A DNA stretch of 64,000 bases from assembly GCA_963281255.1 (NCBI GenBank), contig OY725506.1, positions 2,585,001-2,649,000 of the forward strand. The letters run 5' to 3'. A program made the position numbers and the translations under genes. Source of the stretch: Aphrocallistes beatrix. Its lineage: Eukaryota > Porifera > Hexactinellida > Sceptrulophora > Aphrocallistidae. Under the pieces are notes generated by a model. That model did not search any database. It was not told the origin of the DNA and saw only the letters and a list, made by a program, of their open reading frames with translations. Shown piece after piece: positions 1-64,000 of the stretch (within the stretch, counting starts at the first letter, position 1; each line of letters starts with the position of its first letter).

Positions 1-336
1 CAAAGAATCAAATCATTCTAACTCAACAATTACATTGTTTGCAGAATTAAAATCTATTAAATAGTAATTGAGTACTTTTCATAGAACAATATGATCATCA
101 GTGGTTTATATTATAGTCTAAACTAACATGTTGATTTCATCATTTAATGATTTTATCCTACGAAAGTTGACCATTGGAATGTCAAATCAAGTTTGTCATA
201 GTTATATATAGTTAGGCTTTCACTGGTTTGTATGTACTATATAACCAATCTAGCCCAATTGTATATAATTTCATTTGCGTGCATTTCAAACGCGTACAAT
301 ATTATTTTAATTGACAGTTGCTTCTACTTTGTTGTA

Positions 337-661
337 CAGTACACCCTCGCTAATCCGAACAGCTCTGTTCCAATGATCGAAAAAATCGTTCGGATTAGTG
401 AATTTGTTCCGATTAGAGAAATAACACTAATTCAATAGGGCATTAATTATAATAAATTTGTATTATTAGAATATTAAGGATATTATTTCGCTGTGATTGC
501 TTATTTAACGAGGTTTCACAATCTTATTGATAGATTTAAGTTTATAAACGTTTATTCAAAGCATAGAGGCGAATAATATTATATTTTGGGTGTTCGGATT
601 TTAAGAATGAAGTGTTCGGATTAGCGAGGGTTCGGATTGGCGAGGTTCGGACTATCGAGAT
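337..661. repeat. MITE with CAGTACACCCTCGCTAATCC end
   Basis: The left end reads CAGTACACCCTCGCTAATCC and follows TA. Related phrases (TTCGGATTAGCGAGG, TTCGGATTGGCGAGG) recur in inverted orientation near 600-660. This is the layout of a short non-autonomous pogo/Tc1-type element. I see no coding sequence in 1-826 beyond this. Confidence 0.5.
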
Positions 662-826
662 AGTTATTTCCGGTTTTATTAATAATTGTACAATCGTAAA
701 AAATTTTTGAGACAAACCCTGTATAATTGCAACTTTGGATGCAAACGCCATGTACTCAAATGAAATGTACCCAAATTACTCATTTCCTTATAAGGGCAAT
801 TTTATGCATATTTTGGATGTTTACAG

Positions 827-1041
827 CATACTTGCCAACTGTCCCGTTTTTGGCGGGACGTCCCGCTTTTTTCACTCTTCTGTTGAGCTAATTTTCTCGA
901 AGTCCCGCTTTTACATGAAATTTCCCCATTATGTCCCGCTTTTTTTTACTCATGTATAATACTTTTCTATTGCGTCCCACCATGTCCCGCGAAATTCAAC
1001 GCTGCGTCCCGTTTTTATGATGGCTCAGGTTGGCATGTATG
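827..1041 (+). repeat. MITE family 'CATACTTGCCAAC', copy 1
   Basis: A 215-base element starts CATACTTGCCAACTGTCCCG and ends AGGTTGGCATGTATG, giving terminal inverted repeats of about 13 bases. The interior repeats the phrase GTCCCGCTTTT several times. Close copies occur at 1581-1804, 2361-2830 (two degraded), 13726-13937 and 44471-44654 (reverse). There is no open frame, so it is non-autonomous. Confidence 0.75.
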
Positions 1042-1580
1042 TTACAGGTACATTATACCTTCAAAGTATTGGGAATCCTTATCTTCACATTTCTGATATC
1101 TACAAGTGTACTATTCACAATGGACTAATGTTTCAAGGAGAGTTTTGAACCATTATGTTGATGCTACCTCAAACAGCTTTTATACAAGGTATTTTTTTTG
1201 TAAGTGTAACTTTTGATCTTTGAATAACTTTAAAACTACAGTGGACTCCACATATTTTGTCCCGATTAAAAGCGGAGTTTCCAATTAACTGATGGACGTT
1301 TTTATTAGCTTCTATGTATAGGGACTGTCACGAGGTAACTTGCCCCCCGGGGGCAACTTACGAATTAAGTTTCCCTCTGAATTTATTTGCCCACCTTTTC
1401 ATCATACTGCAATGTACTGATTTTTGGTAATATAACTGTTGTTCGAGACAACTTATTTCTTAGAATTGAGTAGAATTATTTTATTGAACTACAGTCAAAC
1501 TTCTATATTAAACACCTTCGGACCCCGAGATTTTATTCAGTATATCGAGGTGTCCATTAAGGTTCATTTTAGTAATTAAG

Positions 1581-1804
1581 CATACTTGCCAACTGTCCCG
1601 TTTTTGGGCGGACATCCCGCTTTTTTCACTCTTCTATTGACCTAATTTTCTCGAGTGTCCCGCTTTTACATGAAATTTCCCCATAATGTCCCACTTTTTT
1701 TTGACTCTATGTACGCGTATAATACTTTTCTAATGCGTCCCGCCATGTCCCGCGAAATTCAACGCTGCGTCCCGCTTTTATCATGACTCAGGTTGGCATG
1801 CATG
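1581..1804 (+). repeat. MITE family 'CATACTTGCCAAC', copy 2 (nested)
   Basis: Nearly identical in order to the copy at 827-1041, from CATACTTGCCAACTGTCCCG to GGTTGGCATGCATG. It is inserted in the older element 1492-2065, so it is the younger of the two. Confidence 0.75.
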
Positions 1805-1821
1805 ATTAAGATATATAGATA

Positions 1822-1991
1822 CAGTCAGGGTCGCTTATTGTGAACCACCAGGGGACCAAAAAATCTGTTCATAATAGAGATACTTCATATTAAGCGAACT
1901 TGATTCAATACAAATCCTATCTAAAGAATGAAATTGGGACCAGGAGGTTAGTTCATAATAAACGAATGTTCATATTAAGCGACCCTAACTG
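1822..1991. repeat. TA-flanked MITE, CAGTCAGGGTCGCTTA ends (nested)
   Basis: The ends CAGTCAGGGTCGCTTA and AAGCGACCCTAACTG are inverted repeats and both are flanked by TA. It sits inside the outer element 1492-2065. No coding capacity; pogo-like by its ends. Confidence 0.7.
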
Positions 1992-2144
1992 TATTGTTCA
2001 AAATAATATTCCACTATATCGAGGTGTTTACTAAACAGAAGTGTTAACTATCGGAGGTTTGACTGTAATTAGAATTATCCTTTAAATGAGTTTTTACATT
2101 CACTACCTATTTCAAACACTTAAGTTCAAATAAAACTGCCCCGC

Positions 2145-2300
2145 AGATACATTACTTCGAAGAAACTGGCCTTTACAAAAGGGGACACTTTACTTCGAAG
2201 TAAAGTATCCGGGGCAGACCCCTTACTTAGAAGCAAAGTGTCTGGGTAACTTACTTCGAAGTAAAGTGTCCCCTGGACACTTTACTTAGTGACAGGACTT
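2145..2300. repeat. Cluster of ACTTCGAAGT palindromes
   Basis: The palindrome TTACTTCGAAGTAAAG or close variants occurs about five times in 150 bases, interleaved with phrases around GGACACTTTACT. It looks like the interior of a degraded fold-back element. No gene is visible here. Confidence 0.5.
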
Positions 2301-2360
2301 TTCTGTTCCTGGAGATTTATCCCAATTAAGCGGTTTACCCGATTAATTAACCGGTATTGA

Positions 2361-2830
2361 GGCATGATAAAAGCGGGACATTATGGAGAAATTTTATGTA
2401 AAAACGAGATATTCGTGAAAATTAGCTCAATAGAAGAGCGAAAAAGCTCTGCCAAAAACGGGACAGTTGGCTTTTACGAATACCACTTCGCGACACCAAT
2501 AAATATTTGCTTCTTAAGACCCAGAAGTATAGTGAGGAATCGGCACATGCGGTCAAGTCTTCAACCCACTTATTATATGCCACATCCTGGCCCCATGCTA
2601 AAATTCAGTTGGCTACCCCTCTGTAACCCATACGTGCCAACTGTCCCGTTTTTGGCAGAGCTTTTTCGCTTCTCTATTGAGCTAATTTTCACGAATATCT
2701 CTTTTTACATAAAATTTATCCATAATGGCCCGCTTTTTAAAAAAAATTCCATGAATAATACTTTCTATTGCGTCCGGCCATGTCCCGCAAATTCAACTTC
2801 TCGTCCGCTTTTATCATTGCACAAATTGAT
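2361..2830. repeat. Two degraded 'CATACTTGCCAAC' MITE copies
   Basis: 2361-2472 is a truncated reverse copy ending GGGACAGTTGGC, and 2629-2830 is a forward copy beginning CATACGTGCCAACTGTCCCG. Reading frames across this stretch are by-products of the repeat. 2880-3000 is C/G-homopolymer-rich low-complexity DNA just upstream of the first gene. Confidence 0.6.
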
Positions 2831-3073
2831 GTACGACAGAGGCGCCGAACTTTTTGAAATCTAAGTACAATTTCGGGGTTCCAGGGAGGGCTCAGCCCTA
2901 AATTTTGTATTGCGTCTATGGGCCATCTTCGAATCCAGGAGGGGATCGAGCCCCCCCCAGCCCCCCCGGGTTCAGCACCTATGTGTAAGACCCTAAACTT
3001 TCGCCCCAATTTCATTGTATAAATTCCAATTCTAAACTACCTTCTTTCCTTGTATAATATTGCTAGCAATCAA

Positions 3074-6000
3074 ATGGCTACACAAATGAATCTCCCAATA
3101 GAGAACCTTGACCCAAACCAAATTTCAAACTTTCTATCCAACCTCCCCATATTCCTTCCCTCATTCCAACACCTTCTAACCGAGATCTCACAAAACAACG
3201 ACGTTCCACCCACAGTGAAGAACATCCATAATGAAATCACGAATTCTTTAGAAAAATTGAAGACACATGCAACGAAACAGAAAGAGGAAAAATCGCCGGA
3301 TTATGCACCCATTTTGAACAAATCTGTGTTTTCTCGTTCGAAACATAAACAAGGCATGTTGATGCACAGAGTTAGCAATGATGAAACACTCGATTGGCTG
3401 CCCAATTTCGTTCGTGTACGTGGGAACATTATGGAAATTTTCCATGACGAACCAGCTAAAGACCAAACGGAAGTGTTAGAAAAACCGTTGAAATCCATCA
3501 CTCTAGCTGCCTCATTCACTCTCATCCTCGAAGGCAGTCAGGCTGGATTGAATCGACCCAATTCGTTTGCCATTCGTCTCAGGACAGGGAAAGATGGACA
3601 CGACGAGTGTTTTGCTTGTCCAACACCGCTCGAGTGTAGGCATTGGTTGGAGGCGTTACAAATCGCACAAACGCAATCTGAAGCTGTAGAGACGCAAGAT
3701 ACGCCTGCTTATGACGGTGAGAAGTGTATTTTATTACAGTAGGGTTTGTCTAATACGTTGAAATTTTGCGATTTTTTATACAATCGGGATTTTATAAAAG
3801 AATGAAAGCGGAAATCCCCCCCCCCCTCATTGATACATCCTAGTGCAGCGGTTTTCAACCTTTTTTTGGCTGTAGACCCCTTCCTATTAACCGTAATACA
3901 AAATTTATAATCTTGTGGACCCTCTGATATCTTCTGTGGACCACAAAGGGGTCCATGGACCCAGGTTGGGAACCACTGTCCTAGTGTATTAAGTTAAAAA
4001 AGTTTGTCATTCGCTTCCATAGTCTCAGGTATTTCGCCCCCTCCTCTCCCCCATCGACGCAACTAACGAAAAGAATATTACCCGAATCCTACTACAATTG
4101 TGTCCAGTGTAATGCCATATACAAATGCACCTTATAAGAATATATAACACTAGGTGGCCACGCCCTAAACTCATTTTCGGTTATGACATTTTGAGTTGCG
4201 AATCCATATAAATGTGTGATATTGACTATACCCCTGGACTAATATTCCTCCAGCCTGTGAGGCCACGAAATCGTGAATTAGGTTTTTATCCGATTGGTTG
4301 CGCAATCACTTTAATTATACAAATACAGTCGACTCCGCTTAATAGCCACATCGGTCAGAGGACATTTTGCCCCGATTAAGCGGAGAACCCTATTAACCAG
4401 AAATAATTTATATTAACTTCTATACGTGAGAGCTATTCGTTCCCGCAAAAAGTGGCTTGACCCTATTAAGCAGAGTCGACTCTATAAGAAAGTGATTATT
4501 CAAATAACTTCCAGCAATTTTTTAATATATGTATTAGATATCTCCCCAAATTGCACTTCTACTTCTTCTCTAGATAGGTAATTTTTAGGAATTACAGTGG
4601 AGTTCGCTTATTAGCAACTCCCTTATGAGCAATGTTGCTCTATTAACAACAAATTTTCAGGTCCCAGGTGTAGATTTGTATTAATTCTGTTCCCTTAATA
4701 ACCCCTCAATGGCAATTATTTTGCCAATGAGGGGTTATTAAGGGAACAGAATTAATCTCATTTCCGGTTAAGTCATTTTGGGCGGGAAAGCATAGAAATG
4801 TGGGGTCCCTGCTATAAATAGAATGGACCCCAGGTCATTGTTAATATCAACTTCGCTTATTAGCAATTTTTTGTGAGCAAAACTCGAGTTGCTTAATTAA
4901 GCGAATTTCAATGAATCAGTAGATCTGCATTTTTCGAATTTGTAATGGTGGAAATAGTTTGAATTGCCTCATTTAGGAAATAGTTCGACTTTTTATCAAA
5001 TGTTAGGATTAAACCCCCGGATGGCTTGGGGTATTTCCTATTTATAGTAAATACCCCAAATTTGTATGGCTTCCCCATTGAAAATGGCTTAAACCGGAAA
5101 TGACGCAACACATTCCTGTGGCAAGCGAGGGTTTAATTAATGGTGTTTTTATGCGAACTATTTCCTTTTTTGGAAAGTCGAACTATTTCCGTTTTTTTGT
5201 GAACTATTTCCACCATACCTTATGAATTATATTTTATTTTCCTTAATTTAGGTCCAAGAGAATTACCCAATCCATCTCTCCATTATGAAATTCCGCGATC
5301 GAATGTCCGCAAAGAATCATTTTCTCGCATAAGCCGTGCCTCTTCCTACGAAAAAATGTCAGATGACACTCCAATACACGATCTCAATACCTCACATGAT
5401 AAAAAACTCTACGGACGTTTCAGGAATCTGTTCACGAAATTGAAAAGCAAGGATAAGGAAGCTTACGAAGCGCCGAAGAATATTGATATAACAATTCTAA
5501 CACCTCCAACTTCAACCATGACTGGTATTCTCAATGTTAAGTTTTACACTTCAAACGAATTTCAGGCGTTTTGGGCTATTCTAGAACCGCCGAAAATCTC
5601 ATTTTTCGACTGCTACGATAAGATTGAAGCTTCTACACCCGACTCCATGATCAACATCCTAGAATTTGACTTTCAACAAGGCCCACCATCCGAATCAAAG
5701 TTCAAACTGTTGCACATTCAGAACACGAATAATAACCTTCAAATTGAAACGAGTATGCATGAATATCAGAATTGGACGAAAAAAATACGGAATTTAATTG
5801 ATTCCAGGCAAAATGAGTACGAAATTGAGGATGAAGATGCGATAACACCGGTTTATGACGTACCGAAAAGTGAACCACGTGCCACATCTGTAGTACTATC
5901 AGAAGATAATGAAATCGCAGCTATCTACGATGTACCATCGAAAAAACCAAGACCGGTAGAAAATCCGGAAAAAGAACCGGAATTGCGCCAAATGCCATCA

Positions 6001-8745
6001 CCTTCAAATGAAGATGCATATGATGTACCCTCGAATAGACCTGTCATCCCACCTCGTCCCAATTTTTCGTACAGAACCGTGTATTCGGATGGGGAATCAC
6101 CCCCTGGCTCACCGGTCTATGATCATCCGAAAGCTCCTGTTGCGGTTAACGGTGAATCACCGGTTATGTATGACCGTCCGAAAAACCCGGTACCCGTGAA
6201 CGGCATTGATCCATCTGAACTGTATGATCACCCGAAAGAACCGGTCCCCGTTATGAAAAGTCTTCCGGCATCTTTACATGATAAACCGAAAGTACAGGCA
6301 TCAATGAATGCAAAAAGTCCTGCGACTGTTTCGTACGATCACATTCCAGCTCTTGTGACTAAAGAAATAAAAGATTTACCTCCGGCCTTACCAGCTCCTA
6401 GACGAGATATGTCAGCTCAAAAAGTTAAATCTTCTCAGGAAATAACGAATGAGGTTTCTGAGAAAGTGATTGTTGAAGGATTTTTGAAGCTTTCCACAGA
6501 TATCAATCAATGGACAAAGTTTTATTTCACACTCCGTGACAGGTTTTTGCAGGCGTTTGATGACACCACCTCGACACAATCACCCATTTTAATTATTGAT
6601 CTTTCTGGGTCTGAATTTTTTTATCTTCCACCTGACGATTCGAAACGAAAATACTGCTTTTCTCTCTGCACATCTTCGCTTTCATTTAGTTTTACCTCGA
6701 AATCGTCGAAATTCTCATATCGAAATGTTTTCATCTTTGCTGCTGACTCTTTTACTGACTTTAATTCTTGGCGTACTGCGATTTTTGACATTCAAGGCGT
6801 TTATAATTTGTCACTTAGATCGAATTCTCATGACCAATTGGCACAGTTTAGCGTTCATGATCCACCAAAACGGGTTAAACCGATTCGTCGTGTTTTCAGT
6901 TCAGTTTTGAAACGTGAGTCGAGATGGTATGCAGAGGTTGAACAGAAGTATGTGCCAGAAGATCAAGTGTACGTTGTAAAACCAAAAAAATCGAAGAGCA
7001 TTTCCATTCCAATTCAGAGTAGGAATTCAGAGAAAATTTACTCACGAATCTCTGAATCTAGTCTGGGGAAAAAGCCAGATAATTCAATATTGAGTAGTTA
7101 TCTATCAATATTTTCTGGTTTAGATTGGAAGAAACATTGGTTTGAACTCCGAGATAAATTCTTGACATGCTTCGAGTTCCAAGATTCCATTCGTACGATC
7201 TTTGAAGTCGATGTTTCCCAGTGTTTCATCACAGAAGCTTCGAAAGAATCTAATCATGAATTCGCATTCAAGCTAGCTACCACACAAGGTGACATTGTAT
7301 ACTTTTTCTTCGCGGAAAATGTGAATGTTTACACTGAATGGATTACAGCTTTGATGATGACTTCCATTCAGAAACCGATGCGAATTGGAAACGTTTCTCA
7401 ATCATCTCAAACCTCACAAACTTCGCTGCAAAATGGAAGTTTACAGAGTGAGGAAATTTTGAAATCGCCACCCAAGTTGAAAGGAAATCTTCTCAAGAGA
7501 ACTTCAAGTGGGAAATGGGAGCAGCGTTATTGTATCGTGAAAGAAGGTGTTATGTTAACCTATAAGTCCAATCAAGCGACACCTCTTCAAAGATTGGTCT
7601 TGATCGACGCTCTTGTGAATGTTTGTAACAGCCTCGAAGTTTCGCAGAATCACGCATTTGAAATTCGTGTTGTCAATTCTGAAAATTCACATTTCTTCGC
7701 CGCGTTTTCACAAACTAAACTAGAAGAATGGTTAAACGGACTTCGAAACGCTACAGTTCCAAAATCTCCATCAACATTCGAAGATAGCAATTCTTCTCCG
7801 GACAAAACGGAATTACAAACCTCACTCAACTCTCTCTCAACACCTGATCTGAAGAATACTCGACCCCCGAAGCCAGTTCGTTCTGAAAGCGTTCGTGAGT
7901 GTAGATCGAAAGAGGATAAGCTACCTGCTTCACACTTACAGAATCCTATCAAATCTGGAGTTTTAGATTATCGACAGATCTCATCCAAAGTTTGGGGCCG
8001 GCGTTTTTGTATTATCCATGATTTATGCCTGTACATATACTTGCATCCGAGTAGTGAACATCCGCAGAAAGTTTTCGCGCTTCCAGGCTGCGAAATTAAG
8101 TCTTCGCTCCAGGAAACTTCGAAATATTTCTCGTTTTCAATCGAACAACGCGGAATGAAAGCATACTTTTCCACACAAACCATTCAAGACTTGAAAAGTT
8201 GGATAGAAATGTTGACGAAAATCACGATGATTCAAGGTGGTCGTGGAGGTGTTGAGACCTTACCAGGCTCACCGGAAGTAGTTTTCAAGATCCACACCAG
8301 TACTCCAAATCAAAATTCAAAAAGTAATGATAAATTTGACCAAATTCAGAAGATTATAACGAAATCGAATCAAGATATTTTTGACACTTATTCCCATTCA
8401 AACTTGGCTGCTTCAAATTTGAGAAATTCAATTGAATCGCTTCAGAAAAAGCGGAAAAATCTTAAAATTCAATTCACAAAACAAAAAGCATCGAAAGTAA
8501 GAGATCCCGAAAAAGTTGGCAAAATGCGAGAGCTTCTCCTAAAGTACGATGAGGCGATTGAAGAATTTCGTTCAACTGCGGAAACTAACAAGATTGAGAC
8601 AACCAGTACAATTGCATACCTGGAGCTATCTCGCGAAAAAACCCTGAAAGAGATTAAATCGCTATTTCAATCTAATACTGATCTTTCGCTAAGTCAGGAA
8701 ATTCGCGGAATTTCACACGCTTCAGATTCAAGCACTTTGATTTGA
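3074..8745 (+). CDS. Six-PH-domain docking protein with YDxP cluster (AFAP-like)
   Basis: Two exons, 3074-3716 and 5252-8745, joined in phase (donor G|GTGAGA, acceptor TTAATTTAG|GT), give 1378 residues. The reading frame is also open upstream, to a TTG at 3050, but the ATG at 3074 has a better context (AATCAAATGG). By eye there are six PH-type domains at about residues 91-200, 305-397, 621-732, 828-921, 958-1047 and 1113-1204, each ending with the usual tryptophan-containing helix (for example HWLEAL, SWRTAIF, SWIEMLT). Between PH2 and PH3 (about 413-576) lie six Tyr-Asp-x-Pro motifs (YDVP three times, YDHP twice, YDRP once) plus decayed versions; the exon join makes another YDGP followed by YEIP. 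A coiled coil fills about 1241-1360. Known biology: YDxP is a phosphotyrosine docking site for Crk/Nck SH2 domains, and PH domains bind phosphoinositides. Inference: a membrane- or cytoskeleton-linked tyrosine-kinase scaffold. AFAP1 proteins share PH domains, Tyr motifs and a C-terminal coil but have only two PH domains, so orthology is uncertain. Confidence 0.8.
3846..3978 (-). repeat. hAT (Charlie-type) MITE with perfect 8-bp target duplication
   Basis: The ends CAGCGGTTTTCAACC and GGTTGGGAACCACTG are inverted repeats of the Charlie-like type. The flanks are the same 8 bases on both sides, TCCTAGTG (3838-3845 and 3979-3986). Other copies are at 13968-14131, 19755-20318 and 58756-58921. Confidence 0.9.
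4326..4482. repeat. Pogo-like MITE, CAGTCGACTCCGCTTAAT family
   Basis: Starts CAGTCGACTCCGCTTAATAG after TA and ends with the inverse GAGTCGACTC before TA. The interior has the phrase GGTCAGAGGACATTTTGCCC. Related copies: 9935-10081, about 10210-10374, 11032-11219, 34748-34900 and about 50885-50985. Confidence 0.75.
4681..4755. repeat. Near-perfect 35-base-arm hairpin
   Basis: Two arms of 35 bases starting TTAATTCTGTTCCCTTAATA differ at a single base and are separated by about five bases. It lies in an AT-rich TA-flanked repeat (about 4597-4900, left end CAGTGGAGTTCGCTTATTAG) within the intron. No transcript evidence can be judged from sequence. Confidence 0.8.
4946..5216. repeat. MITE with GGAAATAGTTCGAC internal inverted repeats
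   Basis: The ends ATGGTGGAAATAG and CTATTTCCACCAT are inverted. Inside, AAATAGTTCGACTT and its complement alternate, so the whole unit can fold. Copies are at 8946-9074 and 19980-20136. Confidence 0.7.
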
Positions 8746-8945
8746 TTTTTAACTTTCTTAAACTCTCTATTTTCATTTAGAAATATATGCACTGCATCTT
8801 AACAATCCTTAATTTGATAGGTTTGAACAATTTAAATACTCGATTTTTGTCACATTTTTGGTGCAGTTTCTCTACTGTCAATAATTTATTATTAACCACA
8901 TATGTATTATTAAAATTATTTGAACAAAAGTTTAGTGTTTAGTGG

Positions 8946-9074
8946 GGTTAGTTGAAAATAGTTCGACTTTCCAAAAAAGGAAATAGTTCGAAAAAAAACC
9001 CACCATTAATCCTAATGATAAAAAGTCGAACTATTTCCTTTTTCGGAAAGTCGAACCATTTCCGCATTACCATT
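8946..9074. repeat. Short copy of the AAATAGTTCGAC MITE
   Basis: Shows alternating AAATAGTTCGAC and GTCGAACTATTT blocks, shorter than the copies at 4946-5216 and 19980-20136. It lies about 200 bases past the stop of the multi-PH gene. No gene is seen from 8746 to 11373; that stretch is repeats. Confidence 0.65.
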
Positions 9075-9115
9075 GAAACATATAGGTGAAATAAATCTGG
9101 GGGATGGGCAACTAG

Positions 9116-9605
9116 CAGGGTTGCCGTGGGAATATAATTTCAAACCCATTCCCTTCCCATTCCAGTGGGAATACCCACAGAAACCCACACATGGGAACAG
9201 AGTTGCACGCGGGCCGAATATAATAGTTTGCGGGCTCCACGGCCGGAAATCTTGGCAGGACTCCCCGCGTTGACAACCGAGACGATGTTTTTAATTGTTA
9301 CGAGGTACTAACTAGGAATACTTACGTAAATGGAACTTTGTTAGTTTCCACTTATTTATGTCTGCAGAAACTCACTCCCATAATAGGATTCCCTAAGTGT
9401 AGTCTACTTATTTTATTTATAGTTAGTAACTTACAGAGCGGTCCAAAAATATTTATGCGGGCTTCTTGCGGGCCGTGGGCCGGGCTGCGGTTACAAATTT
9501 CGGCCCGCGTGCAACTCTGCGTGGGAATACCTATAGGCTTAAAGTCATTCATATTCCCATCCCATATGGGAATACCCACAGATTCCCATTCTCACGGCAA
9601 CCCTG
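9116..9605. repeat. hAT-like element, CAGGGTTGCCGTGGGAAT ends, 8-bp duplication
   Basis: The ends are CAGGGTTGCCGTGGGAAT and the inverse ending ACGGCAACCCTG. Both flanks read GCAACTAG (9108-9115 and 9606-9613), a perfect 8-base target duplication as for hAT elements. Another element (9198-9519) is nested inside. A relative sits at 21833-22213. Confidence 0.9.
9198..9519. repeat. Nested hAT-like element, CAGAGTTGCACGCGGGCC ends
   Basis: The ends CAGAGTTGCACGCGGGCCGA and CGGCCCGCGTGCAACTCTG are inverted. The flanking 8 bases CATGGGAA and CGTGGGAA match at seven of eight positions. A second copy lies at about 10480-10723. Confidence 0.8.
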
Positions 9606-9934
9606 GCAACTAGATACTTTTTAAGAGGGACAGGAGTAAAGCTAACTACTTGTATGTAATATTAATTAAGGTTAACATTCGGGAAATTGGGCCGACTTTG
9701 AAAATTTCAAAAAAGTCTTGTTTTAGTCAAGGAACTCCCAATCCTTTGAGGCAGCTAAATTTTCATGCTATCCTGATTTTCATGACGGAATCGATTTTCA
9801 AATCGATTTTCGGTTTTCACCTGTGCTGTTCAGAATAGAGATACGCGGCTGTTTTTCCGAGTTTTGGTGTTTTAAAGTTACAGGTCTAGCTCCAACTCTA
9901 TTTATGATAGAATTAAATAATTAAGCAATGAATA

Positions 9935-10374
9935 CAGTTGACTCCGCTTAATCGGGCCACTTTTGGCAGGACCGGAATAGCTCTCACACATAAAAGCTAA
10001 TACAAAATGTTTTAGGGTTCTCCGCTTAATCGGGGCAAAATATCCTCTGACCGATGTGACCCTATTAAGTGGTGTCCACTGTAATTAAATTATTAAGCAA
10101 TGAATATTTGGGTACAAGTAAATTTATTATGTTCAATGAAAACCATGGATTCAATTTTACTAGAGAATTATCAGTTGTCATACTCTAATTTTGTCATGAT
10201 GTTTTCATTAATCGCATCGTTCAGAGGACATTTTGCTCCGATTAAGCGGAGAGCCCTATAACCGAAAATATTTTATATTAGTTTCTATGTGTGAGAGCTA
10301 TTCCGGTCCTACCAAAAGTGACCTGATTAAATGGTTACCGATTAAACAGTGACCCTATTAAGCGGAGTCGACTG
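9935..10374. repeat. Two pogo-like CAGTCGACTCCGCTTAAT MITE copies
   Basis: 9935-10081 is complete, starting CAGTTGACTCCGCTTAATCG with TA on both sides. A second copy, lacking its left end, runs from about 10210 to 10374 and ends GGAGTCGACTG before TA. The space between them is AT-rich with no gene. Confidence 0.65.
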
Positions 10375-10479
10375 TATTTGCAATTATACCAGTATTTGTA
10401 ATGAGTAAAAAGATGAGGGGGTGTTTGAACACCTAGATCCCTCCCCTGGATAAGCCACTGCTTAATGAAGCCGGCATAA

Positions 10480-10723
10480 ATATTTTTGGCCCACTTTGTT
10501 AGTTACTAACTATAGAGAGACACTTAGGGAATCCTTTTATGGGAGTGAGTTTCTGCAAACACAAATAAGTGGAAACTAACAAAGTTCCATTTACGTAAGT
10601 ATTCCTTAATTGGTACCTCGTGACAATTAAAAACATCGTCTCGGTTGTCATCGCGAGGAGTTCTGCCAAGATCTCCGGCCCACGGACTCGCAAACTATTA
10701 TATTCGGCCCGCGTGCAACTCTG
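10480..10723 (-). repeat. Second copy of the CAGAGTTGCACGCGGG element (one end lost)
   Basis: The right end TTCGGCCCGCGTGCAACTCTG and the interior (AAACATCGTCTCGGTTGTCA and neighbours) match 9198-9519 in inverse orientation. The left end is missing. Confidence 0.6.
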
Positions 10724-11031
10724 TGCATACCGCCTGTTTCCATTATGTCCCGCGAAATTCAACATTATCATGGCTCAAGTTGGTATGTACAGTAGAACGT
10801 CAGTTATCCGAACCCCTCGGTTAATCAAACTAGTGCTATGTTATCAAATAATGAGATCTTGATAATGAAATACTGCCCGCTTGAAATCCATACTGAAAGT
10901 CATTTGGGAGCTAAAGCAAGTTTTCATTTAACAGGGGCCTAATTTAAATTTCGTGAAAATATTCTTAATAAAAGCCACAAAAAGAAATTTCTGAGCACAA
11001 ATTCTCAAAAGGTTGCTTGTAATGATAGGTA

Positions 11032-11219
11032 CAGTCGACTCCGCTTAATAGGGTCACTGTTTAATAGGGTCAACCGCTTAATCGGGGCACTTTTGGCAGG
11101 ACCGGAATAGCACTCACACATAGAAGCTAATACAAAATATTTTCGGTTAATAGGATTCTCCACTTAATCGGGGCAAAATGTCCTCTGACCGATGTGACCC
11201 TATTAAGCAGAATCGACTG
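11032..11219. repeat. Pogo-like CAGTCGACTCCGCTTAAT MITE, complete copy
   Basis: Starts CAGTCGACTCCGCTTAATAG after TA and ends with the inverse GAATCGACTG. It lies just upstream of the first Cramped-like exon. Confidence 0.75.
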
Positions 11220-11373
11220 TGTATGTATTTCCCTTCTGACACTCATTCAGGAGGTGGAACAGGGGATGCAAGGGGGTGGGTCTGCACCCCCTTGGACTCC
11301 CATGGGCCCCCCTGGCGCTGCCCAAAGCAAAAATAACGTAACTCATCTCCATTCATTTATTCTAATAGAATTT

Positions 11374-14300
11374 ATGACAGCAATCCCTAAACGTTCTGGC
11401 ATCCCTCTGAAATGGAATCTAGAAGCAGTGAACAGATTCTACGAAGCTCTGCTAGAACATGGCAAAGACTTTGAAAAGATTTCAATTTTCTTACTGAAAA
11501 AGTCGATCAATCGAAATCCACAGAAAATTCCTAATCATTTCACTTGGGTGGGTGTCAGGTGTTTTTATTACAGAATTCTAAAAAAAGCTTCGAATCTTCT
11601 TCATGCTTACGTCTGCCGTAATCCAGATGCACCAATTCAAGCTGGTGTTGAGTTGAAAAAATCTAATAATTTAATCGTGAGCAGTAGCGTTTCTCCTAAA
11701 AGGTGTGAACAGAGTGAGCTTTCAAAGAATGATCCAGTGAGTTCGTTTATAATTACTTTAGTACAGTAGATGCCGGATATAAGAACATTCTATTGGGGAC
11801 GCTGCATTTGTTCGAATTTTTATGTTGTCACTTGTTCGACTCTGTTTTTGGAGGAGTTGTCACTTGTTCGACTCTGTTTCTAAAGGATGTCACTTGTTCA
11901 ACTTGTTCTTAAAGAGTTCAAGTGAATTTGGGCATTTTATTCCTCTTCCCTGTGGGGGGTACAGTGACCTTTTCAGAAAGGAATGTGACCAAATGAGCGG
12001 AAAAGTAGGCATTTGATGTCGGAAACGTGATAGAACTCCTTTAGAAACAGAGTCGAACAAGTGACAACATCAGATATTCGAACAAATGCATTCGCCTCAT
12101 TCTATTAGAAAATGTTTGACATATACCCTATATAATTTATGCCGGTTATAAGAACATTATATGGATATGCCTAATTTCCGGGACGGGACGGGACGAGTCA
12201 AGATGCCTATCTCCGGGACAAGACAGAAAAGGTACCTAATCTCCCGGACGGGACAGAAAAGGTACCTAATTTCCGGGACGGGACGAGTTAAGATGCCTAA
12301 TTTCCGGGACGGGACGGGTTAAGATACCTAATTTCCGGGACGGGATCCCGTCCCATCCCGGAAATTAGGTATCTTAACCCGTCCCGTCCCGGAAATTAGG
12401 TATCTAGATTTTCCGGTACGGTCCCGTCCCGTCTCGGAAATTAGCATGACCACATTATATGCAGTTCCCAACGGTGTTCTTATAACCGACATCCATTGTA
12501 TCTGTTTTCTGATTGTTATAGTACAGTGGATATCGGTTATAAGAACACCGTTGGGAACTGCATATAATGTTCTTATAACCGGCATAATTATATGGGGTAT
12601 ATGCCAACCGTTTTCTAGTAGAATATTCTTATACCCGGCATGTTCTTACAACCGGTGTTCTTATATCCGGCATATACCATACATGTATCTATTTGTGATT
12701 TTCTTCTTTGTTTTTTTGCTAATTTTGAATACGTATTCACCTTAAACCCACGGCGCTTATTTTTTTCGTGCTCAAAAACCCTCGGATCTCAAGAATTATA
12801 ACCGCCACATCGGTTGGAAAACAGTCGCATTTGGAAGAGATAAACGATTTGCAATCTCATTACTAATCACTAAGACTATTCATGAATACAACTAGCCATG
12901 ACAGATGGTTTACCTACCTTAAAATGTTCCCATCTTATCTAACCCTCTGCGATTATTCAGGGAAAGACTGTACCTCTTTTCTAAAAGAGTACAAGACATT
13001 TGAGCCTTGTTTAAGTGATTATCTGTGTAGGCATTGGATTATTACAAAATCAAACATTATTACGCATATGCGGCATATCTCCAGATAGTTATTATTCGAG
13101 CACATGTTACTATTTGAGTATATGCAGTAGAGTGAAACGGGAAATTGTAATAGGTCCGAATTGATTAGGTCCGACTGGAATAAGTCCTAATTTCCCTTAA
13201 TGGAATATGTCGGAGTGGAATCGGAGTGGATTTCAGCCTCGGTTCAAGTTAAGAGAGCTGGGCTATTCACAGACAGCCCAGTGCTCAACCTATTAAGGGA
13301 AAGCGGAATAAAGCCGAATTCTCAAAACTGGAATAAAGCCGAATGATCTATTTGGATGTAGAGGAAGAATGGTGTTTATTTTGTGAAATAAAAGAATGGG
13401 GGTCGATTGGAGGCATTTTTTGGTTTGTTAGGAACCAGGGGAGATTCTATGGGTTTTGGTGCGGAATGTTTCAAAATTCGCCTGTTAAGGTGATTTTTAA
13501 GTAAAATGTATATCTAACTTGTTAGCCACTTCTTTATTCCAGTATTATATACATATCCATTCGGCTCTTTCCAGTTTCGAAAATTCGGACTTATTCCTGC
13601 TATGGAATTTGGTCGGACTTTTTCCAGTGGACTTATTCCTGTAAGGGAAAAACAGCCGTCGGACTTATTCCAATCGGACCAATTCAGTCAACTCGAGTGA
13701 AACCTGTATATAACAGACATCCAAGCATATATGCCAACTGTCCCGTTCTAGGCGGGAAGTCCCGCTTTTCCACTCTTCTAATGAGCTAATTTTTTCGAGT
13801 GTCCAGCTTTTACATGAAATTTCCCCGTTATCTCCCGTGTTTTGGGAGTCTATGAATAATAATTTTCTATAGCGTCTGCCATCCTGCGAAATCCAACTCA
13901 CGTTCCGCTTTTATCATGGCTCAAGTTGGCATGCATGCTATGATGTCTTCTTACCATTAGCTTAGTGCAGTGGTTCCCAACCTGGGGTCCATGGACCTCT
14001 TAGTGGTCCACAGAAGATATCAGGGGGTCCAAAGGATTCGAAATTTTGTATTACGGTTGATAGGAGGGTGTCCACTGAATATAGGAAAATTGCTATAGGG
14101 GGTCCATAGCCAAAAATGGTTGAAAACCGCGGGATTAGTATATCAATGCCGTAGAGAAGGGGGGGAAAGAAGTGGAAAATATTTGTAAGATTGTTTCATT
14201 TTGACATATTTATCTGTATTCAAACAAGTTTTGTTACTAAACTTTCTAGTTTCCCCATGAACTGGTCTTTTTGTCAAACTTCATCCAAGATTTTTATAAT

Positions 14301-17275
14301 TTGACTTTTCTCCTTATTTTACATAATTGTTCTCTTCGTTTAGACACTGGCATTATCTTCAAACGATAACAAGCCAGAAGATCCAGACAGTACATACAGC
14401 CCATCGGATTTCTCATTACAAGATACTTTGAATGAAGATACCGACAAAAGGTTTGTGTCTATTTCAGTTGGAGCATAGCCAAGATTCGTGAGCGGAGGTT
14501 GGAGCATGCTCCAATTTTATTTGAGGACCGCGCTCTGCTCTGCGCACCTCGAATACAATTGGAGCATGCTCCAACCTCTGCTCGTAAAAAAAGGAGCATG
14601 CTCCTCTATGTGCTCCTTTAAAAATGCTTTTCGAAAAAAATGCGTCCAAAAATTATGGGTGATACATTGAAATAGTTTCCATGGAAACCCAAGATTAAAT
14701 CCCTTTTCAACCACAGTTGTAATTCCATAAAAAAGCAAGATTATGTCTATTGATACTTAAATAATCTTTACAAAAATAAAAGTAGATGTCGGCCTAGCGA
14801 CATACACATAAAAAAACTATGGATAAAAGAACCCGGGGTTAAAAGATATCGACTTTATATCGGATAGTAACCAGGGGGAGATTATTAATTTTTAGCTCTA
14901 TTTACCGCTTAAAATTAATATTTGAGAAATAAGTGAATTTTCAATGAATATAACCGCACGGATGAATGTATAAATGATAGGAGGGAAGAATTTACAATAA
15001 AACTTATTCTAGGGTTACCTAAAAAAAATTTCCCCCTTTGGCAAACATTTTTCTGGGAGGCAAGCCCCCCTGACCCCCCCTAACCATCGCTCGCTCTTGA
15101 CCCCCCCAGGTCTTATTTTATTTTCCAAAACTTGGCGAATATGCGATGCACCACTGTTATTGACTTTATTATTTTAGAGATGAAGATGAATCCAATGATA
15201 TTTTCATGGATTTCCAGGACAATCCAGTTGGTAGTATTCTGCTCGCCGATTCTGAAGACTCAAACTTGACTGACACAGAAAACATTGCACTTTGCGAGAC
15301 AAACATTCAACTTTACGAGCAGAATTGTCAAAAATTGTCTGAAAATGAAGATGATTTGTACGATATCGATCCGAAAAATTTGGATGATAAGAATGTGGGT
15401 GAAAGCCCGATAAAGCGCGATTTGACTAAAGAATCTGTTAGGATTGAAGGTGTCGGTCGATGCTCTTTAGATTTAGTCGCAGTTATTTGCTACACAAAAT
15501 TGTATATTAGTCTGGGCGAAAAAATTAACTCCAGAAACAAAGACGTATTGCAACGGATAACTGTATATCTCGGTGAGTTAGTGTACCAAGGAACGACTAA
15601 GTATCGGCATAAAGGTCACACGAAAAGATTTAAAATTCCCATCTGTAAAGGGCTGAAAAGTCCCTTTCCAATGGGAGAAACACAAAAATTGAAACTCCAA
15701 ACGGATTCAGTTTATTTGGATTTACCAACAAGTGCCAATACAAGTGAAGCTAGTAGTGATGAAAGACCAACCTCCACTACTAATATTGCGGTTTTTCCCA
15801 AGTCTAAGCCATCAAATTTTCGGTCGAATATCCCCGATAACAATTTCCAGTCTTGTTTGAGTGATTTTTCGATTGAACCTGATCAGAATATTTGTATTGA
15901 ACTGACACCGAAAGACGAAATTACTTTTAAAGCTGTTCAGTCGATTGCACGGAATCCAAATTTGCGAATTTTCGCGTCTCCTAGTACATTTTTCACGGAT
16001 ATAGTTGCTCTCCTTAGCACCAAATGGAATAAAATATTCGCGCGTACCTCTGATATCACTTTGAAATTTCATTTTTTTAACCCAGAAATTCATTTCAGCC
16101 ACAGACAAGATGAATTTTCGTCACAACACACAACCATTAAAGATCTATTAATTTCCCAGATTCCATTCTCTGATAATTTCGACTCTCCAAAGTTGAGATT
16201 GAGATACCATTTCCAGACACATTATGAACACGTTTTATCTGAAGGATTAGGCGGGCAATTGACACCTTTATCGGCACTTGTCGAACTTTTATACACTATA
16301 AACCGAACCGAGACAATTCCATTGGGTAAAAATTTCCCGCGAAAAGTTACGATTGAGAATAATCCGCGCTTATCGAAGAATGTTATGACACGAAATATAC
16401 TAAAAAACCAGCTACAACGTTTAAGGCAGATCCATGCATCTAAACACTCGAATAAAAGTGGTGTATCAGTTGATGGAAAGACTAAAAATACTCAAACTAA
16501 ACCTTGTAATTTTAAAAATTTGATCGAATTTTTACGCAGCCAAAAGGCCCAGAGAAAATCTGATAGCCGTGCAAGGAAGCTTTTAGGTGTTAAAACCGCG
16601 AAAAAGAGCGAAACCTGTTCAGTTCCATCTTCTTTCCATTCTGTACTGAAGGAAAAAGCTAATTCGAGGAGTTTGTTTTCATCTGGCAATAATGAAAACT
16701 CAACACCCATTCCTAATGAAGAGACAATGCCAAATACTTTGTATGAGGATCCAACGTTACAAAATTCTGAACCGTTTTTGGTAGATGATCCTTATGGCAC
16801 CGAACATTTTGAATATCCTGGCGATTATCCGATTAATTCGAATGAATTCGGGAGTTTTGACACTTTTTCGATGCTCGCAGATGCATATTTAGGCCTAAAC
16901 GCTGATGATGGTGAGTTCTCACCTTCTTCAATTGGCGGGAATTTCGACACAAATTGCCCTTCTGTTGTCAGTGAGAATTTCCAAAGTTTACTCTGTGAGT
17001 TGGATGGAATGGTACAAGAATGGGATTCAGACGAAGGGAATCTTACCAACCCAGATGCCGCACTTGTCGATACGAACTCAAATCCTGCGAAAATGTTTCT
17101 ACAATATTTTCTAAGCAATTCACATGACCCGAATTCTGAAGATCACGTCATCCGGAGTATCTTTGAGGACGATTCTTTGGATGGCCTTAATGTACAGAAT
17201 TTTCCATACTCTCATTCTGATATTCGTAATAGTAATAGTATTAATCATGATAATAATGGAGAAAAGGAATCTTGA
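11374..17275 (+). CDS. Cramped-like SANT-domain chromatin protein, three exons
   Basis: Exons 11374-11736, 14344-14450 and 15178-17275 give 855 residues. The splice sites are CCA|GTGAGT to TTTAG|ACA (phase 0) and AAAAG|GTTTGT to TTTAG|AGA (one codon split AG|A), and every join keeps the frame. Residues about 12-76 form a SANT/Myb-like domain containing HGKDFEKI and a later FYYR; the order 'F-x-x-L-x-x-H/Y-GKDFE-x-I' followed by a 'FYYR' motif is the signature I associate with Cramped/CRAMP1. A second conserved stretch at about 244-319 (LVYQGTTKYRHKG, then KIPICKGL) fits the Cramped region after SANT. The rest is acidic and Ser/Asn-rich. Known role: Cramped is a nuclear protein tied to Polycomb silencing and histone-gene expression. 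The upstream open frame (11194-11373) is repeat and GC-rich filler and was excluded; an ATTCTAATAG acceptor lies immediately before the start. A missing upstream exon is possible. Confidence 0.7.
11767..12675. repeat. Compound pogo-like MITEs with CGGTTATAAGAACA ends
   Basis: Phrases of the type CAGTAGATGCCGGATATAAG and their inverse (CTTATAACCGGCAT) recur at 11767, 12140, 12470, 12530, 12575 and 12650, always next to TA or TACAGT. At least two copies lie nose to tail, one opened by the insertion 12164-12451. A run of GTCACTTGTTCGACTCTG repeats lies inside. Confidence 0.55.
12164..12451. mobile_element. Fold-back element 'CATGCCTAATTTCCGGGACG', 9-10 bp duplication
   Basis: Internal units of about 33-35 bases built on GCCTAATTTCCGGGACGGGA run forward, then meet in a palindrome near 12345 and run in reverse. 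Both flanks read ACATTATATG (12154-12163 and 12452-12461). The related elements at 21928-22078 and 42837-43078 also show about 9-base target duplications. That length is typical of MULE or FB-type fold-back transposons, not hAT. No transposase is present. Confidence 0.8.
13125..13709. repeat. Fold-back repeat with GGTCCGA...AATAAGTCC blocks
   Basis: Left: AGGTCCGACTGGAATAAGTC. Right: the inverse GGACTTATTCCAATCGGACC. Internal copies of GGAATAAAGCCGAAT and GACTTATTCC alternate. It fits a degenerate fold-back DNA element about 580 bases long; its exact ends are unsure. Confidence 0.5.
13726..13937 (+). repeat. MITE family 'CATACTTGCCAAC', intronic copy
   Basis: Starts CATATATGCCAACTGTCCCG, ends AAGTTGGCATGCATG; same interior as 827-1041. 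Confidence 0.7.
13968..14131 (+). repeat. hAT (Charlie-type) MITE, intronic copy
   Basis: Starts CAGTGGTTCCCAACCTGGGG and ends GTTGAAAACCGCG; same interior as the copies at 3846-3978 and 58756-58921. The flanks GCTTAGTG and GGATTAGT are only partly alike, so this copy is older or trimmed. Confidence 0.75.
14451..15177 (+). other. Intron 2 of the Cramped-like gene, with GGAGCATGCTCC palindromes
   Basis: GTTTGTGTCT to ATTATTTTAG. Between about 14467 and 14620 the palindrome GGAGCATGCTCC occurs three times, two of them as TTGGAGCATGCTCCAA, plus a GGAGCATAGCC half, making an inverted-repeat cluster. The rest is AT-rich with a C-rich tract at 15060-15110. Nothing coding is seen. Confidence 0.75.
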
Positions 17276-17593
17276 TCATCTCTCAATGCTTTATTTGAAT
17301 ATTTTGGCCAATTTCAATGTCATTTATATCTACACTTTCAATTGTCAAGTCAATAATTCGCTTTCTCAGTTCTATTTATATTTTTTTAATAGATAAACAC
17401 CTCGGAAAATTATCTGATTTAACTGAAGACTGCCAGCTATTTTTATAACAAAGTTTTAAGGTGTAAGTTCAGTGTATTTTCCTTAAAATTCTCAATAATT
17501 TGACATAAAAAGTGGTCAATACTGATTTGTCTTCGGCAGTCTTCGTTAGCAATAATTACTTTTGCATATTTCTCTGGGCTTAGTATGTATAGG

Positions 17594-17937
17594 ACAGAGC
17601 TGCAATGGGTCACAAGAAGTGACCCATCAAGCTGATAACCCATGACCCATCATTTTGACCCATGTGCTATGGCAAATTCATGCGGCCAAGTCCTCGAGCC
17701 CTCAACCCAATACTTTTGTGCCGCACCCGAAAATTCAGTTGTCTACGCATCGCGTATGACCCATAACCCATCGAACCATGGATCACTGACCCATGAACCC
17801 ATCGAACCATGGATCACTGACCCATGGACCCATGGACCCATGACCCATGGATCACTGACCCATTGGCCCATCGAACCATGGACCTATGGACCCATGACCC
17901 ATCGAACCATGGATCACTGACCCATTTACAGCTCTGC
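17594..17937. repeat. Minisatellite of GACCCATCGAACCATGGATCA units
   Basis: Units of about 28-30 bases (ATCGAACCATGGATCACTGA plus variations of CCATGGACCC) repeat at least five times. They are bracketed by inverted ends CAGAGCTGCAATGGGTCA and TGACCCATTTACAGCTCTG, so the array probably expanded inside a short terminal-inverted-repeat element. It separates the Cramped-like and RING genes. The frames through it are repeat artefacts. Confidence 0.7.
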
Positions 17938-18141
17938 AGGTATAGAGGGTTCTTATATTGCAAATTTTCTGTTAATATCAAATTTGCGAGCAAATATACC
18001 AAATGACTTACTGCTATACCAACCCCACTATACTTTGAGATCGTTTGGCCTCTTTCGAAAAGGCTTTTGCAGACCCCCTATGGGTCCCCATATCCTATAT
18101 TTTTTATCACTTTTTCAAATTTACTTTAGATTTTACTAGCT

Positions 18142-18747
18142 ATGGCCTCGCCCAAATCTCCATGCGTAATCTGCCTAGAACCAAATGTACGATTCAGAGG
18201 CAAACTCAGCACATGTTCACACGTATTCTGTTTCGATTGCATCAAAGAATGGTCGCATAAATCCAACACTTGTCCACTTTGCAAACTGAAATTTAGATGT
18301 ATCAGTGAGGTGAATACTGAAAATGGGTCGGTTATATCTAAAAAGCGAGTTGGAGAGAAATCACAATATTCTAGTGACGAATTCGATGAGTTTGATATTA
18401 GTACAGATGACATATCTCAAATGCGAATTTCGTTAAAAAACAAATATAGTACACGAAATTTTTACAATGAAGATTCTGATGATGATGATGATGACTTGGA
18501 TGATTTTATTCAACCCGATCACTCTCGAGTTAAAGTTAAGGAAATTCTTGATGACTCATTTGATTTCGATGTGAGTCCTTCTCATGAACAGAAAAGGGTA
18601 ACTCAAAATTTACTCTCAGGCAGTAAAATGGCGATTTCATCCCAACCGAGGAAAACTAGGTCTAGATCTAACAAGATACAGATCGATGAAGAAGTTTTGG
18701 AAAATATTAGAAAATTCGGGCATACAGGTTGGATTAGTAAGAAGTGA
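18142..18747 (+). CDS. C3HC4 RING-finger protein, probable E3 ubiquitin ligase
   Basis: 201 residues in one exon. A classic C3HC4 RING lies at the N-terminus: C8-C11-C25-H27-C30-C33-C44-C47, with the E2-contact-like W37 and the P45 after the sixth ligand pair. The segment HVFCFDCIKEWS resembles TOPORS/PHRF1-type RINGs, but no other domain of those proteins is present. Residues 80-150 are acidic (an EDSDDDDDDLDD run) and the tail is basic (PRKTRSRSNK). Known role of the fold: it recruits an E2 for ubiquitin transfer. Nuclear location is inferred from the acidic/basic composition. The start ATGG has a candidate acceptor TTTACTTTAG 12 bases upstream. Substrate unknown. Confidence 0.85.
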   Translation: MASPKSPCVICLEPNVRFRGKLSTCSHVFCFDCIKEWSHKSNTCPLCKLKFRCISEVNTENGSVISKKRVGEKSQYSSDEFDEFDISTDDISQMRISLKNKYSTRNFYNEDSDDDDDDLDDFIQPDHSRVKVKEILDDSFDFDVSPSHEQKRVTQNLLSGSKMAISSQPRKTRSRSNKIQIDEEVLENIRKFGHTGWISKK

Positions 18748-19754
18748 AGGATACATACTTGCACTCTTTGTTAGAAAATTTCATTGTACATTTCTCTCTG
18801 CTTCAAACTCAAACTCAATTATTATTTATTCATTTAGTGTGTGCTGCTGCTTTTTGAGTGTATTAAACCTCTTCTACTGTTATCCATGGGTGAATCTTAG
18901 TGAGAGCTAAAAAGGACACAGCCCCCAAAGTTGCCCCCCCCAAACTTTCACTCGGCCCCCAAAATAAATAAATCACTTTGAAATTTGAAATTTGACCCCC
19001 CTCCGGGTAGAGAAAAGTTGTAATTAGGTTACTTTTTGATCATTTAGAATCACCAGAAAGTTCCCTTGAAGATTTGTTACGTCTATTTGAATTAAAGATA
19101 ATTCTATTAACTACTGAAGAATGCATATTATTAATCATTTCTGGTACTTAACCTGTCATTGGATGCCTTAACTTCAGTATATACTATTCAATATAGCCTC
19201 ATCCATAGAACCACTATACTAATCTAAATTTAAGGTTAATTAAATGATGAATTAATATACTTTCAACTTGATTACTTCATTGCCCGTTTTGGATTACAAA
19301 ATATACTGGAAATTTTGTGACATAATGTGATATTACTATGCTCTATTGGCTATATAAGAGGATTTTGAAGTATTGTTGAAAACTATTTCAATTATTGCGA
19401 GCGGATATCTGTTGTTGAACTTATCATAGGTAAGCTGCTTATATTTGTTTACTAGTTCTTGTTGTGTACCAGGTGTCCCTCCAGTTTCTTGCTCTAGGGG
19501 GGCAGCGGTCAACTTTTTTTGTCCCCGAATATCCTCTAATGCCTCCATATAACACTTTTCGACCTTTCCATTAAGCATAATACATTTTCACAAATTTCTA
19601 CAAAAATGCACTTTTTGTGCGGTTTATTCTGGTAAATTGCACAACCAAATAATGTTATTCGACGAACTAAACGTGCTAAATAGCTCGCTTAACGCACTCG
19701 GCGGGAAACACTGATATTAACATCAAACATCACTATCATAGGAATAGACTAGTA

Positions 19755-20318
19755 CAGTGGTTCCCAACCTGAGGTCCATGGATCCCTTAGTCGTCCACAG
19801 AAGATATCAGGGGTCTACAACAGGGACGCATCAGATTGTGGGGCTCCTATCTAGTATCCTAAGCTAGCCATGATTTCCCAGGGGATCGGGATTTTCTTTG
19901 TAAATCTGGAGTTTCATGATTGACTTTTGAACTTGCAAATCCATCTTAAAATTTGTGTTATTTACACCATACATTTTTAGGGTAATGCGGAAATGGTTCG
20001 ACTTTTTGAAAAAGGAAATACGTAGTTCGAATTGCGGATTTAGGAAATAGTTCGACTTTTTATCATTAGGATTAATGGTGTTTTTTATTCGAACTATTTC
20101 CTTTTTTGGAAAGTCGAACTATTTCCACCATACCCTTTTTTAGTATACAGGTGGGGCCCCCAACCTTACGGGTTCTCGGGCCATGGTCCAGTCGGCCCCC
20201 TAAATACCTGGTCCACAGGTTTCGAAATTTTGTATTACGGTTAATGTGGGGGGGGGTCCACAGAATATAGGAAAGTTGCTATAGGGGTCCACAGCCAAAA
20301 AACGTTTGAAAACTGCTG
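19755..20318 (+). repeat. hAT (Charlie-type) MITE opened by a later insertion
   Basis: Left end CAGTGGTTCCCAACCTGAGG at 19755; right end GTTTGAAAACTGCTG at 20318. The flanks GACTAGTA and AACTAGTA match at seven of eight positions. About 390 bases of foreign DNA (from about 19816 to about 20205), including the MITE at 19980-20136, split it. Intact copies are only 130-170 bases long. Confidence 0.75.
19980..20136. repeat. AAATAGTTCGAC MITE, third copy
   Basis: Starts GGGTAATGCGGAAATGG and ends GAACTATTTCCACCATACCC, with the same internal alternating blocks as 4946-5216. It is nested within the split hAT element. Confidence 0.65.
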
Positions 20319-20389
20319 AACTAGTATATTAAATTATCCGAGAAAACTATTTAGTTGTGCAAGTGTATTAGCGTTTTATTTATCAGGAA

Positions 20390-21433
20390 ATGACGGAACA
20401 AAAATACACTGCCATTCAATCGACATCAAAACGTTACCCGCTCAAAGCTCGTCTTAAAGTTGACGTGGAAGATGATTACTACCGTACACCTTACCGTTAC
20501 GAGTATTTCGACTCATTTCCTTATGACATGCCTGCCCAATGGTGGCCAATACTCTACGAGAAAGAGGATGAAGTGAAATGGGAAAAGGACTGTAAGTATT
20601 ATTGTCGAACGAAAAGTGATGGCGGCCAGAAATATTTTATCCGTCAGTACCAAAAAATTCCACTTCACATGATGATCTCCGGCTTCCATTATAAACAATT
20701 GTCTTACTTCTCCATTGAACGTGATGTTTATGAGGATGAAAAATGGTTCAACAAGCGGACACCCATGGGACATCTTGGCTACTACCTACAAATGCGTCGA
20801 AAGTATCGAACCATTACAAGTCGAGTCGTTCAAAGGCCGTATTTCCCTGATTCGGATTCAAAAAAGCAACAAGTTCCCATGGAACAGTGTGGACTTGAAG
20901 TGGTTTTGAAAATGCTTGCCCTCGAACATTACGCTCCATTACTCTGCGATCATCAAGTATATGACACACACCATTTCAATCATCTGGGAAAAAATGAGCT
21001 TAACTTTTTCAAGTGGAAACCGCTAGAATTTCGTCGATTGTTGAGGCATCTACGACATGTCCAAAATCAGGAGCAAGCTGACCACTCTTCAAACCAGTTC
21101 GTTTATGCCTACTTCAAACACGACCAAGAAGATCCAGAGTTTAAATTCCGGCGTGCGAGCGATCGCGAACTTTACATGGTCGCCACTGAATACGAAGTCG
21201 GCTTACTTCCACGTCTCTGGCGTAAAATCGGACTGACTCAATTTGAAAAAAGATCTGCGGATGATATGTCACGTCGCGAACATCTCCCGACCATCGCTGC
21301 CGTGTGGAAGTTCTGGCATATGAAGAATAAACGCCGGAACTGTCGACAAAGAATGGCCGAGTACATGCTGGAATGGAACATGCTGGACGGTGTTGAACAA
21401 CTCGACCATTGTTACATACGTTTTGCTAACTAA
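20390..21433 (+). CDS. Protein with SAM-like domain, function unknown
   Basis: 347 residues, single coding exon. The start ATG follows the candidate acceptor TTTATTTATCAG by three bases. Residues about 167-225 read like a sterile alpha motif: GLEVVLKMLALEHYAPLL, then helices around FNHLGKNEL and FRRLLRHLRHVQ, matching the hydrophobic spacing and the 'L-x-x-Y-x-x-L' core of SAM domains. The N-terminal half is rich in Tyr, Trp and Arg (YRTPYRYEYF, AQWWPILYE) and is unfamiliar to me. The C-terminal part has Trp/Arg-rich helices (FWHMKNKRRNCRQRM). SAM domains usually mediate protein-protein or RNA binding. AATAAA lies at 21571. Its 3' end and downstream DNA have been copied twice into the membrane-protein array (32440-32545 with 34325-34560, and 40670-40816 with 41280-41540). 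Confidence 0.75.
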   Translation: MTEQKYTAIQSTSKRYPLKARLKVDVEDDYYRTPYRYEYFDSFPYDMPAQWWPILYEKEDEVKWEKDCKYYCRTKSDGGQKYFIRQYQKIPLHMMISGFHYKQLSYFSIERDVYEDEKWFNKRTPMGHLGYYLQMRRKYRTITSRVVQRPYFPDSDSKKQQVPMEQCGLEVVLKMLALEHYAPLLCDHQVYDTHHFNHLGKNELNFFKWKPLEFRRLLRHLRHVQNQEQADHSSNQFVYAYFKHDQEDPEFKFRRASDRELYMVATEYEVGLLPRLWRKIGLTQFEKRSADDMSRREHLPTIAAVWKFWHMKNKRRNCRQRMAEYMLEWNMLDGVEQLDHCYIRFAN

Positions 21434-21570
21434 CTGCTTCTACGCTTTTGAATGTATAGCTTACCGATTTTCTTTTTGTATATGTATATATATATATATA
21501 TAGTTTTCCAGGGATAATTTAGACATAGAAAGATGTGTTTTTACTTGATTTTTACTTGATAAACTGTGTG

Positions 21571-21576
21571 AATAAA
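21571..21576 (+). terminator. AATAAA poly(A) signal of the SAM-like gene
   Basis: Canonical AATAAA 138 bases after the stop. The two duplicated copies keep a similar sequence: TGAATAAAGTATTTT near 34390, and GAATAAGATATTTT near 41330 where the signal is damaged. Confidence 0.6.
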
Positions 21577-21832
21577 GTATTTTACCTAAACTTTAAGGTG
21601 TACTTTGTTATTTGCAGCATATTCTGTGTCCGGGGTTGCGCTAGCTCGACACCACTGATGGGGCACATGTATAGCATAGTCTATTTAAGGTGTGGGCACA
21701 CATTTCGTGAAAATATTGTACTTTGATAGCTGTTGCTTTTTTACGGTAAATTTTGGATAGTATTCGTCCAGTAGCAAAAATGGTTTATTATATTATATTA
21801 TGTTGCTTTAGAATTCGAGTGTGCCTTACCGC

Positions 21833-22213
21833 CAGGGTTGCCGTGGGAATGGGAATCTGTGGGTATTCCCATATGGGAATGGGAATGACTTTAAGCCTAT
21901 GGGTATTCCCACATGTGGGTTTTCTTGGGGCATGCCTAATTTCCGGGACGGGACGGAACCATCAGGTACCTAATTTCCGGTACGGGACGAGTCAAAATGC
22001 CTAATCTCCGGGACGGGACGGGTTAAGATGCCTAATTCCCGGGACGGTCCCGTCCCGTCCCTAAAATTAGGCAAGCCCGTTTTCTTGTGGGTTTCTGTGT
22101 GTTTTTTGTGAGGTTTCCTGTGGGTTCTGTGGGGTTCTGTGGGTATTCCCACAGAAATCCTGTGGGAATGGGATGGGGATGGGTATTGAAATTCCATTCC
22201 CACGGCAACCCTG
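21833..22213. repeat. hAT-like CAGGGTTGCCGTGGGAAT element, perfect 8-bp duplication
   Basis: The ends CAGGGTTGCCGTGGGAAT and CCCACGGCAACCCTG are inverted, and both flanks read CTTACCGC (21825-21832 and 22214-22221). The interior is GTGGGTATTCCC repeats. A fold-back element (21928-22078) is nested inside. Confidence 0.9.
21928..22078. mobile_element. Fold-back 'GGGCATGCCTAATTTCC' element, 9-bp duplication
   Basis: The ends GGGCATGCCTAATTTCCGGG and AAATTAGGCAAGCCC are inverted. Both flanks read GTTTTCTTG (21919-21927 and 22079-22087). It contains about four units of the CCTAATTTCCGGGACGGGAC type. Same family as 12164-12451 and 42837-43078. Confidence 0.85.
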
Positions 22214-22724
22214 CTTACCGCGGATGGGGCACATTCGAATTCTCCTGGAGCATGTACCCCTACCCATGGCCTGCTTAATATATATTAAGTAGGCCATGCT
22301 CGAATATAACAAAGTGTTTGCAGGAAACACAGTGCGGTTGTTTTAGATAAATAATAATGTTCTGCACCAAATAAGAATATTCCTACTTGGCACAGAACAA
22401 AAATATAGTTCAAAATTCAAATACATGCAAAAAGTTCAGTCACACATCTAATAATATAACACGCAGGTAAAAGGGAAAATCAATAATAGTAACAAACTTA
22501 AGTTTAACAATAAAGAATAGAGTTTATATGACAAATAAGAATATGAAAATTTCCACTTGGCGCTGCGCCAAGTAAGAATATTTTAGTCACAAACAAGAAA
22601 ATAGTTCAAACTTCAAATACTTGCGAAAGGCTTAGGAGAGTTGCACATCTAACAAATAACACGCTGGTAAAAGAAAAAATCAATAGTAAAAAGCTCAAGT
22701 TTAACATTAAAGATAGAATAGAGG

Positions 22725-24732
22725 TTACTTCTTCTTTTTCTTCATAAAGAAGCAACATTCTGCTAGATTATTTCTATGTATCAGCACTACACTCACCATC
22801 AGATATGTTGGCATCAAGAACAATATGAAGATACTAATAATTACTCCATAATAAATAGGAAGAGTACAACTGAACTTAATAGGACAATATTTCCCTTTGT
22901 ATCCCGTTTAAATCGTAATCGTATTTTTTCCAATCAAATCCACTTTTAGACAAAACTGGTATCGCAGATAAACTAGCGAGATTGTATATCTTTCTTTTAA
23001 TAATGGCAGTCGTAGGAGAGGATGAAACAGTACCATATAATCTGATCATACTGGAAACTGATATAGATTCATTAAATAATTGACATTGCTCCGTAGTAGA
23101 ACACTCTCCAATCAATTTAAATCCATTATATGATATCACACAATCAAAATTTATTGAACCAAGTCCCAAAGCAATCTGCTCTTCATTATAATCAAAACAA
23201 GGCACATCAGTTTGTATACTAGAATAGACGCTTAGCGACGAAATACCTTTTAATCCTGTGATTGTAGTATTAGAGGGCGCCCATAGGGTAGTATATGGGA
23301 TATAACTGTAATTGTAAATATTGGAGGCAATATTTTGGTGTAGATCGATAGTTGAAATGCTATTATTAAGATATGCATAATAAGTCTGATTACAGCTGTA
23401 ATGTTGTGGATTATATACTTCAGTTGTTACTTCAGAACATGTTTCCATTGCTTTAGACAAATTAGTTCGATTCATCTCATAAAACTCTCCACTATCCACA
23501 TATAGTATTGAACTCCAGCCAGTTATACCAAGTGTTGTAATAAATCCTACCATTATGAATGTTATAAAGGCACTGACGATAGAATAATAACTTAGGAGAA
23601 TCTTCTGCATTTTAGCTCCAGTTAAAGTTTGGGGATTCGATAATGGGACACTTTTTGTAGGATATTCTTCCATGTTAAATTCTTCACTAAAATGACTATA
23701 ACCACTAAATCGAACTTTCTTTGACATACTGAACAGAAATTTCCAAAGAATTAAGAAAAAAATTGTGTAGAGTATGCTTGTCAAAAAGTAGATTAATTCC
23801 ATTATAAATATTGAAGATAAAAAATAATTGGGATCGATGTAGAACCGATGAGAGAAAGAATAATGCCCGTAAAAATCTATGGAACTGAAAAAAACTTCTG
23901 TAATTACAAATACTACTTCAATTGAAGAGGGAATGAGGACTAAAGCTGCAAGTATAAAGTTTCCCCAAGAGAGACATTTGAATAAGACGGTTGCACGATA
24001 AATACTCTCTACCCTCTCATGTCCCATAGCATTCCTCAAGTCCTGATTAGATAGAATGCCATTAATCATTCTCTTAACAGTATCATGACCTTCCTTCGCA
24101 AACCGGAATATTAGAATTACTCGTAGCAAGTATATACATTCAAATAGGAACATGCTAACACCTCCTGCTAGCACAACATAACTAAGTTTAGTTATTTCAA
24201 AAAAAATTAACGAAATAAGTAATCCTGATTCGATCAAAAATACCCAGAAAAACCTTAGAATAGCGAGTAGAAATAATTTATTGAAATTAAACTTTTTTTC
24301 TTTGAAAAAGTGCATAACTTGCAGCATACATAACAGTCCAAATGATATGATAGCATCTTGAAACGAGAACCAAAAGTTAAGCACTAAATTCAGACTGATA
24401 GGTTCGACATAGAACTCAAACAATGGTTTGATGAGGTAGAAAGCTTTGATAAGATTGAATACATTGAACAGAATCATTACGAAGAGCAGACAGAACATGA
24501 TACGATAATGCTCGTAGTAAGGTATGTGTTCTTCTGGATCTGATGCATTCTTAATTGTTTCTCGATATTTTAAAGATTGAACTAATAACTGACCTGACAG
24601 TCTGAGTATGAACGGCAATACAGCCAATGTGATCAGTATCTCGAGAATAAAAACAACAAAAAGAACATACTTCCAACTCTCAAGTGTAACTAATAGAGGA
24701 TAGTTTGTGAAAAGATAAAAGTAAGTCAACAT
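22725..24732 (-). pseudogene. Array copy A (subfamily 1): nine-segment membrane protein, one frameshift
   Basis: ATG at 24732, same start as F (MLTYFYLFTNYPLL). The frame is open for 618 codons, then breaks near 22905. In the next frame the expected end follows, with YCPIKFSC, the last membrane segment PTYLMVSVVLIHR and a lysine tail, stopping at 22725. So a single indel separates it from a full-length protein of about 668 residues. The eight-cysteine domain is otherwise complete. It is the copy nearest to the single-copy SAM-like gene. The 3' flank (22360-22724) resembles the 3' flanks of F and G and is itself present twice. The lesion may be real, an allele or a read error; I cannot tell. 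Confidence 0.8.
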
Positions 24733-24826
24733 TAGTAAGAATACATAAATTGTCGATTAGATTTTGAATTAAGCTGGCACATGTACATATATACATACAT
24801 ATATAACCATATACTCCTAGCAGTAA

Positions 24827-24856
24827 GCATATCAAGCTAAGTGTAATTGATATATC
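24827..24856 (-). promoter_or_regulatory. Subfamily 1 upstream motif, copy A
   Basis: Reading toward the gene, the stretch contains TCAATTACACTTAGCTTGAT then ATGC, 95-125 bases upstream of the start of A. Nearly the same block stands at the same distance before F (47091-47118) and G (47817-47848). It is a candidate promoter or 5' UTR element; function is inference. Confidence 0.5.
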
Positions 24857-25536
24857 AAAGATAGTGAGTTCTATTAGAGCACATTTTTATTCAATGAATG
24901 ACTGATCTAAATAATTAATCTTTTGAACTTAGATATTACATGTTAAATAAAGAATTTATAAAGTCAACCCGAGTTGAATCGACAAGATAGATTTGAAGAT
25001 AGTAGAGAAATAGTTCTTTAGGGCACATCTTATTTTTTGCCAACTTTTTACATCTTGTAACGTATTTAATTCACCTATTTTCGCTGTTTTCAAGTCATGT
25101 CTAAGCAACCGTATTTCCCTGAAAAATTTCCCGGATTCGCTTACTTTAATCGTAGACATGAAATTGCCGAGATTAACTCTCCGACCATTACTCGTACCCA
25201 CGCATCTTATACATAGTTTCGTATCTATGAAATCACTGCATACCTATGAGCATACGTGTACTTTAGTATTTCATTGAATAATTATGCCTTCGAATTAGTA
25301 TTGAGTAACTATACAAATTTAAATGCAATGGTAGCGGTTCTTATCCTGTACTGGGGTACATGTGCCCTTAAAAGCCTCAAAGGATACTTGATTCAGCCCA
25401 GCGAGTATCTAGAAACCTTTTTTTCTCTGGTAGTTGGTTGAATTTGAAGTCAGATATTCGGTTTGAATGGAGGGGCGATGGGGTGCTATGGTCCCCGCAA
25501 CAAAGGACATTAGAAGAGCCAGACTTGGAGAATTTA

Positions 25537-25672
25537 CATGCACAAGCGCACTTAGCTTGCTTGCACTCCGCGGCTTGAGGGCACTTTGTGTTTCGCATCT
25601 TTACGGCTTGCCAATTCTTTAATCAATTCGGACAAACAAACAAACAAAATAAATCTTAGCGTTTTAATATAT
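25537..25672 (-). mobile_element. Short rolling-circle-like element with GC-rich end
   Basis: One end is ACAAGCGCACTTAGCTTGC followed by CGCGGC and GGCACTTTGTGTT. The other end, read in reverse, is TATATTAAAACGCTAAG followed by TTTGTTTGTTTGTTTG. The same two ends define 51143-51737. The duplicated flank near 44090-44130 lacks it, which supports insertion. Assignment to Helentron/Helitron2-type elements is tentative. Confidence 0.5.
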
Positions 25673-26356
25673 AAAATTACGTCGTATATTTAAGGCATTA
25701 TGACTGAAAGATCATTGATTATTCGGTCATGATCGCGATCCTATTTTGAAGATCGGATACTTACACAGTGTTCCTACGCCAATGGTTTCAATGAATTGAC
25801 CCCAATGAAGAGACCAATTTTAGTAAAATATATGGTGCTCCAATGCTTTCGGCCTGGCAGTTTATCTATAGACTGTTAATAAATAGATTACACAGCGTGA
25901 CTACTTGATACATCCAATGATAAGGGATATTATCTAAACCAATAATATGGATGGGATCACAGTATCAAGTAAAACATTTATATTAAAAAATATGGATACA
26001 TGTCAACTTGAGCCATGCTGAAAGCATGACGCAGCGCAATAGAGAAGTATTTTTTGATATAATAGATATATAATGGAGAAATAGAATGTAAAAACTAAAA
26101 AATTTTAACAAAGCATATTTTTAACATAAAAGGGTAGTAAAAAATCACAATAACAATTAATTTAAGCGAATAACAAACAAACGAGGGAGATACGCTTTTT
26201 GGGATGTAGAGAATAATATACAAGAATAAATTTTCTAGAAAATCAGTTAAAAATACAGAAACAACTCAGGGATACACGGATTACTGGAAATATGCCACTA
26301 GCATTACTGGAAATATGCCAAGTTGCTAAAGATCTCAAAGTAGTATTTAAGTTAAG

Positions 26357-28324
26357 TTAATGTCTGTGAATTAGTATTACACTCACCATGAGGTACACTG
26401 GTATTGAGATTAACGTGAACAGACCAACTGTTATTCCAATAGCATAATGCAGAGTGCAGCTGAACTTGATAGGACAAGCAGTATCAGATGTATATAAGTC
26501 CCCTAAATCTCTTGAAGTTTCATTGTTTATTAGAATATCATACTTTTGCCAAGCAAATTCACTCTCTGAATTCCAAAAGTCCATAACTGGTCTTACGTTA
26601 GATAAATTTGAAAGATTGTATGTCTGTTTTAGAAGAAAATAAGTAGGAGAACGAACTTCAAAAGGGGAATGAACAGATATATCTATCAAGCTCGATTTAT
26701 TAAGTATTGTTTCATGAAATGATTGACATTGGTTACTGTTAGAACAATTTGCAATAAATTTGGAGTCATTGTACTTCGGTATTACACAATCAAAAATAAC
26801 AAATCTTTCTTCTAATGCAAAAGTCTTTTCAAATGGAATCAGGCAAGGCACTTCCATTTCAACTATAAAAGAAATATTTAGTGAACTTATATTGTTTAGT
26901 CCCATAATTGTAGTGTTAGGAGGGACCCACAAAATATTTTCACCTTTAGATGAATATTTTGAACGGATTGAATACTGTTGGTACAGAGGAGTTGATGTGT
27001 CGCCAATGGTTGCAAAATATGTAGAATTACAATCAAGGGAAAAATAAGGAGTAGAATATATTTCAGCAGTAACTTCAGAGCATGATTCCATTGCTTTATA
27101 TATATTGGTATACTTTAACTTATAATAATCTCCTGAATGTACGAATAACAGTGAACTCCAACCGTTTACACCAAGTGGTGTGGTAAATCCTACCATTATG
27201 ACTGTAATGCATGATATGACAATAGAATAATATCGAAGAAGAATTTTCTGACTTTTCATTCCTGTAAACGTGATTGGGTTCAAAATTGGGATAGTTTCAG
27301 TTATCTGGGAAATTCGACTTTCACTGAAATGACTATATCCTCTAAATCTGACTTTTTTTGATCTATCAAAGAGGAATTTCCAAAGAATCAGGAAAAATAT
27401 CGCATATAAAATACTTGCAAAAAAGAAAATAAGTTCATTAAATAGAACAGATGAGAAAAAAATAGCTGGATCTATTTTTTCTGAGGGTAAATATACTTGC
27501 AGAAAGTAGTAAATAAATTCAACCAACGGAGGAATACAAAAGAGTATTGCAAGTATGAAATTTCCCCAGGAAAGACATCTGAATATTACCGTCGCTCGAT
27601 AGATATTTTCTACTCTTTCATGACCCATAGCATTACTTAAATCATTATTTGATAAGATCCCAGTGATTAACTTATTGACAAGATCATTACCTTCTTTCGC
27701 GAAACGAAATGTTAAAACAAATCGCAGGAGATATCCTGGAAGAATAAATATGATCAAAAACTCATCATTTTGAGTCTGACAAATTTCTAATAAAATTAAA
27801 TGTATTAATAAACCAGATTCAACCAATAAGATCCAAAAAAATCGTACGACTGGCAAAGTGAAATAACTTCCAAGATTTACTTTTTGCTTTTGGAAAAAAT
27901 AAATGATTTGAAGCATAACCAATAAACCAAATGAGATGATGGCATCTTGAAATGAACACCAAAAGTTAATAACCAAATTTAGACTGATGGGCTCGACATA
28001 GTAAGTAAATAATGATTTAATAAGGTAGAAGGCTTTGATGAGGTTCAAAACTGAAGTCATTAACATTACGAAGAGCAGACAGAACATAATACGATAATGT
28101 TCATAGTAAGGTCTATGTTCTTCTGGATCTGATGCATTCTTAATTGTTTCATAAGACTTTAGAGTTTGAATGAATAACTGACCTGAGAGTCTGATTAAGA
28201 ACGGGAGAACTACCAATGTGATTAGAATCTCAATAATATATACAGTCAATAAACTGTATTTGAACCCATCTCCCATTGTAACCAATAGGGAATTAGTTGT
28301 TAGAAGATAAAAGTAAGACAACAT
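26357..28324 (-). CDS. Array copy B (subfamily 2): intact nine-segment membrane protein
   Basis: 655 residues from the ATG at 28324; the in-frame TTG before it is not a likely start. Membrane segments 1-8 fill the first ~400 residues, the eight-cysteine domain follows, and segment 9 (VPVYLMVSVILIHRH) ends the protein. Cytoplasmic-loop signatures are present: DPEEHRPYYEHYRIMF after segment 1, a GHERVENIYRATV block before segment 6 (here AMGHERVE) and RGYSHF before segment 8. Cysteine spacing in the outer domain is the family pattern (ESC, LDC, VPC, FDC, NC-x5-C, ACPIKFSC). Several N-x-S/T sites lie there (NTTI, NISS, NCSN, NLSN). No known family recognised. Subfamily 2 also includes C, E, H, K and L. 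Intact and probably functional; role unknown. Confidence 0.85.
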   Translation of the reverse strand: MLSYFYLLTTNSLLVTMGDGFKYSLLTVYIIEILITLVVLPFLIRLSGQLFIQTLKSYETIKNASDPEEHRPYYEHYRIMFCLLFVMLMTSVLNLIKAFYLIKSLFTYYVEPISLNLVINFWCSFQDAIISFGLLVMLQIIYFFQKQKVNLGSYFTLPVVRFFWILLVESGLLIHLILLEICQTQNDEFLIIFILPGYLLRFVLTFRFAKEGNDLVNKLITGILSNNDLSNAMGHERVENIYRATVIFRCLSWGNFILAILFCIPPLVEFIYYFLQVYLPSEKIDPAIFFSSVLFNELIFFFASILYAIFFLILWKFLFDRSKKVRFRGYSHFSESRISQITETIPILNPITFTGMKSQKILLRYYSIVISCITVIMVGFTTPLGVNGWSSLLFVHSGDYYKLKYTNIYKAMESCSEVTAEIYSTPYFSLDCNSTYFATIGDTSTPLYQQYSIRSKYSSKGENILWVPPNTTIMGLNNISSLNISFIVEMEVPCLIPFEKTFALEERFVIFDCVIPKYNDSKFIANCSNSNQCQSFHETILNKSSLIDISVHSPFEVRSPTYFLLKQTYNLSNLSNVRPVMDFWNSESEFAWQKYDILINNETSRDLGDLYTSDTACPIKFSCTLHYAIGITVGLFTLISIPVYLMVSVILIHRH

Positions 28325-30034
28325 CAAAAAATACTCTCTTCAATATTCTGCATAGTATTCTAAAACATCAGGACACATTTATATAGTCTCTAATAAACAT
28401 AATCCATGATATATGATATTGTAATCTGAGATACACCTTGATTCGATCGAGATAATAACATGTACTTTAGTATAATAATTTGTTAAGTTGTTTTCAGTGG
28501 TATCCAATATCAGAGTCACTCATTTAAATGATTTTCATAGACAAAACAACATATATTGTCACTAGCGGATCCAGAAATCTCAGAAAGCGGGTAGCGAGCG
28601 ACCTTATTTGGGGATCTGAGGGCTTAGCCCCACAGAAGAAAATGGCTTCCATATATGCTCAGATCATAAGCGTAGCAAGGACGTTTTATAGGGAGCTATA
28701 TCAACCAGCTCGGGGGTCTGGGTAGCGTTGTTAGCCACCTAACAGGATCTTTATTTGTTTCTTTTGTTTACAATAGATACTTAAATTAAACAGATTACAA
28801 AAATAGGTTAGAGATTGGCTTCGGGAACGCTGAATTTAACCAAAAATCAAATCGGATTTGACTTAGAACTGAAGTAGGAAAATGACCTAACATTGAACTT
28901 AAACCTAAAGAAATTTGGGAGATAGGAATATGACCTAAAACGGGTGAAGTAGGAAAATAACCCTAAAATTCGAGGGAGAGAGATAGTGGGCATTTTAGGT
29001 TTGAAATAGTGTTCAATTGAGTGTGAAAGTGGCATTTTTATTCGTAAGAGGGGATACTGTGTGGCATTTTAGGTCTTATTCCTACTTAGTACGTTATAGG
29101 TCTTTTCCTACTTCTCTAATTTCTTTAGGTTAAATTCCTACTTTTAGGTATTTCATTGAAGTATAGAACAGGGCTGTAGACTCAAGATGAGTATTGGTAG
29201 GGCCTTTGAGGCTAGGACCAAGGGATTATCCAAGAGTGCGAGATACTCCTTTATGCATATGGTTTTAAACACAAAGTATTAAAGAGCGTGAAAATTGAGA
29301 ATATTATAACACAATTTATCCTATGTTATAATGTTATTTATAAATGAGGCGTATTTATGAGTTTGGGAGTAAGATCATATCACTGGAGGGATGTATATTA
29401 ACCTGGTTTGGATTCAGGATTAGTGGACCATTTTGGATAAAAAGCATTATGGTTAAAAGAATAATTCTCTTCAACAAATTATTGGTAAGGTCATGACTCT
29501 GCAAACCTTACCGGAGCCTAGGTCTATGTAGAATTAAGAGATAAAGAAGGGGGCAAACTACTGAACATATTTCTGATGGTAGTATAACATCCAGCTGGAT
29601 ATCTAGAGAACCCGGGAAGTTGACAGTATGTCTCCTAATTAGGCCCAGACTACTCAAATTTGGTCGAAACAAAAGCTTTATTTCAAATATGTAGTTTCAT
29701 TAAATAATGGGAGTACACGTATAGTGATAGAAACTAGAAAAAGTATAATAATCAGTAATATTTTTGGGTTCATCCCAATATTACCCTACATGACTAAATT
29801 ACAAAACAATGAATCCGAATAGCAAGAAAATAATACCGGGGAAATAGTGTCAAAAGGTTTAGATTATAGAGAACAGTAATTAAACATAGATATAAAGAAT
29901 AATTTACAAATGTTAGAATTTTGCATGAAGATCACTATATTAAGCTATTCTGGGAGATTAATGATTATACAATTTTCAACACACTCCATTACAAGTTGTT
30001 ATAGCAAATTTCAAAGCAGTATCAATGCTGCTGG
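28325..30034. other. Intergenic region between C and B
   Basis: 28362-28560 resembles the upstream DNA of H and K. 28840-29150 is a repeat of inverted AAGTAGGAAAATGACCT and AGGTCTTTTCCTACTT blocks, probably a MITE. 29160-30034 is the 3' flank of C and is duplicated at 59600-59959 (after K) and 62624-63479 (after L). No supported gene. Confidence 0.6.
28339..28361 (-). promoter_or_regulatory. Subfamily 2 start-proximal motif, copy B
   Basis: Read toward the gene: GAATACTATGCAGAATATTG. The same motif, GAATACTGTGCAGAATATTG or one base away, stands 15-40 bases before the start of C (32025-32048), E (40279-40301), H (53950-53973) and K (61959-61981). Candidate initiator or 5' leader element. Confidence 0.55.
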
Positions 30035-32010
30035 TTAATGTCTGTGAATTAGTATTACACTCACCATGAGGTATACTGGCACAGAGAATATAGTGAATAT
30101 AGCAACAAGTACTCCAATGTAAGGAAGAAGAGTGCACGTAAACCTAATGACACAAGCATTATTGTCATATAACAATGTTTTATTGTTTTGTATTAAATCA
30201 TACTTTTGCCAATCAAATTCACTTTCTGATTTCCTAATGCCTATCACTGGACCCACGTTAGATAAACTTGAGAGATTGTATGTCTGTCTTATAAGATTAG
30301 AAGTTCCATAGTAGTCAGAAGAATCAATCGCTATATTTATCATCATTGAAGTAGAAATCGTTTCATGAAATGATTGGCATTGATCAGTATTAGAACAATT
30401 TGCTATAAAATTGGTGCAATTGTATTCAGGTATTGCACAGTCAAAAATAACAGATCTTCCTTCTAAGGCAATTCTCTTTTCCAAAACAGTCATGCAAGGT
30501 ATATCAGTTTGAATAATGGAAGAAATATTCATGGAAGAAATATTTTTTGAAAGTCCTGTGATCGTGGTGTTGGGAGGAATCCATAAGACATTGCCTAGCA
30601 GAGAAAAATCTGAAAGAGAAATTGAATAATTTTGGTACAGAAAGTTTGGTGAGTCCCCAATAGTTGCAAAGTACGTGGAATCACAATCAGTGTATATTTC
30701 AGCAGTAACCTTAGAGCATGACTTCATTGCTTTATATAGATTGGAATGCTTTAACTCATAATACTCGCTTGGATGCACGAATAACATTGAACTCCAACCG
30801 TTTATAGCAAGTGGTGTGATAAATCCTACAATTACGACTGTTATACATGATATAACAATTGAATAATATCGAAGAAGAATTTTCTGAATTTTCATTCCTG
30901 AAAACGCTAATGGATTCAATATTGGGACAGTTTCTGGAGTTTGTAAAATTATACTCTCTCTGAAATGACTATATCCTGCAAATTTCACTTTTTTTGATTT
31001 ATCAAAAAGGAATTTCCAAAGAATCAGGAAAAAAATTGCATATAAAAAGCTCGTAAAAAAGAGAATAAGTTCGTTGAAAATAACACAAAAAAAGAAATAA
31101 CTTGAATATCTTTCTACTAGATTCCAAAAATAGAAAAATAAACAAATTCTATTAAGGGAGGGACAGCAAAAAGCATTGCAAGTATGAAATTTCCCCAGGA
31201 AAGACATCTGAATAGGACCGTGGACCGATAAATATTTTCAACTCTTTCATGTCCCATAGCATTCCTTAAATTATTATCTGATAATATTCCATCGATTAAC
31301 TTCTTAACAATATCATTACCTTCTTTCGCAAAACGGAAAATTAACAAAAATCGCATCACGTATATTAGAAGAGAAAACGCAAAGATTATACTGTCTATAA
31401 AAATATAACTATAGTACACAATCGAAGAAATTGTATCTGATATTAAATACAATTCTGTGGATATAGGATTTTCAAATAATATTAAAACAATTAATAGACC
31501 AGATTCAACAAATAAAACCCAGAAAAATCGCACGACTGGCAAGGTGAAATAACGTCCAAAATAAGTTCTTTTCTCTTGGAAAAAATGTATGATTTGAAGC
31601 ATGACCAATAAACCAAATGAGATGATAGCATCTTGAAATGAAAACCAAAAGTTAAGCACTAAATTCAGACTGATGGGTTCGACATAGTACAAAAACAATG
31701 GTTTGATAAGGTAAAAGGATTTGATGAGATTAAAAACTGAAGTCATTAACATTACGAAGAGCAGACAGAACATGATACGATAATGTTCATAGTAAGGTCT
31801 ATGTTCTTCTGGATCTGATGCATTCCTAATTGTTTTATAACATTTTAGAGTTTGAATGAATAACTGACCTGAGAGTCTGATTAAGAACGGTAGAATTACC
31901 AATGTGATTAGAATCTAAATAATATATACAGTCAAGAAACTGTATTTGAACCCATCTCCCATTGTAACCAATAGAAGATTAGATGTGAAAAGAAGAAAGT
32001 AGGACAACAT
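30035..32010 (-). pseudogene. Array copy C (subfamily 2): nonsense mutation plus frameshift
   Basis: ATG at 32010. In the first membrane segment the codon for the conserved glutamate of the EILITL motif is TAG (31915-31917). The frame then runs to about 31117, where it breaks just after segment 6 (IEFVYFSIFGI, then stop). The next frame carries segments 7-9, the outer domain with all eight cysteines, and the VYLMVSVILIHRH end. Two independent lesions make it a pseudogene, though the outer domain itself is undamaged and could donate sequence by conversion. Confidence 0.85.
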
Positions 32011-32362
32011 TAAGAAATACTCTATTCAATATTCTGCACAGTATTCTAGCACAATACGAGTAGAACACATTTATATTATATAGTAGCTAATGAGCATAAT
32101 GAATATTATATTGTAATATGAGATCCTCCTTGAATACTTAGTCTGTTGGAAAATATCTCAAATGGTTTATAAGTCAGAATAAACCTAGCTATCAAGCTCA
32201 AAAATTTGTTTTCGCAAATCATTTGAAACTATCTCCACCGAATGCCTCACTTTTAACAATCTTTCCCAAATGCTCTCTCTATTCTTATTCATTCCAATTA
32301 TCCGAACCATCCGAACCTATTCCGTTTTAGATAATTTCCAACTTCAATTTCAGATCTTACTC

Positions 32363-32427
32363 CTGGTTCCCAAATCTGGTTTCCAAAACCCATTTAATGG
32401 GTTTTGGAAACCAGATTTGGGAACCAG
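32363..32427. repeat. Perfect 31-base-arm hairpin
   Basis: Arms beginning CTGGTTCCCAAATCTGGTTT are exact inverses around a 3-base centre (CCAT-TTA-ATGG). The paralogous site near 40655 has only the short CATTTAATGG core and no long palindrome. So this copy gained the palindrome after duplication. Confidence 0.85.
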
Positions 32428-32439
32428 TTGGAACTATCG

Positions 32440-32545
32440 ACACAGTATGGCCTGGAACATGCTGAAACTGGACGGTGTTGAATAACTCGACCATTATTAT
32501 ACACGTTTTCAAACGGACTGCATATATATACATATATATATATAT
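32440..32545 (+). pseudogene. Duplicated 3' end of the SAM-like gene (copy 2)
   Basis: TGGCCTGGAACATGCTGAAA then CTGGACGGTGTTGAATAACT matches the last codons of the gene at 20390-21433 (WNMLDGVEQLDH, with a stop replacing the glutamine), followed by its 3' flank and the TA microsatellite. Only the end is present, so it is a non-functional fragment. The matching downstream part resumes at 34325 after an insertion. Confidence 0.8.
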
Positions 32546-32639
32546 TAAGGGCCAGTTTATATTTAATCTTGATATTTAATATAATTAATTAATGATTTAC
32601 ACATGATTTTATAAAACCTATTTTGCATACTAATCAATT

Positions 32640-33706
32640 ATGGCGTCATCAAAGAAGAATTCTCATATTGAACAGAGATCATACTTTAAGATTCGTACTC
32701 TGCTCGAGAAATCTACTCACGATATACGTATTAACTTGGTGCAAGTCTACGGTATGAAAGGTGCTCTATCTTATCCTGGAGTCAGACGATGGGTCCAGCG
32801 CTTTAGAGTAGGTAGAGAGTCTGTGGAAGATGACCCTCGGGCTGGAGCACCTGTTACGGCGGTTGTCCCCAAGTATTCCAGTGCTATTAAAGAACTCGTT
32901 GATTCAGATCTTCATATAACCGTTAAAGAGTTAGCTCATATTATTGGGATCTCAATGGGAAGTATTGGCCACATTCTAAAGTCAAAACTAAATCTATCAG
33001 AGGTTTGTGCTCGATGGGTCCCTCATTGCTTAACAAAAGCCCAAATGGCAACCTGGGTTAGATGTTGCCGAAACCTCTTAAAATTGTATAAAGGAGCTGA
33101 CCCTCGCCGTTTATTTGGAGTAGTGACTGGTGATGAAACGTGGGTACAGTATAGCACACCTCTATCTAAAGAAGCGAACAAGGTGTGGAAGGAGAGTCAC
33201 TCAGATCCACCAATGATCCCTAGGCCCGATTTCAGGTCATCCAAGGTGATGTACTGTATATTCTTTGATGGATATGGCCCAGTTGCGCAGATAATAGTCC
33301 CAAAAAGACAAACCATTACAGGGAATTTCTATATTAACCAGTGTCTTCGTGAAGTTGAACAAAGACTTTTTAAACGAAGACCTGGTACTGGAGCAAAAGG
33401 GCTGAAATTATTGCACGATAATGTCCGCCCTCACAAAACCAAGCAGGCAAAGCCAAAATTGCAAGCATGGGGAGGTAGAGCTTGAGCATCTACCCTACAG
33501 TCCAGACCTAGCTCCTTGTGACTCTTATTTATTTCCGAAGCTAAAAGAGTACCTTTCTGGTCGTCATTTCGACACAAATGCAGCACTAGGGTTCGGCGAT
33601 TTTCCAGTATCTAAACCTTGTACCTCCAGAGGACTATGAAAAAGTATTTGTACAATGGGTAGAACGTTTACAACGCTGTATCGATAATCGTAGGTATTTT
33701 GAAAAA
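32640..33706 (+). pseudogene. Mariner transposase, one frameshift
   Basis: The first frame gives 281 codons from ATG 32640 with the N-terminal HTH region (ITVKELAHIIGISMGSI) and the first two catalytic aspartates, in TGDETWV and LLHDNVRPH. The frame then shifts near 33470-33480, and the third acidic site follows in YSPDLAPCDSYLFPKLK. That is the D,D34D catalytic set of mariner elements. Further frame damage follows near 33590, after which the normal C-terminus (QWVERLQRCI-like) is in another frame. Known role: cut-and-paste transposition at TA. The 3' end appears to be near 33783 and is followed by an inverted copy of itself; no matching 5' inverted repeat is seen. Confidence 0.85.
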
Positions 33707-33728
33707 TAAAACATTAATTACTTGTTTA

Positions 33729-33830
33729 TTGTGTATTTCAAATGTTTTACAGTGTATTGATCAGAACTTATTGAATACGCGCGTTCAATAAGTTCTGATC
33801 AATACACTGTAAAACATTTAAAATACACAA
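33729..33830. repeat. 47-base-arm hairpin at the mariner 3' end
   Basis: Arms starting TTGTGTATTTCAAATG and containing GATCAGAACTTATTGAA differ at one base and flank the 8-base centre TACGCGCG. The left arm is the likely mariner 3' terminus (TTCAATAAGTTCTGATCA in inverse), so the end of the element is duplicated head to head. Confidence 0.8.
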
Positions 33831-34324
33831 GTATATAGTACAAGTATACACATTTCCTGGACAAAAGTATTCGTACACCTTGAAATCTACCACGCAAATA
33901 GTTATAATACTAAGTTATTTTCCGAGTGTAAATTTACAAATTAAAGGCATTTAAGTTGTAAATTTACTCAGTAACTTAAATTTGAATTCTCCATATTCGA
34001 TTTACTCATTTTATAATATTTCTACTGGATTAATTTTCCACATGGTAAATATTTTCAAACTGTGCCACCTCGTATCATTAATGCCATCATATACAATAGT
34101 GATAACTTGTGATATGTGCCATAGGGTAGCAAATGCTGAAATTATTTCATTTTGAAGAAGAGTAATTAAGGTGACAGCTTATAAAGTGAGTAATGTGAAT
34201 GTGAAAGCAACGAATTTTAGTATATCCGTTACTGATTAGATGTTAAGACTTCAAAAATTGATTAGTAGTATAACAATTTGGATAGAAAATATTGGGAGGT
34301 ACGAATACTTTTGTTCAGGCAGTG

Positions 34325-34560
34325 CATGGTCTTCAAGGGATAATTTACATATAGATATAGGAAAGTGTGTTTTTACTTGATTTTTACTTAATAAACTTGT
34401 GAATAAAGTATTTTACCTAAACTTTAAGGTGTGCTTTCTTCTAGTTTTAAGCATATTCTGTGGCTGGGGCTGCACTAGCTCGGGACCACGGTTGGGACAC
34501 ATGTGTAGCACAGCCTATTTAAGGTGGAGCACTCATTTTGTGAAAATACTTTCTTGATAA
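34325..34560 (+). repeat. Duplicated downstream flank of the SAM-like gene (copy 2)
   Basis: Matches 21500-21740: GGGATAATTTA, GTGTTTTTACTTGATTTTTA, AATAAAGTATTTTACC, then the GGGACACATGTGTAGCACAG stretch. Separated from 32440-32545 by the mariner-bearing insertion. Confidence 0.75.
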
Positions 34561-34747
34561 GTGTTGGTTTACGGTAGATATATCCTTCCAGGTCGATATA
34601 ATTCATAATCCTTATATGCCGATCCAAATTTCAAATAGGTTAGGGGATATTATCATAATATTTTTCCCTTTGTCTCCCTAATAGCTATGCTATGGCTCCA
34701 ATTATGATCTACACAATACGTAGTGTACAAGTCCTGATTATAATATA

Positions 34748-34900
34748 CAGTCGATTTTCCTTAATCGGGCCACTTTTGGTAGGGCCGAAATAGTTGTCAC
34801 GCATAGAAGCCAATACAAAACATTTTCGATTAATATGATTCTCGCCTTAATCAGGGACAATGTCGTCTGACCGATGTGACCCTATTTAAATGGAGTCGAA
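34748..34900. repeat. Pogo-like CAGTCGACTCCGCTTAAT MITE, decayed copy
   Basis: Starts CAGTCGATTTTCCTTAATCG after TA; the interior CCGATGTGACCCTATT and the end GGAGTCGA match the family. Confidence 0.6.
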
Positions 34901-35219
34901 ATATTGATTTGATACTTTCGCACCTGCTGATTTCTCAATCAAAATGCCTCATTTTCGCCCTTTTTTCAAACATATTCCCTTCCAGCACTTCCTTATGCCC
35001 TCTAAGATAAATGTAGCCTATCCTCAATGTCTTTCAGAATCTGAGTGGGAGTATAGAAAATAGTCATAGCTTAGGAAAATATATATATGATCTACAAAAA
35101 TAATATTCTGTAGGGAGAAAATACAGAAATTTTCAGGGGGATAATACACAAATTCTATACACTACTATTACTGGGAATACAGTTGTCATAGAAGATCTCG
35201 AAGCAGTATTTAAAGTTGG

Positions 35220-37064
35220 TTAATGTCTGTGAATCAGTATTACACTCACCATGAGGTATACTGGTACCGAGATTAACGTGAATAGAGCAATTGTTATTCC
35301 AATTGCACAATGAAGAGTGCAAGTGAACATAATCGAGCAAGCATGATCATTGCGGAAATCCCTAAAGTTTCATTGTTTATTAGAATACCATTCTCTTTCC
35401 AAACAAATTCATCGCTGGAATTCCCAAAGTCCACAACTGGTGTCACGTCAGATAAGTTTGAAGGTTGATCATTGTTAGAACAACTTGCTATAAATTCGGA
35501 GAGATCATATCCAGAAATTATACAGTCGAAAATAACAGATCCTCCTTCGAATGCTATTCTTTTTCATCAAGAGTCAAGTACATCAGTTTTAACTATAAAA
35601 GATATATTCAGTGAATAAATATTTTTCAGGTCTGTTATCGGGGTGTTGGGAGGAACCCACAATATGTTTTCTTTAGAATCATTTGAAAGTCGAAATGAAT
35701 AATTTTGATAGAGAAAAGTTGCAGACTTCCCAATAGTTGCAAAATACGTAGAATTACAAACAGGGGCAGGATAAGGAGAATATACCTCAGTATTGACTTT
35801 TGAGCAGTGTTCCATTGCTCTACATAGGTATCTTCCAACTTATAATAATATCCTGGATGTACAAACAGTACTGAACTCCAACCGATTACACCGAGTGGTG
35901 TGATAAATCCTACCATTATGATTGTGATACATGATATGACAATAGAATAATAACGAATTAAAAGTATTTCTGCATTTTCTTGAAAGAAAAGTTCATGGGA
36001 GTCAATATTGGTGTTGATTCATTGTTATGAATGTTCATATTGAAAGACTCGCTAAAATGACTGTAACCTCCAACCCGAATAGTTCTTGATCGATTATACA
36101 AAACCTTCCAAAGAATTATGAAAAATGTCAAGTAGAGTAGACTGGAAAAAAGGAAAAGTAGCTCATTGATCAAAACGAAAGAAAGGAATGTCTTTACGAA
36201 ACAATCATTACTACCATACTTAATAAAAAAAGAAGATATTCCTTCAATCCGGAGTGGAATGACAAACAACACTGAAAGTATGAAGTTACCCCAAGAGAGA
36301 CATCTGAATAGAACGCTTGCTCGATAGATATTTTCCACTCTTTCATGTCCCATAGCATCCCTTAAATTCGTATCTTCAAGAATCCGATTAACTAGCCTTT
36401 TCACTATATCGTTTCCCCCTTTCGCAAAACGAAATATTAAAACAAGTCTCAATAAGTATATAAATTCAATGACGAATAAGATAGAAAAGACAAATGTCTT
36501 AAAAACAATATCTGATTACTCTTTTTCCTTTACAATCAGCGTAGCAATCAATCCAGATTCTGACAAAAATACCAAAAAAATCTTAATATTCCCAGAAAGA
36601 TGTAGAAACTGATTTTATCTCTTTTTTCATTAAGAAAGTATATAATCTGTACCATGGATATCAGTCCAAATGATATGATAGCATCCTGAAATGATAACCA
36701 AAAGTTAAGCACTAAATTCAGACTGATAGGTTCGACATAGAACACAAACAATGGTTTGATGAGGTAGAAAGCTTTAATAATATTGAATACATTGAACAGA
36801 ATCATTACGAAGAGCAGACAGAACATGATACGATAATGCTCGTAGTAAGGTATGTGTTCTTCTGGATCTGATGCATTCTTAATTGTTTGGCGATATTTTA
36901 AAGTTTGAATCAATTAACTGACCTGACAGTCTGAGTATGAACGGTAATACAGCCAATGAGATCAGTATCTCAATGATAAATAGAAAGAAAAAACTATACC
37001 TAAATTCATCACCGATTCTTGTCAATAGAGAATTGTCTGTGAAAAGATGGAAATAGGCAATCAT
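35220..37064 (-). pseudogene. Array copy D: chimeric, multiply broken membrane-protein gene
   Basis: The most likely start is the ATG at 37064. At least four frame breaks are seen (near 36905, 36545, 35960 and 35600) plus a deletion in the outer domain removing the third cysteine region. The first half matches subfamily 3 (copy I), including the loop NIHNNESTPILTPMNFSFKK. The second half (TYFATIGKSATFLYQNYSF, WVPPNTPIT and the end near 35220) matches subfamily 2. It is therefore a recombinant or gene-conversion product that later decayed. Confidence 0.8.
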
Positions 37065-38013
37065 CACGCACAAAAATAGTATAATTCACTTTGATTCCTT
37101 GAAAATCTTAAAATATTGGTCAAATTTGAAACTCTTTTCTTTAAAGAGCAACAACATTATTTGCATCATCGATAGTAATCTAATCAACACAAGCGCGCTT
37201 CATTTGCTTGCGCTGCGCGGCCGCGGACACAAAGTGTCCACTGGAGGCGCTCTAAAAAGATCTTATTGAGCAACCATGTGATTGCTCAATAGGCTCTTTT
37301 CAGAGTGAAAAATGCTGCTATTTAGCTCATATTAAACATCATTATCTTTTGATGGGCAACAATAAGAATGCCGTGATCACAAAAATCAAAAATTTGGTTG
37401 GGATGGCTAAGCCTCCTGCGTTGCAATAGAAACAAAATATAATTTCTAAGGGTCTATAGTTATACCTTGTGAGTTATGGCTTAAACATTGAAATTTTGGT
37501 TATTTTATATTAATTATTTCGTTTTATTATTAAAACTCTTAATACACTATCCTCGACCTGTTTTGACCAGATATAATAAACAACAATTGGGCTATAAAGC
37601 ATGGTAAATAGGGACAATCTTATGATAAGCAATTAAGTACATATATTACATGGCCTAATCACCAAATTATTTAAACGAATAAAATACAATTAACACTGAA
37701 ATAGTAGAAAACAGTTGAATAATAGAGAATAGTTATAGCATAGGGAAGATATAAAGATAATTTACAAATATAAAGCTTCCTCGAAAATTACTTAAAATAA
37801 TACAAAACTCTTCACAGAGATAATATACGAATGGAACACAAAGAACGAGGGAAATACACAGTTTGGGAGGAGAAATAGTGTTAGCATAGACAGTTTACAA
37901 AGAATAAATTTTCTAGAAAATCACTCAAAATATGGAAACTACTAAGGGGTATATACCAGTTCAATATACTAGAAAGTTGTTAAAGAATATCTCGAAGTAG
38001 TATTTATAGTTGG
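37065..38013. other. Intergenic region between E and D
   Basis: 37185-37270 carries the GC-rich block ACAAGCGCGCTTCATTTGCT...CGCTGCGCGGC followed by GGACACAAAGTGTCC, the end of a rolling-circle-like element whose other end I cannot place. The remainder is AT-rich and resembles the 3' flanks of other subfamily 2 copies (37700-38000). No gene seen. Confidence 0.55.
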
Positions 38014-40264
38014 TTAATGTCTGTGGATTAGTATTACACTCACCATGAGGTATACTGGTACGGATATTAACGTGAATAGAGAAATTGTTATTCCATAAGC
38101 ATAATGAAGAGTGCAACTGAACTTGATAGGACAAGAATCAAAAGAACGTAAATCTCTTTTAGCTTCATTGCTCATTAATACATCATACGTTTTCCAATCA
38201 AATATACCATCAGAATTCCCAATGTCCATAACTGGTTTCACATTAGATAAGTTTGAAAGAAATAGTAGAAAAGGGAACGGAATGAAAAAGATCAAAAGTT
38301 ATATTTATCATGCTTGATTTAGTAACTATTTTTTCATTAAATGATTGACATTGGTTGCTGTTAGAACAATTTGCTATATATTTGATGTCGGTGTCTTCAG
38401 GTATTACACAGTCAAAAATAACAGATCTCCCATCAAATGCAATACTCCGTTCAGTAGTAGTCATGCAAGGTACATCATTTTCGACTATAAGAGAAATATT
38501 TAGTGAGTTAATATTTTGTATCCCTGTAATGGTGGTGTTAGGAGGGACCCATACGATGTTTCTTTCCTGATAATACTGTAAAGAATTATTTTGATACACA
38601 TAATAATCAAGTTGAAAAGGATATTTTTGAGCTGTTGAATTCCCAATAGTTGCAAAGTATATAGAATCACAACTAGAGAAAGGATAGGAAGGATAGGAAG
38701 GAGAGGAAGGAGAGGAAGGAGAGGAAGGAGAGGAAGGAGAGGAAGGAGAGGAAGGAGAGGAAGGAGAGGAAGGAGAGGAAGGAGAGGAAGGAGAGGAAGG
38801 AGAGGAAGGAGAGGAAGGAGAGGAAGGAGAGGAAGGAGAGGAAGGAGAGGAAGGAGAGGAAGGAGAGGAAGGAGAGGAAGGAGAGGAAGGAGAGTAAGGA
38901 GAGGAAGGAGCGGAAGGAGAGTAAAAATAGTAAGGAGAGTAAGAAGGAGGAGAATATACTTCAGCAGTAACTTCAGAGCATGATTCCATTGCTTTATATA
39001 TATTGGTATGCTTCAGTTTATAATAATCTCCTGGATGTACGAATAACAGTGAACTCCAACCGTTTATAGCAAGTTGTGTGATAAATCCCAACATTATGAC
39101 TGCAATGCATGCTGTTACAATGGAGTAATATTGAAGAAGAATTTTCTGACTTTTCTTCCATGTAAACGTAATTGGAGTTGATATCGGGATAGTTTCAGTG
39201 GTAGGGGATATCCTACTTTCATCAAAATGGCTATAGCCGCTAAGTTTAACTTTTTATGACCTAGCAAAAAGGAATTTCCAAAGAATCAGAAAAAATATCG
39301 TGTATAAAATGCTCGTGAAAAAGAAAATAAGTTCATTAAATAGAACAGAAGAGAAATATACCCAGGTATATTCGTTGGTTGTGGTTGAAAATATATAAAA
39401 ATAGATAAATTCAACCAAAGGAGGAGTACAAAAGGACAACGCAAGTATGAAGTTTCCCCATGAAAGACATCTGAATAGGACCGTCGCTCGATAAATATTT
39501 TCAACTCTTTCATGTCCCATAGCATTCCTCAAATTATTATCTGATAATATTCCATCGATTAACTTCTTAACAATATCATTACCTTCTTTCGCAAAACGGA
39601 ATATTAGCAAAAATCGCATTATATATATTAGAATCGTAAAAAGAGATAATAATAACTCTTTATAATTAACAACCTGGGATACAAATAGCTGATATAAAAT
39701 ACTATTATAACTATCTTTAAAACTTTCTGTTGATATAATATAAATGAGTAAACCAGATTCAATCAATATAACCCAGACAAATCGCAAGATTGGCAAAGTG
39801 AAATAATATCCAAAATTATTTCTTTTCTCCTGGAAGAAATACATGACTTGAAGCATGGCCAATAAACCAAATGATATGATAGCATCTTGAAATGAAAACC
39901 AAAAGTTAAGCACTAAATTCAGACTGATGGGTTCGACATAATACACAAACAATGGTTTGATAAGATAGAAGGATTTGATGAGATTAAAAACAGAAGTCAT
40001 TAACATTACGAAGAGCAGACAGAACATGATACGATAATGATCATAGTAAGGTCTATGTTCTTTTGGATCTGATGCACTCTTAATTGTTTGATAGGACTTT
40101 AGAGTTTGAATGAATAACTGACCTGAGAGTCTGATTAAGAACGGCAGAACTACCAATGTGATTAGAATCTCAATAATATATAAAGTCAAGAAACTGTATT
40201 TGAATCCATCTCCCATTTTAATTAGTAGGGAATTGTCTGTGAAAAGGATAAAATAGGACAACAT
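38014..40264 (-). pseudogene. Array copy E (subfamily 2): PSS-repeat in outer domain, broken
   Basis: ATG at 40264. The frame runs through segments 1-7, then the lysine codon after LFARS is TAA (39254-39256). It continues in the same frame through segment 8 and the outer domain to about 38260, where a small deletion shifts the frame (the LLKQTYN region is lost) before the last 80 residues. Between cysteines 1 and 2 it carries more than 20 Pro-Ser-Ser triplets (38690-38935) not found in any other copy. Lesions: one nonsense, one deletion/frameshift. Confidence 0.85.
38690..38935 (-). repeat. 9-base minisatellite coding for Pro-Ser-Ser repeats
   Basis: The unit GGAGAGGAA (coding strand TTCCTCTCC) is repeated in nearly perfect tandem more than 20 times with decayed edges (TATCC, GAGTAAGGA). 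It keeps frame because the unit is three codons long. It lies within the outer domain of copy E. Confidence 0.95.
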
Positions 40265-40669
40265 CAAGAAATACTCGATTCAATATTCAGCACAGTATTC
40301 TAGCACAATGGAACACTATATATTAGTAACAATTGAGCATATTCTAGATTATAGAATATTATATTATTATAGTGTAATATGAGATACTCCTTGAATAATT
40401 TAGTCTTTTGGAAAAATACTCCAAAGAGGTTATGACTTATAAGTCTGAATAAACTTAGCTATGAGCCTCAAAGGTTTGTTTTCGCAAATCATTTTAAACT
40501 ATCACCACCCAAAAGCCTCACTTCTAGCACTCTTTCCCAAACACTCTATATCCATTCTTATTCATTCCTATTCTCCGAACTATCCACTCCTTTTCCATTT
40601 TATGCATTTTTATAACTTTGACTTCAGATCTTCCTTTTATCTCCGAATCAACTCATTTAATGGTGTTGG

Positions 40670-40816
40670 AACTGTGAACAAAGAATAGCCAAGAACATAC
40701 TATAATGGAACATACTGGAAGGTATTGAACTACTCAACCATTGTCATTGTTACATACGTTTTGCTAACTAACTGCTTCTACGCTTTTGAATGTATAGCTT
40801 ACCGATTTTATTTTTG
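40670..40816 (+). pseudogene. Duplicated 3' end of the SAM-like gene (copy 3)
   Basis: GAACTACTCAACCATTGTCA and ACATACGTTTTGCTAACTAA followed by CTGCTTCTACGCTTTTGAAT match 21390-21475 closely. Only the last codons and the 3' flank are present. It is cut at 40816 by an inserted element and resumes at about 41219-41280. Confidence 0.8.
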
Positions 40817-41218
40817 TACAAGCGCGTTTCGCTTGATTGAGCTGCGCGGTAGGTGGACACTTGGTTCTAAAATGATGAGTTATCGCCGAAAAACTGAAAT
40901 TTCCAATTATAAAAAAAGTGTCAATAGCGCCTATAAATTCATGATGTATCAGCATTTTCGTCTGTGCTTTGCTATATGATACAACTATCATAAAAAATGA
41001 TGACTTATCACTTTGTTATGAAATCATCATTAACACATCAAATTTTTAAAAATTGACAAATTTGTTGGGTTTTTTTGTGCGATATCGATTATAATATCAG
41101 TAGAACAGACGTATTTTGAGATGCTATTTTCCATATTATTGATCAATGTAATCCAGACTCCCTGTGGACACAAAGTGTCTGCAAGCCGCGCAGCGCAAGC
41201 AAGTGAAGCGCGCTTGTA
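40817..41218. mobile_element. Element with ~47-base GC-rich terminal inverted repeats
   Basis: Left end ACAAGCGCGTTTCGCTTG...GCTGCGCGG...GGACACTTGG; right end is the inverse, GGACACAAAGTGTCTGCAAG...CCGCGCAGCGC...GAAGCGCGCTTGT. Comparison with 21470-21480 (TTTTTGTATATG) shows it was inserted after TTTTTGTA in the duplicated SAM-gene flank. The GC-rich block is shared with the elements at 25537, 37190, 42104, 50132 and 51143. Confidence 0.65.
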
Positions 41219-41279
41219 CTATATATATATATATATATATAGACAAACACTAATCGAGTTTTAATAGTGAGGATATATT

Positions 41280-41540
41280 TATATCTAGTTTTTCAGCAAT
41301 AATTTAGACACAGAAAGATGTGTTTACTTGTGAATAAGATATTTTAACTTCAAGGTGTGCTTTGTTATTTTCAGTATATTATGAGGCAGAGGTAGTGGTT
41401 GCTCTGCGCCACTGGTGGGACACATGTGTGGTGCAGTCTATTTAAGGTGAAGAACACATTTTGTGAAAATATTGTCTTAATAGTTGTTGCTTTTTTTCGG
41501 TAGATTTAATCTTCCCATTGCAAATAGGAGATGATGGGAA
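41280..41540 (+). repeat. Duplicated downstream flank of the SAM-like gene (copy 3)
   Basis: Matches 21500-21740 and 34325-34560: ATAATTTAGACACAGAAAGA, CTTCAAGGTGTGCTTTGTTA, GGGACACATGTGTGGTGCAG. The preceding TA microsatellite (41219-41240) is also shared. Confidence 0.7.
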
Positions 41541-42103
41541 AAGTTTTTAGCGATTTGTCTTATATTATGTGTGCCCCATTGCGGGTGGGGCACACTGAAA
41601 TTCTTCTGGGGCTGTGCCTCCACCTGGCACACCCTCAATTCACCACTGACCAATGCAAAGTGACCATCTCTTCATCTTTAAAAGAGGACACATCTCTTGA
41701 CAATTTCTAAAATGGCATGGACAGCATTTTGTGAATGAGGAGAGGGGACCATAAGCATCCCCGTGGATCCAGACAATATTCTTTGAATAATTCTCCAGAT
41801 TCTTAGAAGAGTTAGTTAAGTATATACCTATTCAAATATTTGTCAAAAATTTAATAAATTAATATCTGTTTCCCCTGGCCACAATGATCCTTATATGACG
41901 ATCAAAATTTCAAATAGGCTCAGGGGGACAACTGCCTCCTCGTTTCGCTCATGGCTACGCGTATGGCTTCAATTCAGTTCGACGTTTGTATTGATTTGAA
42001 AGAGATTACTTATATAGAGCACAGTTTTGTACTTGAGCTCTGTTAGAGCAAATTCTTTATTCAATGAAAAACAGATCAGATAATTAATCTATTGAACTAA
42101 TAT

Positions 42104-42126
42104 ATCCTTACTATTAAAACTCGATG

Positions 42127-42158
<32 letters not shown>

Positions 42159-42653
42159 TGTAACGAATTGATTGAAGAAACTGCCGGGCGCAGAAGGCTG
42201 ATTTTTGGCATGTGGGAGTCTTTTGGCTATGGCTCCAGTAAGTTCTGAGTTCAGAGCAAAATGTCGACTCATCATGGAATTATGACGTCATTGTCACATT
42301 TTTAAAGTTAAGCAACACAGTTATTCTGGCATAACTCAGCCATTATAGGAGATAGAAGGCTGAAATTTTAATAGAATCTGTATACTAACATACCTCACAT
42401 ATAATGCGACTTTCATCAAAAAATGATGACTCAGCACTTTGTTATGACGTCATCATTACGCATCAAAAATTTTAAAATTGACAAATTTGGTGATTTTTCG
42501 AGTGATATCGATTAGCACAGTAGAACAGACATATTTAGAGATGTTATCTCCCTTATAATTAACCAATGTGACTCCAGGCGACCGAAGGGAGCCTCCGGCG
42601 GACACAAAGTGTCCGCCAGCCGCGCAGCGCAAGCAAGCGCGAAGCGCGCTTGT
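42104..42653 (+). mobile_element. Non-autonomous rolling-circle-like element with mapped empty site
   Basis: The uninserted paralogue near 24930-24945 reads TTAGATAT|TACATGTTAAAT; here the same flanks are split after AATAT and before TACATGTTAAAT. The element starts ATCCTTACTATTAAAACTCG, contains a TA microsatellite and ends CCGCGCAGCGCAAGCAAGCG then CGAAGCGCGCTTGT. Insertion between T and T without a clear target duplication fits Helentron/Helitron2-type transposition; no Rep/helicase is present. Confidence 0.6.
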
Positions 42654-42836
42654 TACATGTTAAATGAAGAATTTTTAAACTCAACCCGAGTCGAATCGAC
42701 AGGATAAATGTTTAAGATGGTAGAGAAATATTTATCTTTAGGGTACATATTATTTTTGTCAACTTGTTTACATTTTATAACAAATGAATTTACCTATTTT
42801 CACAATTTACAAGTCATGTCAAAGCAACCGTACTTC

Positions 42837-43078
42837 GGGCATGCCTAATTTACGGGACGAGATGGCATCCCGTCTCGTATATTAGGCACTTAACTCGTCT
42901 CGTCCCGTAAATTAGGCATCTTAACTCGTCCCGTCCAGTAAATTAGGCATCTTAACTCGTTCCGTCCCGTAAATTAGGCATCTTAACTCGTTCCGTCCCG
43001 TAAATTAGGCATCTTGACTCGTTCAGTCCCGTAAATTAGGCATCTTAACTCGTCCCATCCCTTAAATTAGGCATGCCC
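42837..43078. mobile_element. Fold-back 'GGGCATGCCTAATTTACGGG' element with empty site
   Basis: The ends GGGCATGCCTAATTTACGGG and AATTAGGCATGCCC are inverted. Inside are about six units around AATTAGGCATCTTAACTCGT. The paralogous site near 25100-25125 reads AACCGTATTTCCC uninterrupted, while here CCGTACTTC and CGTATTTC flank the element, an 8-9-base target duplication. Confidence 0.85.
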
Positions 43079-44470
43079 CGTATTTCCTAAAAATTTGCCT
43101 TGAATGCCCTTATTTTAATCGTAGGCATGAAATTGCCGAGATTAGCTCCCCATCATTACTCGGATCTACGTATCTTATACAGTAGTACCGTATCTATTAA
43201 ATTACTATATACATAACTACGAGTATAGTGTATTAGTATTTCTTTGAATAATTATGCCTTCGAATAAGTATTGAGTAACTATACAAATTTAAATGCAATG
43301 GTAACAGTTCTTAGCCTGTACTGGGGTACATGTACTCTAATAGGCCTCAGAAGGTGCTTGATTCAGCCCAGCGAGTATCTAGAAACTTTTTCAAATTCAA
43401 TTAAGTTTATTGAGAGAGACAATGGTAGCACCAGCTGGGTACCTGAAAACGACCCGGGTTTTCAACATTGATACCAAGGACCTGACATGGCATTTTATGA
43501 TACTAACACAACACTACCTTATGCTCTGTAAGATAAATGTAATATATCTTCCATGTCTTTCAGAATCTGAGTGGGAACTTATGATTTAAGATTTCTTGAG
43601 TTTAGCTCGGTGTTGCTGTGAATATATTCCCATTTCATTTTCATAGATACAATGTGATAGGGCTGATCCCTCAGGTAATGACCCCTGATCCTAGTGTCAC
43701 ATGTACCCCAGGCCTCTCAACTCTCACGATCTCGTTCTATGTCTCACGATTTAGTACCACTGTTCGTAATACTACATTCCCATATCTCACGATTTGTAAC
43801 ATCCTATCACACTATTTATTTGAATAACAGGTCTGATACCCTGTACTTATCACCCTAGTAACACAGGTCCAGGGACATCTGATCCTAGGACCACAGGTCG
43901 AGGACACTATGACGTAGTATATTTTCGAGAAAATTCTCATAAATTCATTAGAGGAATATTCAGTATTTTTATTCAAAATAAGTCTATGTAGTAGCAACGT
44001 GGAAGTATTTGGTAATTGGTTTTGGATTTGAAGTCAGATATTCGGTAGCTCTCATAGTTTCAATCATAGGCATAGGAATAGAGGGGTCCGAAAAAAACAT
44101 TTGCAGAGACAGACCTGAAGAATTTAAAGCATTATATGTAAGACATTAGGACCGAATGATCATTGGTTGTTCAATCACGATCGCGATCCAATTTTGACAT
44201 TCTAATGCCTACAAAAAATTATTTCTACGCCAATGGTTTCAATGAATTGACCCCAATGAAGAGACCTATTTTAGCATTACTATATATGGTGCAAAGCAAT
44301 ATTGTGTTCCAATAGTTTTGGCCAGGCAGTTTACCTATAAACTATTAATAAATAGATTACACAGCGTGACTACTTGATACGCCTAATGATAGAGATATTA
44401 TTTGAATAAAATATATGGATGGGAATCATGGGATCACAGTATCAAATAAAAACATTTTATTTAAAAAGAA

Positions 44471-44654
44471 CATACATGCCAACTTGAGCCCTGATAAAAG
44501 CGGGACGCAATAGAAAAGTATCATACATAGCATCAAAAGAATCGGGACATAAAGGAGAAATTTCATGTAAAGCGGGATACTCGTGAAAATTATCTCAATG
44601 GAAAAGTAATAAAAGTGGGACATCCCGCCAAAAAAGGGACAGTTGGCAAGGATG
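44471..44654 (-). repeat. MITE family 'CATACTTGCCAAC', reverse copy
   Basis: Starts CATACATGCCAACTTGAGCC and ends GGGACAGTTGGCAAG. Same family as 827-1041, reverse orientation. Confidence 0.7.
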
Positions 44655-44914
44655 AGAGTCGCTTAAAAATGATTTGATGCGAATATAACAGCATCTGTCG
44701 GCCGTAAATAGCAATTCTATTCGAATAATAAGAATGTTCAGTGCCAAGTAAGAATATTCTTACTTGGCACAGAACCAAAAATATACATAGTTCAAAATCC
44801 TAATACATAATAAATGTTCAGTTCAGTCACACATCTAACAAAAATAGCACGCTGGTAAAAAGGAAGAATCAATAATAGTAAAAGTCAAGTTAAACCTTAA
44901 AGATAGAATAGAGG

Positions 44915-46996
44915 TTACTTCTTCTTCATAAAATAGCACAATTCTGCTAGATTATTTCTATGTATCAGCACCACACTCACCATCAGATATGTTGGCGTCA
45001 AGATCAATGTCAGGATACTTATAATCACACCATAATAAGAAGAAAGAGTACAACTAAACTTAATAGGACAAAATTTGTGTAAATAATTGGGTAAAACTAA
45101 TTTTCTTCCATTATTCTGTATTAAATCGTATTTTCTCCAATCAAAATCGCTTTTAGATGACGGAACTGACATCATAGATAAATTAGACAGATTGTATGTT
45201 TGACTTTTAATAATAGCAGTCGCAAGATATGAAGTTGTACCTTTTATGCTAATCATACTAGAAACTGGAATGGATACATTAAATAATTGACATTCCTCAG
45301 TAGTAGAACAGCTCTTAATCAATTTGCTGCTCTTTGTCTCTGGTATCTCACAATCAAAATTTACGGAATCATAATCCAAAGCTAAAGATTCTTCATTACG
45401 TCCCAAACATGGAACATCAGTTTGCATTAGTGAGCTAACATTTAGCGACGAAATACCATTTAATCCTGTAATAGTAGTATTAGAGCGAACCCATAGGGAA
45501 ATAGGGTAGATTGTAGTATTGGTGAGATTATATACTATAGTAGATTCGTTGTAATTGGAAGGATAATACACGTAGTTGAAGGACACATTTTGGTGTAGAG
45601 GGATAATGGAGTTCCTATTATTGAGAGATGCAAAATAAGTTTGATCACAATTAACAGAGAAATAACGTGAATTATAGATTTCAGTTGTTACTTTAGAACA
45701 TGATTCCATTACTTTATACAAATTGGTTTCCTTCATTTCATAAGACTCTCCATTACGTACAAATAGTATCGAATTCCAGCCAGTTACACCAAGTGTTGTA
45801 ATAAATCCTAACATTACGATTGTTATAAAAGCACTGACGATAGAATAATAACTTAAAAGAATATTCTTCATTTTGGTTGCAGGGAAGGTTTGAGGTTTCA
45901 ATAATGGAGTCCTTTTTTCAGTATAATCCTCCCTGTTAAATTCATCACTAAAATGACTATAACCACTAAATCGGACATTCCTCGATTTGTTGAACAGAAA
46001 TTTCCAAAGAATTAGAAAAAACATTGTGTAAAGTATGCTTGTCAAGAAATAGACCAATTCCATTATAAATATTGAGGATAAAAAATATTCTGAATCGATG
46101 TTAAAATAAAAAAAGAAATTCTGATGCAAAAAGTTCCAGGAGAAAAATGGAAGAATGTATTCTATACTTACATACACTACTTCAATTGAAGAAGGAATGA
46201 AGACTAAAGCTGAAAGTACAAAGTTTCCCCAAGAGAGACATTTGAATAAGACGGTTGCACGATAAATACTCTCTACTCTCTCATGTCCCATAGCATTCCT
46301 CAAGTCCTGATCAGATAGAATGCCATTAATCATTCTCTTAACAGTATCATTACCTTCCTTCGAAAACCGAAATATTAGAATTGCTCGTAGCAAGTATATT
46401 AATTCAAATAAAAGCACACTCGTACCACCTGCTATCTCACTGCTCGCATACTTATAATATTCAAAATATATTAATGAAATTGACAGTCCAGACTCAATCA
46501 AAAATACCCATAAAACCCGTAGGATGGCAAGTAGAAAATATTTTTTGAAATTAAAATTTTTTTCTTTGAGAAAATGGATAACTTGCAGCATACACAACAG
46601 CCCGAATGAGATGATAGCATCTTGGAACGAGAACCAAAAGTTAAGCACTATATACAGACTGACAGGTTCGACATAGTACACAAACAATGGTTTGATGAGG
46701 TAAAAAGCTTTAATAAGATTGAACACATTGAACAGAATCATTACGAAGAGCAGACAGAACATGATACGATAATGCTCGTAGTAAGGTATGTGTTCTTCTG
46801 GATCTGATGCATTCCTAATTGTTTCTCGATATTTCAAAGTTTGAACTAATAACTGACCTGACAGTCTGAGTATGAACGGCAATACAGCCAATGTGATCAG
46901 TATCTCGAGAATAAAAACAATAAAAATACCATACTTGAATTTGTCAAGTGAAACTAATAGTGGATAGTTTGTGAAAAGATAAAAGTAAGTCAACAT
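44915..46996 (-). CDS. Array copy F (subfamily 1): intact nine-segment membrane protein
   Basis: 693 residues, the longest intact member. Segments by eye: 22-46, 76-101, 113-142, 152-176, 187-212, 252-280, 301-334, 380-407 and 653-680. Loops after segments 1, 3, 5 and 7 are basic (for example KEKNFNFKK, KEGNDTVKRM), so by the positive-inside rule they are cytoplasmic, the N-terminus is outside, the large loop 408-652 is outside and the tail NNLAELCYFMKKK is inside. The outer domain has eight cysteines (433, 450, 530, 549, 563, 569, 643, 649) and many N-x-S/T sites (NTTI, NVSS, NVSI, NLSN). Shared signatures: DPEEHIPYYEHYRIMF, AMGHERVESIYRATV and SGYSHF. Divergent neighbour of G, with about 930 bases between starts. 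I know no matching family; surface receptor is inference. Confidence 0.88.
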   Translation of the reverse strand: MLTYFYLFTNYPLLVSLDKFKYGIFIVFILEILITLAVLPFILRLSGQLLVQTLKYRETIRNASDPEEHIPYYEHYRIMFCLLFVMILFNVFNLIKAFYLIKPLFVYYVEPVSLYIVLNFWFSFQDAIISFGLLCMLQVIHFLKEKNFNFKKYFLLAILRVLWVFLIESGLSISLIYFEYYKYASSEIAGGTSVLLFELIYLLRAILIFRFSKEGNDTVKRMINGILSDQDLRNAMGHERVESIYRATVLFKCLSWGNFVLSALVFIPSSIEVVYVSIEYILPFFSWNFLHQNFFFYFNIDSEYFLSSIFIMELVYFLTSILYTMFFLILWKFLFNKSRNVRFSGYSHFSDEFNREDYTEKRTPLLKPQTFPATKMKNILLSYYSIVSAFITIVMLGFITTLGVTGWNSILFVRNGESYEMKETNLYKVMESCSKVTTEIYNSRYFSVNCDQTYFASLNNRNSIIPLHQNVSFNYVYYPSNYNESTIVYNLTNTTIYPISLWVRSNTTITGLNGISSLNVSSLMQTDVPCLGRNEESLALDYDSVNFDCEIPETKSSKLIKSCSTTEECQLFNVSIPVSSMISIKGTTSYLATAIIKSQTYNLSNLSMMSVPSSKSDFDWRKYDLIQNNGRKLVLPNYLHKFCPIKFSCTLSSYYGVIISILTLILTPTYLMVSVVLIHRNNLAELCYFMKKK

Positions 46997-47928
46997 TAGT
47001 AAGAATATATATATTATCGATTAGATTTAGAATCAATTAAGCTGGCACATACTTATATAAGTGTATCTTAGTATATGCTCCTAACAATAAGCATATCAAA
47101 CTAAGTGTAATTGATATCCCATAGATTGATGAGATATAATAATCCATTTTAAATCTAAGCTTATATTTTCGTAGCATTATTAGTACATAAAAATAGTGAT
47201 GATTTAAGGATAAATATACCAAATAGATTGAGATTGGATCAGAAATTTATAATTTGAATCGCTACCTTTTGTCTGTGATTTAAGTCTTTTGGATCGTGAA
47301 TAACTGACATACATACCAGAACTATCACATGATACACTTGCCTGATTACAAATCGAAAGGATATCCTGTCTGACCCATTATATTTTAAATGATTGAAGTA
47401 TGTAATGCTATGATGTTAAAGACTACTTAATGATACATACTCACCATGGAATGGTCACTTAATAGTTGTATTTATTTGAGAGAGATAACTTATATAAATC
47501 TCAGTTTGTATTGGAGCAGTGGTTCTCAACTTGGACTGGGATACATGTAGCCTCATATGCCTCAATGGGTACTTGACATATCCCAGCGAGTATCTGGAAA
47601 CATTTTTTTCATATTCATCTTATAGACAGTTTATTGAGAAAGACGGTAGTGGTGCCAGCAATGTTTGCAATGTTAGTGCCAGCAATGTTACAAAATTTGC
47701 CTCGAAAAATGCGATGCGATACAGACTAACATACCCTTAGAGATGCTTTGGAAATACTTGTATATAAGGTTATATTTCATTTGAATTATCAGAGTCCATC
47801 TCAGAAATTTATACAAGATATATCAATTACACTTACATTGATATGCTTCAGGTAGAGTATATGTGCCTAGATATAGGTATGTACAAACTTAATTCTAAAT
47901 CTCATCTACGATTTATACACTGCTCTAA
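46997..47928. promoter_or_regulatory. Divergent intergenic region between F and G
   Basis: F reads leftward from 46996 and G rightward from 47929. The subfamily 1 upstream block stands near each start in opposite orientation (47091-47118 for F and 47817-47848 for G: GATATATCAATTACACTTAC then TTGATATGC). The middle (47513-47660) has a hAT-like start CAGTGGTTCTCAAC and matches 25320-25440 and 43290-43400. No gene in between. Confidence 0.55.
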
Positions 47929-49950
47929 ATGTTGACTTACTTTTATCTTTTCACAAACTATCCACTATTAGTCACACTTGATAGTTTCAAGGATGCTATT
48001 CTTGTCATTTTTATTCTCGAAATACTGATCACATTGGCTGTATTACCGTTCATACTCGGACTGTCAGGTCAGTTATTAGTTCAAACTCTAAAATATCGAG
48101 AAACAATTAAGGATGCATCAGATCCAGAAGAACACATACCTTACTACGAGCATTATCGTATCATGTTCTGTCTGCTCTTCGTTATGATTCTGTTCAATGT
48201 GTTCAATCTCATCAAAGCTTTCTACCTCATCAAACCATTGTTTGTGTTCTATGTCGAACCTATCAGTCTGAATTTAGTGCTCAACTTTTGGTTTTCGTTT
48301 CAAGATGCTATCATATCGTTTGGACTGTTATGCATGCTGCAAGTTATGCACTTTTTCAAAGAGAAAAATTTTAATTTTAAAAAATTATTTCTACTCGCTA
48401 TTCTAAGGTTTTCCTGGATATTTTTGTTCGAATCGGGATTACTTATTTCTTTAATTTTATTTGAAATATTTATATCTAATTACATTGTGCTAATAGGAGG
48501 TGTTAGTATGTTCCTATTTGAATGTATATACTTGCTACGACTAATTCTAGTATTTCGGTTTGCAAAGGAAGGTCACGATACTGTGAAGATAATGATTAAT
48601 GACATTCTTTCTGATCAGGACTTGAGGAATGCTATGGGACATGAAAGAGTAGAGAATATTTATCGTGCAACCATTTTATTCAAATGTCTCTCTTGGGGAA
48701 ACTTTGTACTTGCAGCTTTAGTTTTCGTTCCTTCTTCAATTGAAGTAGTGTATGTAAGTTTCAAAACTTTCCTTTTTCTTTTTAATACCTATTATCCATC
48801 TCTATACAATTTCAATCCAAATTATCTTTTATCTTCAATATTTATAATGGAATTGATCTACTGTTTGACAAGCATACTTTACACAATGTTTTTCTTAATT
48901 CTTTGGAAATTTCTGTTCAACGAGTCAAGAAATGTTCATTTTAGTGGTTATAGTCATTACAATAAAGAATTTAACATGATGGATTACACTAAAGAAAGTA
49001 CCCCATTATTAAAACCCAAAACTTTTACTGGAGCTAAAATGCAGAAGATTCTCCTAAGTTATTATTCTATCGTCAGTGCCTTTATTACAATCTTAATGGT
49101 AGGATTTATTACACCACTTGGTGTAACTGGCTGGAGTTCAATACTATTTGTGTATAGTGGGGACTTTTATGAGATGAATCGAACCAATTTGTCTAAAGCA
49201 ATGGAAACATGTTCTAAAGTAACAGTTGAAATAGATTATCCACATTATTACTATGAAAATTGTGATCAAACTTATTTTGCATTTCTTGATAATAGCACCT
49301 CAACTATCCCTCTACTCGAAAATCTTACCTTCGGCCGCATTTTTAACAATTCCTCTTCTTTTTCAGATACCACTCTATGAGTTCCCTCTAATACTATTAT
49401 CACAGGATTAAAAGAAATTTCGTCACTAAACGTTAGCTCACTAATGCAAACTTATGTACCTTGTTCGGATTATTACGAAGAATATTTGTCTTTGCAATAT
49501 GGTTCAGTAAATTTTGATTGTTCGGTACCATCGACGAATACTGGCAAATTGATCGGAAACTGTTCTACCACAGGACAATGTCAATTATTTAATATTTCAA
49601 TTCCATTTTCCAGTATGATTAGTTTAAAACGTAGAGTTTCAAATTTCCCTTCAACTGTTATTGTTAGAAGGCATATATACAATCTGTCTAGTTTATCTGT
49701 GACACCAGTTCAAGCAACTCAACGTGAATTTCTTTGGAGAAAATACGATTTAATACAAAATAATGGAACAAAATTATATTACAATCGTGAATATTGTCCC
49801 ATGAAGTTCAGTTGTACTCTTCCTATTTATTATGGTCTAATTATAAGTATCCTGACATTGATCTTGACACCGACATATCTGATGGTGAGTGTTGTGCTGA
49901 TACATAGAAATAATCTAACAGAATTTTGCTATTTTATGAAGAAGAAGTAA
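47929..49950 (+). pseudogene. Array copy G (subfamily 1): full length except one TGA codon
   Basis: The only array member on the + strand. One frame runs from ATG 47929 to 49950 (674 codons) with a single internal stop, TGA at 49378-49380, where family members have tryptophan (LW before V-x-S-NTTITGL). TGG to TGA is one transition. All nine segments, the loop signatures and the eight cysteines are present, and the end (YLMVSVVLIHRNNLTEFCYFMKKK-like, lysine tail) matches F. Probably a recent null allele; stop readthrough is less likely. Translation up to the stop would give 483 residues ending inside the outer domain. Confidence 0.85.
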
Positions 49951-50131
49951 CCTCTTTTCTATCTTTATTATTGAAGTTGGCTTTTGCTATTATTGATTCT
50001 TTCTTTTACCTGCGTGTACTTTGTTAGGTGTGTGACTGAACTGAACTTTTTGCATGTATTTGAATTTTGAACTATGCTTTTTTTGTTCTAAAAAATATTC
50101 TTATTTGGCGCATACATTCTTATTTTTCTAG

Positions 50132-50440
50132 AACAAGCGCGCTTTGCTCGCTTTCGCTGCGCGGCTTGCGGACACTGCGTGTCCTCAGAGTTGCTCTGTG
50201 GCGCCAAGGGATATCAAAGAAACGGTTTATTGTTTCCTAATTCAATTGGTCATTGATGTTTAATAATAACGTAATAATTTGGAGCTGACTCATCATTAGT
50301 GCTGATGTTGATAACATCAGGTATCAATGTTATTAGACACTTGTAAATGTAAAACTTTTTGCAAAATTCCCTAATCTATTTCTGATCTTTTAAACTTTGT
50401 GTATCTAGTATTGCAAACAAAAGTAAACAAATCATTTATA
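50132..50440 (-). mobile_element. Rolling-circle-like fragment with GC-rich end
   Basis: ACAAGCGCGCTTTGCTCGCT then CGCTGCGCGGCTTGCGGACA, and CACTGCGTGTCC: the terminal block of the family, here facing left. The other end is not clear. Confidence 0.45.
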
Positions 50441-50479
50441 ATATGGATTCCAAAATACGATATTGAATACACCTCTCCG

Positions 50480-50885
50480 AAAATTCCCCCCCTTTCATTC
50501 TCCTTACGTACACTCTCCCATCATTAGTATAGAGAAGGAATCGAGATTCGTCACTGAACATAATTCTTGCCCATTCTTCAGTACTCCAGTCCTTGTGTGC
50601 CCTTGCGAAGGCAAGATGGTCTTTCTTATGCTTGGGAGTTAGGCGGGGCTTCTTTCGTGGTTTCCGTCCGAGCAGTCCAGCCCCTCGTAACCTTCTCTAG
50701 ACTGTTGAAGTGGAAGGTTTTAGCGAATATTCTGATAATACTTCGGCTCTGATCTGAGTAGTCTTAAATCGATTATTTTTGCATTTTCTGACCAATAAAC
50801 TGTAGTTGCGACACGAGGCCCACCCGAAATAGTGATGTCTCTTACCAAGCCAGTCAGTCTAAGTTTCCTTAAGATCTCAGCTTGC
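50480..50885 (-). pseudogene. Tc1-like transposase remnant
   Basis: On the minus strand one reads HKDWSTEEWARIMFSDESRF, then LYTNDGRVYVRR. The motif 'W-x-x-IMFSDESRF' with a following VYVRR is the first catalytic aspartate region of Tc1 transposases. Farther upstream, GPRVATTVYWSENAK recalls the second half of the DNA-binding region. The rest, including the other catalytic acids, is missing. Confidence 0.75.
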
Positions 50886-51142
50886 ATTAGCTTCCATGTG
50901 TGAGAGCCATTCCGGTCCTGCCAAAACGTGACCCGATTAAGCAGTTAACCGGATTAAACAGTGACCATATCAAGCAGAGTCGACTGTACATTAGCATTGC
51001 TGGTGATTCGCCAAGCTGTTATAGAATATCTAAAAGTATTATTTAAAGTTAGCTATTGTTGTATTGAGTCCGTATACACTAAGCATTTAATACAGTCTTT
51101 ATTTTAACATAAAAAGGAGACTTTTCCAACATAAAAGAAATC

Positions 51143-51737
51143 TTATATATTAAAACGCTGGGAATTTTTTTGTTTGTTTGTACGAATTGATTGGAAAATT
51201 GGCAAGTCGTAGAGATAAGAAAATTGGCATGTAGGTGTCAAATGATATGACTACGATTAACCTCTAAAATCAAAGCGAAATTTTCACACTTCTGCAAAAA
51301 ATAAAAAACAAATGTTCACACCTTTTCTACACAAATATATGACTACACTATCATAACAGAAATCATTGACGACACTACAATAGATCGTCATTGTTATTAA
51401 TACTTCAAAGCCACAACTATAGGAATAACAAAGAGTTTATGCATATTTTCACACTTTATATACAAATGTTTACACCATTTGACAAATTTTGAGAAATGTA
51501 CTAGAGACTAGCTTCTAACGGGTGACATTGGGTTTTTAGGGGTGTAGATTTTGAATATCATATTTTCAGATCTTGATGAAAAATTATTTGTTCACTTTTG
51601 TTTACAATATTTATATAAAGGAAGACAAATTCCCAAAACAGGTTAGATTGAGTAACTCAGGCGCCCAGAGGGCGACTCTTTGAACACGCAGTGTCTGCAA
51701 GCCGCGCAGCGCAAGCAAGCGAAGCGCGCTTGTGTTA
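51143..51737 (+). mobile_element. Rolling-circle-like element, both ends present
   Basis: Left end TATATATTAAAACGCTGGGA then TTTTTTTGTTTGTTTGTACG; right end AAGCCGCGCAGCGCAAGCAA then GCGAAGCGCGCTTGTG. The left end resembles known Helitron-type starts of invertebrates and the same pair of ends defines the 136-base mini version at 25537-25672. No coding capacity. Confidence 0.6.
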
Positions 51738-51985
51738 ATAAAAATCAAAAGAATAGTTAATTTAAACGAATTGAATTTATGGAAAGCGAAACAAATACAC
51801 AGTTTATAATCTAGAGAATATTCTCAACATAGGCTAGATAAGAAGATGGTTCACGAATACGTAATACATTTTTTCCTAGGAAATTTCTCTAAATACTACT
51901 CAGTTGTATATATGAGTCCTATACACTATCAGTACTGGGAATACTAAAAACAATATAAAGAAGATCTAGTAGTATAAAAAGTTGG

Positions 51986-53935
51986 TTAATGTCTGTGGAT
52001 CAGTATTACACTCACCATGAGGTATACTGGTGTCGAGATTAACGTGAATAGAGCAATTGCTGTCACAATAGCCCAGTGAAGAAAGCAGCTGAACTTGATA
52101 GGACAAGAATCAAAATAGTGCAAATTTGCATACATTTCATCATTTATTAGTATATCATACTTGTGAAAATCAAAATCACCTTCGAAATTCCCAAAGTCCA
52201 TAACTTGAATAACGTTAGATAAGTTTGAAAGATTGTATGTCTGTTTTAAAAGAGTAAAATTAGGGGTAGCATTATGATCAACATCTATATTTATTATACT
52301 CGATTTAGTAAGTATTGTTTCATGAAATGATCGACATTGTTCGCTGTTAGAACATCCTGCAATAAATTTGGTTTGATCGTTATTTGGTATTGCACAATCG
52401 AAAATAGTGAAACTTTCTTCAAATGCAACACTTTGCTCATAAAGCGTCATGCAAGGTGTATCATTTTCAACTATCAAAGAAATATTTAGTGTATTGATAT
52501 TTTCTAGCCCTGTAATCGTGGTATTGGGAAGAAGCCACAATATAGTTTCGTAAAAAGGTATAATTGAATAATTTTGGTAGAGAGTTTCTGAGTCCCCAAT
52601 AGTTGCAAAATATGTAGAATTACAATTAAGAGGGAAACCATCATAAGGAGGAGGATGATATACCTCAGCATTAACCTTGTAGCATGATTCCATTGCTTTA
52701 TTTACATTGGTATGCTTTAAATTATAAAATTCTCCTCGATTGATATATAACAGTGAACTCCAACTGTTTACCCCAAGTGGTGTGATAAATCCTACCATTA
52801 TGATTGTAATGCATGCGATGACAATAGAATAATATCTAAGAAGAAGTTTTTGACTTTTCCTTCCTGTGAACGTGATTGGATTCAATATTGGAGTAGTTTC
52901 ATTAGTAACCAATATTCTACCTTCATTGAAATGACTATATCCACTAAATTTAACGTTTTTTGATCTTTCAAAAAGGAATTTCCAAAGAATTAGGGAAAAT
53001 AGTGCATATAAAATACTCGTGAAAAAGAAAATAAGTTCGTTTGATATAATAGATATTGAATAGACCAGAAAAAAAGAAAAAGAAAAATTTACTACTGGAA
53101 AGCTAAATGAATAAATTAATTCTATTAAGGGAGGGAAACTAAAAAGCATTGCAAGTATGAAGTTTCCCCAGGAAAGACATCTGAATATTACGGTCGCTCG
53201 ATAAATATTTTCAACTCTTTCATGTCCCATAGCATTCCTTAAATTATCATCTGATAATATTCCATCGATTAACTTCTTAACAATATCATTACCTTCTTTC
53301 GCGAAACGAAATATTAACACAAATCGCATTACATATATTGGAAGAGTAAGAAGAATAATATAATTCGACATTTGAACATCAGTTGAGGAGTAAAATTCGG
53401 TTAATATTAATAAAATGAATAAACCAGATTCAATTGATAAAACCCAGAAAAATCGCACGAATGCTAAAGTGAAATAAAATCCAAAATTCATTCTTTTCTC
53501 CAGGAAAAAATACATGATTTGAAGCATAACCAATAAACCAAATGAGATGATAGCATCTTGAAATGAAAACCAAAAGTTAAGCACTAAATTTAGACTGATG
53601 GACTCGACATAATTCAAAAACAATGATTTGATAAGATAGAAAGTTTTAATGAGATTAAAAACTGAAGTCATTAACATTACGAAGAGCAGACAGAACATGA
53701 TACGATAATGATCATAGTAAGGTATATGTTCTTCTGGATCTGATGCATTTTTAATTGTTTCATAAGACTTTAGACTTTGAATGAATAACTGACCTGAGAG
53801 TCTGATTAAGAACGGTAGAACTACCAATGTGATTAGAATCTCAATAATATATCCAGTCAAGAAACTGTATTTGAACCCATCTCCTATTGTGAGCAATAGA
53901 GAGTTAGATGTGAGAAGAAGAAAGTAGGATAACAT
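51986..53935 (-). CDS. Array copy H (subfamily 2): intact nine-segment membrane protein
   Basis: 649 residues from ATG 53935, full length. Segments 1-8, the loop signatures DPEEHIPYYDHYRIMF, AMGHERVENIYRATV and SGYSHF, the outer domain with the family cysteines (ESC, LNC, TPC, FDC, GC-x5-C, SCPIKFSC) and the end VPVYLMVSVILIHRH-like are all present. N-x-S/T sites include NCST, NYSI, NTTI and NLSN. Its upstream 800 bases match those of K, showing a shared duplication unit. The start-proximal motif is at 53950-53973. Intact, probably functional, role unknown. Confidence 0.87.
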   Translation of the reverse strand: MLSYFLLLTSNSLLLTIGDGFKYSFLTGYIIEILITLVVLPFLIRLSGQLFIQSLKSYETIKNASDPEEHIPYYDHYRIMFCLLFVMLMTSVFNLIKTFYLIKSLFLNYVESISLNLVLNFWFSFQDAIISFGLLVMLQIMYFFLEKRMNFGFYFTLAFVRFFWVLSIESGLFILLILTEFYSSTDVQMSNYIILLTLPIYVMRFVLIFRFAKEGNDIVKKLIDGILSDDNLRNAMGHERVENIYRATVIFRCLSWGNFILAMLFSFPPLIELIYSFSFPVVNFSFSFFLVYSISIISNELIFFFTSILYALFSLILWKFLFERSKNVKFSGYSHFNEGRILVTNETTPILNPITFTGRKSQKLLLRYYSIVIACITIIMVGFITPLGVNSWSSLLYINRGEFYNLKHTNVNKAMESCYKVNAEVYHPPPYDGFPLNCNSTYFATIGDSETLYQNYSIIPFYETILWLLPNTTITGLENINTLNISLIVENDTPCMTLYEQSVAFEESFTIFDCAIPNNDQTKFIAGCSNSEQCRSFHETILTKSSIINIDVDHNATPNFTLLKQTYNLSNLSNVIQVMDFGNFEGDFDFHKYDILINDEMYANLHYFDSCPIKFSCFLHWAIVTAIALFTLISTPVYLMVSVILIHRH

Positions 53936-55326
53936 TAGGGAATATACTATTCAATATTCTGCACAGTATTCTAGTACATTTATATGATGACTAATGAGCA
54001 TAATCCAGAATAAGTGTAATATGAGATACACAATGCATGGATCGGGATTATTCTACTTACTTCAATGTAATAATGTATTAAGTTGTTTTAAATGATTTCT
54101 TATTTAAGAGTCACTTAGTTTGAGATTTATAGACAAAACAATATCCATATGTGTGGATTAATAACGTTATAGATTGGTGATCGCGTTCCCTATTGCTCCA
54201 TAAATGGTTAGAATAACTGTAGATCGATATCTCAGCATCTAAGGTTTTAAATTTATGGGAAGCTTGCTCCCCAGGTCCTCTTATTTTCTCACTTTGTTTG
54301 GTCAGGACCCCTTCCAAAATCCTGATTATGTGTCTGCAATAACCGCTGTCCGCTGTCTCCATGGTCAGGAAGTATGCCAGGCCCATATGCTGGGGGTTCG
54401 TTGGGTGCGTACACACTTCCATTGGGTTAGGCATATTGAATAATCCACACGAACGAAGGACACTCTCTGGGTGTCGGTGGACAAACGCCATTCAAAACTG
54501 TTACAGACTGTCCTTCCACAGTAAAGACACAAAGGAAGTATTGCTAGGTATAAATTATCATAATCGGGATCTTAACGGCCTAACTATAACTTATATAAGT
54601 ATTGTGCGATGCGCTACAGCTATAGAGACCTCCTGGAGTGGTCGCAACGTCATCACATCATTTGAGCAAGCCTTCTCGTATAGCGGATTAAATGCCACAA
54701 ACAAATTAACCAAGACCAATTTTGGTTTTGGGGAACCACATTAGGCCCGGCAAAAATTGGTCACCCTCGGAACATTTTTTCGTAACAGATCCAACTCACA
54801 AGAAAAGCACCCCTCTCCAGTTAACGATCATCCTACGGGCTTGCATACGCAACATTTAATTAACTCAGCAATGACAAGGGGTGCATTCTATGTATTGTTT
54901 TGACCCTGCATTCCTAAGGTTTCACCGCACAAAATGACTTAATCGGGAATGAGTTAGCAAAATCCATAGTATATTGATGGGATATTATTAAATCTTTGCA
55001 TTTATTTGATTTTTGGATATTTGTTCGTGTCTACAATGCAACATAAATAATGCTGATTTAAGAACTCTATGACTAGACGGATACTTAAAGTTATCATTAG
55101 AATGGTCCAAAAAGATGCCATAAAAGATGCAATAACTTTCCTATAGAGGATCTAAATCAACCTTGAATATTAACTTGTTCAAATCTACCAATAGTTCATA
55201 AATCTAATTTTACAAAACAATACACTACCAAAATGAGATGATTCAAATAATCAAGGAATTCATTAGAAAATGCTACAAAGGGTTACAAATAAGAATTATA
55301 AATTTCAATTTATCTTTCTTTGCAAA
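53936..55326. other. Upstream region of H, shared with K
   Basis: 53941-54260 aligns with 61950-62285. 54240-54530 aligns in pieces with 62270-62610, including GGTCAGGAAGTATGCCAGG, TTGGGTGCGTAC and CTCTCTGGGTGTCGG followed by GGACAAACGCC. These blocks are more GC-rich than the rest and may be part of an old repeat. From 54760 on I see no feature except the 3' flank of I. Confidence 0.6.
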
Positions 55327-57083
55327 TTAATGTCTGTGTATGAGTAACACACTTGGCATCAGATAAATCGGTATGAAGAGTAACAGAAATAATCATAACA
55401 ACTGCAGTCGGGGTAGTACTAGTACTATTAATATTCCTTAATCAATCATGCTTGCATTAGAAACAATCGCATTGAAGGATTGACACTGCTCACTATCAGA
55501 GCATTCACCTATAGGACTTTCTGTGTTTCTTGGAATTATACAGTTAAAATGAGCAGATTCTTGATTTTCACTAAATTGTAGACATGGCATGTTAGTTTTC
55601 ATCAACATTAAAACATTAAATGATGTAATGTTCTTCAATCTTGTAATTGTAGAATTGAGAGGAACCCAAAAGACATTTTCTCTTTTGGAATCAATTGAGA
55701 CTTTCAATGTATAGTTTTGGTATAGTAAGGTTTAATTGAGCCATTAAGAACTGCAAAAAACGTTTTATTGCAAGAAGATGAAGAATTAAGCGAAGAATAT
55801 TCTCCAGCGATAACCGTAGGGCATGATTCCATCGCTTTATATAATGGGGTTTGATTCAAATGATAAAAGTCCCCTTTATGCACAACTAATACCGAATTCC
55901 AACCAATTACACCGAGTGGTGTGATGAATCCTACCAGTAAGAGTGTGATGGCAGCGATGACAATAGAATAGTATGGAATTAGATATGTCTGCATTTTCTT
56001 GAAAGAAAAGTTCATGGGAGTCAATATTGGTGTTGATTCATTGTTATGAATGTTCATATTGAAAGACTCACTAAAATGACTGTAACCTCCAACCCGAATA
56101 GTTCTTGATCGATTGTACAAAACCTTCCAAAGAATTATGAAAAATATCAAGTAGAGTAAACTTGATAAGAGGAAAAGTAGTTCATTGATCAAAACGAAAG
56201 AGAGGAATATCTTTACGAAACAATCGTTAATACTATCTGTCATTAAATTAGAAGATATTCCTTCAATCGGCAGAGGAATGACAAACAACACTGAGAGTAT
56301 GAAGTTACCCCAAGAGAGACATCTGAATAGAACGCTTGCTCGATAGATATTTTCCACTCTTTCATGTCCCATAGCATCCCTTAGATTCTCATCTTCTAGA
56401 ATACGATTAACTATATTTTTCACTATATCGTTACCCTCTTTCGCAAAACGAAAAATTAAAACAAGTCGCATTAAGTATATAAATTCAATGACAAATAAGA
56501 TAGAAAAGACAAATGTCTTAAAAACAATATTTGATGACTCTTTTTCCTTCACAATCAGCGTAGTAATCAATCCAGATTCTACCAAAAATAACCAGAAAAA
56601 TCTTAATATTCCGAGTAAGATGTGGAAACTGATTTTAACTCTTTTTTCATTAAGAAAGTATAAAATCTGTACCATGGATATCAGTCCGAATGAGATGATA
56701 GCATCCTGAAATGATAACCAAAAGTTAAGCACTAAATTCAGACTGATAGGTTCAACATAGAACACAAACAATGGTTTGATGAGGTAGAAAGCTTTAATAA
56801 GATTGAACACATTGAACAGAATCATTACGAAGAGCAGACAGAACATGATACGATAATGCTCGTAGTAAGGTATGTGTTCTTCTGGATCTGATGCAGTCTT
56901 AATTGTTTGGCGATATTTTAAGGTTTGAACTAATAACTGACCTGACAGTCTGAGTATAAACGGTAATACAGCCGACGAAATCAGTATCTCAATGATAAAT
57001 AGAAGGAAAAAACTTTACTTAAATCTCTCATCAATTGTTACCAATAGAGAATTGAATGTGAAAAGATAGAAGTAAGATATCAT
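55327..57083 (-). pseudogene. Array copy I (subfamily 3): nonsense, frameshift and 3' deletion
   Basis: ATG at 57083. The tyrosine codon of the FKYSFF motif before segment 1 is TAA (57015-57017). From there one frame covers segments 1-8 and the first cysteines. It breaks near 55705 in the outer domain, continues to SNASMID and stops. The remaining outer domain is deleted, and a last segment fragment (IYLMPSVLLIHRH) ends at 55327. The loop NIHNNESTPILTPMNFSFKK marks subfamily 3, shared only with the first half of D. Confidence 0.82.
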
Positions 57084-57192
57084 TAAACTCAAAGATAAGA
57101 ATTATTTGAAATTCTTCTAAATTATTTTATCAAGCAATGCACTCTATCAAAATAAACTGAATTGAATTTGCCTAGTACTTAGCAATTGTAAT

Positions 57193-57194
<2 letters not shown>

Positions 57195-57223
<29 letters not shown>
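57195..57223. repeat. TA microsatellite
   Basis: About 14 TA dinucleotides upstream of copy I. Similar TA runs are at 21480-21502, 32522-32547, 41219-41240 and 42130-42158. Confidence 0.9.
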
Positions 57224-57226
<3 letters not shown>

Positions 57227-57405
57227 TATAGGATATCACTGTGAACTGTAAACACTAAGGATGTCATCTGAAAGTAAACCAGCGTATTATCTTGCCAGAA
57301 ATAGTGCAACTGAATTGAATACGGCTAAATTCTAATTCTGACGTGGATATCACTGTATCATTATTTTTTTAAAATTCATACTGTTTCCAGTCAAATCCGA
57401 AAAAG

Positions 57406-57625
57406 AGTGCAGTCTTAGAGTTGAGCTCTACCAGAGTTCAGTTTTAGAGTTGAGCTCTACCAGAGTTCAGTTTTAGAGTTGAGCTCTACCAGAGTTCAGT
57501 TTTAGAGTTGAGCTCTACCAGAGTTCAGTTTTAGAGTTGAGCTCTACCAGAGTTCAGTTTTAGAGTTGAGCTCTACCAGAGTTCAGTTTTAGAGTTGAGC
57601 TCTAACAGAGTTCAGTTTTAGAGTC
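57406..57625. repeat. 29-base minisatellite, about seven units
   Basis: The unit GAGTTCAGTTTTAGAGTTGA plus GCTCTACCA is repeated about seven times with almost no divergence; the last unit has AACAGAG. GAGCTC palindromes occur in every unit. Near-identity implies recent expansion. It lies between copy I and the reverse-transcriptase remnant. Confidence 0.95.
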
Positions 57626-57659
57626 CCTAGTATGGCAATCTAGAGAATTGATTCTTCGC

Positions 57660-59061
57660 CCTAACAACCGCCTTCTACAGAATCTTAACTTCGAAACTCC
57701 TTTTCACTAAGGGTGACAGAGGTCCCCCCTCCTGCCTCCCTCCCCCTATACACCTTCTTTTCCCACTCTTGCCACAACTGCTTCCCACTCCAGAAGAAAA
57801 TTCCCTCTTCTACCATAACCAAACCTCCCGATTCCATAGTGACCACAAGGTCATAGAACCACCCCAAGACATCCCCAGCAACCAAGCCTACAATCTCCCT
57901 CCCTCCAGTTTTCACCCCTTCTACACCCCCAATAAACCTCGCCATAACCCTCTAAGCCCTTATGCAATACGGCACAGCCTTCCAGCTTCCCCAGGAACCT
58001 TCCCCAACGCCGCTCCTTACACCCTTCTCACACCTCCTAAGGCTGACAACCAACACCCCTCCCGTTACCCGCTTCAACATCCCTACCTCCCAAGTGCATA
58101 CTCATCGCACATTCAAACGCCTCCTTAGCAGATTCCGAAAGCAAATAAAAGAGAGCCAATATAGTCTCATCACAGCCGACAAAGGTTCCGACCTGGTTAT
58201 TATCCAAAATACTACCCTAACCGAATTATATCACCGAAATATCCAAACAAAAGCCACCCTCATCCATCCAGGAGATTATCTTACAATCTCCAACGACCTA
58301 TTTGAAGCCCTTATCCAAATTGACCCCTTCACCAAAACCAATGCGACAGACGATCGCCCACCAACTTTCTGCTTTAAAGTCAAAACCCATAAACCCGCGT
58401 TCCTAACTTCTACCACCCCCACCCGGAAATCTACACTTACAACCTTACCGCCTCCACCCTTATCCCTATCGTACGACCGATCCTCGACCATAAGAGATCT
58501 ATCTCGTGCCTTTGTGTCGACTACTTGCGACCCCTGCTCACTCCCATTATCCAATCCACGTCGTACATTTACAAAACTATAGACAACCTCTGCCAAAATG
58601 GCCCCCATCCTCACTGTACACAGGTGATATCGAGCGATTTTACCCCTCTACTCCATACAACCTAATTACAGACGCATAGTATAAGGTGAATGCGCCTTAC
58701 TAAGCTCCTTAATTACAACTTTATAACCGAGAGCCAAAGCATCTATCATCTAGGCCAGTGGTCCGCAACCTGTGGTCCGCGGACCCCTTAGTGGTCCACA
58801 GAAGATATCAGGGGGTCCACATGATTCGAAATTTTGTATTACGGTTAATAGGAGGGGGTCCACAGAATATAGATAAATTGCTTTAGGGGGTCCACAGTCT
58901 AAAAAAGGTTGAAAACCGCTGATCTAGGCGACTTGGGCATCTCAATAGGCCTCACCCTTGCCCCTGAGCTCACCCGCATGGCCACCGCTTTTCTACTCAA
59001 AGACTACCTTCAACCCCCAAGCGAAACCCTGACCCTCTATTTCGACGACATAACAACCAAC
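57660..59061 (+). pseudogene. Degraded reverse transcriptase, possibly Penelope-like
   Basis: A C-rich stretch, quite unlike its AT-rich surroundings, encodes RT pieces in three frames: ITADKGSDLVIIQN (58165-58210), FCFKVKTHKP (58368-58400), IPIVRPILDHKRS (58450-58490), GDIERFYPSTPYNLITDA (motif A, about 58624-58678), and after an interruption TLYFDDI (motif C, about 59031-59052). The order and the YxDD-type box are diagnostic of an RT. The 'GDIERFYPSTP' and 'TLYFDDI' forms look nearer to Penelope-like RTs than to LINE or LTR types, but that is a judgement by eye. Several frameshifts and a hAT insertion at 58756-58921 make it inactive. Sequence is cut off at 59061 by array-gene DNA. Confidence 0.7.
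58756..58921 (+). repeat. hAT (Charlie-type) MITE in the RT remnant, perfect 8-bp duplication
   Basis: Starts CAGTGGTCCGCAACCTGTGG, ends GTTGAAAACCGCTG. Both flanks read ATCTAGGC (58748-58755 and 58922-58929). Confidence 0.92.
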
Positions 59062-59200
59062 TGAGGTCATTAACATTACGAAGAGCAGACAGAACATGAT
59101 ACGATAATGTTCATAGTAAGGTCTATGTTCGGCTGGATCTGATGCATTCTTAATTGTTTCATAGGACTTTAGACTTTGAATGAATAACTGACCTGAGAGG
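59062..59200 (-). pseudogene. Array copy J: 46-codon fragment of the membrane-protein family
   Basis: Encodes LSGQLFIQSLKSYETIKNAS, then DPAEHRPYYEHYRIMFCLLF up to LMTS, that is, the end of segment 1, the first cytoplasmic loop and the start of segment 2. It is nearly identical in DNA to copies B and K but nothing of the gene lies on either side. It directly abuts the RT remnant on the left. Confidence 0.85.
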
Positions 59201-59959
59201 GTTTTTTTGACACATCTTGAATATATGCATTCCAATAATTTGGTACTATTTGAGCGATATCCGATATTACAGTAGCTCAGTTTAAAATCATTTTGAAGGA
59301 TTATTTATTAATCCAGACGTGTGGATAAATATTTTAGGATTGGGGATTGTGTTCCTTGTTTCGACTGAAATAGACTATCAGATTCAAGGATTTGAATTAT
59401 ATTCAATAAGGTAAATACATCGAAAAGTATCATTATGAATTATGAGAGCAAATAAAACTTGATACGATAGTGTTCATAATAGAGCGTATACTCTCCAGTC
59501 TGATAGATTCATTATTGATTCAGGATATTTCAATGACTGAATTAATTACTGACCCGAGAGTCTCAGCAGAAATAGCAAAACGATCAAGATAATTAATATT
59601 CCAAGGGATCATTTAAGAGTGCAAGATTCTCCTTTATGCATATACTTTTAAACCCAAAGTATTCAAAAATTGAACTGAGAATATTATAAAACCCAATTTA
59701 CCCAAGGTTATAATGTTATTTGCAAATGTCCCGTAAATTAGGCATGCCTGGAGTGAAAAATAGTATACAGCAGTTTAGATTATAGAAAATAGTCATAACA
59801 TAAAGTAGATAGAGAGATAAAATACAAATATTAGAAATTTGCATGAAAATCACTATGCACAGCTATTCAGGGAGATTTGTAATTATACAATTTTCAAGTT
59901 CAACACACTATGATTACTAGTCGTTACAGTAAATTTCAAAGGAGTATCAACGTTATTAG
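59201..59959. other. Intergenic region with an old family relic
   Basis: 59425-59601 is a degenerate relic (listed separately). 59600-59740 matches 29220-29340 and 62680-62790, and 59750-59959 is the 3' flank of K. No gene. Confidence 0.6.
59425..59601 (-). pseudogene. Ancient relic of the membrane-protein family
   Basis: On the minus strand one reads ILIILIVLLFLLRLSGQ, stop, LIQSLKYPESIMNLSD, and in a shifted frame LYYEHYRIKFYLLS. This follows the family order (segment 1, first loop, YYEHYRIMF) but with stops, a frameshift and much substitution. It is far more diverged than any other copy, so the family has been at this locus for a long time. Confidence 0.75.
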
Positions 59960-61944
59960 TTAATGTCTGTGAATTAGTATCACACTCGACATGAGGTATA
60001 CTGGCACAGAGAATATCGTGAATATAGCAACAATTATTCCAATATAAGGAGGAAGCACGCACTTAAACTTTATAACACAAGTGCCACCGTAGTATATCGA
60101 TGTTTGATTGTTTTGCAGTAAATCATGCTTTTGCCAATCAAAGTCGTTTTCTGATTTCCAAATATTCATCACTGGTTCCATGTTAGATAAACTTGAGAGA
60201 TTGTATATCTGTCTTATAAGATTAGATGATGGAGAGTAGTCAGAAGAATCAATAGTTATATTTATCATCATTGAAGGAGAAATCGTTTCATGAAATGATT
60301 GACATTGATCAGTATTAGAACAATTTGCTATAAAATTGGTATAGTTGTAGTCAGGTATTACACAATCAAAAATAACAAATCTTCCTTCTAAGGCAATACT
60401 CTGTTCAAAATCAGTCATGCAAGGTACATCAGTTTGAATAATGGAAGAAATATTGAGGGAATGAATATCATTTGAAAGTCCTGTGATCGTGGTGTTGGGA
60501 GGAATCCATAAGACATTGCCTTGCGGAGAATAATCTGAAGGATAAATTGGATAGTTTTGGTACAGAAAGGTTGGTGAGTCCCCAATAGTTGCAAAGTACG
60601 CAAAATCACAATCAAAAACATTAGAAGGATATACTTCAGCGTTAATCTTAGAACATGATTCCATTGCTTTATATAGATTAGTATAGTTCAACTCATAATA
60701 ATCGCTTGGATGCACGAACAATATTGAACTCCAACCGGTTATAGCAAGTGGTGTGATAAATCCTACCATTATGACTGTAATGCATGATATGACAATAGAA
60801 TAATATCGAAGAAGAATTTTCTGAATTTTCATTCCAGAGAACGTAATTGGATTCAATAGTGGGACAGTTTCACGAGTTTGTAAGTTTCCAATATTATTGA
60901 AATGACTATATCCTGTAAATTTCACTTTTTTTGATTTATCAAAAAGGAATTTCCAAAGAATCAGGAAAAATATTGCATATAAAATGCTCGCAAAGAAGAA
61001 AATAAGTTCATTGAATAGAACCGAAGAGAAATAAACTTTGGAATATTCTCCTGTTGGGTACGAAAAAATGTAATAATAAATTGATTCTACTAAGGAAGGG
61101 ACACTAAAAAGCATTGCAAGTATGAAGTTTCCCCAGGAAAGACTTCTAAATAGAACCGTCGATCGATAAATATTTTCAACTCTTTCATGTCTCATAGCAT
61201 TCCTTAAATTAGTATCTGATAATATTCCATCGACTTCTTAACAATATCATTACCTTCTTTCACAAAACGGAAAATCAGCAAAAATCGCATTATATATATT
61301 AGAAAAGAAAACATAAAGAATACAATCTCTTTATAAGCAAGAATATAGTACAAAATCGGAGAAATTGTATATGGTCTTATAAACCATTCTGTGCGTTTGG
61401 GATTTTCCAATAATATTAAAAAAAATAGTAGACCAGATTCAATAAATAAAACCCAGAAAAATCGCACGATTAGCAAAGTGAAATAACGTCCAAAATTCTT
61501 CTTTTTCTCCTGAAAGAAATAAATGATTTGAAGCATAGCTAATAAACCAAATGATATGATTGCATCTTGAAATGAAAACCAAAAGTTAAGCACTAAATTC
61601 AGACTGATGGGTTCGACATAATACAAAAATAATGGTTTGATAAGATAAAAGGCTTTGATGAGATTACAAACTGAAGTCATTAACATTACGAAGAGCAGAC
61701 AGAACATGATACGATAATGTTCATAGTAAGGTCTATGTTCTTCTGGATCTGATGCATTCTTAATTGTTTCATAAGACTTTAGAGTTTGAATGAATAACTG
61801 ACCTGAGAGTCTGATTAAGAACGGTAGAACTACCAATGTGATTAGAATCTCAATAATAAATCCAGTTAAGAAACTGTATTTGAACCCATCTCCCATTGTA
61901 ACCAATAGGGAATTAGTTGTGAGTAGAAGAAAGTAGGATAACAT
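59960..61944 (-). pseudogene. Array copy K (subfamily 2): single 4-base deletion
   Basis: ATG at 61944. The frame is open through segment 5 to the loop NDIVKK, where paralogues read AAGAAGTTAATCGATGG and K has AAGAAGTCGATGG: four bases are missing at about 61231-61233. The frame resumes 20 bases on with NLRNAM, and the remaining 411 codons are open with segments 6-9 and the eight cysteines; AMGHERVE has become AMRHERVE. It is a recent pseudogene or a polymorphic null. Confidence 0.87.
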
Positions 61945-63479
61945 CAGGGAATATTATATTCAATATTTTGCACAGTATTCTAGCACAATAGAACACATTT
62001 ATATATCGTCTAATGAGCATAATCCAGAATAATTGTAATATGAGATATACTATGTATGGATCGAGATGATTTTACGTACTTCAATACAATAATGTATCAA
62101 GTTGTTTTAAATGATCTCCTATCTAAGAGTAGCTTAATTTGCTTACAGACAAAACAATATCCATATGTGTAGACGAATAACATTATAGTTTACTGATCGC
62201 ATTCCCTATTCCTCCATAGGTTGTTAAAATAACTGTAGATCGATATCTCAGCGTCTAAGATTTTAAAATTTATGGGAAGCTTGCTCCATGTGCCCTCTTA
62301 TTTGCTCGCTCATGACATCTTCCAAATTCCTGGTTATGCCCTACGATAACGCTGGTCTTCTAATTCTAAGGTTGAACTTTTGTTGGCTCTCCAAAAATGT
62401 GTCTCTTCCCCAAAATATAATAGGTCTTCAAATTCTTTTAACCGCTGTATCCATGGTCAGGAAGTATGCCAGGTTCGTAGCCTGGGGGATGCGTTGGGTG
62501 CGTACGCAGGCCCACTGGAGCAAGGCTGCTGAATATCAGTTCGAAAGAGAGATACTCTCTGGGTGTCGGCGGACAAACGCCACTCAATATTGTTACAGAC
62601 TATTTCAATGGACCATAGAACAGGGGGTGTAGACTCATAATGAGTATTGGTAAGGCCTTCGGAGCTAGGACTAAGGGATCATCTAGAAGTGCGAGATGCT
62701 CCTCTATGCAAATGCTTTTAACCACAAAGTGTTCTAGAGTGTGAAAATTGAGAATAACAGAACCCAATTTACTCTATGTTATAATGTTATTTATGAATGG
62801 ACGTATTTATGAGTTTGAGAGTAAGAGCATATCACTGGAGGGATGTATAATATCCTGGTTAGGACACAGGATTAGTGGACTATTTTGGATAAATCCTATT
62901 ATGGGTAATAGAATAATAGTCCTCAACAAATTATTGGTAAGACCGTAACCCTACAAACCCTACCAGAGCTTAGGTCTATGTAGAATTGAGAGAGGAGGAG
63001 GGAGGCAAAACCACCGAACAGATTTCTGATGATGGTATAACATCCAGCTGGATGTCTGGGGGCCCTGGAAGTTGACAGTGTGTCTGCTATTTACGCTCAA
63101 ACTACTCAAATTTAGAGGAAATTAAAGCTTTATTTTTAAAATTAGTTTATCAATTCAAAATTGGAGTAAAAACTGTTAGAAACTAAAAAGAATAAAATGG
63201 TTTGTAAATCTTTTTGGCCCATCCAAATTTTAGCCTCTATGGCAAAATTACCAAACGTTGAATCCGAATAACAAGAAATTAATACCGGCAAAATAGTATC
63301 CAACAGTTTAGATTATAGAGAATAGTCATAACATAGATATAAAGATAAATTACAAATGTTAGAACTTTGAATCAAAATCACTATACAAAGCTATACTGGG
63401 AGACTTGTGTTTATACACATTTTCAAATTCAACCATTATTACAAGTTGTTATTGCAAATCTCAAAGCAGTATCAACTGG
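61945..63479. other. Upstream region of K and 3' flank of L
   Basis: 61950-62610 matches the H upstream region. 62624-63479 matches 29160-30034, the 3' flank of C. The change from one to the other at about 62615-62625 marks the boundary between adjacent duplication units. Open frames here (62288-62632, 62748-62948) are not supported. Confidence 0.65.
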
Positions 63480-64000
63480 TCAATGTCTATGAATGAGCAA
63501 GACACTCACTATGAGGTATACTGGCACAGAAAATATCGTGGATATAGCAACACTTATTCCAATATAAGGAGCAAGTGTGCAGGTAAACCTTATAACACAA
63601 GCATTATTGTAATATATCAATGTTTGATTATTTTGCACTAAATCATAGTTTCGCCATTCAAATTTGTTTTCTGATTTCCATGTGTTCATCACCGGTTCTA
63701 CATTAGGTAAACTTGAGAGATTGTATGTATGTCTTATTAGATTAGAAGTTGGAGAGTTATCAAAAGAATCAATTTTTATATTTATAAGGCTTGAATTTAG
63801 TATCGTTTCCCGAAATAATTGACATTGATCAGAATTGGAACAATTTGCTAAAGATTGGGTGTGATCGTATTCAGGTATTAAACGGTTAAAAATGACAGAT
63901 CTTCCTTTTAATGCAATACACTGTTCATCAAGAGTCGTGAGAGGCATATCAGTTTGAATAATGAGAGAAATCTTTAATGAATTAATATTATTTAATCCTG
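63480..64000 (-). CDS. Array copy L (subfamily 2), 3' part, runs off the window
   Basis: Open from the window edge to a stop at 63480: the second half of the outer domain and segment 9 (VPVYLIVSVLLIHRH-like). The cysteines that the family has in the VPC and FDC positions are both replaced (DMPL and IFNR), while NC-x5-C and the two before the last segment remain. Whether the rest of the gene is intact cannot be seen. Confidence 0.75.
   Translation of the reverse strand, partial: GLNNINSLKISLIIQTDMPLTTLDEQCIALKGRSVIFNRLIPEYDHTQSLANCSNSDQCQLFRETILNSSLINIKIDSFDNSPTSNLIRHTYNLSSLPNVEPVMNTWKSENKFEWRNYDLVQNNQTLIYYNNACVIRFTCTLAPYIGISVAISTIFSVPVYLIVSVLLIHRH

What the first reader, a model, noticed from the sequence alone, without database searches (positions are those of the whole stretch)
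22725..64000. Array of an unrecognised nine-segment membrane protein family with a variable eight-cysteine outer domain
Twelve recognisable copies plus a relic lie in about 41 kb, nearly all on one strand. Segments 1-8 and their loops are shared; the roughly 240-residue loop before the last segment varies but keeps eight cysteines and many N-glycosylation sites. I recognise no known family. The pattern (constant inner face, variable outer domain, mixed intact and broken copies) is what one expects of lineage-specific surface or chemosensory receptors, but function is not shown by sequence.
Basis: partly seen in the sequence, partly recalled or inferred. Interest (0 to 1): 0.9.

Follow-up and report, generated by a model that had tools for sequence, protein, structure and literature searches.

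The report
Glass-sponge receptors with nine membrane helices
A cluster of fast-duplicating genes in what is very probably a glass sponge encodes an undescribed family of cell-surface receptors: a seven-helix core shaped like a G-protein-coupled receptor, plus two extra helices holding a variable outer domain, probably used by a nerveless animal to sense chemicals, microbes or neighbours.

The parts
22743..24732 (-). copy A; main ORF stops after 618 aa, the last about 70 residues lie in another frame (22743-22946)
26357..28324 (-). copy B, intact single ORF, 655 aa
30035..32010 (-). copy C, broken (stop after 31 aa; two overlapping frames)
35223..37064 (-). relic, matched in six pieces
38017..40264 (-). 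copy D, broken; ectodomain carries a Ser-Ser-Pro microsatellite (38675-38943)
44915..46996 (-). copy E, intact single ORF, 693 aa (query of model 1)
45992..46996 (-). copy E residues 1-335: TM1-7, GPCR-like bundle
45791..45991 (-). copy E residues 336-402: cytoplasmic link and TM8
45044..45790 (-). copy E residues 403-651: beta-rich eight-cysteine glycosylatable ectodomain
44918..45043 (-). copy E residues 652-693: TM9 and short C-terminus
47929..49950 (+). copy F, the only + strand copy in the window; first stop after 483 aa
51986..53935 (-). copy G, intact single ORF, 649 aa
55441..57083 (-). copy H, broken, ectodomain truncated
59059..59563 (-). small fragments (59059-59199, 59404-59493, 59498-59563)
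59960..61944 (-). copy I, broken (first stop after 246 aa)
63480..64000 (-). copy J, intact, 644 aa; runs on to position 65414 of the extended sequence (C20:2,650,414)
28336..28360 (-). element just before the ATG of copy B, shared with other copies
32022..32046 (-). same element before copy C
40276..40300 (-). same element before copy D
53947..53971 (-). same element before copy G
61956..61980 (-). same element before copy I

Best explanation
These are cell-surface receptors of a glass sponge. TM1-7 form a GPCR-type bundle with the N-terminus outside. A cytoplasmic link leads to TM8, which carries an extracellular eight-cysteine, N-glycosylatable beta domain that TM9 anchors back in the membrane. 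The beta domain, with the variable outer loops between TM4-TM5 and TM6-TM7, most likely binds external ligands (dissolved chemicals, microbial products or cues of other sponges) and shifts the seven-helix bundle, whose conserved inner face engages the cell's G proteins or another shared effector. Duplication with own upstream DNA and loss of copies retune the repertoire per lineage. Shown by computation: family, copy number, clades, cysteines, purifying selection, shared upstream elements. Predicted: fold and topology. Inferred: ligand class, G-protein coupling, sensory or recognition role.
Against: No Foldseek match reaches E 0.001. For model 1 the first Foldseek rows are unrelated proteins at low probability and GPCRs reach at most 0.89. 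No class A sequence motif, no Pfam or PDB sequence link, and a profile comparison with the genome's own GPCRs found nothing, although it also failed to link the known classes to each other. No known ligand, expression or coupling. Pooled Ka/Ks never exceeds 0.60 in any 40-residue window (one single pair reaches 1.21 in the link plus TM8), so there is no clear sign of diversifying selection. Loop 2, predicted outside, lies in the least variable window (101-140, Ka 0.07), and loop 3, predicted inside, in a more variable one (126-165, 0.19). In the most divergent members most of the eight cysteines are not alignable: only the last pair is invariant in the 12-row alignment.
Confidence: 0.6

Rival explanations
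1. Allorecognition or adhesion proteins: the variable ectodomain binds partners on other cells or bacteria, and the seven-helix bundle is a membrane anchor or weak signaller rather than a ligand-gated GPCR.
For: Variable, glycosylatable, cysteine-rich ectodomain and tandem birth and death.
Against: Besides the ectodomain cysteines, most nearly invariant residues lie in TM1-3, TM5-7 and the loops between them, which a mere anchor would not need. Pooled Ka/Ks of the ectodomain is 0.45.
Confidence: 0.17
2. A ligand-gated ion channel or transporter with a superficially similar bundle, as insect odorant receptors are seven-helix channels.
For: No GPCR sequence motifs; helices of up to 50 residues that must run past the membrane.
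Against: The structure match is to GPCRs across 270 residues; the predicted N-out topology is opposite to the N-in topology of insect receptors (recalled). Pore features were not examined.
Confidence: 0.1
3. Proteins of internal membranes (endoplasmic reticulum, lysosome) with a luminal domain, working in trafficking or metabolite sensing.
For: N-glycosylation sites and cysteines fit any luminal space as well as the outside; no localisation or signal-peptide program was run.
Against: Lineage-specific expansion and a variable outer domain are typical of environment-facing proteins.
Confidence: 0.08
4. A decaying family without current function, kept by duplication alone.
For: 7 of the 20 cluster copies are broken, plus relics and fragments.
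Against: 13 of 20 are intact; pooled Ka/Ks is 0.28-0.45 by region; upstream elements are kept; both large clades keep the eight cysteines.
Confidence: 0.03

Closest known systems
Class A (rhodopsin-like) GPCRs, e.g. GPR55, NTSR1, endothelin receptor B
   Same: predicted arrangement and order of TM1-7, length of the bundle, N-out topology
   Different: no E/DRY, CWxP or NPxxY and no TM3-ECL2 cysteine pair in the clade consensus (motifs recalled), no Pfam 7tm_1 match, and two further helices with a C-terminal extracellular domain
Adhesion (class B2) and glutamate (class C) GPCRs
   Same: seven-helix receptors with large outer domains; numerous in this genome (134 and 36 matched segments)
   Different: their outer domain is N-terminal to the 7TM (recalled); here it follows it, between TM8 and TM9; no Pfam match
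GPR155/LYCHOS (17-helix GPCR fusion)
   Same: a GPCR-like bundle joined to extra helices (passage of PMC12716839)
   Different: there the extra part is a transporter-like domain before the 7TM, with a DEP domain at the C-terminus; no tethered ectodomain is mentioned
Insect odorant/gustatory receptors
   Same: large, lineage-specific seven-helix families (recalled)
   Different: N-in topology and ion channels (recalled); no Pfam match here

Membership tests
GPCR fold (superfamily level) | seven helices in the GPCR order and arrangement | tested here: met
GPCR fold (superfamily level) | N-terminus outside, inner loops positively charged | tested here: met
   charge bias of loops over 16 intact copies; a prediction, no experiment
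GPCR fold (superfamily level) | signals through G proteins or arrestins | not testable with these tools
   G-alpha genes exist in the genome, coupling unknown; arrestins were not searched
GPCR fold (superfamily level) | sequence-profile link to a known GPCR class | tested here: inconclusive
   hhalign with 11 class B2, 9 class C, 1 class A and 8 MFS sequences of this genome found none, but the known classes did not link to each other either
Class A (rhodopsin) GPCR | Pfam 7tm_1 match | tested here: not met
   0 of 72 family proteins at E up to 1;
Class A (rhodopsin) GPCR | E/DRY at the end of TM3 | tested here: not met
   consensus of both clades
Class A (rhodopsin) GPCR | NPxxY in TM7 | tested here: not met
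   clade 2 has LPSILY (P-x-x-x-Y), clade 1 lacks the proline
Class A (rhodopsin) GPCR | TM3-ECL2 disulfide | tested here: not met
   no ECL2 column reaches 70% Cys in either clade
Insect odorant/gustatory receptors | Pfam 7tm_6/7tm_7 match | tested here: not met
   no such match
Hexactinellida as the host | mitochondrial atp9 kept, all genes on one strand, AGR read as Ser | tested here: met
   contig C28, 17,996 bp (genes named by eye); one-strand order and atp9 also reported for O. minuta; the AGR rule for glass sponges, and which positions are serines, are recalled

The most novel reading that the evidence does not exclude
A previously undescribed GPCR-fold family with nine helices, in which a membrane-tethered C-terminal ectodomain senses ligands for the seven-helix bundle. 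It is confined to glass sponges and is a major environment-sensing receptor repertoire of a nerveless, syncytial animal that has kept only one recognisable rhodopsin-type receptor gene.
Probability: 0.4. Interest if true: 0.85.

Novelty: new variant of a known kind. Interest (0 to 1): 0.77.

Why it matters
How nerveless animals sense their surroundings is open. In this genome one search found a single 7tm_1 match, while this unnamed family has about 38 near-full-length loci (20 in the cluster, about 18 elsewhere by hand count) and the family is expanded reciprocally in other proteins. A GPCR bundle followed by a tethered ectodomain would be a new way of building a receptor. One published GPCR catalogue, of choanoflagellates and other relatives of animals, kept proteins with six to eight predicted helices (PMC12716839, passage seen), a filter that would probably discard this family.

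Tried and rejected
Considered and dropped: a known Pfam family. Only sub-threshold matches appear: of 72 members, 26 touch PspB (best E 0.0016), 5 OppC_N (0.0081) and 3 Peptidase_S26 (3.5e-4). I take these for chance matches of single helices or loops; for PspB the stretch is TM7. Solved relatives by sequence: none (protein E at E up to 1, 63-row profile at E up to 10). The AIG1 tandem cluster of the Aphrocallistes vastus paper (PMC10282587: outline, passages and sections 5 and 6 seen) is a different family. Profile comparison with GPCRs of the same genome was uninformative. The ectodomain was not folded alone; in the whole-model Foldseek search of model 1 its likely neighbours were weak (Epa1 adhesin E 0.19, FKBP43 N-terminal domain E 0.59), so its fold class is open. 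Retroposition as the main copying route: against it, copies share upstream DNA. Positive selection: not clearly seen. Literature: no description found in six searches, of which I saw the listings only, cut at 12-20 papers; subscription journals and preprints are mostly not held. The Wnt search found nothing, but its control was silent too.

Failed or partial: coordinates reversed; search term too short; scripts stopped on an error after printing part; the missing parts were done; a reference with stop codons, not checked beforehand; I then asked for other proteins; a report whose fields did not fit the schema.

Full report
WHERE THE WINDOW LIES. The window is C20:2,585,001-2,649,000 of an unnamed 100.5 Mb assembly in 28 contigs. 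Its mitochondrial contig (C28, 17,996 bp) has the protein genes that I could name by eye on one strand, keeps atp9, and reads TGA as Trp (11 TGA within the cox1 match). In seven gene frames AGA occurs 115 times and AGG never; AGA falls at positions that I recall as serines, and arginines come from CGN. atp9 and one-strand order are reported for the glass sponge Oopsacas minuta (PMC4520895, whole text read); that AGR means Ser in glass sponges is recalled. A Wnt search found nothing, as reported for O. minuta (PMC10280926, section 10 read), but its control was silent. I take the host for a glass sponge (about 0.85); the species is not known.

WHAT IS THERE. Between 22743 and the window end lie ten recognisable copies: A-J, all but F on the - strand. 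B, E and G are intact inside the window, J is intact but crosses its end, and A, C, D, F, H and I are broken. There is one relic at 35223-37064 and small fragments at 59059-59563. Beyond the window the array runs to C20:2,699,106: 20 copies, 13 intact as uninterrupted ORFs of 644-693 aa and 7 broken, 17 of 20 on one strand. Genome-wide, three different queries gave 65, 57 and 37 matched segments. From them I count by hand about 18 near-full-length loci outside the cluster (C17, C15, C13, C4, C1, C14, C8, C2, C10, C16 and eight on C3), plus further fragments; several of these are broken (for example C4) and the C16 one lacks most of the ectodomain in its ORF. The distant clades are truly related: hhalign of the 63-row profile against the C2 member gives probability 99.8 over 619 columns and against the C16 member 96.2 over 399 columns.

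NO KNOWN SEQUENCE FAMILY. Pfam shows nothing credible for 72 family proteins or for the divergent ones tested, and no PDB sequence matches the profile at E up to 10. Three searches of 5.8 billion proteins returned 72 distinct proteins, the window's own included, none with a Pfam domain or a name. Each search scored only the roughly 8,000 candidates sharing most words, so absence elsewhere is not proven. By near-identity (97% or more) to loci I hold, 27 belong to this genome; the other 45, at most 67% identical to those loci, come from one or more other genomes. One of them, P0046, is at most 55% identical to any match in this genome.

CONSTRAINT. Pooled over the 13 intact cluster copies, Ka/Ks is 0.28 for TM1-7, 0.37 for the link, 0.39 for TM8, 0.45 for the ectodomain and 0.44 for TM9; no 40-residue window exceeds 0.60. 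Pairs with dS under 1 give medians 0.35 (TM1-7, 42 of 78 pairs) and 0.50 (ectodomain, 43 of 78); single pairs reach 0.77 in the ectodomain and 1.21 in the short link plus TM8. Within TM1-7 the most variable stretches are TM4-loop 4-TM5 and TM6-loop 6-TM7 (Ka 0.43-0.58), on the outer side. The least variable are TM1-loop 1-TM2 (0.09-0.10), loop 2-TM3 (0.07) and TM5-loop 5-TM6 (0.10-0.13). Loops 1 and 5 are inner as expected; loop 2 is outer, an exception, and inner loop 3 is only intermediate (0.19). In 16 intact own copies, six of the eight ectodomain cysteine columns are complete and two are kept in 15 of 16. In the 63-row alignment, which does not include copy J, all rows with a residue there have them in both large clades (20-22 of 20-22 and 34-38 of 34-38; one cysteine is offset by five columns between the clades). 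In the 12-row alignment with the most divergent members only the last pair is invariant. NxS/T sites: 7-12 in the ectodomain, 0-3 in TM1-7, 0-2 in the link plus TM8.

COPYING AND HISTORY. Upstream DNA is shared. A 25-base element, read from the copies themselves, occurs five times in the window with up to 3 mismatches, each time just before a copy (B, C, D, G, I), none expected in 100 shuffles; a 15-base element occurs four times (expected 0.23). The copies of the other subfamily (A, E, F) have a different upstream sequence, shared among their own kind. A TATA-like word lies 51-74 bases before the ATG in 12 of 20 copies (no chance expectation computed). So I infer that copies were made as DNA, with their promoters. 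A tree of 69 proteins (28 own, 41 other; 9 of the 72 left out as shorter than 450 aa, 6 own loci added, one of which repeats P0032) shows two old clades present in both sets, each mainly expanded in a different one: clade 1 own 17, other 8; clade 2 own 8 rows (7 loci), other 33; the C8/C2/C10 members form a third (quick method, some long branches, the C1 member unsure). This is birth and death in parallel lineages, as in chemosensory and immune receptor families.

CONTEXT OF RECEPTORS. The same genome has one match to 7tm_1, 134 segments matching 7tm_2, 36 matching 7tm_3 (31 over the cut-off) and 54 matching G-alpha. The search works exon by exon, so genes split into short exons can be missed, and many of the G-alpha segments are partial or weak. 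O. minuta is reported to have eight G-alpha genes (PMC10280926, section 10). So the transducers a GPCR needs are present, and a rhodopsin-type repertoire is almost missing as far as this search can tell.

MECHANISM. Shown: the family, its copy numbers, its conserved core and cysteines, purifying selection, shared upstream DNA and reciprocal expansion. Predicted: GPCR-type bundle with N-out topology and a tethered outer domain. Inferred: that the outer domain and outer loops bind environmental ligands and move the bundle, and that G proteins answer. I give the fold about 0.85, a receptor that faces the environment about 0.65, and classical G-protein coupling about 0.5.

NOVELTY. To my knowledge no described GPCR family has a C-terminal TM8-ectodomain-TM9 extension. 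GPR155 has extra helices before its bundle (PMC12716839, passages seen). That study kept sequences with six to eight predicted helices, a filter that would probably miss this family. Six literature searches (listings seen) found no description. I file it as a new variant of a known kind.

Noticed in passing
window 32640-33485 (+): Mariner-type transposase ORF inside the array (Pfam Transposase_1 over its cut-off, weaker HTH_48).
   Followed up: no
window 12184-12405, 21932-22047, 42868-43074: A 31-base minisatellite with nearly the same unit recurs at several places and in both orientations.
   Followed up: no
window 38675-38943: A 9-base repeat of 30 copies encodes a Ser-Ser-Pro run inside the ectodomain of broken copy D.
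   Followed up: partly
window 57404-57624: A 29-base tandem repeat, 7.6 copies, 98% matches.
   Followed up: no
window 3050-3742 and 5356-8745 (+): PH-domain proteins; the longer has five matched PH stretches and repeated YDVP/YDHP-like motifs.
   Followed up: no
L015:3516-5000 (-): Beside the C8 family member lies a membrane ORF that looked TRP- or polycystin-like to me, but Pfam gives no match.
   Followed up: partly
L033 (C10:4157164-4158087): The only 7tm_1 match that the genome search gave at E 0.001, although 7tm_2 gives 134 segments.
   Followed up: partly
C4:4.9-5.9 Mb: Many 7tm_2 matches on C4 come as two part-matches a few hundred bases apart, as if one intron sat at a fixed place: perhaps a second large receptor expansion.
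   Followed up: no
L064:393-2003 (-): The most divergent family member found (C16), with the LKPGDY start of the ectodomain but an ORF that ends early, perhaps at an intron.
   Followed up: partly
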